Assembly (NCBI GenBank): GCA_029762535.1
Contig: JARVGK010000029.1
Span: 1 to 37,560 of the forward strand
Reading direction: 5' to 3'
DNA length: 37,560 bases
Source: Thermoplasmatota archaeon
Lineage (GTDB): Archaea > Thermoplasmatota > Penumbrarchaeia > Penumbrarchaeales > Penumbrarchaeaceae
In this document: in pieces, positions 1-37,560 of the stretch
Layout of the letters: every line of letters begins with the position of its first letter
Position numbering within the stretch: the first letter of the stretch is position 1
Program-made: the position numbers and the translations under genes
The notes under the pieces: model-generated
Database searches by the model: none
Told to the model about the DNA's origin: nothing
The model's input: only the letters and a program-made list of their open reading frames with translations

Positions 1-283
1 GAAGCAGATCTCGAACACGTCTTAAGCTTCGATGAGAATTCTCTTTCTTTAGCTCAATGATCTTGTTCGCAACTTCATCTGGAACAGGAAGGGAATTCCC
101 GCGAGGTTTGTTCAGCAATCCTTTAATCCCTTCTTTATCAAATCTGGTTATCCAGCTCTTCATGGTCTTCCAATCGACCTGGGCATCCCTTGCTGCTTGT
201 GATATGGATTTGTCCCCGTGTTTCACTTCGAGAACGTTTTTCAAACGATACTGGACGGTCTTATTGTCGTAGATACTCTGCAT
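1..283 (-). CDS. Transposase, N-terminal helix-turn-helix part (partial)
   Basis: Translation of the minus strand from the ATG at 283 stays open to the window edge (94 codons). It begins MQSIYDNKTVQYRLKNVLE and continues with a helix-turn-helix of the type SISQAARDAQVDWKTMKSWI. This is followed by RFDKEGIKGLLNKPRG, the usual linker after the first HTH in IS481/IS3-like transposases, and then a second helical segment (KENSHRSLRRVRDLL). The catalytic DDE domain would lie off the left edge, so activity cannot be judged. A 71-codon plus-strand reading frame overlaps it and is a shadow. The family assignment rests on motif style only; other HTH-DDE families (IS630, ISNCY) are possible. Confidence 0.75.
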   Translation of the reverse strand, partial: MQSIYDNKTVQYRLKNVLEVKHGDKSISQAARDAQVDWKTMKSWITRFDKEGIKGLLNKPRGNSLPVPDEVANKIIELKKENSHRSLRRVRDLL

Positions 284-324
284 GGGTTACCCACCTTGAA
301 GATTGGATGGGTAATCCTGGCTCC

Positions 325-362
325 AACTATGGAGTTTTAGAGTTACAAAACTAGGGAGTTTT
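325..362. repeat. Two 14-bp direct repeats inside the IS terminus
   Basis: AACTATGGAGTTTT at 325-338 and AACTAGGGAGTTTT at 349-362 differ at one position and are spaced 24 bp apart, about two helical turns. They lie between the transposase start and the presumed tip of the element. Such spaced repeats often serve as transposase binding sites; that role is inferred. Confidence 0.5.
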
Positions 363-381
363 GGCTGTTACATGACAGATC

Positions 382-483
382 ATGGAGGAGGATGAGGATG
401 AAGAAATGAGTGAAGAAGCGGATCCATTCTCCGAGGAGGGATCCTTCGGTATCGATGAAATAATCAATGAAGAAAAGAGCTAA
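382..483 (+). pseudogene. Acidic C-terminal remnant of a gene interrupted by the IS
   Basis: A 33-codon open frame encodes a very acidic peptide (MEEDEDEEMSEEADPFSEEG, then SFGIDEIINEEKS) ending in TAA at 481-483, 5 bp before the convergent end of mvhA. Going upstream, the frame meets a stop at 373-375, at the edge of the IS. The simplest reading is the 3' tail of a gene whose body was separated by the insertion. Acidic tails carry little family information, so the original product cannot be named. It might instead be a chance frame, since the stretch is short. Confidence 0.4.
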
Positions 484-488
484 CAACA

Positions 489-1949
489 TCAGTCCCGTCG
501 GATCGACCGGATCAACCTCTCGTTCTTATCATATATGTTGGCGATAAGGGGCATGGATCCTGGCATGGAGTGGGTGGCACAGCCGAAGCAGGGATCATAG
601 GCGCGGAAGGCCATCTCGACCATGTTGAGGAGGCCGTCGTTGACCTCACCCTTCTTGATCAGGCCTTTGGCGGCGTCCCTCACGGACATGGTTATGGCTC
701 CTGCGTTGTTCGTTGTTGCGACGATCAGGTTCGCGGTCTTTATCAGGCCCTGCTCGTCCACGTCGTAGTGGTGGATCAGGGTTCCCCTGGCCGCCTCGAT
801 CACGCCGAAACCTTCTCCCGGCTCTCCCACGGGGTTCTTGATATGCGTCGATGTGATCTCCTCGTCCGTAGCGAGTTCCAGGGCCCTCTCCGCTGCGTAA
901 AGGAGCTCTATCAGTCTAGCCCAGTGGAAGGCAAGCGTCGAATGTACGGGCCTTCCGCCCAGGGTCGAGTAGAACCTCTCGAACTCCTTCTGGGCAAGGG
1001 GGGTGGCCATTCCTTCGGCGGCGTTCAGTCTGCCGAGAGGTCCCACCCGGTAGAATCCCGATCCTGCTCCGTCCGTGAAACCGCTATATCCCACCCTCTT
1101 GAGGTAGGGGAATTTCATGTAGCTCCATTTCTCCACCCTTTCGGCGATCTCCTTCTGATAATCTTCGACCGGGAACTTGATGAGTTCCCCCCCGGAGGGA
1201 TCCGTGACCCGGATAAGACCGTCGTAGAAGTTCAGCTTATCATTTTCATCCACAAGTCCCATGTTGTATGTCTTGAGCTGATACGGTCCCTTGGTGATCA
1301 GTTCGACATAATCCTTGTTCTTCAGGACGATGTCCTCGAAGAGCTGGAGGGAGAATTTGGCGAACTCCCGGGAGGATCCCGCCATCATCTCGATCTCTTT
1401 TCTCTCATCCTCGTTCAGTCCTTTGGAGACGCCTCCGGGCAGCCCGTTGACGGGATGTGTCGCTTTTCCCCCGAGGATCGCCGTGATCCTCTGTCCGTAA
1501 GCGCGGTGCTTGATCACTTCCTTTCCGATCTCCAGCCCCGCCTTCTCGATCACTCCCAGTATGTTCCTCTTTCCCGGGGGAGCATCCGGGCCCACGACGA
1601 AGTCAGGCCCTCCCAAAAAATAAAAATGGAGTATGTGGTCGTATATGATGTAGCCGCAGTACATCAGTTCCCTCAGCTTCTTCGCGGCGGAGGGGGGATC
1701 CACCTTGAAGGCCGAGTCGAGCGCCTTCGCCGCGGCAAAATGGTGCGCAACGGGGCACACACCACAGATCCGGGATGTGATCTGGGGCATATCTTCCGCT
1801 CTGCGCCCCTGGGCGAACTTCTCGAACCCTCTCAGCTCGGGGATCTGAAGATATGCGTTATCGACATCCCCCGCATCGTCGAGGAATATGTTGATCTTGC
1901 CGTGGCCTTCAAGCCTTGTTATGGGATCGATCACTATTGATGTAGTCAT
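489..1949 (-). CDS. mvhA: F420-non-reducing [NiFe]-hydrogenase large subunit MvhA
   Basis: Large catalytic subunit of a cytoplasmic group 3 [NiFe]-hydrogenase that makes or takes up H2 and exchanges electrons with Hdr through MvhG and MvhD. The 486-residue protein starts MTTSIVIDPITRLEGHGK, the normal N-terminus of the family. Both nickel-binding motifs are intact: RICGVC with Cys62 and Cys65, and DPCFGCATH with Cys454 and Cys457. I chose the ATG at 1949 because it overlaps the mvhG stop as ATGA and begins at the family N-terminus; longer frames run into mvhG. It is the last gene of the 14-gene minus-strand cluster. No membrane segment is seen, which fits a soluble enzyme. The direction of catalysis in this organism (H2 evolution during acyl-CoA oxidation) is inferred from context. 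Confidence 0.95.
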   Translation of the reverse strand: MTTSIVIDPITRLEGHGKINIFLDDAGDVDNAYLQIPELRGFEKFAQGRRAEDMPQITSRICGVCPVAHHFAAAKALDSAFKVDPPSAAKKLRELMYCGYIIYDHILHFYFLGGPDFVVGPDAPPGKRNILGVIEKAGLEIGKEVIKHRAYGQRITAILGGKATHPVNGLPGGVSKGLNEDERKEIEMMAGSSREFAKFSLQLFEDIVLKNKDYVELITKGPYQLKTYNMGLVDENDKLNFYDGLIRVTDPSGGELIKFPVEDYQKEIAERVEKWSYMKFPYLKRVGYSGFTDGAGSGFYRVGPLGRLNAAEGMATPLAQKEFERFYSTLGGRPVHSTLAFHWARLIELLYAAERALELATDEEITSTHIKNPVGEPGEGFGVIEAARGTLIHHYDVDEQGLIKTANLIVATTNNAGAITMSVRDAAKGLIKKGEVNDGLLNMVEMAFRAYDPCFGCATHSMPGSMPLIANIYDKNERLIRSIRRD

Positions 1950-2926
1950 GGGATGACCCTCCTTTTGATAAGAGCAGAGGGAAGACCGTACTTGTAGAAT
2001 GTCCCTACAGGGTCCACCACCCCGTCGAGGAGCTTCTCCAGATCCTCGTCGGTCAGCGTTTCCTCGTCCTCGATCCCCAGGATCGAAGCGAGAGCCGAGA
2101 TCATCTTGCCTCCCTGATCGAGGGAGTTGGGCGTAGGCCCCCCGCAACCGGTGCAGGGCATGTAAGCATCCATGCACGGACCTCCGCACCCTCCGCGGGT
2201 GGCGGGCCCCATGCAGAGGATCCCCTGCTCGAGAAGACATTTGTCATCGACCTTCTCCACTTCGTAGATCCTCCTGACCTTTGCGATCCTCTTCTCGGAG
2301 CGCTCGAACCTGCACTCGTCGCATACGGATTTGGCCGGAGCTATCACCGACCCTTTAGGAGGGAGATCCCCTTTGATGATGGCACCGACAGCTTGCAGGA
2401 TCAATTTCGTAGGGGGTGGACATCCGGGTAGATAATAATCGACATCAACTGTCTGGTCCAGGGTCTTCACCGTGTCGAAGAACACCGGGATGGTCAATTC
2501 ACCCTCTTTCACCTCGCTTGAGGGCTCGGGTTCGACCCCCTCGGGGTTCTCAATGGAGGCGTTCTCGTGATAGACGGTCTCGAACACGCCTTTCTTATTG
2601 GACAGGTTCGCAAGCCCGGGGATCCCGCCGGTGGCCGCGCAGGATCCGAAGGCCACCAGCACCTTGGACTTCTTCCTCAACAGGTGCGCCAGATGCTCCT
2701 GCTCGGAATTTCTTATCGCGCCGTTGAAGAAGCAGACGTCGATATGGCCGTCCGGCATCTCCTCGACGTCCTTGTACTTGGTATCGATGGCCACAGGCCA
2801 GAACAATATGTCCGCCGCCCCCGCGACGGTCAGGATCGCCTCATCTATGTCAAGGACCGCGATCTCGCATCCGCCGCAGCTTGCCGCCCAGTAGAAGGCG
2901 AACTTCAATTTCTCGGTCACTGGCAT
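1946..2926 (-). CDS. mvhG: F420-non-reducing hydrogenase small subunit MvhG
   Basis: Electron-transfer subunit of the Mvh hydrogenase; it carries iron-sulfur clusters between the NiFe site in MvhA and the [2Fe-2S] protein MvhD. The 326-residue product opens with the proximal-cluster motif CGGC (Cys17, Cys20), followed by GSCAATGG and PGCPPPT. The C-terminal half carries the Cys-rich medial and distal cluster region (VCDECRFE, then CLLEQGILCMGPATRGGCGG and CTGCGG). No twin-arginine signal is present, so it is cytoplasmic. Its start overlaps the end of mvhD by 10 bp and its end overlaps mvhA by 4 bp, which suggests coupled translation. All expected ligands appear present. Confidence 0.94.
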   Translation of the reverse strand: MPVTEKLKFAFYWAASCGGCEIAVLDIDEAILTVAGAADILFWPVAIDTKYKDVEEMPDGHIDVCFFNGAIRNSEQEHLAHLLRKKSKVLVAFGSCAATGGIPGLANLSNKKGVFETVYHENASIENPEGVEPEPSSEVKEGELTIPVFFDTVKTLDQTVDVDYYLPGCPPPTKLILQAVGAIIKGDLPPKGSVIAPAKSVCDECRFERSEKRIAKVRRIYEVEKVDDKCLLEQGILCMGPATRGGCGGPCMDAYMPCTGCGGPTPNSLDQGGKMISALASILGIEDEETLTDEDLEKLLDGVVDPVGTFYKYGLPSALIKRRVIP

Positions 2927-3336
2927 TCCCCCTTGAGAGGATTGGGACCCAGTTCCTTGAGGGTCTGTACGAACTCGGTCACCACATCAGCGAACTTCTG
3001 TCCCTCGGAAGCGGATATGTAATCGAAGCGGACCCTGCGGGGATCCATGTTGAGGTCCTTCAAGAGCCTCTGGATCAATTTCATCTTTCGGTTTGTCTTG
3101 TAATTGCCCGACTGGTAGTGGCAGTCACCGGGATGGCACCCGGCCACGAGCACTCCGTCTATGCCCTCCTTGAGCGCATCCAGGACGAAGACTGGATCCA
3201 CCCTTCCGGAGCACATCACCCTGATCGATCTCACGTTGGGAGGATACTTCAAACGACTCGTCCCGGCGAGGTCCGCTCCGGCATATGAGCACCAGTTGCA
3301 CAGGAACGCTACCACAACGGGTTCAAAATCCGACAT
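2917..3336 (-). CDS. mvhD: Hydrogenase/Hdr linker subunit MvhD (copy 1)
   Basis: Small [2Fe-2S] protein that docks the Mvh hydrogenase onto HdrA and passes electrons to it. The 139-residue protein begins MSDFEPVVVAFLCNWCSYAG. The five family cysteines are visible: Cys13, Cys16, Cys42, Cys67 and Cys72 (in the GCHPGDCHY motif). The start at 3336 is chosen because it begins at the family N-terminus and overlaps the stop of the upstream hdrA as TGATG; the longer open frame is an artefact running into hdrA. It lies between the double-length hdrA and mvhG, the classical hdrA-mvhD-mvhG-mvhA order. A second mvhD at 8211-8636 is a close paralogue. Confidence 0.95.
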   Translation of the reverse strand: MSDFEPVVVAFLCNWCSYAGADLAGTSRLKYPPNVRSIRVMCSGRVDPVFVLDALKEGIDGVLVAGCHPGDCHYQSGNYKTNRKMKLIQRLLKDLNMDPRRVRFDYISASEGQKFADVVTEFVQTLKELGPNPLKGECQ

Positions 3337-6300
3337 CACTCCCCACCCCCCGGAGAGCAAGTGCTGAGGGCCTTGATCATGGCCAGGATCTGATCGTCCT
3401 TGAAGCCTCTTTGGCTTATTGCACCCGAGGGACATGCCGCCACGCATGTTCCGCACCCCTGGCAAAGGCCCTCGTTGACCCTGGCGTGCACGACCTCAAA
3501 GCCGTCCTTGACCTCGATTACCGAATCTATGGCTGTGTAGGGGCAAAGAGAGATGCAGGTCTTGCATCCGGAACAGAGGTCCTCATCGACGACGGCGATG
3601 TTGGGCTCCGCCTCCAGGGTGGAGTTCGCAAGGATCGTCGCCGCCCTCGCGGCCGCCGCCTGGGCCTGGTATATGGCCTCTCCCAAAAACTTCGGAAGGT
3701 GGCAGCTACCCGCAAGGAATACCCCTCTCGTGGAGAAGTCCACAGGACGCAGTTTCACGTGCGCCTCCAAAAAGAATCCGTCCTGGTTCAGCGGTACCTT
3801 GAGCATCTTCGCCAGATGGTCGTTCCCGGGATCGGGGACCATGCCCGATGATAATACGAGGTGGTCCGCCTGGATGGGGATATCCTCCCCCATGAGGGGG
3901 TCGTTCACTTTTACGAGGATGCGATCCCCCAACTTGACGCTGGGCATCCTCTCGGGAACATACTGGAGGAATACCACACCCTGCTCCCGCGCCTTCTTGT
4001 AAAATCTTTCCCAGAAACCGTATGTCATCAGGTCGCGGTAGAGTATGTATACCTCAGCGTGGGGGTTGATATCCTTGATCCTGATGGCGTTCTTCAAGGC
4101 CCCCATGCAGCAGGTCCTGGAGCAGTATTCCCTCCCCTCCTGCCTGGACTCGACGCACTGCAGGAATACGAACGTCTCCCCGTCGGAGATCCCTCCGGGG
4201 GGCGTCTTTGACAAATCTTCCTCCATCCGGGACTGGGTGACGATCCGGGGGTCCGATCCGTACCCGAATGTCGTGGGAACGTGCTCGTCCGCGCCGACAG
4301 TGATGATGATGGCCCCAACCTTCTCTTTCACGGGTCCATCGGGGGTCTCGATGGTGGCCTCGTAATTGCCGACATATCCGGACAGGTCCATGAGCGTGGA
4401 CCCGGTCATGACCTTCAGGTTGGGATTCATTTCGATCCTTCCGATCAGGTCCTTGAGCATATCTGCGGGTTCGATCCCCTCGACCGTGAATCGCAGGTCG
4501 TTTAGCCTTCCGCCGAGGCGGTCCTTCTTCTCAACAAGTAGCGTTTCGTAACCCTGGTCAGACAGGGACAGGGCGGCGACCATACCTGCGGCCCCGCCTC
4601 CTATCACGAGCGCTTTCTGGGTGACATCGACCTTCAATACCGGGATCGACTCGAGCATACGGGATTTCGCCACTGTCATGGAAATGAGGTCCCTCGCCTT
4701 ATCCGTGGCGAGACCCTTGTCCGAATGGACCCAGGAACAGTGCTCCCTGATATTGGTCATCTCAAGGAGATGGGGGTTCAATCCCGCCTCAGAGAGGCTC
4801 TTCTTGAACAGAGGTTCATGTGTTCTGGGAGTGCACGCGGCGACTATTACGCGGTTGAGCCTGTTCTCCTTAATGACGGAGGCGATCTTCTTCTGTGTGT
4901 CCTCGGAGCAGGTATACATGTTCTCGTCGGCATAGACGACGTTCTTTAGCCCACGGGCGTACTCCACGACCGAGGGGACGTCCACCTGATTGCCTATATT
5001 GATCCCGCAGTGGCAGACGAAGATCCCGATCCTCGGGTCCTCAGTGCTTACATCTCTCTCCGGGTACTCCTTCCTTGGGGTCGCAAGCGTCCCCCTTGCC
5101 TCCCTCAGGAGCGCTGCTGCGGAGGCGGCCGCGGCAGAGGCCTGCATGACCGCCTCCGGGATCGCCTGGGGCTCCATGAAGCTCCCGGCCATGAATATGC
5201 CTGGTCTCACCAGGGCGACAGGGTCCTTCTGATGGGACAAAGCGAAGCCGTACTCGTTGACATCCAGGCCCAGGTCCCTGAGGGCCTTCGTTCGGCCCTC
5301 GTTCATGCACAATCCGATGGAGAGTACGACCATGTCGTACGTCTCCTCGTGCAGGTCGCCGTTCTCGTCCTCGTATCTTATCAGAAGGTCGCCGTTCTCT
5401 TTCAACTCGTCGATCTCGGAGATCCTCGAGCGGACGTAACGGATCCCGTGTTCTACCTTCGCCCTCTCTATGTAGCGGTCGAAGTCCTTTCCGTAGGAGC
5501 GCACATCGATGTAGAATATGGTCGGTTCTATGGTCTTCTCGTGCTCCTTGGCTATGACCGCCTCCTTGGCGGTGTACATGCAGCACATGGCGGAGCAGTA
5601 CTCGTGGTCCACGGTCCGGTCCCTGGACCCGACGCACTGGACCCATGCTATCCTCTTCGGGCCTGCACCGTCCCCCGGCCTCTTGATATGCCCCTGGTAG
5701 GGTCCCGAGGCCGAGAGTATCCTCTCGAACTCGAGGCTGGTGACGACGTTTCGGTATCTCCCGTAGCCGAATTCCCTCTTCACCGAAGGGTCGAAAGGCT
5801 GGGCCCCCATGGCGAGAATGACCGCCCCGACATCGAGCTCGATATCCTCGTGTTTCTGGTCATGGTTAACGGCCCCGGGCTTGCAGGCTTTGACGCAGGC
5901 CATGCAGTTTATGCATCCCTTGTATCCCGGAGAGCCCTCCTTGTCGATCACGAAGGCGTTGGGGATCGCCTGGGGATACGCCTTGTAGGCGGCCTTCCTC
6001 ATGGAGAGCCCCCCCTCGAACTCGTTGGGGAGCTTTATGGGGCAGACCCTCTCGCACTCCCCGCAGGAGGTGCATTTCTCGATGTCCACGTATCTGGCCT
6101 TTTTATGAACGGATACCTTGAAATTGCCGGGTTCCCCACTCACCCCCGTCACCTCGGATAGGGACATGATCTCGATGTTGGGGTGCCTCGAGGCATCGAC
6201 CAGTTTCGGGGAGAGTATGCACATGGAGCAGTCATTGGTGGGGAAGGTCTTGTCAAGCTGGGCCATGATCCCGCCTATGGACGGGCCTTTCTCTATGAGG

Positions 6301-6401
6301 TACACCTTGAATCCCATGTCCGCAAGGTCCAGGGAGGACTGCACTCCCGCAATGCCCCCTCCGACGACAGCTACTGCACCTATGATCCCTTTATCGGACA
6401 T
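3336..6401 (-). CDS. hdrA: Double-length HdrA (HdrA-HdrA fusion), flavin subunit of heterodisulfide reductase type
   Basis: HdrA is the FAD and iron-sulfur hub where electron bifurcation takes place in HdrABC-MvhADG complexes. This 1021-residue protein is two HdrA units in tandem. Unit 1 (about 1-445) lacks the HdrA N-terminal domain and starts at the FAD motif VVGGGIAG (13-19). It has the TFPTNDCSMCILSPK signature (52-66) and a ferredoxin insertion (CTSCGECERVCP at 110-121, CINCMACVKAC at 163-173). Unit 2 (about 457-1021) has the N-terminal domain (GIFVCHCGINIG), a second FAD motif (VIGGGAAG) and a C-terminal ferredoxin (CSGCKTCISLCP from 943, CQGCGTCVAACP from 980). Unit 2 lacks the DCSxCIL signature and the ferredoxin insertion. 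The gene precedes mvhD, mvhG and mvhA, so this copy probably serves the hydrogenase. Confidence 0.9.
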   Translation of the reverse strand: MSDKGIIGAVAVVGGGIAGVQSSLDLADMGFKVYLIEKGPSIGGIMAQLDKTFPTNDCSMCILSPKLVDASRHPNIEIMSLSEVTGVSGEPGNFKVSVHKKARYVDIEKCTSCGECERVCPIKLPNEFEGGLSMRKAAYKAYPQAIPNAFVIDKEGSPGYKGCINCMACVKACKPGAVNHDQKHEDIELDVGAVILAMGAQPFDPSVKREFGYGRYRNVVTSLEFERILSASGPYQGHIKRPGDGAGPKRIAWVQCVGSRDRTVDHEYCSAMCCMYTAKEAVIAKEHEKTIEPTIFYIDVRSYGKDFDRYIERAKVEHGIRYVRSRISEIDELKENGDLLIRYEDENGDLHEETYDMVVLSIGLCMNEGRTKALRDLGLDVNEYGFALSHQKDPVALVRPGIFMAGSFMEPQAIPEAVMQASAAAASAAALLREARGTLATPRKEYPERDVSTEDPRIGIFVCHCGINIGNQVDVPSVVEYARGLKNVVYADENMYTCSEDTQKKIASVIKENRLNRVIVAACTPRTHEPLFKKSLSEAGLNPHLLEMTNIREHCSWVHSDKGLATDKARDLISMTVAKSRMLESIPVLKVDVTQKALVIGGGAAGMVAALSLSDQGYETLLVEKKDRLGGRLNDLRFTVEGIEPADMLKDLIGRIEMNPNLKVMTGSTLMDLSGYVGNYEATIETPDGPVKEKVGAIIITVGADEHVPTTFGYGSDPRIVTQSRMEEDLSKTPPGGISDGETFVFLQCVESRQEGREYCSRTCCMGALKNAIRIKDINPHAEVYILYRDLMTYGFWERFYKKAREQGVVFLQYVPERMPSVKLGDRILVKVNDPLMGEDIPIQADHLVLSSGMVPDPGNDHLAKMLKVPLNQDGFFLEAHVKLRPVDFSTRGVFLAGSCHLPKFLGEAIYQAQAAAARAATILANSTLEAEPNIAVVDEDLCSGCKTCISLCPYTAIDSVIEVKDGFEVVHARVNEGLCQGCGTCVAACPSGAISQRGFKDDQILAMIKALSTCSPGGGE

Positions 6402-6405
6402 CTTT

Positions 6406-7092
6406 TCACTTCCTCGTGTATCCTTCCTTTATGGCGAGCTCGCGGATGGCGTACATCAACTGCGGTATCTTTACCCCTTGAGGGCACTCGTCGAGACATC
6501 TGAAATGGGTGGAGCAGATCTCCACGAACCTGTTGTCGAACACCCTGTCCTTCATGCCGAGAAGGGTCCCCCTTATGACCTTCCTGGGGGAATAGAGTGG
6601 GTCCAGGTCCCTCTCCGGGCAGCCAGCGGTGCAGGTCCCGCAGGCAAAGCAGCTGTATATGTCACGCCCGGCATCGGTCTCGGCGAGCCTGTACTTGAGA
6701 GAGGGGTCCATGCCCGATGCCCTCTTCGTGCCGGTCAGGTCCTCCTCTAGCTCCTCCTTGAGCCTCTCCTCCCGTATCTGGTTCATCAAGCCCTTGACGT
6801 TGACCTTCTGGGGGCATTTCTCGAGGCATGTGTAATGCGAGGAGCATATCCATACGAACTCAGATGAGAGGACCTCCTCCCTCAGACCAAGTAAGGCCTT
6901 GCGGATAATGGTGCGGGGGTTCCACTCCTCATGGACCTCCTGCTCCGGACATCTAGCCGTGCAGGAACCGCAGGCGAAGCATTTCAAAATGCCCTCCCCT
7001 CCCTCGATCCCGGCTATCTCGAACTTTAATTGTGGGTCAAGATCCCTGGAATCGATGCCGTTCATCTGAGGGTCCCCCTCGTCTCCGTTCAC
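6406..7092 (-). CDS. Tandem HdrC-like iron-sulfur protein with Cys-to-His changes in both halves
   Basis: Two HdrC-type units lie in one 228-residue chain. HdrC normally carries two [4Fe-4S] clusters and links HdrA to HdrB. In each half the first motif is complete: CFACGSCTARCP (Cys38, 41, 44, 48) and CFACGTCTAGCP (Cys148, 151, 154, 158). The second motif of each half has His in place of the second Cys: CSSHYTCLEKCP (Cys83, His86, Cys89, Cys93) and CSTHFRCLDECP (Cys193, His196, Cys199, Cys203). The codons are plain CAT in both cases. No HdrB gene accompanies this copy. The start may be the GTG at 7092, directly after the upstream stop, or the ATG at 7065, which has a GGGGGA tract just upstream. 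Confidence 0.85.
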   Translation of the reverse strand: MNGDEGDPQMNGIDSRDLDPQLKFEIAGIEGGEGILKCFACGSCTARCPEQEVHEEWNPRTIIRKALLGLREEVLSSEFVWICSSHYTCLEKCPQKVNVKGLMNQIREERLKEELEEDLTGTKRASGMDPSLKYRLAETDAGRDIYSCFACGTCTAGCPERDLDPLYSPRKVIRGTLLGMKDRVFDNRFVEICSTHFRCLDECPQGVKIPQLMYAIRELAIKEGYTRK

Positions 7093-8199
7093 CTAATGGT
7101 CCCCCACGCTCTCGAATTCCTCTTCCTTGTAGAATATCATGGGCAGCTGGTCTTCGAGATCCCTTCCCGGGATGTACTCGAACTCCTTCTGGGCGTTCTG
7201 TGCGATGGGTATGATGATGTCCATCAACGGGATGTTCGCGGGGCAGGCCTGCTCGCACAATCCGCACTGGACGCATGACAGTATCATGTGGTTGAACCTG
7301 GTGATGTGGAACAACAGCGTGTCCGTAGGGGTCTTGAAGGACCCCTTGGACCCCGCCTTGGAGACGTACTTGTGCGCCTCCATGTTGAAGACCGCCGAAT
7401 CGAACAGGCACTCCTTGCAGTAGCAGATCGGGCATGCTTTCATGCAGTTATGGCAGTTTATGCAGGATTCGAAGAAGTCCGCGATCTTACCCGAGCCCTT
7501 GATATCGGAATGTTCCGCTATATGCTTCTCCCGGCTCCTGTCGGCGGCCTCCCTTACCTCAGAGACCGCCTTCTCCCTGGACCCATCGTCCTTGAAGGCA
7601 TCAAGCCCCATGCCCTCGAGAAGGGCCTGCCCGGCCTCGGTCTTCCCAGAGACCAGGATCCCTTTTTCCAGGTCCATGCCGAACGTCCCGATGACGATAT
7701 CCGCCCTGCCGGGAATGGGGTCAGCGCACGACCTGCAGGCGCTCCTTAGGAATTTCTCCCTCTCCTTGGGATCGAGTACCGCCGATGAGATGTCCTTATC
7801 CCCGGGGAAGTTCGAATACGTGTTCAGGTCGAAGGTCCCGGGGCAGTCCACCCCGATAAGTACCAGGTTCGCCGGGTCCGCCTGCTTGAGCTTGAATAGC
7901 TCGGTCAGCGCCCTCAGCTCACAGTTCCTCATGATGGCCGCGATGGGATCGTCGGAGCCTCGGGTCTTGGTGATCCTGGATAGGATCGTCGCCGTTGATA
8001 CAGGCATGAGAGGTGTGAATACATCCGAGCGCATCTTATCCGGATCGGAGACCAGCACCGGAAAGGCGGATCTCCCGTTGGGGGTGGTCTGAAGGGCCAG
8101 CACCGCTTTGACCTTGCCCGATGAGAGCAGTCCCTTCAGGAAGTCGTTCACGGCGCCGGAGGCGCCTCCTTTTCCAACAGGCAGTATGTGTTCGGTCAT
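7093..8199 (-). CDS. FrhB/FdhB-like F420-binding iron-sulfur flavoprotein
   Basis: Beta-subunit family of F420-reducing hydrogenase and F420-dependent formate dehydrogenase; these proteins pass electrons between iron-sulfur clusters, FAD and coenzyme F420. The 368-residue product has the family core (RNCELRALTELFKLKQA near 91, IGVDCPGTFD near 115, ACRSCADP near 154, the ADIVIGTFGMD stretch). Its C-terminal cluster region has CINCHNCMKACPICYCKEC (246-264) and CVQCGLCEQACP (309-320). I chose the ATG at 8199: it has a strong GGAGGTGA site 5 bp upstream, whereas the longer frame uses a GTG overlapping that site. It lies between mvhD copy 2 and the tandem hdrC, suggesting it is the electron outlet of that module. 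F420 as partner is inferred from family; NAD(P)H is possible. Confidence 0.85.
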   Translation of the reverse strand: MTEHILPVGKGGASGAVNDFLKGLLSSGKVKAVLALQTTPNGRSAFPVLVSDPDKMRSDVFTPLMPVSTATILSRITKTRGSDDPIAAIMRNCELRALTELFKLKQADPANLVLIGVDCPGTFDLNTYSNFPGDKDISSAVLDPKEREKFLRSACRSCADPIPGRADIVIGTFGMDLEKGILVSGKTEAGQALLEGMGLDAFKDDGSREKAVSEVREAADRSREKHIAEHSDIKGSGKIADFFESCINCHNCMKACPICYCKECLFDSAVFNMEAHKYVSKAGSKGSFKTPTDTLLFHITRFNHMILSCVQCGLCEQACPANIPLMDIIIPIAQNAQKEFEYIPGRDLEDQLPMIFYKEEEFESVGDH

Positions 8200-8210
8200 T
8201 TCCTCACCTC

Positions 8211-8636
8211 CTACACGTCCCACCTCGCCCTCATGGGGTTGGGTCCAAGCTTCTTCGTCTCATCCACTATCTCCTTCACTGTATCGGCGAACCTCTGCCC
8301 CTCGGAGGCGGAGATCCATCTGACCCAGATCCTCTCCGGCTCCATGCCTAAGGTGGTGAGTATGTTCTTCAAAAGGACCATTCGCCTCCTGGCCTTGTAA
8401 TTGCCGTTGAGATAATGGCAGTCCCCCAGATGGCAGCCGCCGATCAGAACAGCGTCGGCCCCTTCGAGTATCGCCCTGTTCACATACATCGAATCGACCG
8501 AACCGGAGCACATTACCCTTATGACCCTGATGTTGGGGGGATATTGTATCCTTGATGTCCCTGCAAGGTCAGCTCCGGCATACGAACACCAGTTGCACAG
8601 GAACCCGACCACCCTTGGCTCGAAATCTTCCGTCAT
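8211..8636 (-). CDS. mvhD: Hydrogenase/Hdr linker subunit MvhD (copy 2)
   Basis: Second [2Fe-2S] MvhD protein, 141 residues, very similar to copy 1 along its whole length, with Cys14, Cys17, Cys43, Cys68 and Cys73 all kept. It follows the GltD-containing hdrA (12 bp apart, with GAGGTGAT as ribosome site) and is followed by the FrhB/FdhB-like gene, not by hydrogenase subunits. The pair hdrA-mvhD therefore occurs twice in this cluster with different downstream partners. I infer that this copy links HdrA to the FrhB-like flavoprotein. It could also serve as an alternative dock for the MvhAG hydrogenase. Confidence 0.94.
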   Translation of the reverse strand: MTEDFEPRVVGFLCNWCSYAGADLAGTSRIQYPPNIRVIRVMCSGSVDSMYVNRAILEGADAVLIGGCHLGDCHYLNGNYKARRRMVLLKNILTTLGMEPERIWVRWISASEGQRFADTVKEIVDETKKLGPNPMRARWDV

Positions 8637-8647
8637 TTGATATCACC

Positions 8648-11600
8648 TCAGTCCAGACATGCGTCTATCATCGAAATTATCTGTTTTTTAGTGAACGAGC
8701 TCTGCTGGGATGTGCCGCTCGGGCATATCGCGGCGCAGGCGCCGCACCCCTGGCAGAGTATCTCGTTGACGATGACGACCTTTTTATCCTCATCGAAGTC
8801 TATCGCGTCGTATGGACAGATCTGAAGGCATAGCTGGCATCCGGCGCAGCTTCTTGATATCACCTTGGCCACATTTCCTTTCGTCTCCAGATATTCCCTT
8901 GAAATTATGGTGGAGGCCCTCGATGCGCTCGCCTTCCCCTGGAGGACCGCCTCCTCTATGAAACGGGGCGAATGCGCGGTCCCGGCGAGGAAGATCCCAT
9001 CGCCGGAGAAGTCCACGGGACGAAGCTTCATATGGGCCTCCGAGAAGAACCCGTCGGCGTTGAGGGGCACCTTCAGCTTCTGTGCCAGCGTCGAATTCTC
9101 TTTGGGAACGATCCCTGTCGACAGGACCAGCCTGTCAGGGTGAAGGGTCATATCCCGGAGAAGGACATGGTCACGGGTCTGGACATTGAGGCTCCCATCC
9201 TCCAGGGACACGTTGGGTTCCCGTCCCTCCTCGAAATGAAGGAACAGCACCCCCAAAGCCCTTGCCCGGGCATAGAGGGAGTCCTCCCTGAAGCCGTATG
9301 TCCTTATGTCTCTGTAGAGAACGTACACGTTCACTGCGGGGTTGAGCTCCTTGAGATGGATCGCGTTCTTGAGGGCGTTCGAGCAGCATATCCTCGAGCA
9401 GTAGGGATGCTCATCGTTCCTTGAACCTACGCACTGTATCATCACGACCTCTTTGAGGTCTTCAAGGTAGGGGGCGCCCTTGTGGATGTCGCGCTCCAGG
9501 TCCCTCTGCCTCATTATCCTCTCATCGCTGCCGTACAGGTATTCCTTGGGCTCATAGGGATTGGCCCCGGTCGCCACCACGACGACGCCGTGCTGGACAA
9601 CGTCCACCGCATCGCCCTTTCTGATCCTCGAGGTAAAGTTCCCGACATATCCGGAGATGTCCTCGAGTTCGGATCCGAGCCTCAGGTCTATGTTCGGATG
9701 GTCCCGGACCGCCTCTTCGGTATCCCGAAGATAGAGCTGCGGATCCTCATCTGATGCCCCCAGGAAGATCTCCTTCATATGTCCTCCTAGCTCCATCTCC
9801 CTCTCCAGAAGATGTACCTTGAAGCCCTGGTCCGCAATGGAGAGGGCCGCGTTCATACCCGCGATCCCACCTCCTATGACCAGGGCCTCGTTGATGACGG
9901 GGATCCTGTGATGGGAGACCGATCGAAGTTCGTTGACCTTGGCGACGCCCATATTCACCGACTCGATGGCCTTACTCGTCGCCATCTCGGGATAGTTCCG
10001 GTGCACCCATGAGTTCTGGTCCCTGAGGTTGACCATCTCGAACAGGTGTGGGTTCAATCCCGCCTCCCTCAGCGTGTCCTGGAAGAGCGGCTCGTGTGTC
10101 CTTGGCGTGCACGATGCAACCACGATCCTGTTCAGGCCAAGCTCGATGATCCTCTCCTTCATCCTCTCGAGGGAATCAGCAGAACAGGTGAACGTCTCGT
10201 CGTCGGCGTATGCTACGAAGGGCAGACCTCTTGCGTGATCGACGACCTTTCGAACATCTATGACCCCGCTGATGTTGATCCCACAGTGGCAGATGAACAC
10301 CCCGGTCCTGGGGAACTCGTTGCCGACATCCCTCTCCCTGGGATACTCCTTCTCGGTCACCTGGGTGTTCCTGGCTCCGAAAATGTCCCCGGCCACCGCG
10401 GCGGCGGCCGCCGACGCCTGGGTGACGCTCTCGGGGATGTCCTTGGGCTCCGAGGCAGATCCGGAGGCGTATATCCCCGGGCGTCCGGTCTCAACGGGTA
10501 CGAAGGGATCCGTCTCCATGAAGCCGTATTCGTTTAGGTTGATCTCGAACGCCTTGGCGAGGTCCTCCATGGTGCTGCAGGGCTGGAGCCCGATGGAGAG
10601 GACGATCATATCATATTCATCGGTTCGGACATTCCCGTCCTCGTCTATGTACCGCACCTTCAGGTTCTTGGTCGCGCGGTCCTGTTCTATACGGGGGATC
10701 CGACTCCTCCTGAAGACCACTCCGTACTCGCTCTGGGCCCTCTCGTAGTATCTGTCGAAATCCTTGCCGAAGGACCTCATGTCCATGAAGTACACGTGCG
10801 TCTCGAGGCCGGGCACGTGCTCCTTGGCTATGACGGCCTCCTTGATAGCGTACATGCAGCATACTGAGGAGCAGTACTTGTGGTCGCAGCTCTCGTCCCT
10901 GGACCCGACGCACTGTAGCCATGCGATCCTCTTTGGCTCCTCGCCGTCCGAAAGCCTCTTGACATGGCCCTTGTACGGGCCCGAGGCCGAAAGCATCCTC
11001 TCGAACTCTATGGACGTAAGCACATTTGGGTACAACCCGTAGCCGAGGCTGCCTCCCTTCCGGGGCCTGTAATTGTCGAATCCAGGGGAGAGTATCACCG
11101 CTCCTACGTTGAGGGTCTGTTCCACCTCTTCCATCTCATGGTCCACCGCCCCCCTCTGGCAGTGCTCGACGCACTGCATGCAGTCGCAGCATCCGCTGCA
11201 ATTCAGGCAGCGCTTCGCCTCCTCCACGGCCTCCATGAGGGTGTATGTGGACTCGATCTCGGAGAAGGTGGAGGTCCTCTTCTCCATATCGATGGCCTGA
11301 GGGATCCTCCTCGGGGTCCTGGCCCGCATGGTGCTGTCGGGGATGGGAGCGCCCTTCTCCTCGGCCTTCTCCCGCCCCTCAATCAGGTCCTCTCCGTTGA
11401 GGAACCTATCGACGGAGATGGCAGCCTCGTGGCCAGCCCCGATGGCCTCGACCGCCGATGCTGGTCCGGTGACGGCATCCCCTGCCGAGAACACTTTCTC
11501 GAGCGATGTCCGAAGAGTTACGGGATCGCAATCGATCGCACCCTTGGAGAACTTCAATCCGCTCTTCTCCAGGCCGGCGGGGTCGATCTCCTGCCCGGTG

Positions 11601-13162
11601 GCGAATATGATGATGTCGCACGGGATGTCAAAAGCGGAACCCTCGATGGGGATGGGCTTCTTCCTCCCGCTCGGGTCCGGCTCGCCCAATTCCATCCTCT
11701 CACAGGTGAGGCATGTCTGGCATGCGTTCTCCACTACCTCGAGGGGCGAGGTGAGTATCTCTATGCCTATGCCCTCCTCTCTGGCCTGCTGCACCTCCTC
11801 GAGATGGGCGGGCATCTCCTCCTCGGTCCTGCGGTAGATGACCGAGACATCGGCGCCGAGCCTCTTCGCGGACCTTGCGCAGTCCATAGCGACGTTGCCG
11901 CCGCCGACCACGAGTACCCTCTTCGAGGCCAGTTCGTTCTCCTTGGCGAGGTCCGAATTCACCTTTTTCAGGAACTCTATGCCCTGCATGACGCAGTCCG
12001 GGCTGCAGCTGTTCACGGGTATGTCCTTGGCCTTCCATGAGCCGATGGCCGCGACGAAGGCCTCGAAGCCCTCGGAGGTGAGTCCTTCGAAGGTGACCTC
12101 CTTTCCGAGCCTTTTACCATACCTTATCTCGATATCGTTCTCCTTCAAAAGGAGGTCTATCTCCTTCTGCAGGTGATCGTTGGGGAGCCTGTAGCCGGGC
12201 ACCCCGAATCTCATCATTCCTCCCGCCTTATCCTGGGCTTCGAATATGGTGACGGAATAGCCCATTCTCGAGAGGTCGCTGGCAGCGGTCAATCCGGCGG
12301 GGCCTGAACCGATAACGGCCACCTTCCTTTTGCCCCCTCTCTCCTTCGGCTCCTGCCGGCCTTCCACCTTTGACAGGTTCTCGAGGCGATCCAGGGTGGC
12401 TTTTTCGACCTCATCCCAATGATCATATGCCCAATCCGCTATGAATCGCCTTATCCTGCATATCGATATGGGCTCCTCGATATCCTTCCTGTTACACTCG
12501 GTCTCGCAGGGATGATAGCATATCCTCCCCATTGAACCGGGAAGTGGAACGCTCTCTTTGATGAGCAGGTAGGCCTCGGCGAACCTCTCCTGGGAAGCCA
12601 GGGCCACGAAGGCATGGGCGTTGAGCCCCGCCGGGCAGGCGATCCTGCACGGCGATCTCTCCCCATCCTTGTCTATGGCGAAGATGTTCGGGATCGCCTG
12701 CGGGAAGGGCTGGAATATCGCATGCCTCTGGCCAAGCCCTTCGTCGAACTCGGAGGGCATCAGGACGGGGCAGTGCTCCACGCAGTCGCCGCAGCCGTTG
12801 CATTTCTCCATGTCCACGTATCTCGGGCGCCTCTTTATGGTCACCTGGAAGTTCCCCACATCTCCTTTTACCGAGCCGATGTCCGCGTTGGTGATGATCT
12901 CGATGTTGCGGTGCCTGCCGGTATAGACGAGCTTGGGGGCGAGAATGCACATGGAGCAGTCGTTCGTCGGGAACGTCTTGTCGAGCTTGGTCATGGTCCC
13001 GCCTATCGAGAGCCCGCTGTCCAAGAGATAGACCTTGAACCCGGCATCTGCCAGGTCCAGTGAGGACTGTATGCCCGATATGCCCCCTCCGACGACGAGG
13101 ACCGATCCCTGGACATCGCCGGAGGCGGTCGGAGCAGATGCGTCGATCCCTTTTTCCGACAT
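8648..13162 (-). CDS. hdrA: Giant HdrA with a GltD-type NAD(P)H oxidoreductase module inserted inside it
   Basis: A 1504-residue flavin/iron-sulfur protein built on the same two-unit plan as the 1021-residue HdrA, plus about 500 extra residues. Unit 1 begins [10 protein letters not shown] (21-30), carries TFPTNDCSMCIL (63-74) and CNGCGDCVEHCP (121-132), and is then interrupted at about 170. The insert has the GltD N-terminal cluster motifs (CRIACP at 172, GRICYHPCETECNR at 212), an FAD site (VIGSGPAG at 283), a nucleotide site (VVGGGNVAMD at 418, with YRR at 443) and a C-terminal Cys cluster (CLNCSGCCDCMQCVEHC, 652-668). HdrA sequence resumes there. Unit 2 starts at about 953 (GVFICHCGIN), with FAD motif VIGGGIAG at 1095 and ferredoxin motifs at 1439 and 1470. 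The ATG at 13162 matches the paralogue's start and follows GAGGTGGT. Use of NAD(P)H is inferred. Confidence 0.88.
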   Translation of the reverse strand: MSEKGIDASAPTASGDVQGSVLVVGGGISGIQSSLDLADAGFKVYLLDSGLSIGGTMTKLDKTFPTNDCSMCILAPKLVYTGRHRNIEIITNADIGSVKGDVGNFQVTIKRRPRYVDMEKCNGCGDCVEHCPVLMPSEFDEGLGQRHAIFQPFPQAIPNIFAIDKDGERSPCRIACPAGLNAHAFVALASQERFAEAYLLIKESVPLPGSMGRICYHPCETECNRKDIEEPISICRIRRFIADWAYDHWDEVEKATLDRLENLSKVEGRQEPKERGGKRKVAVIGSGPAGLTAASDLSRMGYSVTIFEAQDKAGGMMRFGVPGYRLPNDHLQKEIDLLLKENDIEIRYGKRLGKEVTFEGLTSEGFEAFVAAIGSWKAKDIPVNSCSPDCVMQGIEFLKKVNSDLAKENELASKRVLVVGGGNVAMDCARSAKRLGADVSVIYRRTEEEMPAHLEEVQQAREEGIGIEILTSPLEVVENACQTCLTCERMELGEPDPSGRKKPIPIEGSAFDIPCDIIIFATGQEIDPAGLEKSGLKFSKGAIDCDPVTLRTSLEKVFSAGDAVTGPASAVEAIGAGHEAAISVDRFLNGEDLIEGREKAEEKGAPIPDSTMRARTPRRIPQAIDMEKRTSTFSEIESTYTLMEAVEEAKRCLNCSGCCDCMQCVEHCQRGAVDHEMEEVEQTLNVGAVILSPGFDNYRPRKGGSLGYGLYPNVLTSIEFERMLSASGPYKGHVKRLSDGEEPKRIAWLQCVGSRDESCDHKYCSSVCCMYAIKEAVIAKEHVPGLETHVYFMDMRSFGKDFDRYYERAQSEYGVVFRRSRIPRIEQDRATKNLKVRYIDEDGNVRTDEYDMIVLSIGLQPCSTMEDLAKAFEINLNEYGFMETDPFVPVETGRPGIYASGSASEPKDIPESVTQASAAAAAVAGDIFGARNTQVTEKEYPRERDVGNEFPRTGVFICHCGINISGVIDVRKVVDHARGLPFVAYADDETFTCSADSLERMKERIIELGLNRIVVASCTPRTHEPLFQDTLREAGLNPHLFEMVNLRDQNSWVHRNYPEMATSKAIESVNMGVAKVNELRSVSHHRIPVINEALVIGGGIAGMNAALSIADQGFKVHLLEREMELGGHMKEIFLGASDEDPQLYLRDTEEAVRDHPNIDLRLGSELEDISGYVGNFTSRIRKGDAVDVVQHGVVVVATGANPYEPKEYLYGSDERIMRQRDLERDIHKGAPYLEDLKEVVMIQCVGSRNDEHPYCSRICCSNALKNAIHLKELNPAVNVYVLYRDIRTYGFREDSLYARARALGVLFLHFEEGREPNVSLEDGSLNVQTRDHVLLRDMTLHPDRLVLSTGIVPKENSTLAQKLKVPLNADGFFSEAHMKLRPVDFSGDGIFLAGTAHSPRFIEEAVLQGKASASRASTIISREYLETKGNVAKVISRSCAGCQLCLQICPYDAIDFDEDKKVVIVNEILCQGCGACAAICPSGTSQQSSFTKKQIISMIDACLD

Positions 13163-15120
13163 CATACCACCTCGTCTATCATCCTTACAAGCTGCCGTTT
13201 GGTGTAGTTCTTGTGCGTGCATGCGTTCGAGGGGCAAGAGGATACGCATGCGCCGCAGCCGGCGCATAGGGCCTCGTCAACCTCCGCGATCCCTGTTACA
13301 TCGTTGATGTTCCTGGCGGAGTAGGCGCAGACCTCGACGCATACGCCGCAGCCCACGCATACCTCGGGATCCACCCATGCGATCAGCGGCTCGTTCTCAA
13401 GCTCCTCCTTGGACAATATCCCGACGGCCCTGGAGGCCGCGCCGCAGGCCTGCGATACGGTATCGGATATGTCCTTCGGGCCCTGGGCGCAGCCGGCTAT
13501 GAACGTGCCGTTGACGAAGGTGTCCATGGGGCGCAGCTTGGGATGTGCCTCGAGTAGGAAACCGTCGGAGCTCCTCGAGAGCTTGAAGGTCCTGGCGAGT
13601 TCCTGGGAGTCGGAGCGGGGGACCAGTGCCGGGACGAGCACGACCATGTCAGACCTTATCTCGAAGAGCTTGTCGGTGGTGGTGTCGAATATGTCGATGA
13701 GGAACCCCTCCTTCTTGACCCTGACCTCCGACGGGCGTCCCCTGAAGAAGTTCGTGTTCTTCGACCTTATGTTGCGGTAGAACTCCTCGTAGCCCTTGCC
13801 GAAGGACCTGATGTCGGTGTAGCAGATGTTGATCTCAACTTCCTCACCGAGCTTCTCCCTGAGAAGGTAGACGTGTTTGAGGGCGGACATGCATCCTATC
13901 CTGCAGCACCAGGAGCATTGGGTCTCGTCCCGGGACCCGACGCAGAGTATGAAGGTGACGGAGGTCGGATGCTTCCCTGACGACGGAAGGACGACCTCGC
14001 CGTGGGTCGGGCCGGAGGAGCTTATCAACCTCTCCAACTGCATTGTCGTGATGACGTCGGGGGACCTTCCGTAACCGTATTCGAACATTCTATTGGCCTC
14101 AAGGAGATCGTATCCGGTGGCGATGACCACCGCCCCCACGTTGAGTTCCAATGTCTCGTCCTTCTGGGAGAAGTCGATGGCGCCCGGCTCGCACGCCTTG
14201 ACGCACAGGGGGCCGTCCCCGCACCTGCCGAAACGGAGCATGAGGCAGCTGTTCGGGTCTATGGTGCTTTTGAGGGGGACGGCCTGGGGGAACGGGATGT
14301 AGCAGGCGGAGCGCTTGCCCATTCCCATGTTGAACTCGTCAACGACCCTTCCGGCGAGCCTGCATGCGCTGGCGCATTCGTTGCAGCCGGTGCACTTGTC
14401 GATATCGACGTATCTGGCCTTCTTCCTCACCTTCACCTTGTAGTTGCCGATGGAACCCTCTATCGATTCGACCTCCGCATAGGTGAGGAGGTCCACGTTG
14501 GGGTGGTGATAGACCTCCATCATCTTGGGGGTGAGTATGCAGGAGGAGCAGTCAAGTGTGGGGAATGTCTTGTCCAGCTGGGCCATCCTTCCGCCGACGG
14601 TCGGCTCCTTCTCGACGAGATGGACCTTGAACCCCGAATCGGCGATGTTGAGGGCTGCCTGGATCCCAGCGATGCCTCCGCCGACAACGAGCGCTTCCGG
14701 CGTGACGGGCGTTCTGGAGGCCTCCAGCGGCTCGAGGAGAGCCGCCTTGGACACCGCCGAGCGGACCAACGCCTTGGCCTTCTGCGTGGCCTCTGCGGGG
14801 TCCTCGTGGGCCCAGGAGCACTGCTCCCTTATATTGGTTATCTCCACGGTGAAGGGGTTGAGGCCTCCGTCCTTCGCCACCCCGCGGAAGGTGTGCTCGT
14901 GCATCCTGGGTGAACACGAGGCTATGACGATCCCGTCCAGATCGAACTCCTTTATGGAGTCCTTGATGAGGTTCGCGCCCGGGTCCGAGCACATGTACTT
15001 GTAGTCCTTGGAAATTACGACCCCTGGCAGCTTCGAGGCGTATTCGGCGACCTCCACGACGTCCACCTTCGATGCTATGTTCAAACCGCAGTGGCAGACG
15101 AAGACGCCAATTTTGTTCAT
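13162..15120 (-). CDS. hdrA: Single-length HdrA, CoB-CoM heterodisulfide reductase subunit A family
   Basis: A 652-residue HdrA of the usual methanogen size and domain order. It has an N-terminal domain (KIGVFVCHCGLN, with Cys69 and Cys101 further on), the FAD motif VVGGGIAG (145-152) and the TFPTLDCSSCILTPK signature (185-199). The ferredoxin insertion has CTGCNECASAC at 243 but then RLAG instead of the usual P, and CGDGPLCVKAC at 300. The C-terminal ferredoxin has CVGCGVCVEVC at 588 and CAGCGACVSSCP at 619. The start overlaps the hdrB stop as TGATG and the end overlaps the giant hdrA start. With hdrC and hdrB directly upstream it completes a classical hdrCBA set placed immediately after etfBA. 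No organism-specific heterodisulfide is implied; the HdrB substrate is unknown. Confidence 0.92.
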   Translation of the reverse strand: MNKIGVFVCHCGLNIASKVDVVEVAEYASKLPGVVISKDYKYMCSDPGANLIKDSIKEFDLDGIVIASCSPRMHEHTFRGVAKDGGLNPFTVEITNIREQCSWAHEDPAEATQKAKALVRSAVSKAALLEPLEASRTPVTPEALVVGGGIAGIQAALNIADSGFKVHLVEKEPTVGGRMAQLDKTFPTLDCSSCILTPKMMEVYHHPNVDLLTYAEVESIEGSIGNYKVKVRKKARYVDIDKCTGCNECASACRLAGRVVDEFNMGMGKRSACYIPFPQAVPLKSTIDPNSCLMLRFGRCGDGPLCVKACEPGAIDFSQKDETLELNVGAVVIATGYDLLEANRMFEYGYGRSPDVITTMQLERLISSSGPTHGEVVLPSSGKHPTSVTFILCVGSRDETQCSWCCRIGCMSALKHVYLLREKLGEEVEINICYTDIRSFGKGYEEFYRNIRSKNTNFFRGRPSEVRVKKEGFLIDIFDTTTDKLFEIRSDMVVLVPALVPRSDSQELARTFKLSRSSDGFLLEAHPKLRPMDTFVNGTFIAGCAQGPKDISDTVSQACGAASRAVGILSKEELENEPLIAWVDPEVCVGCGVCVEVCAYSARNINDVTGIAEVDEALCAGCGACVSSCPSNACTHKNYTKRQLVRMIDEVV

Positions 15121-15998
15121 CAGGCCCCCTCCTTGTCCTTTTGAAGGAGGCGCTCCACCGGGCTCTGGTTGAGATCGAGCCCCAGCTCCCCGGGGGGGAT
15201 CCCGAATGCGAGCCCCATCAGCTGGGTGAGATATACGACGGGCACCTCGAGCTTGGCGCCGACCGTCTCCCCCGCCTTCTTCTGTTTGGAGTCGTACATC
15301 TTGTGGCACCAGGGGCATGCAAGGACCATACCGTCGAACCCCTGCTCCTGCACGGCCTGCAGTTTCTGCCCGGTCTTTGTCACTGCCGTATCAGGATGGA
15401 CCGGCAGTACGGGTCCTCCGCAGCAGTCAAGCTTCTCGGCGTAATCGTTGGAACGGGCCCCGATCGCCTCGAGTATCCTCTCCATCTTCTGCGGGTTCTC
15501 GGCATCGACCGGGCGCCCGAGTTCCGTCGGGCGAATGATATGGCACCCGTAATGGGTGGCCATGTCCGGGGATCCAAGATCGACCTTTACCATATCTTTC
15601 ACCTTTTCCAGCCCTATGTGGTCGTGAACGAGATCGATCGTATGGTACAGAGCCACGCTCCCGTCGTAATCGAGCCCCTCGGCCGACAGCTTCTCATTGA
15701 GCCTGCGGGCCATATCCTCCTCCTCTTTGACGATCCTGTTCGCCTCGCTCAAGGCGAGGTGGCACATGGGGCAGGGGACCAGCGCGTCCAGCCCCTCCTT
15801 CTTAAAGACCGCTAGGGATCTTGTGGAGAGGGTGAGGGTAAGCATCTGGTTGATGCTCTTCAGGGGCTCGCCGCAGCATGAGAGGTCCATGACATCGACG
15901 ATCTCCACACCGAGCATTGGCAGGACCTTCCTCAAGGAGATCTCGTATCCGTACTGCTCGGTGGGCATCAGGCATCCGGGAAAAAGTCCAAGCCTCAT
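15120..15998 (-). CDS. hdrB: Heterodisulfide reductase subunit B family (two CCG domains)
   Basis: HdrB carries two non-cubane [4Fe-4S] clusters that reduce the disulfide substrate in methanogens. The 292-residue product has both CCG cysteine sets complete: Cys9, Cys41-Cys42, Cys76, Cys79, and Cys152, Cys192-Cys193, Cys228, Cys231, matching the family pattern of about C-x(31-39)-CC-x(33-36)-C-x2-C. The start at 15998 is preceded by AGGAGGGGTGAG and begins MRLGLFPGCLMP, the family N-terminus; the 96-residue longer frame runs into hdrC. This is the only HdrB in the window, although there are three HdrA and two HdrC genes. The real substrate is open: no methanogenesis genes are seen here, so it may act on another disulfide, quinone-like or protein partner, or simply relay electrons from ETF. 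Confidence 0.94.
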   Translation of the reverse strand: MRLGLFPGCLMPTEQYGYEISLRKVLPMLGVEIVDVMDLSCCGEPLKSINQMLTLTLSTRSLAVFKKEGLDALVPCPMCHLALSEANRIVKEEEDMARRLNEKLSAEGLDYDGSVALYHTIDLVHDHIGLEKVKDMVKVDLGSPDMATHYGCHIIRPTELGRPVDAENPQKMERILEAIGARSNDYAEKLDCCGGPVLPVHPDTAVTKTGQKLQAVQEQGFDGMVLACPWCHKMYDSKQKKAGETVGAKLEVPVVYLTQLMGLAFGIPPGELGLDLNQSPVERLLQKDKEGA

Positions 15999-16009
15999 CT
16001 CACCCCTCC

Positions 16010-16537
16010 TCAGACCTTCTCCATGGCCACGGTCATCACGGTCATCTGGAACTTCGCCGGGTCCGTCGGGACGGATATCGGGGGGAGGCACAATCCCTCC
16101 CTCGTCCTGGTCTCCCCGCCCCTTGTGGTGACCGTCTGGACGTCCTGGATCAGGCCCATTCCCATGGCCGAGGTCAGCATCGCCGTGTAGTCTCCCGGGA
16201 CCTCCTTGCCGGAGGCGACTGCAAGGTTCTTCAGCGCGAAGAGTATGTTCACAGGGGCCACTTTCTGAGGGCATCGCTCCTTGCACTTAAAGCAGCTGAG
16301 GCAGGTCCATATTATATCCGAATTGACCATCTCCTGGACGAGCCCTCTCTTCAAGAGGGCAACGATCCGGTGCGGCTCGAGCTCTAGGAGCTTGTGTGCC
16401 TCGCATCCCGCGGTGCATTTCGCGCATTGGTAGCAGTAGTAAGAGGCCTCTTCCCTCAGGCGCAGCAGACGCTCGTTGAGTTCCCTTCTCGCCTCTGTCT
16501 CCACCTCCGCCATGGAGGTCAAATCGGTGATGCCCAT
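16010..16537 (-). CDS. hdrC: Heterodisulfide reductase subunit C family
   Basis: A 175-residue iron-sulfur protein with two regular [4Fe-4S] motifs: CYQCAKCTAGC (Cys35, 38, 41, 45) and CLSCFKCKERCP (Cys79, 82, 85, 89). HdrC wires HdrA to HdrB. It is followed by hdrB with an 11-bp gap and preceded by etfA with a 45-bp gap. All eight cysteines are present, in contrast to the tandem HdrC at 6406-7092, where His replaces one Cys in each second motif. The C-terminal 85 residues carry no recognised motif. The start codon ATG at 16537 has a GGAG 8 bp upstream. Confidence 0.93.
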   Translation of the reverse strand: MGITDLTSMAEVETEARRELNERLLRLREEASYYCYQCAKCTAGCEAHKLLELEPHRIVALLKRGLVQEMVNSDIIWTCLSCFKCKERCPQKVAPVNILFALKNLAVASGKEVPGDYTAMLTSAMGMGLIQDVQTVTTRGGETRTREGLCLPPISVPTDPAKFQMTVMTVAMEKV

Positions 16538-16582
16538 TCGGATCGCTCCAGGATGTTGCTGTGACGGTTAAAGCGGTTGTGG

Positions 16583-17536
16583 TCATGCCTTTTCGTTAAT
16601 GGCCTGGACCAGCTTCGGTATTACGGTGTACAGGTCCCCCACTATTCCGTAGTCGACCACCTTGAAGATGGGGGCGTTCTCGTCCTTGTTTATGGCGACT
16701 ATGATCCCGGAGTCCCTCATTCCGGCCACGTGCTGGATCTGACCGGATATGCCACATGCGACATAGAGCTTCGGCTTCACCTTGTGACCGGATAATCCGA
16801 TCCAATGGTCCTCGGAAAGCCATTTCAGGTCGGCCGCGATCGGCCTAGAGCACCCCAGGGTGTAACCTTTCAAGGATTTGGCCAGGTCCTCGATGAGCTT
16901 GAGGTCCTGGCTGCTCTTGAAGCCCCTGCCGCACGAGACGATTATCTGCGCGTCCTCGACGTTCGCGCCCTCTGAGACCATGCTCTCGACCTTGAGGATC
17001 TTCGATCCGTACTCTCTGGGGGCTATGTCCTTCGTGACGATCTCTCCTCCCCTCGAGTCGTCCGGTGGAAGGGGATCGTAGGTCTTTGCCTGCACGGTGA
17101 CGATCGCGGGTTTGGACGCGAACCTCTCCGTTGCGACGCCGTTCCCGGAATAGACGATCCTCTCGGTGACGATCGAGCCGTCCCTGACGTAGAGCTTCCT
17201 CGAATCAGTGGATAGGCCTGCGTCAAGAAGGGATGCGAGCCTGGGAGCGATCTCCTTTCCCGTCTTGGTCGAACCGATCATGATGAGCGGGGGATCCACC
17301 TCTTTGCATATGGAGTGGAGTATCTCGGATCCCTCCTCGGCCTTGATCTCGTCCATGTCCTGTCCCGCCAGATACACCACCGAGGCCCCGGCGGCCACAA
17401 GCTTCCTGGCCTTTTCCTGGCCGTCCCGGCCGAGGACCACCGCCGATGGCTTGGAACCCAGTTCCCTGGATATCTCAACCGCTTTAGCAAGCATCTCTAT
17501 TGCTATCTTTTCGTTATCGGAGAATACAAAAACCAT
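16583..17536 (-). CDS. etfA: Electron transfer flavoprotein alpha subunit
   Basis: FAD-carrying subunit of ETF, which accepts electrons from acyl-CoA dehydrogenases. The 317-residue chain has the typical N-terminal alpha/beta domain (FVFSDNEKIAIEM). It also has the C-terminal FAD domain with CSRPIAADLKW, the GLSGHKVKPKLYVACGISG stretch, then QHVAGMRDSG, INKDENAPIF and DYGIVGDL, all hallmarks of EtfA. No extra ferredoxin domain is fused, unlike some archaeal EtfA. It follows etfB by 4 bp and precedes hdrCBA, which suggests that ETF delivers electrons to the Hdr proteins and not to a membrane ETF:quinone reductase; none is seen in the window. Confidence 0.95.
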   Translation of the reverse strand: MVFVFSDNEKIAIEMLAKAVEISRELGSKPSAVVLGRDGQEKARKLVAAGASVVYLAGQDMDEIKAEEGSEILHSICKEVDPPLIMIGSTKTGKEIAPRLASLLDAGLSTDSRKLYVRDGSIVTERIVYSGNGVATERFASKPAIVTVQAKTYDPLPPDDSRGGEIVTKDIAPREYGSKILKVESMVSEGANVEDAQIIVSCGRGFKSSQDLKLIEDLAKSLKGYTLGCSRPIAADLKWLSEDHWIGLSGHKVKPKLYVACGISGQIQHVAGMRDSGIIVAINKDENAPIFKVVDYGIVGDLYTVIPKLVQAINEKA

Positions 17537-17540
17537 CTTA

Positions 17541-18305
17541 TCACCCCAGCGCTCCGTCCTTCGATAGGTTCTCGGCCAGGTCCTTCACTGCCTGGTCCAG
17601 GTCGTCCTTGAATATCAAGTTCTTCCTGTTCATCGCAAGGCCCTTGACGTCCTCCAGAACGACCTTGGGGGCCAGGTCAGGAACGTTCATGTCCGGGGCC
17701 TTGAGGACCTTGATGGGCTTGGCCGCGGACCCGAGTATCTGCATTAGGCTGGGCAGCCTCGGGACGTTGATCTCCTTGGTCACTGTGAGGAGGACGGGGT
17801 ATGTGGATTCGGACACCACCCTCTTATCGCCCATGTTCCTCTCCGCCGTTATCTTTTCGGCTTCGGCATCTATCTTGAAGGCGTAGCTAAGCTGGGGTAT
17901 GTCCATCGCCCCGGCGATCCTGGGCCCCATCTGGCCCGAGAACATGTCTATGGACGCCTCGCCGCAGAGCACGAGGTCCACCTGACCCATGTCCTTTATC
18001 GCCTTCGCGATCAGATTGGAGATGACGTGATAGTCGGCACCTTCCGGTGGAACGATCAGCACAGCGTCGTCGGCGCCCATGGCGAGGATCTCCTTGATCC
18101 TCTCACGTGCGTCCTCGGACCCGACGGTTATCACCGTCACCTTTCCCTTGAGCTTCTCCTTGATCCTTATGGCCTCCTCGGCCGCGTTCTTGTCTATGTC
18201 GCTGATCTTCTTGGGGATCCCCTCAAGGACCGGCTTCCCGGTGGAAGGGTTCACCTTGATCTCGCCCACATCGACGACCTGTTTCGCACAAACCACTATG
18301 TTCAA
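17541..18305 (-). CDS. etfB: Electron transfer flavoprotein beta subunit (TTG start)
   Basis: Beta subunit of ETF, 254 residues. It begins (M)NIVVCAKQVVDVGEIKV and has the nucleotide-binding loop CGEASIDMFSGQMGPRIAG. The SGQM portion resembles the AMP-binding TGQM of canonical ETF more than the DGDTAQVGP loop of bifurcating EtfB. I therefore lean towards a non-bifurcating ETF, with moderate confidence. The start is a TTG at 18305: no in-frame ATG lies nearby, the family N-terminus begins exactly there, and AGGGAG sits about 8 bp upstream. An ATG 7 bp upstream is out of frame. It lies 16 bp after the acyl-CoA dehydrogenase gene in the same transcription unit. Confidence 0.93.
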   Translation of the reverse strand: MNIVVCAKQVVDVGEIKVNPSTGKPVLEGIPKKISDIDKNAAEEAIRIKEKLKGKVTVITVGSEDARERIKEILAMGADDAVLIVPPEGADYHVISNLIAKAIKDMGQVDLVLCGEASIDMFSGQMGPRIAGAMDIPQLSYAFKIDAEAEKITAERNMGDKRVVSESTYPVLLTVTKEINVPRLPSLMQILGSAAKPIKVLKAPDMNVPDLAPKVVLEDVKGLAMNRKNLIFKDDLDQAVKDLAENLSKDGALG

Positions 18306-18321
18306 TCCATCAACTCCCTTT

Positions 18322-19461
18322 TCATCTCAGCAGGCTGCCCGAGATCACCATCTTCATGACCTCCGACGTGCCTTCGTAAATGCCCGTGATCCTGGCGTCG
18401 CGGTAAAGCCTCTCGACCGGGTACTCCCTCGTGTATCCGTACCCTCCGAATATCTGTATCGCCTTGTCCGTGGCGTCCACCGCCGTTTGTGCCGAGTAGA
18501 GCTTGGCCATCGCGGCCTCCTTGGAGAACCTCTTCCCCTGGTCCTTCATGTAGGCGGCGTTCATGACAAGGAAGCGCGCGGCCTCTATTCTGGTCGCCAT
18601 ATCAGCGATCATCCACTGTATCGCCTGGAAGCTCGATATCGGCTTTCCGAACTGATGCCTCTGCTTGGAATAGGCTACCGATTCCTCCAGGGCGGCCTGG
18701 GCAATGCCGACGGCCTGGGCGGCGATCCCGATCCTGCCCCCGTCCAGGGTGGACAGGGCGATCTTGAAGCCCTCCCCCTCCTTCCCCAGGAGGTTCTCCT
18801 TGGGGACCTCCATGTCCTCGAATATTAGCTCGGAGGTCATGGACGCGTTGATGCCTATCTTCTCGAATATGGAGCCGACCTTGTATCCCTTGAAATCGCT
18901 CTCTATGATGAAGGCGCTTATGCCTTTGGGGCCCTTTTCCCTGTCCGTGACGGCGAAAGCGATTATTATCCCCGCCTTCGGACCGCTCGTTATGAAAGTC
19001 TTTGTCCCGTTGAGGATGTAATGATCGCCCTTGAGCTCAGCCGTTGATTTCATGGCACCAAGGTCCGAACCCGCGTCAGGCTCGGTCCCGCCGAAAGCGC
19101 CTATCTTCTCGCCCCTGGCGAGGATCGGCAGGTATTTCGCCTTCTGCTCCTCGGTTCCGTATTGGATGATGGGCCAGGCGGTCAGGGAGTTGTGTACTGA
19201 TGTGACGACTCCGGTGGATGCGCATGCCCTGGAGATCTCCTCGATTATAGTGGCATACGTCACATGGTCAAGTCCCGGTCCCCCGTATTCCGCGGGTATG
19301 ATGGCGCCGAGGATCCCGAGCTCGGCCATCTTCTTCAATATCTCGTGGGGGTACTCCTCCTTTCGGTCCCTCTCGGCGGCACCGGGGGCGATCTCGCGTG
19401 CGGCGAACTCGCGGACCATGTTCCTGATCATGACCTGCTGTTCATTGAGCTCCAGAATCAT
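18322..19461 (-). CDS. Acyl-CoA dehydrogenase (short-chain/butyryl-CoA type), first gene of the Hdr cluster
   Basis: FAD enzyme that makes the 2,3-double bond in acyl-CoA and passes electrons to ETF. The 379-residue protein has the family pattern throughout: FGGTEPDAGSDLGA (FAD/substrate loop), FITSGPKAG, QAIQWMIADMATRIEAAR, QIFGGYGYTREYPVER and IYEGTSEV, with the catalytic base at Glu363. The start at 19461 gives the usual N-terminus (MILELNEQQVMIRNMVREFA); the longer frame reaches back through the promoter. It heads the operon that continues with etfBA and hdrCBA, which ties this dehydrogenase directly to the Hdr electron route. It is closely similar to the dehydrogenase at 28687-29826. The chain length of the substrate cannot be fixed from the sequence. 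Confidence 0.94.
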   Translation of the reverse strand: MILELNEQQVMIRNMVREFAAREIAPGAAERDRKEEYPHEILKKMAELGILGAIIPAEYGGPGLDHVTYATIIEEISRACASTGVVTSVHNSLTAWPIIQYGTEEQKAKYLPILARGEKIGAFGGTEPDAGSDLGAMKSTAELKGDHYILNGTKTFITSGPKAGIIIAFAVTDREKGPKGISAFIIESDFKGYKVGSIFEKIGINASMTSELIFEDMEVPKENLLGKEGEGFKIALSTLDGGRIGIAAQAVGIAQAALEESVAYSKQRHQFGKPISSFQAIQWMIADMATRIEAARFLVMNAAYMKDQGKRFSKEAAMAKLYSAQTAVDATDKAIQIFGGYGYTREYPVERLYRDARITGIYEGTSEVMKMVISGSLLR

Positions 19462-19508
19462 GGTCCGGGCCAAAGGGGTTACGAAAAATAAACCTTTCCG
19501 TGGGTCGT

Positions 19509-19518
19509 CTTTTAAAAA
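19509..19518 (-). promoter_or_regulatory. TATA-like box for the acd-etf-hdr-mvh cluster
   Basis: Minus strand TTTTTAAAAG, centred about 52 bp before the acyl-CoA dehydrogenase ATG. That would put transcription start near 19487 and give a leader of about 26 nt. It is the only clear box upstream of the 14-gene series, whose later genes overlap or lie within 50 bp of each other. Internal promoters cannot be excluded. Confidence 0.5.
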
Positions 19519-19630
19519 TCGCGACATTGATGGAACGATGTTAATATGGGCTTTTATTTCGGTAACATTTCCCGACACAGGACGGTCGCGCTTATTATCC
19601 GGCCTATGTCATGGCCATGGGTCGTAAACG

Positions 19631-19638
19631 TTATAAAC
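19631..19638 (+). promoter_or_regulatory. TATA-like box for the membrane-anchored protein gene
   Basis: TTATAAAC, 77 bp ahead of the ATG at 19715 in the divergent region, predicts a start near 19658 and a leader of roughly 55 nt that holds the AGGAG ribosome site. Confidence 0.45.
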
Positions 19639-19714
19639 AACGTCCCCGCATAAAGATGATGCATATGGATGTCGAGGGGCCATGGTCCATCCTCGATCCA
19701 CAGGAGCTGTTCAT

Positions 19715-20713
19715 ATGAAGAAAATAGCTATTATAGCCATAGTCATCGGCGGCCTGGTACTTGCAGGAGGAGGATTCCTCCTAGGAGCGAACAGGGGTTC
19801 CATAAGTATATTCGACCCCTCCGGGAGCGGAAAGGACAGCATCGAATGCCCCGAGTGGGAGATCGGCATGTTCTGGACGTTCACGTATCAGACCCCGGCC
19901 ATTCAGCCTACGACGGCAAAAATGGTGGTCGCCACCAAGAACTCCACCCAGTACCAGCTGGGGATGGACAGTCGACTGGATGCCCAGAGGCATGCCGTGC
20001 TCAACTACAACCCATTCATTGGCCGGATAACGGTCGATAATCTGGCCGTATCCGAGAAGGGCGTCATGCAGAACTTCTTCTCCTTCCCTCTTCAGAGGGG
20101 GAAGACCTGGACCTTCTCCTTCTTCGACAGGGAGCAGTGGGATGCTAAAGTGGTCTCGATAGTCGATAACCCTCTCTCGGAGGGAGATCACGTGCTGGTG
20201 AACATCGAGGCCTCGAGCGGGACGGGGGATTCCCTGACATATAACTACGACTCCTCCGTGGGATGGTATAGGTCCCTCACATTAAAGGACAGCGCGGGTA
20301 ACGTGGAGATAAGTATGGCCTTGGTCGAAGGCGGGAGCGGATACAAGGGCGATCTCCACTACGTCAGGGGGAGGGACCTCTTCAAGAAGGACTACACGTC
20401 CTCCACCGGATCGCCCACGATAGATTTCTACGATTCGTTCATCGATCGGGGCCATCCCACATGGGGTCCCTTCGACAGGCTCATCTACTTCTACGAGGTC
20501 CAGACCGGGTCCCAGAGCAACGGCCTGCTGACGATAAGGGACCATTCGACGACAACGGTCCTGAGGAAGGTATATGATCCAGGCATCAGCGAGAGCAGCC
20601 TCGGGTCCATGCGCAGCTCCGGAGGCGAGGTCGGAATAACGGTCGCCCTTCAGGGTAGCTGCGGGCTCAAGCTCATGGTAGCCGGGGGTATAGAGTACAC
20701 CTGGAGGATATGA
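19715..20713 (+). CDS. Unknown secreted or membrane-anchored protein
   Basis: No family recognised. The 332-residue product has one N-terminal hydrophobic segment right after two lysines (KKIAIIAIVIGGLVLAGGGF, residues 2-21), acting as signal anchor, and then a long extracytoplasmic part rich in Ser, Gly, Thr and aromatic residues. That part looks mostly beta-structured, with repeated W/F/Y-rich strands such as FWTFTYQTP and WTFSFFDREQW. Only two cysteines are seen. The start at 19715 is chosen for the AGGAG 8 bp upstream and the signal that begins there; 11 further in-frame codons upstream look non-coding. It lies alone between the divergent Hdr cluster and the adenosyltransferase gene. A role at the cell surface is all that can be said. 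Confidence 0.75.
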   Translation: MKKIAIIAIVIGGLVLAGGGFLLGANRGSISIFDPSGSGKDSIECPEWEIGMFWTFTYQTPAIQPTTAKMVVATKNSTQYQLGMDSRLDAQRHAVLNYNPFIGRITVDNLAVSEKGVMQNFFSFPLQRGKTWTFSFFDREQWDAKVVSIVDNPLSEGDHVLVNIEASSGTGDSLTYNYDSSVGWYRSLTLKDSAGNVEISMALVEGGSGYKGDLHYVRGRDLFKKDYTSSTGSPTIDFYDSFIDRGHPTWGPFDRLIYFYEVQTGSQSNGLLTIRDHSTTTVLRKVYDPGISESSLGSMRSSGGEVGITVALQGSCGLKLMVAGGIEYTWRI

Positions 20714-20746
20714 AGGGGCGATGTTCCCATACTTCCCGGAAGAAAG

Positions 20747-20758
20747 GATTATTAAAGG
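20747..20758 (+). promoter_or_regulatory. TATA-like box for the adenosyltransferase-mutase operon
   Basis: GATTATTAAAGG lies about 30 bp before the ATG at 20783, so the transcript would have a very short leader. It precedes four genes that read in the same direction with small gaps or overlaps. Confidence 0.45.
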
Positions 20759-20782
20759 CGACCCGATTAACGAGGGCTTGTC

Positions 20783-21307
20783 ATGTCTTTCGAAAAGGGA
20801 TACGTTCAGCTCTACACCGGCAACGGAAAGGGCAAGACCACCGCAGCTGTGGGGTTGGGTGTAAGGGCCTCGGGGGCGGGGCTGAAGGTCGCGATGATCC
20901 AGTTCATGAAGGGAAGGCGCTACAGCGAGATCGATGCGATAGAGAGATTGAGGGGTTTCGAGGTGTTCCAGCACGGCAGGGACGAGTTCGTGAACAAAGG
21001 GGATCCCGAGAGGATCGACATCGATCTGGCCAGGGGCGGGATGGAACGCGCCCGGGAGGCGATCGGGAGCGGCGAGTACGACCTCGTCATTCTGGACGAG
21101 ATAAACGTCGCCATCGATTTCGGGCTCGTCGATCTCGATGATGTGTTGAGGATGCTCGATTCGAGGCCCGCCCATGTCGAGATCGTCCTCACTGGCAGGT
21201 ATGCCCCGAAAGAGCTCATGGAAATGGCCGACCTGGTCACCGAGATGCGGGAGATCAGGCATTTCTACAACAGCGGCGTTGAGGCGAGGAAGGGAATCGA
21301 ATATTGA
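20783..21307 (+). CDS. cobO: Corrinoid adenosyltransferase (CobA/CobO/BtuR type)
   Basis: Transfers the 5'-deoxyadenosyl group of ATP to cob(I)alamin, making coenzyme B12. The 174-residue protein has the N-terminal P-loop TGNGKGKTTAAVG (12-24), the QFMKG motif (35-39), VILDEIN in the Walker B region (104-110) and VLTGR further on, all typical of the CobA family. It directly precedes the B12-dependent mutase genes, 15 bp apart, and clearly supplies their cofactor. The C-terminus (HFYNSGVEARKGIEY) matches the family end, so the gene is complete. Confidence 0.94.
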   Translation: MSFEKGYVQLYTGNGKGKTTAAVGLGVRASGAGLKVAMIQFMKGRRYSEIDAIERLRGFEVFQHGRDEFVNKGDPERIDIDLARGGMERAREAIGSGEYDLVILDEINVAIDFGLVDLDDVLRMLDSRPAHVEIVLTGRYAPKELMEMADLVTEMREIRHFYNSGVEARKGIEY

Positions 21308-21322
21308 TCCACAGGTGTTCCA

Positions 21323-22999
<1,677 letters not shown>

Positions 23000-23009
23000 G
23001 GTGATGCCA

Positions 23010-23405
23010 ATGGAGAGGAAGATAAGGGTGCTCGTAGCGAAACCGGGGCTTGACGGACACGATCGGGGCGCGAAGGTGGTCGCCAGGGCGCTGAGGGACT
23101 CGGGTATGGAGGTCATCTATACCGGGCTGCATCAGACCGCGGAGATGATAGTGAACAGCGCGTTACAGGAGGACGTGGACGTCGTGGGGCTGTCCTTGCT
23201 CTCCGGGGCCCACATGACGCTCTTCAGGGACGTGACGGACCTCTTGAAGGAGAAAGGGATGGATGATGTGTTGGTCGTGGGAGGGGGGATAATCCCCGAA
23301 GAGGATGTGACCCCCCTGAAAGAGGCGGGGATCAGGGGCGTTTTCGGTCCGGGCACGCCGCTCGAGGACATCATTGAGTTCATAAAGGGGAACGTGAAGG
23401 GATGA
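23010..23405 (+). CDS. B12-binding small subunit of the acyl-CoA mutase
   Basis: A 131-residue cobalamin-binding domain that completes the split mutase. The lower-ligand motif DGHDRG (Asp15, His17, Gly20) is present, with [12 protein letters not shown] and [11 protein letters not shown] further on, matching IcmB and the C-terminal domain of methylmalonyl-CoA mutase. I chose the ATG at 23010, 4 bp after the GAGGTGAT ribosome site. GTG at 23001 and ATG at 23004 are also in frame but overlap that site. It is 10 bp from the large subunit and shares ATGA with meaB. Confidence 0.93.
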
Positions 23406-24343
23406 AGGACCTGGCCGAGAGGGCCGTCAATGGTGACGACAGGGCCGTTGCGCGGTTGATCACGCATGCCGAGAACTGCCATCCGGACCTGTACGAAGCG
23501 ATGAGGATCATCCATCGGCACGGCGGAAGAGCCCAGGTCATAGGGATCACCGGGGTGATGGGTGCCGGAAAGTCGACATTGATAGCGGAGATCGCCCTGG
23601 AGTATAGAAAGAGGGGAAAGACCGTCGGGATAATCGCCATAGATCCGACCTCTCCATTTACAGGGGGGGCCCTCTTAGGGGATCGGATCCGGATGTCGAG
23701 ATTGACCATGGACCCGGGCATATTCATACGCAGCATGGGGACAAGGGGAATGCTCGGAGGATTGACGGGGGCGGTCTATGACGTCATGGAGATCATGGAC
23801 GCCTCGGGGAAGGACGTCATCATCGTCGAGACCGTGGGCGTTGGACAGGCCGAGGTGGACATCATCAAGATAGCCGATACGACCCTTGTCGTACTCGTTC
23901 CGGGGTTGGGGGATTCCATCCAGACGATAAAGGCGGGGCTCATGGAGATCGCCGACATATTCGTGGTCAACAAAGCTGATGTCCCTGGGATCGAGCGGAC
24001 CATGGCCGAGATCGAGTCCATGATAGATCTGGGGCACAGGCCGGGAGTGAGGAAGACCCCGGTCCTGGCCACCGCCGCGAAAGAGTGCAAGGGCATAACG
24101 GAGCTCGTCGATGCCATCGAAGAGCATCGTGAGTTCATCGTAGGGTCCGGATCCCTCCCCGATCGGAGAAGGAAGAGATACGAGGCGGAGCTGGTTGAGA
24201 TCATCAGGAAGAGGCTGATGACGATGATCTTCGACGAGAAGGTCTTCCGGGAGAAGGTGGAGAGCCTGATAGGCAGGATAGAGGGCAAGGAGACGGATCC
24301 CTACTCCGCGGCAGAAGAGATCCTGGACGGATTGCTGAAATGA
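23402..24343 (+). CDS. meaB: MeaB/ArgK-type GTPase, chaperone of the B12 mutase
   Basis: G3E-family GTPase that gates cofactor loading and protects adenosylcobalamin mutases. The 313-residue chain has the P-loop [10 protein letters not shown] (51-60), the [18 protein letters not shown] segment (81-98), the Walker B region [15 protein letters not shown] and the guanine-specificity motif NKAD. MeaB usually reads GxPGAGKS; here the two residues before GAGKS are V-M. It overlaps the small subunit by 4 bp and ends 6 bp from the convergent surface-protein gene. Its presence supports the view that the operon is for one mutase system. Confidence 0.94.
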
Positions 24344-24349
24344 TGTCCG

Positions 24350-27300
24350 TCACTCCTCCCACTCTTTCATCTCGGATCTCCTTCTGAAGATCATGTAAAC
24401 GGCGATCAGTGCGATGACGGCAAGCAAGATCAGGATGGATGAGATTATGATGGCTATGGGCAAATCCTTTTCCGGTCCATCCGGGGACCTGATCCCGTCC
24501 TTTACAGGTTCCATTATGATATTGACGATCTGTTCGGTCCCGTTAACGAATATCTCTCCAGTCCCTTTGGGTTCGAAGCCTTCGGCCCAGACGGTATAGG
24601 AATACACCCCTGGCTCAAGGTCTGTTATGGAGTAACTACCATCAGATCCGCTCATCGCCAAGGTCAAGTTGTCGACGTCCCGGATCCTGGCTCCGCCTAT
24701 GGGCCTGCCCTCGGGATCGGTCACTTTCCCTTCGATCGATCCTAAAACGATCGGAGGTTCAGGGGCACGATCCAAAGTGATGTTATTGTAAAGGACGATC
24801 CCTGCCAGGATCGTCACCTGGACCTCCATGGAGATGTATCCTTCGGCGGTAGCGTTCAAAGTAAAAGCTCCCTGAGGGACCGCATCGAACCTGTAGGTCC
24901 CGTCCTCTCCGGTACGGATCGAAATTCCCAATGGCCAGAGAGAGACATCCGCTCCGACTATCGGATCCCCCTCCTCGTTTAATATAGATCCCCTCAGGAT
25001 CCCGGTGGTGACGACGGGAGGGATCGGGTCGAGGGCGATATCTATCGATCTGGATCCAATTGGGATGAATATTTCGATGGTCCGGTTGAAATAACCCTCC
25101 TTGAACCCGTTCAGGACATAGTTACCTTCCGGGATCCCTTCCAACTGGAAGCAACCGGATGTGTTGGTCCATGCAAGAACCGGAGAGATCGATCCGGGCA
25201 TGGATGGGGACAATGTGATCTCAACTCCTTCAAGAGGTTCTCTCGTGATGTTGTCGGTCACGTTTCCGTTCAAACGATACTGAACGGGAACAGGGATCGG
25301 GTCCATCCGGACTGTGATGTTGCGTTGGATCCCTTCGGGAAGGTCCATGTCCAGGGTCTCGTTGAAGTAGCCCGTTCCGTTGAGATGAATCCTGTATGGA
25401 CCAGCAACGAGCGAAGGGAAGGATGCATGACCCGAAGGATCTGTCCTGCCCAGGAGATGGATCTCGATCCCGTCGGTCCTGGTCAGTGTGACATTGCATC
25501 CTTCGATCGGATCGTTCGTTGAGTTATCCAGGCTCAGGAGATTTATCGTTGATCGCGGCCTTTCCAGGATATCCAAAGTGATCGTCGCTTTGTTGTTATC
25601 CTCGAACAATTCGGAGACAAGACCGCCGGGATCCGCTTCCACCGTCAAGGTATAACTCCCGACAAACCCGGTCGTATTTAGCTGGAAGGAGGCCGATGTC
25701 GTCGATCCCGACCGGATCGACGAAACATCGACCGATCCGAGGATCCCCTTTCCTTCCAGGGAGAATTCCAATCCGAAAAGACCTGTCATGATCGAACCTC
25801 CGTTGATCAATTCCAGGTGAATATCGATCGTCTCATTGGTCAGGATCGGACCAGGGTCCGATATGTCCAGGGTGATGTCCGGAGCTCTAAGGATCTCCAC
25901 CAGGACGACATCGTTCGGATTCATGGTCAATGTCAGTGTCAGGGGCAGGGAGACGGATCCCCGGACCAGCTCCCGGACGCCGTTCGTGGTCTTGATGATC
26001 GAGACATTGCCGGGGCCGAGATCGTACGCTTCCAGGTCCAGGTCGAAGGTCACAGGGTCGTCGATCCAGTTCACGAGGACATGACCTATAGCGCCCTCCT
26101 GAGACCTCCAGGCGCTGTTGAGGACCGCCGATTCGTTGAAAGGGTTGCCGAAAGCCCCAATGCTTCCAAAATACCATTGGACCTGCTTCCTTGGGACGTT
26201 AAGGAGAGGGGGTTTCAGCATCCTTCCCTGAACCACATAGTCGTTTCCATAGGTCGCTGCGGCCTTTGAGGTCCGATCGTAAAGCTGCAATAGTCCAGGC
26301 CAGATATCGGATTGTTTCGCACCGCCTCCGGACATGATCTCTCCCTGGACCAGGGATCGGGCCAGTCCCCTCTCGATCTGTTCGTTGAGGACCTCGGGAT
26401 AGCTCTTACCAAGGTAGAGTGGCTCCCCGAAGGAGGTGATGTATTCGTGATATACATACCCGAAGGCCGGGACGAACTGCGCCCTATCGCCATAGATTTG
26501 CTTTGTCCATGGATAGAGCATGTATTCCTCGGCATTGTCCCGGGAGACGTAGGTGTCCATGTACGGCAGGTAGAACTCGCAAGGCTCCTCGACGCTGACG
26601 ACGAGGTCCGGGTTCAGTGCCCTGCCAAGGTTCCTGCACTCCTGAAGGATCGATCCCAGGGCGATGCTCATATCCCTGGAATACCCCACGGGATGGCCGT
26701 GGGATGCGTTGTAGCAGGGATAGTTCGTCCCGATGGGGAACTCGTCGATCTGGACCACATCGACCCCCAGCCTGATGCATTCGAGGAAGTTCTGGACCAC
26801 GAGATCGTGCCAGAACTGGGTGTGAGGGCACATCCTGGCGCATTGCCAGTCTATGGTGGCGTAGTTCTCATCGATGAGGACCGATCCGTCCTCCTTCAGG
26901 GCCGCCCAGGGTTTGCCTGTTGAATTGAAATAGGACCAGTTGGAGTAGCCGATGTCTCCCCGGGTGATCCTCCATACGGTCCCTGACATGTAGACGAACC
27001 CATGGTCCCCTGTCGAGTCCAGGTCGTCCATCGCGGATATGAACTCCTCCTCCCCCTCCGCGGGTGGGAAGAAGTTGGGGCCGACCCAACCGCCCTCCTT
27101 CTCCCAGGTGAAGATAAGAGCCGTGGTGTTCAGGTCCGTCAGGTCGGACATCTCCTGGGTCATGTTGACGATGGCAGGGAGCGTGTTGTGTATGATCCCC
27201 CTATCCCTGTTCGCGGCGCTGAGTACGGAGGTGTTCAGCCACCATTCCGGGGTATCCTTATCGATCCCAACCTTGCCCCCGGAGACGAACGGAGTGGTCA

Positions 27301-28231
27301 TCGCCCATTCGGAGTAGATGTCCGCCGCATCGTACCAGTCCCCGTGGAAGGTGCCGAGCAGGGCATCGTATGTCATCTCCAGTCCGTTCCCCGGGTATTC
27401 CGGAGGGAATAACTGGAAGTAGGAGGAGAGCCGCCTCTGGGAATCCCAGTCGAGGGAGACCATGTTCAGTTTCTTCGGATATCCTTGTGTATCCTGTGTG
27501 GCCATATACAGTCCTGCCTCATCGGGATCGTAATGGCACATGAACTGCATGGAAACCCCTGCTGGATACATATCCGAGAGATAGAGGGAATCGATATCCA
27601 GAAGCGGGTCCTGAAGGACCAATCCGTCCCCGGTGGGGTAGAAGATAAAGTCATCATCCTGTTCCGGACCTATGGGCCCCATCCCCCAGACGAGCGGGAA
27701 GAAGGCGTACTTGATGACCATCTCCGATCCGCATTCGATATCGAGCCTCATCCTGAACAGGGAGGATCCCTCATCGATCCGGACGTGGATCGAAGTGTTG
27801 AGGTCGAATCCCTTGACCATGGAGTGGTTGATGTACAGATCCCCTCCGGAGGATGAGGTGGTATATTTGTATGATACGGAGGCGGCATCCCACTGGAGGG
27901 CGGCATCGGTGCCCGTCCCCGGATCGTAGAAGAGGGCGTATACTATCGGGGGCACCTCCTTGTCCGGGCGTAGATCGATCCCCGTGGCCTTGTCTATCAA
28001 ACGGTCCAGACCGCCTTTGGTGCCCTTGCTGAAGGATAGCTCGACCAGATCGTTCCCGATACGTACCTCCTGGGCGTCCTCGTCGACGTAGCATGTGTCC
28101 GAGCGGCAGTTTTGTATGAGAATGGGTCCAGATCGAGTGGTCAAACCGGTGATAGCCGATCGTCCAATAATGGATGATAGGATCAGTATCATTGTCGCAA
28201 GAGCATAAATGGAGACTAACCTGTGACGCAT
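24350..28231 (-). CDS. Large cell-surface protein: glycoside-hydrolase-like domain, CARDB, four Peg-like beta domains, C-terminal anchor
   Basis: A 1293-residue secreted protein. It has a signal peptide (MRHRLVSIYALATMILILSS) and a beta-sandwich followed by a TIM-barrel-like region. That region includes GVDVVQIDEFPIGTN near 490 and VVSVEEPCEFYLPY near 545, acidic residues placed as in retaining glycosidases; it reminds me of DUF6259-type hydrolases. A CARDB-like domain follows (about 785-897: SDPGPILTNETIDIHLELIN, LFEDNNKATITLDI). Then come four carboxypeptidase-regulatory-like repeats (about 897-1245, with GxVxDxxGxPIxGAxV patterns). The C-terminal membrane span is at 1258-1282, followed by RRRSEMKEWEE. 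The ATG at 28231 has GGGGAGAT upstream. The likely role is binding and cleaving polysaccharide at the cell surface. The catalytic residues and substrate are unproven. Confidence 0.75.
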   Translation of the reverse strand: MRHRLVSIYALATMILILSSIIGRSAITGLTTRSGPILIQNCRSDTCYVDEDAQEVRIGNDLVELSFSKGTKGGLDRLIDKATGIDLRPDKEVPPIVYALFYDPGTGTDAALQWDAASVSYKYTTSSSGGDLYINHSMVKGFDLNTSIHVRIDEGSSLFRMRLDIECGSEMVIKYAFFPLVWGMGPIGPEQDDDFIFYPTGDGLVLQDPLLDIDSLYLSDMYPAGVSMQFMCHYDPDEAGLYMATQDTQGYPKKLNMVSLDWDSQRRLSSYFQLFPPEYPGNGLEMTYDALLGTFHGDWYDAADIYSEWAMTTPFVSGGKVGIDKDTPEWWLNTSVLSAANRDRGIIHNTLPAIVNMTQEMSDLTDLNTTALIFTWEKEGGWVGPNFFPPAEGEEEFISAMDDLDSTGDHGFVYMSGTVWRITRGDIGYSNWSYFNSTGKPWAALKEDGSVLIDENYATIDWQCARMCPHTQFWHDLVVQNFLECIRLGVDVVQIDEFPIGTNYPCYNASHGHPVGYSRDMSIALGSILQECRNLGRALNPDLVVSVEEPCEFYLPYMDTYVSRDNAEEYMLYPWTKQIYGDRAQFVPAFGYVYHEYITSFGEPLYLGKSYPEVLNEQIERGLARSLVQGEIMSGGGAKQSDIWPGLLQLYDRTSKAAATYGNDYVVQGRMLKPPLLNVPRKQVQWYFGSIGAFGNPFNESAVLNSAWRSQEGAIGHVLVNWIDDPVTFDLDLEAYDLGPGNVSIIKTTNGVRELVRGSVSLPLTLTLTMNPNDVVLVEILRAPDITLDISDPGPILTNETIDIHLELINGGSIMTGLFGLEFSLEGKGILGSVDVSSIRSGSTTSASFQLNTTGFVGSYTLTVEADPGGLVSELFEDNNKATITLDILERPRSTINLLSLDNSTNDPIEGCNVTLTRTDGIEIHLLGRTDPSGHASFPSLVAGPYRIHLNGTGYFNETLDMDLPEGIQRNITVRMDPIPVPVQYRLNGNVTDNITREPLEGVEITLSPSMPGSISPVLAWTNTSGCFQLEGIPEGNYVLNGFKEGYFNRTIEIFIPIGSRSIDIALDPIPPVVTTGILRGSILNEEGDPIVGADVSLWPLGISIRTGEDGTYRFDAVPQGAFTLNATAEGYISMEVQVTILAGIVLYNNITLDRAPEPPIVLGSIEGKVTDPEGRPIGGARIRDVDNLTLAMSGSDGSYSITDLEPGVYSYTVWAEGFEPKGTGEIFVNGTEQIVNIIMEPVKDGIRSPDGPEKDLPIAIIISSILILLAVIALIAVYMIFRRRSEMKEWEE

Positions 28232-28292
28232 GATGATCTCCCCGTTCCCTTAATCCTGATGCGGGAAATTAAATGGACCATCTTTTGATAAG

Positions 28293-28308
28293 GTATAAAT
28301 AATAAACC
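28293..28308 (-). promoter_or_regulatory. TATA-like box for the surface-protein gene
   Basis: Minus strand GGTTTATTATTTATA. It lies 62-77 bp ahead of the ATG at 28231; a start near 28270 would leave a leader of about 40 nt carrying GGGGAGAT. It is one of the most AT-rich spots in this part of the window. Confidence 0.5.
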
Positions 28309-28443
28309 TTTTCAATATCGAAAGATTCGAACCTCTCATCGACTGAGAGCAAACGGTTCTATGGATGGATAATTATCCGCCCTATTATCGAGCCAATGAT
28401 CGATGCTCCCCTTGTCGACCCGGTTGAGGACCATCGATCTGTG
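28309..28443. other. Intergenic stretch with a 6-bp hairpin
   Basis: No gene is seen here. CTCTCA-TCGAC-TGAGAG at 28333-28349 can form a 6-bp stem with a 5-nt loop. It lies about 95 bp past the ferredoxin stop and just upstream of the surface-protein promoter. It may be a transcription end or a regulatory stem. No T-run follows on the minus strand, so a terminator is doubtful. Confidence 0.3.
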
Positions 28444-28668
28444 TCAGCATGTCGAATGAACGATCGCATGGTTCGGGCATGCGTTGACGCATGCGCAGCA
28501 TGATATGCACATCTCGATGTCCACGCAGTCCGCCTTTCCCTCGTCCAGGATCAGGATCCTCATGGGGCATGCCTGGACGCATTCGCCGGATCCCGTGCAT
28601 CTGTCAAGATCCACGGTCCAGGTGATGTCCGGATCCAGTCCGTTCGATGTATAGCTTCTCGTCGTCAT
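28444..28668 (-). CDS. Two-cluster ferredoxin with a Cys-to-Ser change in the first motif
   Basis: A 74-residue ferredoxin. Motif 2 is regular: CISCCACVNACPNHAI. Motif 1 reads CTGSGECVQACP, so the second cysteine is serine (codon TCC). In seven-iron ferredoxins such as those of Sulfolobus, the same position is often Asp and the first cluster is [3Fe-4S] or loses one iron easily. The start at 28668 has GGAGG 9 bp upstream. It follows an acyl-CoA dehydrogenase gene by 18 bp on the same strand and is probably co-transcribed. It may carry electrons for that dehydrogenase or for the Hdr system, but nothing in the sequence decides this. Confidence 0.85.
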   Translation of the reverse strand: MTTRSYTSNGLDPDITWTVDLDRCTGSGECVQACPMRILILDEGKADCVDIEMCISCCACVNACPNHAIVHSTC

Positions 28669-28686
28669 GTAATATGCCTCCGGATA

Positions 28687-29826
28687 TCATCTCAGGAGCG
28701 AACTAGAGATCACGAGTTTCTGCACCTCGGAGGTTCCCTCGTAGATCTCCGTGATCTTGGCGTCGCGGTATATCCTCTCGATGGCGTGGTCCTTCATGTA
28801 GCCGTAGCCCCCGTGGATCTGAAGCGAACTGTTGGCGCACCATACTGCGGTCTCGCTAGATAGGAGCTTTGCCATGGCCGCGTCCTTGCCGAAGCGTCCC
28901 CCCTTGTCCTTGAGGTATGCCGCTTTGTAGGTCAAGAGCCTCGAGGCCTCGATTCTGGTCGCCATCTCGGCGATCTGCCACTGTATCGCCTGGAGGCTCG
29001 CGATGGGCGCCCCGAACTGCACCCTGGTCTTCGAATATTTCACCGCCTCGTCAAGAGCCGCCTGGGCGATCCCCACGGCCTGGGCCGCGATCCCGACCCT
29101 GCCCCCGTCGATGGCGGCAAGCGCCATCTTGAAGCCGTCTCCCATCTTTCCAAGGACGTTCTCCTTCGGGACCTCCATGTCCGTGAAGATCAGCTCGGAA
29201 GTGTGGGAGCCGTGTATCCCCATCTTCTCGAGGAGATCCCCCACCTTGAAGCCCTTGAAGCTCTTCTCAACGATGAAGGCCGTGATCCCCCTGGCCCCGG
29301 CCCCCGGATCGGTCTTTGCGAAAACGATGATGGTCCCGGCAACGGGACCCCCGGTTATGAAGGTCTTGGTACCGTTGATAACGTAATGGTCCCCTTCCAG
29401 GACCGCGGTGGAGCTCATCGATCCGAGGTCCGATCCCGCCTCGGGCTCGGTCCCCGCGAAGCCGCCGTAAACCTCGCCCCGCGCAAGGGGCGGGACGTAT
29501 CTCGAGATCTGCTCCGGGGTGCCGTAATTCATTATCATCAGCGGGGCGAAGGAGTTATGCACCGTTAACAGCGCTCCGGTAGCGGCGCATCTCCTTGAGA
29601 TCTCCTCCACGATGATGGCGTAGGCCATGGAATCCAATCCCGCCCCGCCGTTCTCCTTCGGGACCATGATCCCCATGTATCCCAGGGCCGCAAGCTTCTC
29701 CATGTTGGCCTTGGGATATTCTCCGCTCCGGTCTATCTCGGCCGCGTGCGGGGCGATCTCCTTATCCGCGAATTCGGATACCGCTGTCCTGACGGCGCTG
29801 TGGCCTTCGTCCATTTCGAGCTTCAT
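28687..29826 (-). CDS. Acyl-CoA dehydrogenase (short-chain type)
   Basis: A 379-residue acyl-CoA dehydrogenase, the same length as the one at 18322-19461 and very similar to it. Shared landmarks are FAGTEPEAGSDLGS, FITGGPVAG, QAIQWQIAEMATRIEASR, QIHGGYGYMKDHAIER and IYEGTSEV, with the base at Glu363. It would oxidise a short acyl-CoA and reduce ETF. No ribosome site is clear ahead of the ATG at 29826. The only TATA-like sequence lies about 30 bp upstream, so the messenger may be leaderless. The ferredoxin gene follows. Substrate preference relative to its paralogue is unknown. Confidence 0.94.
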   Translation of the reverse strand: MKLEMDEGHSAVRTAVSEFADKEIAPHAAEIDRSGEYPKANMEKLAALGYMGIMVPKENGGAGLDSMAYAIIVEEISRRCAATGALLTVHNSFAPLMIMNYGTPEQISRYVPPLARGEVYGGFAGTEPEAGSDLGSMSSTAVLEGDHYVINGTKTFITGGPVAGTIIVFAKTDPGAGARGITAFIVEKSFKGFKVGDLLEKMGIHGSHTSELIFTDMEVPKENVLGKMGDGFKMALAAIDGGRVGIAAQAVGIAQAALDEAVKYSKTRVQFGAPIASLQAIQWQIAEMATRIEASRLLTYKAAYLKDKGGRFGKDAAMAKLLSSETAVWCANSSLQIHGGYGYMKDHAIERIYRDAKITEIYEGTSEVQKLVISSSLLR

Positions 29827-29848
29827 GAGAGGTGCAACCCTGAGCTTT

Positions 29849-29862
29849 CATTTATCTTTTAC
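29849..29862 (-). promoter_or_regulatory. TATA-like element for the acyl-CoA dehydrogenase-ferredoxin pair
   Basis: Minus strand GTAAAAGATAAATG, centred about 30 bp before the start codon. This spacing predicts a leaderless or nearly leaderless transcript and agrees with the missing ribosome site. Confidence 0.35.
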
Positions 29863-29891
29863 GTGAAGTTGAGAGGTGAATACTGTACAAA

Positions 29892-29900
29892 TAGTTATAT
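29892..29900 (+). promoter_or_regulatory. Possible TATA-like element for the long acyl-CoA dehydrogenase
   Basis: TAGTTATAT lies 87-95 bp before the ATG at 29987. It would give a leader of about 65 nt containing GGGTGA. It is weaker than the other boxes. Confidence 0.25.
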
Positions 29901-29986
29901 CGAAGCGCCTCTTTTCGGAGGAAAGGACGCCCCATAAGTGAGATGTCGGGCGTTACAACGAATTACATGCAGGGCCGGGTGAAGTC

Positions 29987-31633
29987 ATGGTCGGGCTTGA
30001 GGACGAGATGAGAGAGATGCTGTTGAACGGGATCAGGGAATACGCCGCGAGGAACTTCCCTGTCGAATACCTCCTTAAGATGGACAGGGAGGGCGAGCTT
30101 CCCAAGGAGAAGATCAAGGAGATGTACGACCCTACCAAGTTAGGGATCCACCTGCTCCTCGTACCGCAGGAGTTCGGGGGATTCGGCGCCGGCAACTACG
30201 ACATGTACAAGGTATGCGAGACGCTCGCGGGGATCGATCTCGGATTGGCCACGTCCGTATTCTCGACGTTCTTGGGCCTCGATCCCATAAGGGTCGGAGG
30301 CACCCCCGAGCAGCGGAGCAAATGGTTCGGCAGGGTCGCGGCCGAGGGCCTCCTCTGCGCCTACGGTGCCACGGAGGCGGAAGCCGGAAGCGATCTGGGA
30401 TCCCTCAAGACCATCGCCGTGCCCGTGATAGAGGATGGCAAGACGGTGGGCTACAGGATATCGGGGAACAAGCAGTGGATCTCCAACGCGGGCATGGCGG
30501 ACCTCTACCTCATCCTGGCCAGGGACACCAAGGCGGTAGGATGGTTCATTGTCGAGAGAGGGGCCGAGGGCATGGAGTTCAACAACCCCGAGGACAAGCA
30601 CGGGATCAGGCTCGCCAACACCGTCGCCTTCTCGATGGATAACGTTTACGTCCCCCTCGAGAACCTCGTGGGCATGGAGGAGGGCCAGGGCCTCACACAG
30701 GCCCAGGCGGTCTTCGCGAACACCCGGTTGATGGTGGCTGCGTTCGGCCTGGGGTGCGGATGGGAGGCCCTGGGAAGGGCCATATCATATTCGCAGGGCA
30801 GGATCCAGGCCGGAGGGCCGCTATCCGAGAAGCAGGGATACATGCACAAGCTGATAGTCCCCCATGCCGTAAAACTGGAGGCGGCCAGGGCATACATAGA
30901 GGAGGTCGCATTCCGCCTCGACAAGGGCGGGGAGGCGGACCTCTCGACCGAAGGGGCCATAGCCAAGCTCAGCGCCTCGGAGTCGGGTAACGCGGCGGCG
31001 GAAGCCTCGATCCAGGCCATGGGCGGTTACGGCTACGTCCGCGAGATGGTTGTCGAGAAGGTCAAGAGGGACGTCCGAATAACGATGATATACGAGGGGA
31101 CCTCAGAGATCCTCGAGATGACCATCGCCAGGAACAGATGGCAGGAGCATCTCAAGAGCAGGTCCCAGTTCTACAACGCCATGGCCGCGGATATGGAAGC
31201 TCTCCATGCGAAGGATCCGCGCGTTGGCGCGGACGTCTGCGCTCTGGGACTGAGGGCTCTGAACGCGGTCTTCGAGCACTGCAGGGTCCAGAAGCTTACA
31301 AGGAACCAGCACGTCCTGATGCGCCTGGGAGAACTATCCTGCCTTGGCGAGACATCCGCCGCCTTCTGCCGCGCGGCAGCCTCGGAGAACTATTCCAGGG
31401 CCATCAGGTTCGACAGGCACTCCTGGCAGTCAATGTCGAGGCTGCATTCGAGGAACTCTGCCCAGGCGATCGCCGAGAAGGGTATCGAGATGATAATCGG
31501 TTACGGCAGCGCCTCGGCATCCGCACTTTCATCCGAGATGAACCTGGCGAAGATATTGGATGCGGGATCGGGCACGATGGACGATATGGATATCGCCAGC
31601 GAAGCCTTGAAGAAGGCCTTCAAGAAGACCTGA
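29987..31633 (+). CDS. Long acyl-CoA dehydrogenase with a C-terminal extension
   Basis: A 548-residue member of the acyl-CoA dehydrogenase family. The core (1-385) has YGATEAEAGSDLGS (126-139), QWISNAGMADLY, QAMGGYGYVREMVVEK and MIYEGTSEI with Glu370 as probable base. Residues 390-548 form an extra helical domain, as in very-long-chain and ACAD9-like enzymes and their bacterial relatives. It probably acts on another acyl-CoA class than the 379-residue enzymes. The ATG at 29987 has GGGTGA 8 bp ahead. Its stop TGA abuts the convergent stop of the next gene with no spacer. Confidence 0.92.
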   Translation: MVGLEDEMREMLLNGIREYAARNFPVEYLLKMDREGELPKEKIKEMYDPTKLGIHLLLVPQEFGGFGAGNYDMYKVCETLAGIDLGLATSVFSTFLGLDPIRVGGTPEQRSKWFGRVAAEGLLCAYGATEAEAGSDLGSLKTIAVPVIEDGKTVGYRISGNKQWISNAGMADLYLILARDTKAVGWFIVERGAEGMEFNNPEDKHGIRLANTVAFSMDNVYVPLENLVGMEEGQGLTQAQAVFANTRLMVAAFGLGCGWEALGRAISYSQGRIQAGGPLSEKQGYMHKLIVPHAVKLEAARAYIEEVAFRLDKGGEADLSTEGAIAKLSASESGNAAAEASIQAMGGYGYVREMVVEKVKRDVRITMIYEGTSEILEMTIARNRWQEHLKSRSQFYNAMAADMEALHAKDPRVGADVCALGLRALNAVFEHCRVQKLTRNQHVLMRLGELSCLGETSAAFCRAAASENYSRAIRFDRHSWQSMSRLHSRNSAQAIAEKGIEMIIGYGSASASALSSEMNLAKILDAGSGTMDDMDIASEALKKAFKKT

Positions 31634-31951
31634 TCATCGATACCTGGTGTATCTGTCCAGCAGCCGGCAGAGCCTGTCGGAGGTATCGCTGGATATTGCA
31701 TCCTTCTCTTTGTTCTCGATTATATAGTCCTTGGCGTCCTGTATGGACATCTTGGAGGATTTTGCGATGAGTGAGGCCTTGAAGGAACCCAGGAGATTGT
31801 CCTCGATGTCGGAGCGGGAGAGGATCTCGTTGAGATCGTACTTGAAATATTCGAACTTACCAAGGTTGAGCATGGGTCGGCGGTCCCTCTCTCCGGGGTT
31901 AATCTTCTTCTTGTTGAACCGGTTTGGGCCCTTTCCGCCGAATCTTGCCAT
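31634..31951 (-). CDS. Small conserved-looking hypothetical protein
   Basis: Not recognised. A 105-residue protein with a basic, Gly-rich start (MARFGGKGPNRFNKKKINPG) that could bind nucleic acid. A mostly helical, charged remainder follows (for example LSRSDIEDNLLGSFKASLIA). The start at 31951 is chosen because GAGGTAA lies 6 bp upstream and a TATA-like box precedes it; 32 more in-frame codons upstream run through that promoter. It ends head-to-head with the long acyl-CoA dehydrogenase (TGATCA contains both stops). Its own promoter suggests an independent role. Confidence 0.7.
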   Translation of the reverse strand: MARFGGKGPNRFNKKKINPGERDRRPMLNLGKFEYFKYDLNEILSRSDIEDNLLGSFKASLIAKSSKMSIQDAKDYIIENKEKDAISSDTSDRLCRLLDRYTRYR

Positions 31952-31986
31952 GTTGTTTACCTCGGGCGTTCCTATCATCCTCTCCC

Positions 31987-31999
31987 TTAAATAATTATT
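31987..31999 (-). promoter_or_regulatory. TATA-like box for the small hypothetical gene
   Basis: Minus strand AATAATTATTTAA, about 40 bp before the ATG at 31951, in the 125-bp gap between the two minus-strand genes. A start near 31968 would give a leader of about 17 nt holding GAGGTAA. Confidence 0.5.
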
Positions 32000-32076
32000 G
32001 TAGCATGGCTGGTCGCTCGTATCTGCTTCATTTCCCCGTAAGATCATGATGGGAATTCGGCCTTTTCCGCCGTATC

Positions 32077-33429
32077 CTACGGCAGATCCCTCTCCAATTC
32101 CGTTATGGAACGCTCAAGTATGTTCAACATGAGATCGATCTCGTCCTCCGTTATGATGTACGGCGGGGCTAGCATTATGTGGTCCCCGCCGTCGACGATG
32201 GACGACACCCTTCCCGGATAGACGTAGAGACCGTTCCTGAGGCAAATCCTCTGAAGTCTGGATCCCAGTCCCAGTTCCTCCGGGAACGGTTTCTTGCCCC
32301 TTCGATCCTTCACGAACTCGATCCCTGCCAGAAGGCCCACGCACCTGACGTCCCCGACGATCTTGTGCGATCTCAGCTCCTTGAGCCCCTTCAACAGGTA
32401 TTCGCCAAGACGGGCGACCCTCTCAACAAGACGATCCTCCTCGATTATCTTGAGGACCTCCAATCCCACCGCGGCAGAGAGGGGGTTGCCACCGAAGGTA
32501 TGCCCGTGAATGAACGAATGCGTGGGAGATGCCGAGATCACGTCGTATATACTCTCATCGATGATGAGAGCGCCAAGGGGCGAATATCCGCTGGAGATCC
32601 CTTTGGACAGGGCCATCATGTCCGGGAACACCTCGTAATGCTCCATGGCGAAGAACTTACCCGTCCTGCCGAACCCCGTCATGACCTCGTCCGCAATGAA
32701 GAGTATGTCGTACTTGTGGCAGATCCTCTGAATTATTCGATAATAGCCCTTGGGCGGTGCTACGGCCGGGGCCGAAGCTCCTATTATCGGTTCGGCTATG
32801 AAGGCGGAGATGTTCTCGGGATCCTCCGCGACGATGGCGCGCTCCAGGTCGTGGGCGCATTCGAACTCGCACCTTTTCGGGGTCTTCTGGAAGGGGCATC
32901 GCCAGCAGTATGGGGTCGTGATCCTCGGATACGGGGTGAGATATGGAAGGTAGAGCTTTCTTCTGGGATAATGCCCCGTCATGGAGAGCGCGCCGATGGT
33001 AGCGCCGTGGTAGGAGGTGGTCCTCGATATAATCTTGAATTTCTGGGGATTCCCGTTCTCTATGTGATACTGCCGGGCGAGCTTGAGCGAGGCCTCGACC
33101 GCCTCGCTCCCGCCGGAGGCGAAATAGACGCGGTTCAATCTCCTGGGGGTGATCTTCGCCAGCTCGTGGGATAATCGAAGTATCGGCTCGTTGGTGAAGG
33201 TCGAAAGATGCGTGAAGGCGACCTTCTTGGCCTGATCGTTCAGCGCCTTGATCACCCTCTCGTTGTTGTGGCCGAGGCATACGACCGCAGCCCCGGCCGC
33301 GCCGTCGATGATCCTGTTGCCGTTGCTGTCGTAGAGGTATATGCCCTCCGCCCTGTCGATGAGGGTGTACTTCTTCGACAGGTTCCGGTAGAAGATATGG
33401 CCCTGCGGGACCCCGTTTATGCTATCCAT
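32077..33429 (-). CDS. Class III (omega) aminotransferase, PLP-dependent
   Basis: A 450-residue class III aminotransferase that moves amino groups between an omega-amino acid or amine and a keto acid. Landmarks are FASGGSEAVEASLKLAR (103-119), SYHGATIGALS (139-149), DEVMTGFGRTGKFFA (Asp247) and the PLP lysine Lys276 in ALSKGISSGYSPLGA. The cysteine group CWRCPFQKTPKRCEFEC (Cys175, 178, 187, 191) is a known variant insert of this family and may bind metal. Substrates could include GABA, beta-alanine, other beta-amino acids or 3-aminobutyryl-CoA-like compounds; sequence alone does not tell. Its start overlaps the end of the cupin gene by 8 bp, so the two are co-transcribed. Confidence 0.93.
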   Translation of the reverse strand: MDSINGVPQGHIFYRNLSKKYTLIDRAEGIYLYDSNGNRIIDGAAGAAVVCLGHNNERVIKALNDQAKKVAFTHLSTFTNEPILRLSHELAKITPRRLNRVYFASGGSEAVEASLKLARQYHIENGNPQKFKIISRTTSYHGATIGALSMTGHYPRRKLYLPYLTPYPRITTPYCWRCPFQKTPKRCEFECAHDLERAIVAEDPENISAFIAEPIIGASAPAVAPPKGYYRIIQRICHKYDILFIADEVMTGFGRTGKFFAMEHYEVFPDMMALSKGISSGYSPLGALIIDESIYDVISASPTHSFIHGHTFGGNPLSAAVGLEVLKIIEEDRLVERVARLGEYLLKGLKELRSHKIVGDVRCVGLLAGIEFVKDRRGKKPFPEELGLGSRLQRICLRNGLYVYPGRVSSIVDGGDHIMLAPPYIITEDEIDLMLNILERSITELERDLP

Positions 33430-33754
33430 TCATAAGACCTCTCTTTGGCGGGGTATAGACGTTCAACGTAACGGCGTCCGAACCACTCCTGTTCGTAGCG
33501 CTGTGGTGGGCCCCTCCAGGTATATGGACCAGGTCGCCGGACCCGAACGTGGAGGTAGAACCTCCGATAGTGAACTTCAGCTCCCCCTCGATGCCGATCG
33601 TGAGCTGCTCCTCGGTATGGGAATGGTCCTCGAAAACGGATCCTGGAGCGTAGCGGTAACGTATGACCTGCAGGGATCCAGCCGTGAAAACGCGCCTGAA
33701 TACCCCCGGTCTGGTCTCGATCTCCTTGATATTTTCCCATCGGATCGGATCCAT
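33422..33754 (-). CDS. Cupin-domain protein
   Basis: A 110-residue single cupin. Motif 1 is HSHTEEQLTIGIEGELKFTI, with probable metal ligands His44, His46 and Glu50, and motif 2 GDLVHIPGGAHHSA contributes His84. Such small cupins act as isomerases, dioxygenases or ligand sensors. The start at 33754 is chosen because a TATA-like box lies 44-52 bp ahead; the 48 extra in-frame codons upstream would span that promoter. It leads a two-gene unit with the class III aminotransferase, and the shared transcript suggests a linked amino-compound pathway. Function unknown. Confidence 0.85.
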   Translation of the reverse strand: MDPIRWENIKEIETRPGVFRRVFTAGSLQVIRYRYAPGSVFEDHSHTEEQLTIGIEGELKFTIGGSTSTFGSGDLVHIPGGAHHSATNRSGSDAVTLNVYTPPKRGLMNG

Positions 33755-33797
33755 GAATAACACCGCGAAGCGTCTTTTCGGGGTATCGGCCTCTTCA

Positions 33798-33806
33798 TAG
33801 ATAAAT
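33798..33806 (-). promoter_or_regulatory. TATA-like box for the cupin-aminotransferase unit
   Basis: Minus strand ATTTATCTA, about 48 bp ahead of the chosen cupin start, predicts a leader of roughly 20 nt. It supports the shorter cupin protein. Confidence 0.4.
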
Positions 33807-33856
33807 GTCCGGGAATACGGGATCGTCGGGATCGAGGGGGATTTTTCAGCGGTCAA

Positions 33857-33869
33857 CGTTATTAATCGG
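33857..33869 (+). promoter_or_regulatory. TATA-like box for the fourth acyl-CoA dehydrogenase
   Basis: CGTTATTAATCGG, centred about 35 bp before the ATG at 33898. The leader would be about 9 nt; GGTGAG lies just before the start codon. Confidence 0.45.
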
Positions 33870-33897
33870 AAGGATATGATATGGTAAGGGTGAGACA

Positions 33898-35052
33898 ATG
33901 GACCTGGATCCGTCGGCCGAGGAGATCGCTTTCAGGGAGCATGTGGGAAGGACGATAAAAGAGAGGATCGCCCCGAGATACCCCGAATGGAGGGATAACA
34001 ACACCACCCCGAGGGAGATGTTCGAGATCTTCGGGGAGGAGGGGTTGCTGGGATTCAGCGAGGCCGACGGGTCCTTCCGCCACACGCCCTGGCTCCAAAA
34101 TATTCACCTCTACAGGGAGCTCGCGGCATATTCCGGAGGTTTGGCGATAGCGACCTTCGTCCAGGGCAATCTGGGGAACGAGGCGTTCTACCTGTTCGGG
34201 ACGGATGAGCAGAAGAGGGAATACCTCTCCCCCGGGATCCGGGGTAGAAGGCTGTTCGCGTTCGCGAACACCGAGCCCTACGCCGGGTCCGACGCATCGA
34301 TGATAAAGGCCCAGGCCGTCGATATGGGCGATCATTATCTCGTGAACGGGAGCAAGGCGTACATAACGAACGCGGACTTCGCGGATGACATCATATTCAC
34401 GGCGGTGACGGATCCCAAGGCCGAGAGGCCGCACAAGGGGATCTCGATGTTCATCGTGCCCGGGGATTCTGTAGGATTGACGAGGACGAGGATGAAGAAG
34501 TACGGATGGAAAGAGTCGCATCTATGTACTTTACAGTTCGACGATGTCAAAGTGCCAAAGGAGAACGTCCTGGGAAAGCTCGGCAGGGGCTTCTACCAGA
34601 CGATGGAGCTGTTCAACAACGGGAGGATAGGGGTGGCATCCCTCGGCTTCGGGGCCGCCCTCGGGGCTTACAAGCATGTATACAAGCATGCAGTGAAGAG
34701 AAAGGCCTTCGGGATGACCCTGATCGAACACGAGTCCAAGAGGAACGAGTTCGCCGACAACATCGCCCGCCTTCAAGCGGGGTGGCTTATGATACAGAAG
34801 GCCGCCTTCGAGGCGGATCGGGGCAGGGACTTCAAGCAATACGCCTCGCTTGCGAAGCTCTTCAACACGGAGGAGGGCATGAGGATCTCGTTGTGGGCGG
34901 TGATAACGATGGGGGCAAGAGGGGTAATAATGCCCAACCCGATCTCGGACTATCCGCATGACTCGCTGGTCTCCCTCATCGGAGAGGGAGCCCCCGAGGT
35001 CCAGAAGAAGGTCATAGCCGGACACCTGGACGATCTATTGGATGCCCTGTGA
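33898..35052 (+). CDS. Acyl-CoA dehydrogenase, divergent member
   Basis: A 384-residue acyl-CoA dehydrogenase less similar to the other three. It keeps FANTEPYAGSDASM (FAD loop), YITNADFADD, FDDVKVPKENVLGK and RKAFGMTLIEHESKRNEFAD. In the place of the usual IYEGTSE it reads IGEGAPEVQ, keeping a candidate base at Glu363 but changing the residues around it. The typical GGYGY segment is also altered (TMGARGVIMPNP). The substrate may differ, for example a bulky or branched acyl-CoA. It has its own promoter and is divergent from the cupin gene. GGTGAG lies 4 bp ahead of the ATG. Confidence 0.88.
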   Translation: MDLDPSAEEIAFREHVGRTIKERIAPRYPEWRDNNTTPREMFEIFGEEGLLGFSEADGSFRHTPWLQNIHLYRELAAYSGGLAIATFVQGNLGNEAFYLFGTDEQKREYLSPGIRGRRLFAFANTEPYAGSDASMIKAQAVDMGDHYLVNGSKAYITNADFADDIIFTAVTDPKAERPHKGISMFIVPGDSVGLTRTRMKKYGWKESHLCTLQFDDVKVPKENVLGKLGRGFYQTMELFNNGRIGVASLGFGAALGAYKHVYKHAVKRKAFGMTLIEHESKRNEFADNIARLQAGWLMIQKAAFEADRGRDFKQYASLAKLFNTEEGMRISLWAVITMGARGVIMPNPISDYPHDSLVSLIGEGAPEVQKKVIAGHLDDLLDAL

Positions 35053-35131
35053 GGGTTGGGAATTCTCTGAACTCTTCTCCCTTCCCGGCGGATCGCTCCA
35101 GGAACCTACTGTTTTTCGAGAAAGGTCCCCT

Positions 35132-35407
35132 CTACCACCCGTCCCCGTCCGAATCGGGATCGATCATGTTCTCTCTGTCATCGTTCTCATCCAGACCCTG
35201 GCCGTCATTCGTCTCGTTCCAACCTATCTCGTCCCCATCATCGATCCCGTCATTGTCGGAATCGCGATCCCGGACATTGTACACGAGGTCCGTTCCCAAT
35301 TCTTCAAGTTCCCTGCCGGTATGATCCCCGTCCGAGTTCTCGTTCCAGCGGATCTCCAAACCGTCGAGGATCCGATTCAAATAGGATGAAATATGATTAT
35401 TATTCAT
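35132..35407 (-). pseudogene. Truncated calcium-binding repeat protein (thrombospondin type 3-like fragment)
   Basis: A 91-codon frame with Asp-rich repeats: RWNENSDGDHTGRE, DRDSDNDGIDDGDEIGWNET and DPDSDGDGW, the pattern of TSP3/EF-hand-like calcium-binding repeats of surface proteins. It ends abruptly inside a repeat (DGDGW-stop), where homologous repeats usually continue with a further loop. The frame begins 2 bp after the lipoprotein stop. Its first 10-12 codons are AT-rich like the genes to the right, while the rest is GC-rich like the host. I read it as the stub of a larger gene joined to foreign DNA. It could instead be a real short protein translated by coupling. Confidence 0.5.
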
Positions 35408-35409
35408 TA

Positions 35410-35940
35410 TTATGGTGTTAACAATATTTGTTTGTAATTAATATGTATTTCTTGGTATCCATTTACTAAATCCGAATCGAAATCAATTTGTATTCCAGCA
35501 CCTCTTATGAGTTTGTATTGATAAATCCATGATATATTGATTTTCCCAGTGCATGGAATATAATTACACATGATTGATGTTATATTATCATTTGTATCTA
35601 TAAGAGATAAGTTTGTTAATGGTTCACTCTCAGATATCCTATTTGATACGAATGTGAAATTTTCATTGCCATCAATATATAGCACTTTTCCATATTTGGT
35701 ATCTATCAATGAAATATTATTATTTCCTTTCATATTATAATCATCTATCGTATCCCATTCTTCCGGATATGGGAGAAAAAGAGTGAAATAATCAATGTTT
35801 ATGAGATCCAATCTAACATAATACAATGAGAGATATCCATCTAAATCATCTAAATTCGTAGTTTGTTCATGGTTTTTTATAGATATACAACCTGAGAATA
35901 AGGATATTATAATCAATAATGATAAGATTCTTATTTGCAT
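35410..35940 (-). CDS. Putative lipoprotein of unknown function
   Basis: A 176-residue protein with a lipoprotein-type signal: MQIRILSLLIIISLFSGCIS, lipobox LFSGC with Cys18. The mature part has no recognised domain; it is rich in Asn, Asp, Ile and Tyr and looks beta-structured. Two cysteines (CNYIPC) could pair. It follows the zincin-like gene by 3 bp on the same strand, so the two are probably one operon. AT-rich codon use matches that neighbour and differs from the rest of the window. Confidence 0.7.
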   Translation of the reverse strand: MQIRILSLLIIISLFSGCISIKNHEQTTNLDDLDGYLSLYYVRLDLINIDYFTLFLPYPEEWDTIDDYNMKGNNNISLIDTKYGKVLYIDGNENFTFVSNRISESEPLTNLSLIDTNDNITSIMCNYIPCTGKINISWIYQYKLIRGAGIQIDFDSDLVNGYQEIHINYKQILLTP

Positions 35941-35943
35941 TAA

Positions 35944-37560
35944 TTATTCCTCCTCAATTTTATATGTTTCGATAAAATAGCTGTTTTTCCTCCAAAAGTT
36001 CAAATTGTTGCCATATCCTTCATTTTTCATTTCTATCCATAATTCTGGTCGATAGTTCCAATATTTACTTTCTGAACCTTTACCTTGTTTTGCCCATGAA
36101 GAATTATTAGGATCCTCATACATCACATCATCGGGCCAGCAACTATGGAGAAAAGAATATTGATTCATTGATTTGGAATGATATTCTTCATTTAGAATCC
36201 CTAATAGGTTATGACCTAATTCATGCATAATAATATGACACCAATCTTCTGTGGTTTCTAAATATCTTCGTGCAATATAAAAACAACTTGATAAATGATA
36301 TGTGTCGGATGGAGTCCAATAAATTTTACCACTTCCTGTCCAACCATCAATTTCTCCAATATTGACAATACTTGGTAATATATCCATAATAATTAAATAA
36401 CGAAAAATACTTCTTCTTAAGTAATTAAATCCATTATTGCCCTCATAATTTTTATCTTTATCTCCACGCAATCCTTTGCTAAGATATAAATTGTCTATAT
36501 AATTATCACCAAAAACTTCAAGATAAAAATAATCACCAATATCACCTCCTTCTCCTAATGCACCATCATCAATATGTAATGATATATAAACATCATATCT
36601 ACATGCTGCAAAAAATGCTATAGCAAGATTATCTTTTACGTTATTAGGTAAAGAAAAAGATATTTTCACTCCTATTTTTATCGGACTATAAAAAATGTCA
36701 TATTCATTAATGGTTTCCCTAAACCAATCAACTTCAACAAAAATATCTGCCCTATCTGGCTGAGCACCCCATATGCTCATCTTATGAACCGTATAATATG
36801 TTAATCTACCATTTCCCATATCGTATACTTTTTCTTCTATATTGAAAGGCAAGTAATATTCATATATATCTTTAATTCCATCGTTATCACCGTCTCTATC
36901 ATTACCCGGATCATTTTCATCGCAGGGATCGAATCCATATCTCATTTCCCAACCATCTCCTAGCATGTCTCCGTCCGAATCCCACTCATTTGGGTTTAAA
37001 ATTCCATATTGATATTTCTTTCCATAAGGATCCCAAAAATGATTATTGGTGTCTGACCAGAAAATCTCTGAAATTGATGTCATCCCATCATGATCATAAT
37101 CTGAATAATAATCAAGTTCTTCATTACCTCCATGATAAGGTGCGATCTCAAATTGAACACCTCCAACATTGTCTAATGACCTTTTATCCTTATTATAACC
37201 AGTAACATATCCGATACCATCTCGGACGATACCATCATCAAAATTATAATGATTTACGGGATTACCTTTATATGTTTCTTTGATTACAGAATAATTATTA
37301 TCATTTGATTGGTATACAAACGATCCTTCTACAAGATTATACCAAGAACTTAAATAATCATAGTCATAATAATCACTTTTTATCTTATCCATGTCCTCCC
37401 ATACAGCCCACATGCCAGTAATCACATCATAAAAGACTTCCAACGTGTATGTGTCGCATGGACTTATATCTATCATATCATGGCTTTTTAGATAATCGTA
37501 ATCATACATTCTTACAGTAAAAAGCATCTGATAATGATTTCGGGGTAAATCTTGGACAAC
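35944..37560 (-). CDS. Secreted zincin-like metalloprotease with calcium-binding repeats (5' end off window)
   Basis: The frame stays open past the window edge, so the N-terminus is missing; at least 538 codons are seen. Order: a region with YDYDYL repeats (VRMYDYDYLKSHDMIDISPC, YYDYDYLSSWYN); Asp-rich repeats of TSP3 type (YSDYDHDGMTSISEIFW, EWDSDGDMLGDGWEMRYGFDP, NDRDGDNDGIKDIYEYY); and then a catalytic-looking domain. The zinc motif is HELGHNLLG (codons at about 36205-36231), with a further His (EEYH) downstream and DDVMYEDP as a possible Met-turn, as in metzincins. The third ligand is not certain. It is likely an exported protease or adhesin, and forms an operon with the lipoprotein. Confidence 0.65.
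   Translation of the reverse strand, partial: VVQDLPRNHYQMLFTVRMYDYDYLKSHDMIDISPCDTYTLEVFYDVITGMWAVWEDMDKIKSDYYDYDYLSSWYNLVEGSFVYQSNDNNYSVIKETYKGNPVNHYNFDDGIVRDGIGYVTGYNKDKRSLDNVGGVQFEIAPYHGGNEELDYYSDYDHDGMTSISEIFWSDTNNHFWDPYGKKYQYGILNPNEWDSDGDMLGDGWEMRYGFDPCDENDPGNDRDGDNDGIKDIYEYYLPFNIEEKVYDMGNGRLTYYTVHKMSIWGAQPDRADIFVEVDWFRETINEYDIFYSPIKIGVKISFSLPNNVKDNLAIAFFAACRYDVYISLHIDDGALGEGGDIGDYFYLEVFGDNYIDNLYLSKGLRGDKDKNYEGNNGFNYLRRSIFRYLIIMDILPSIVNIGEIDGWTGSGKIYWTPSDTYHLSSCFYIARRYLETTEDWCHIIMHELGHNLLGILNEEYHSKSMNQYSFLHSCWPDDVMYEDPNNSSWAKQGKGSESKYWNYRPELWIEMKNEGYGNNLNFWRKNSYFIETYKIEEE

Follow-up and report, generated by a model that had tools for sequence, protein, structure and literature searches.

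How anaerobic archaea without respiration dispose of the electrons of saturated acyl-CoA is the problem raised by a cluster of 14 genes in a Thermoplasmatota archaeon. A 2025 study of Thermoplasmatota reported fatty-acid genes together with heterodisulfide reductase and, in the text available, called metabolic feasibility unresolved (PMC12220078). The window analyzed here, a stretch of 37,560 nucleotides, holds the genes of an acyl-CoA dehydrogenase, an ETF, heterodisulfide reductase (Hdr) subunits and a [NiFe]-hydrogenase on the minus strand, from position 489 (mvhA end) to 19461 (acd start), separated by 13 intergenic gaps of -10 to +45 bp with trimmed starts (Table 1). It is estimated here, at a probability of about one half, that their products form one electron-confurcating system, which would combine acyl-CoA electrons (via ETF) with ferredoxin electrons to yield H2 or NAD(P)H.

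All 14 genes were located where the original prediction had placed them, in the same order, on a single strand, over the same span and with gaps below 50 bp. One reading frame was replaced: a 99-aa ORF at 16287-16586 was dropped as hdrC, the correct frame being 16010-16537. The prediction had also counted three Hdr modules. Three HdrA-type polypeptides are indeed encoded: a type I HdrA, a tandem HdrA, and a further tandem HdrA that contains the GltD insert. HdrB, however, is present once and HdrC twice, hdrC2 coding for a tandem HdrC. Pfam-type matches in the operon comprise Acyl-CoA_dh, ETF, ETF_alpha, two CCG domains, FlpD (twice), Oxidored_q6, and NiFeSe_Hases, and no gene for a thiolase, hydroxyacyl-CoA dehydrogenase, hydratase, or acyl-CoA synthetase was found in it. 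The hdrC product scores 70 bits against the HdrC model TIGR03290, below the cut-off of 160, and MvhA reaches 415 bits against the VhuA model, below the cut-off of 800. The best PDB match of MvhA is 5odc_F (E 4e-113), and it has both CxxC nickel motifs, RICGVC and DPCFGC.

Table 1. Features of the operon in the window, in order of transcription.
Gene	Product	Position	Strand	Remarks
acd	acyl-CoA dehydrogenase (first gene)	18322..19461	-	Pfam Acyl-CoA_dh_N/M/1
etfB	ETF beta subunit	17541..18305	-	IDMFSGQM; no DGDTxQ[VI] (bifurcating-ETF signature)
etfA	ETF alpha subunit	16583..17536	-	no N-terminal ferredoxin motif; sole EtfA match in genome
hdrC	HdrC	16010..16537	-	two CX2CX2CX3C clusters in alignment; 45 bp after etfA
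hdrB	HdrB	15120..15998	-	CCG domain present twice; ten of ten cluster cysteines retained
hdrA	type I HdrA, full length, FAD + Fe-S	13162..15120	-	matches HdrA from methanogen complexes at E 1e-214
hdrA::gltD	tandem HdrA, GltD domain within first HdrA half	8648..13165	-	four HdrA stretches
GltD insert	GltD domain	11192..12664	-	NADP-type motif GGGNVAMD...YRR; sited at HdrA residue ~300
mvhD	MvhD, first copy	8211..8636	-	Pfam FlpD 177.7 bits
'frhB'	FdhB-like subunit, dicluster ferredoxin at C-terminus	7093..8199	-	matches PDB FdhB chains
hdrC2	tandem HdrC, four cluster motifs	6406..7065	-	both halves match HdrC chains
hdrA	tandem HdrA, 1021 aa	3336..6401	-
mvhD	MvhD, second copy	2917..3336	-	Pfam FlpD 191 bits
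mvhG	[NiFe]-hydrogenase small subunit	1946..2926	-	Pfam Oxidored_q6
mvhA	[NiFe]-hydrogenase large subunit	489..1949	-	both CxxC motifs: RICGVC, DPCFGC

The same gene order, whose recurrence the prediction had proposed to check, is found in relatives on contigs with overlapping ends. These ends were compared, not joined. In genome G002, a contig running from acd to hdrA::gltD and another from hdrA::gltD to mvhA have 141 identical end bases in common; the two contigs of G006 share the same number, and the three contigs of G003 share 30 and 87. An assembly chimera is therefore an unlikely source of the operon. In addition, G001 carries hdrB through a cut mvhA on a single contig, and mvhDGA follows hdrA1 in G001, G002, G003, and G005.

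A search for EtfA in 25 genomes gave 17 cluster-type genes, of which nine have hdrC next on the same strand and five do not, the contig being too short in the remaining three. The prediction was to fail if the ETF, FrhB, and Mvh parts lay unlinked and without co-expression in relatives, and the outcome is divided. Within the window's family, hdrC directly follows etfA in all seven informative genomes, as it also does in G020 and G011; in a different family (f17), however, it is not behind etfA in any of the five genomes with at least 6.7 kb of sequence there. In G072, G087, G069, G090, and G024, each of the three sets (ETF, Hdr, and Mvh) is on a contig of its own. In the HdrB tree, ETF-linked copies sit on early Thermoplasmatota branches and unlinked copies in a derived group, and for this reason we read the f17 state as an old linkage that was probably broken up later.

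The operons of relatives also contain the missing steps of beta-oxidation. In the Ca. Haladaptatiplasma clade, genes for thiolase, hydroxyacyl-CoA dehydrogenase, and enoyl-CoA hydratase are inserted between etfA and hdrC, giving the order acd-etfBA-thl-hbd-ech-hdrC-hdrB at five loci (L191, L193, L194, L195, and L197) and etfA-thl-hbd-ech-hdrC-hdrB at the short L190. By its Pfam matches, L193 is a minimal operon, acd-etfBA-thl-hbd-ech-hdrCBA-mvhDGA. In G003, G007, and G072, acd and etfB are separated by a gene for an AMP-binding acyl-CoA synthetase. Methylmalonyl-CoA mutase genes adjoin acd.

Where the ETF delivers its electrons is narrowed by the genome that carries the operon (G000, 93% complete). 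At the sensitivity used, it gave no second EtfA, no ETF:quinone oxidoreductase (Fer4_ETF_QO, PF05187), and no CCG domains outside the operon HdrB. This single-CCG argument applies to G000 only, as eight relatives checked have 4 to 13 CCG matches each. Together with the etfA-hdrC adjacency and the beta-oxidation operons of relatives, the single ETF and single CCG protein support a coupling of acyl-CoA oxidation to Hdr and hydrogenase. The ETF itself was considered as a bifurcating enzyme of the Bcd-EtfAB type and rejected. Cluster-type EtfB carries E-A-[SA]-x-D-x-[FY]-[SA]-G-Q (44 rows, including duplicate contigs and the window's own), the other EtfB carry D-G-[DN]-T (13 rows), and DGDTxQ[VI] appears in all five PDB EtfB alignments displayed, of ten chains matched. 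Electron coupling is thus unlikely to be located in the window's ETF, and would be best placed at HdrA.

In the proposed mechanism, acyl-CoA electrons would pass through ETF to HdrB, with ETF as the high-potential partner, a role that falls to the CoM-S-S-CoB disulfide in HdrABC-MvhAGD. The flavin of the type I HdrA would be the confurcation site, merging ETF-derived electrons with those of reduced ferredoxin; four matches to POR-family ferredoxin reductase domains are present. H2 would leave through MvhD-MvhGA and NAD(P)H through the inserted GltD domain (in some relatives, NuoEFG). The direction is presumably oxidative, given that operons of relatives include an acyl-CoA synthetase gene or the thl-hbd-ech set. 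The acyl/enoyl-CoA couple lies at about -10 mV and ferredoxin at about -500 mV. With these general values, acyl-CoA electrons alone are far from sufficient for H2, and the mean of about -255 mV would suffice at H2 pressures of roughly 1 Pa or less. A soluble beta-oxidation-to-H2 supercomplex, in which ETF replaces the heterodisulfide leg of HdrA confurcation and GltD and NuoEFG are exchangeable modules, is a tentative candidate.

The same proteins could work in reverse. HdrA would then bifurcate electrons from H2 or NAD(P)H, sending one share to ferredoxin and the other, by way of ETF, to the acyl-CoA dehydrogenase and on to an enoyl-CoA, comparable to the NADH-driven reaction of Bcd-EtfAB. 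The enzymes of beta-oxidation are reversible, the genome encodes additional hydrogenase large subunits, and the acyl-CoA dehydrogenase has acryloyl-CoA reductase as its nearest NCBIfam model (514 bits, below the cut-off of 640). HdrABC-MvhAGD is known to run that way, according to the available part of PMC6687939. However, the synthetase gene between acd and etfB points to fatty acid activation for oxidation, and the mutase genes next to acd also speak against this direction, which is considered unlikely. It is likewise improbable, and rather more so, that the clustering reflects co-regulation only, with ETF, Hdr-GltD-FdhB, and Hdr-Mvh as separate enzymes and no direct electron exchange among them. 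The separate loci of f17 would fit such an arrangement, as would a Spirochaetes record (L224) with the core Hdr-GltD-FdhB set and no ETF on that contig; against it stand the single ETF of G000 with no other acceptor found, the minimal operon of L193, and the old ETF linkage suggested by the HdrB tree.

Alternatively, HdrB may act on some thiol/disulfide, with ETF only feeding or draining that pool and Hdr-Mvh being a near-canonical heterodisulfide-type enzyme. We know of no ETF that reacts with small disulfides. A disulfide substrate is possible, since both bridging cysteines are among the ten kept by the window HdrB, and in the text available of PMC9723716 a disulfide of unknown identity is proposed for a non-methanogen. 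However, two known HdrB partners are missing: MCR alpha was found in 0 of 25 genomes, with a control search positive in two methanogens, and DsrC in 0 of 17, G000 included. Furthermore, Cys234, described in the accessible text of PMC13083937 as the cysteine displaced by substrate in Hdr, is replaced by Gly in the HdrB of nine other loci, six of them ETF-linked (at L187 on opposite strands), and in an extra HdrB copy of L160. Two loci (L192 and L196) have the replacement, yet no cluster-type ETF adjoins. A thiol/disulfide pool is thus regarded as decidedly doubtful.

Besides H2, the prediction had coupled beta-oxidation to F420H2 and NAD(P)H, and of these two outlets only the latter is supported. 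No CofD match was obtained in G000 (in the control, 3 of 14 genomes exceeded the cut-off). For CofH, none of 25 genomes was above cut-off, and 11 gave weak matches. The 'FrhB' product is therefore not supported as an F420-type subunit and is, judged by homology, an FdhB-like flavin/Fe-S subunit. It is homologous to FdhB across both domains (E 7e-31 to 9t1s_M), its best PDB matches being the FdhB chains 9t1s_M, 8rvu_E, and 7bkb_E.

The NAD(P)H outlet is supported by the GltD domain inside the tandem HdrA, whose HdrA stretches align as 52-201/150-299, 693-904/301-512, 982-1156/8-182, and 1357-1538/473-653 (protein/HdrA residues). GltD is inserted in 16 contigs; eight contigs of relatives have NuoE-NuoF-NuoG(N) at the same HdrA position, and both types occur within three genera. 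The motif GGGNVA (NADP-type, GXGXXA) is present in the window and in seven other GltD rows (six contigs), as read in the rows matched by the search pattern. The port is therefore predicted to be a swappable insert in HdrA, with an inferred cofactor preference for NADP in the GltD form and for NAD in the NuoEFG form. HdrA::GltD itself has been described as type III HdrA from ANME-1 and Bathyarchaeota, where, in the portion of PMC12054007 available, GltD is inserted beside the inserted ferredoxin domain of HdrA and the Bathyarchaeota cluster also includes mvhADG. In the window protein, too, GltD sits beside the inserted ferredoxin domain. Unlike the published proteins, it is a tandem HdrA, in an archaeon without detected MCR, and has the NADP-type motif in place of the reported NAD-type GXGXXG. 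The site in relatives can, moreover, hold NuoEFG.

Other known systems resemble parts of the operon. Like HdrABC-MvhAGD of methanogens (PDB 5odc), it encodes full-length HdrA, HdrB, HdrC, MvhD, MvhG, and MvhA together, and its HdrB has the same two CCG domains and ten cysteines. It differs in its ETF and acyl-CoA dehydrogenase genes, in two additional HdrA and one additional HdrC, all of tandem type, in FdhB and the GltD port, and in that CoM-S-S-CoB is not an expected acceptor without MCR; flavin-based bifurcation belongs to the methanogen complex. FdhB-containing Hdr complexes such as HdrABC-FdhAB (7bkb, 8rvu, 9t1s) also have an FdhB-like subunit beside MvhD and HdrA, but the window operon has no FdhA gene; HdrA clusters of ANME-1 are known to have FdhB but lack FdhA (PMC9012536, text available in part). 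EtfD, an HdrBC homologue that receives ETF electrons, is a precedent for the proposed route; however, in the passages available of PMC13083937 it is a membrane protein that passes these electrons to menaquinone, whereas the window hdrC and hdrB stand in one operon with HdrA and hydrogenase genes. The ETF gene pair is shared with Bcd-EtfAB, CarCDE, and Ldh-EtfAB, the first also with an acyl-CoA dehydrogenase, but the window EtfB lacks DGDTxQ[VI], its EtfA has no N-terminal ferredoxin motif, and coupling would sit at HdrA, not ETF. In the open-access literature searched, no description was found of the GltD/NuoEFG exchange or of an ETF-Hdr-Mvh operon.

The operon is thus a concrete and testable answer to the disposal of acyl-CoA electrons, and suggests that a flavoprotein can take over the 'disulfide' leg of Hdr enzymes. 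The exchange of whole modules, GltD or NuoEFG, at one HdrA position would make it easier to understand how bifurcating enzymes are put together. If the proposed coupling is true, it would provide archaea with a quinone-free and methanogenesis-free route for syntrophic fatty acid oxidation.

The original prediction was of one operon of 14 genes that would couple beta-oxidation to H2, F420H2 and NAD(P)H, perhaps as a supercomplex. The gene order on which it rests is confirmed: acd (acyl-CoA dehydrogenase), etfB, etfA (electron-transfer flavoprotein, ETF), hdrC, hdrB, hdrA, hdrA::gltD, mvhD, frhB, hdrC2, hdrA, mvhD, mvhG and mvhA, with 13 intergenic gaps of -10 to +45 bp after start correction. 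For hdrC, a 99-aa ORF (16287-16586) was rejected in favour of a 175-aa frame. HdrB holds two CCG (cysteine-rich) domains with 10/10 cluster cysteines kept, and the HdrA encoded next aligns with methanogen HdrA over its full length (E 1e-214). A tandem structure is seen in the 1505-aa HdrA, whose first half contains a GltD insert at the position equivalent to HdrA residue ~300; hdrC2 is likewise a tandem HdrC. The nearest relatives of "FrhB" are FdhB chains (E 7e-31), and those of MvhA, which keeps both CxxC motifs, are the MvhA of HdrABC-MvhAGD (E 4e-113). NCBIfam names were obtained for 4 of the 14 proteins, every one below its cut-off. The window covers bases 1 to 37,560 of a 39,205-base contig, from a genome (G000) of 2.96 Mb that is 93.4% complete and 1.1% contaminated; the organism names on homologues of the window's proteins, where given, are Thermoplasmatota or Thermoplasmatales among the 120 matches listed of 1931.

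Features of the window with their coordinates
Feature	Position	Strand	Remark
Frame behind mvhA	1-310		At contig end; helix-turn-helix/transposase-like by eye
14-gene operon	489-19,461	-	acd to mvhA
hdrA	13162-15120		First of the operon's HdrA genes
hdrC	16010-16537		175 aa
Methylmalonyl-CoA mutase operon	21323-24343	+	Large subunit, B12-binding subunit, MeaB
1293-aa protein	24350-28231	-	DUF6259, CARDB, several carboxypeptidase-regulatory-like repeats
Further acyl-CoA dehydrogenase 1 of 3	28687-29826	-	
Further acyl-CoA dehydrogenase 2 of 3	29987-31633	+	
Class III aminotransferase	32077-33429		
Further acyl-CoA dehydrogenase 3 of 3	33898-35052	+	
Low-G+C stretch	34001-36000		G+C 0.479 vs 0.53-0.61 elsewhere
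ORF from low-G+C stretch	35410-35940		No Pfam matches
ORF from low-G+C stretch	35944-37527		No Pfam matches

An assembly chimera is unlikely, given the same order and identical contig ends in relatives. The genome G002 carries acd-etfBA-hdrCB-hdrA-hdrA::gltD on one contig and the end of hdrA::gltD through mvhA on a second, with 141 identical end bases common to both; G006 has two contigs that also share 141 identical end bases, and G003 three (acd to hdrC, hdrC to hdrA1, the tandem HdrA gene ahead of mvhDGA, and hdrA1 to mvhA) with 30 and 87. A single contig of G001 spans hdrB to a cut mvhA, and hdrA1 is followed by mvhDGA in G001, G002, G003 and G005. At the place behind mvhA, G002 and G003 encode a HycI-like maturation protease. 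Another contig of G000 (G000:C25:3787-4173, L147) holds a 150-aa frame with a C-terminal fragment of MvhA, 89% identical, and the frhB match of G087 (G087:C39:29712-30839, L010) contains one in-frame TGA.

Linkage of ETF to Hdr follows family lines in part. Cluster-type EtfA, the type encoded in the window, was found 17 times in an EtfA search of 25 genomes, a count restricted to the EtfA genes from that search: hdrC follows on the same strand in nine cases (G000, G001, G002, G003, G005, G006 and G007 of the window's family, f1, plus G020 and G011), does not in five (G087, G050, G072, G069 and G024, all of family f17, with at least 6.7 kb of contig behind etfA), and the contig is too short in three (G004, G090, G027). 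In G020, hdrC2-like and hdrB-like genes lie between etfA and hdrC. Five f17 genomes (G072, G087, G069, G090, G024) keep the ETF genes, the Hdr genes and mvhGA-mvhD apart on three contigs; in the related record L165, mvhGA-mvhD end ~6 kb ahead of hdrC. A scan of named genomes with the HdrC alignment gave 79 loci (L149-L227) from the best 80 of 571 matches and, being fetched by HdrC, they give no unbiased rate of ETF linkage; contigs under two names, recognised by their length and hit positions, were counted once (e.g. L151 is G002 C8, and L150 is G007 C101). ETF and Hdr lie close together on opposite strands in L183 and L187. A Spirochaetes record (L224, 4.3-14.7 kb) holds the core hdrC-hdrB-hdrA-hdrA::gltD-mvhD-frhB-hdrC2-hdrA1, ETF being absent on the 14.7 kb examined, which suggests that the core module may cross domains. 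Archaeal-type etfBA-hdrCB also occurs on a contig filed as a Fibrobacterota bacterium (L177), probably by a binning error.

A probable supply of acyl-CoA electrons is suggested by the gene content of several relatives. The loci L191, L193 (by Pfam), L194, L195 and L197 read acd-etfB-etfA-thiolase-3-hydroxyacyl-CoA dehydrogenase-enoyl-CoA hydratase-hdrC-hdrB, and L190, which begins inside etfA, reads etfA-thl-hbd-ech-hdrC-hdrB. Downstream, hdrA of L193 is followed directly by mvhD-mvhG-mvhA in a minimal version that lacks FdhB, GltD and tandem HdrA; L194 and L195 continue with hdrA::gltD-mvhD-frhB-hdrC2-hdrA1, and L197 with a NuoEFG form and then frhB. Within 20 kb, L160 holds acs-etfBA, an Oxidored_q6 gene accompanied by ORFs that look complex-I-like by eye, a second HdrA-MvhD/HdrC/HdrB set, and then hdrCBA-mvhDGA-hycI. 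An AMP-binding acyl-CoA synthetase lies between acd and etfB in G007, G003 and G072 (ORFs in L114, L115 and L118; Pfam for G007), gaps of like size occur in G004, G087, G069 and G090, and the window's acd-etfB interval has no acyl-CoA synthetase gene. The divergent methylmalonyl-CoA mutase operon near acd, which recurs in relatives, suggests propionyl- or branched-acyl-CoA as substrate. The three further acyl-CoA dehydrogenases of the window, if they use ETF, would depend on the one ETF found.

Where the electrons go from this ETF can be narrowed for G000. This genome has a single EtfA match, its CCG domains are confined to the window's HdrB, and Fer4_ETF_QO gave no match there (control matches in 3/14 genomes); the Hdr cluster is thus the only recognisable ETF acceptor found in G000, and an EtfD-like protein or ETF-QO as alternative acceptor was rejected. 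Eight relatives reached through loci have 4 to 13 CCG matches and more than one CCG protein each, which limits the argument to G000. Coupling by a bifurcating ETF was also rejected. The cluster EtfB lacks DGDTxQ[VI]; among EtfB rows from L053-L227, 44 (duplicates and window counted) carry E-A-[SA]-x-D-x-[FY]-[SA]-G-Q and 13 others D-G-[DN]-T, and 12/14 of the non-cluster-type EtfA rows, but no cluster-type row, have an N-terminal ferredoxin motif, so that, judged by these motifs, bifurcation by the cluster ETF itself is unlikely. Two known routes to an HdrB partner are also missing: MCR alpha was found in 0/25 genomes and DsrC in 0/17, and MCR-derived heterodisulfide and DsrC were rejected accordingly. 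Four matches to two-oxoacid:ferredoxin oxidoreductase gamma domains mark a likely source of reduced ferredoxin in G000, whose other hydrogenase genes are a HydBGDA-like group (contig 102) and a ShyA-like large subunit (contig 29), with the best equivalog models all below cut-offs.

HdrB itself varies at a bridging cysteine. Cys234, one of two bridging cysteines, is displaced by substrate in Hdr according to PMC13083937, and the window's HdrB keeps both. Glycine replaces it in nine loci (L187, L188, L189, L192-L197), titled Euryarchaeota (L187) or Thermoplasmata, Thermoplasmatota or Ca. Haladaptatiplasma; no other HdrB row with the site resolved has lost it, apart from an extra HdrB near etfBA (L160:8044-9120), in which both bridging cysteines are gone, each CxxC pair being without its second Cys (CALG, CPYG). 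ETF linkage holds for six of these nine loci (L187, L189, L193, L194, L195, L197); L188, which shares its isolate with L193, has just 1 kb of upstream sequence, and L192 and L196 have no adjacent cluster-type ETF. The loss is a clade trait, absent from the window's family and present in L192 and L196, and was rejected as a strict marker for the linkage. In the HdrB tree (midpoint root; 47 chosen names giving 48 of 111 HdrB rows; rows <=250 aa filtered, including the second, truncated L125 row), L193, L194, L195, L197 and L192 (Ca. Haladaptatiplasma halalkaliphilum) form one supported clade (99/97). The early Thermoplasmatota branches are Cys234-Gly rows and ETF-linked f1 rows, and the unlinked rows lie inside a derived group (96/87) with ETF-linked G006 and L160 at its base; the Thermoplasmatota group has 92/98 (not starred), and a single origin of either group 63/77. 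L183, with ETF within 10 kb on the opposite strand, was left ungrouped, and G020 is represented by its more distant HdrB copy (L125), a long-branched row that falls outside the Thermoplasmatota group. We read this topology, as an interpretation and not as proof, as an old ETF-Hdr linkage that was later broken up.

The predicted NAD(P)H port is exchangeable. The HdrA::GltD protein is already known (PMC12054007), where the insert of type III HdrA has a GXGXXG motif taken as NAD-type, whereas the motif is GXGXXA (GGGNVA[MV]D...YRR) in the window and in seven other pattern-matched rows from six contigs. G001, G005, G087 and others lack the GltD insert and have NuoE, NuoF and a NuoG-like N-terminus at the same HdrA site, where NuoE is joined to the leading HdrA piece and the NuoG-like N-terminus to the remainder (in G001, Pfam 2Fe-2S_thioredx, Complex1_51K and Fer2_4); the parts of the literature examined gave no description of this exchange. 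Among chosen loci with duplicates removed, 15 (including Spirochaetes L224) plus the window have GltD and eight have NuoEFG, G011 (L126/L189) and L169 falling outside the rule and L049/L050 (G027, G016) being left out. Both versions occur inside the genera g2 (G006/G001), g4 (G003/G005) and g42 (G075/G087). A protein expression-level table of MBG-D archaea lists an HdrA annotated "NADPH-dependent glutamate synthase beta chain-like oxidoreductase" at TPM 9,708 (PMC6461988), presumably the same gene as HdrA::GltD.

The proposed coupling of acyl-CoA oxidation to Hdr and hydrogenase is likely right in kind; the F420H2 outlet is not supported, as G000 has no CofD match and CofH exceeded its cut-off in 0/25 genomes, with weaker matches below it in 11. 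No ETF-Hdr-Mvh operon is named among the titles and abstract beginnings listed by the literature searches, and an earlier account may exist in work on Ca. Haloplasmatales (Environ Microbiol 2022). A precedent is EtfD of mycobacteria, an HdrBC-homologous protein tied to ETF, as predicted for the window's Hdr; its model places the ETF FAD ~11.6-12.5 A from the two CCG clusters, and the authors note the entry cluster as unknown (PMC13083937). HdrABC-MvhAGD splits H2 electrons between ferredoxin and a disulfide (PMC6687939, PMC9723716). Run in reverse, with ETF replacing the disulfide, this reaction would yield H2 from acyl-CoA and ferredoxin electrons. The window operon is predicted to encode an Hdr-type bifurcating or confurcating system in which an ETF supplied by beta-oxidation would act as the high-potential partner.
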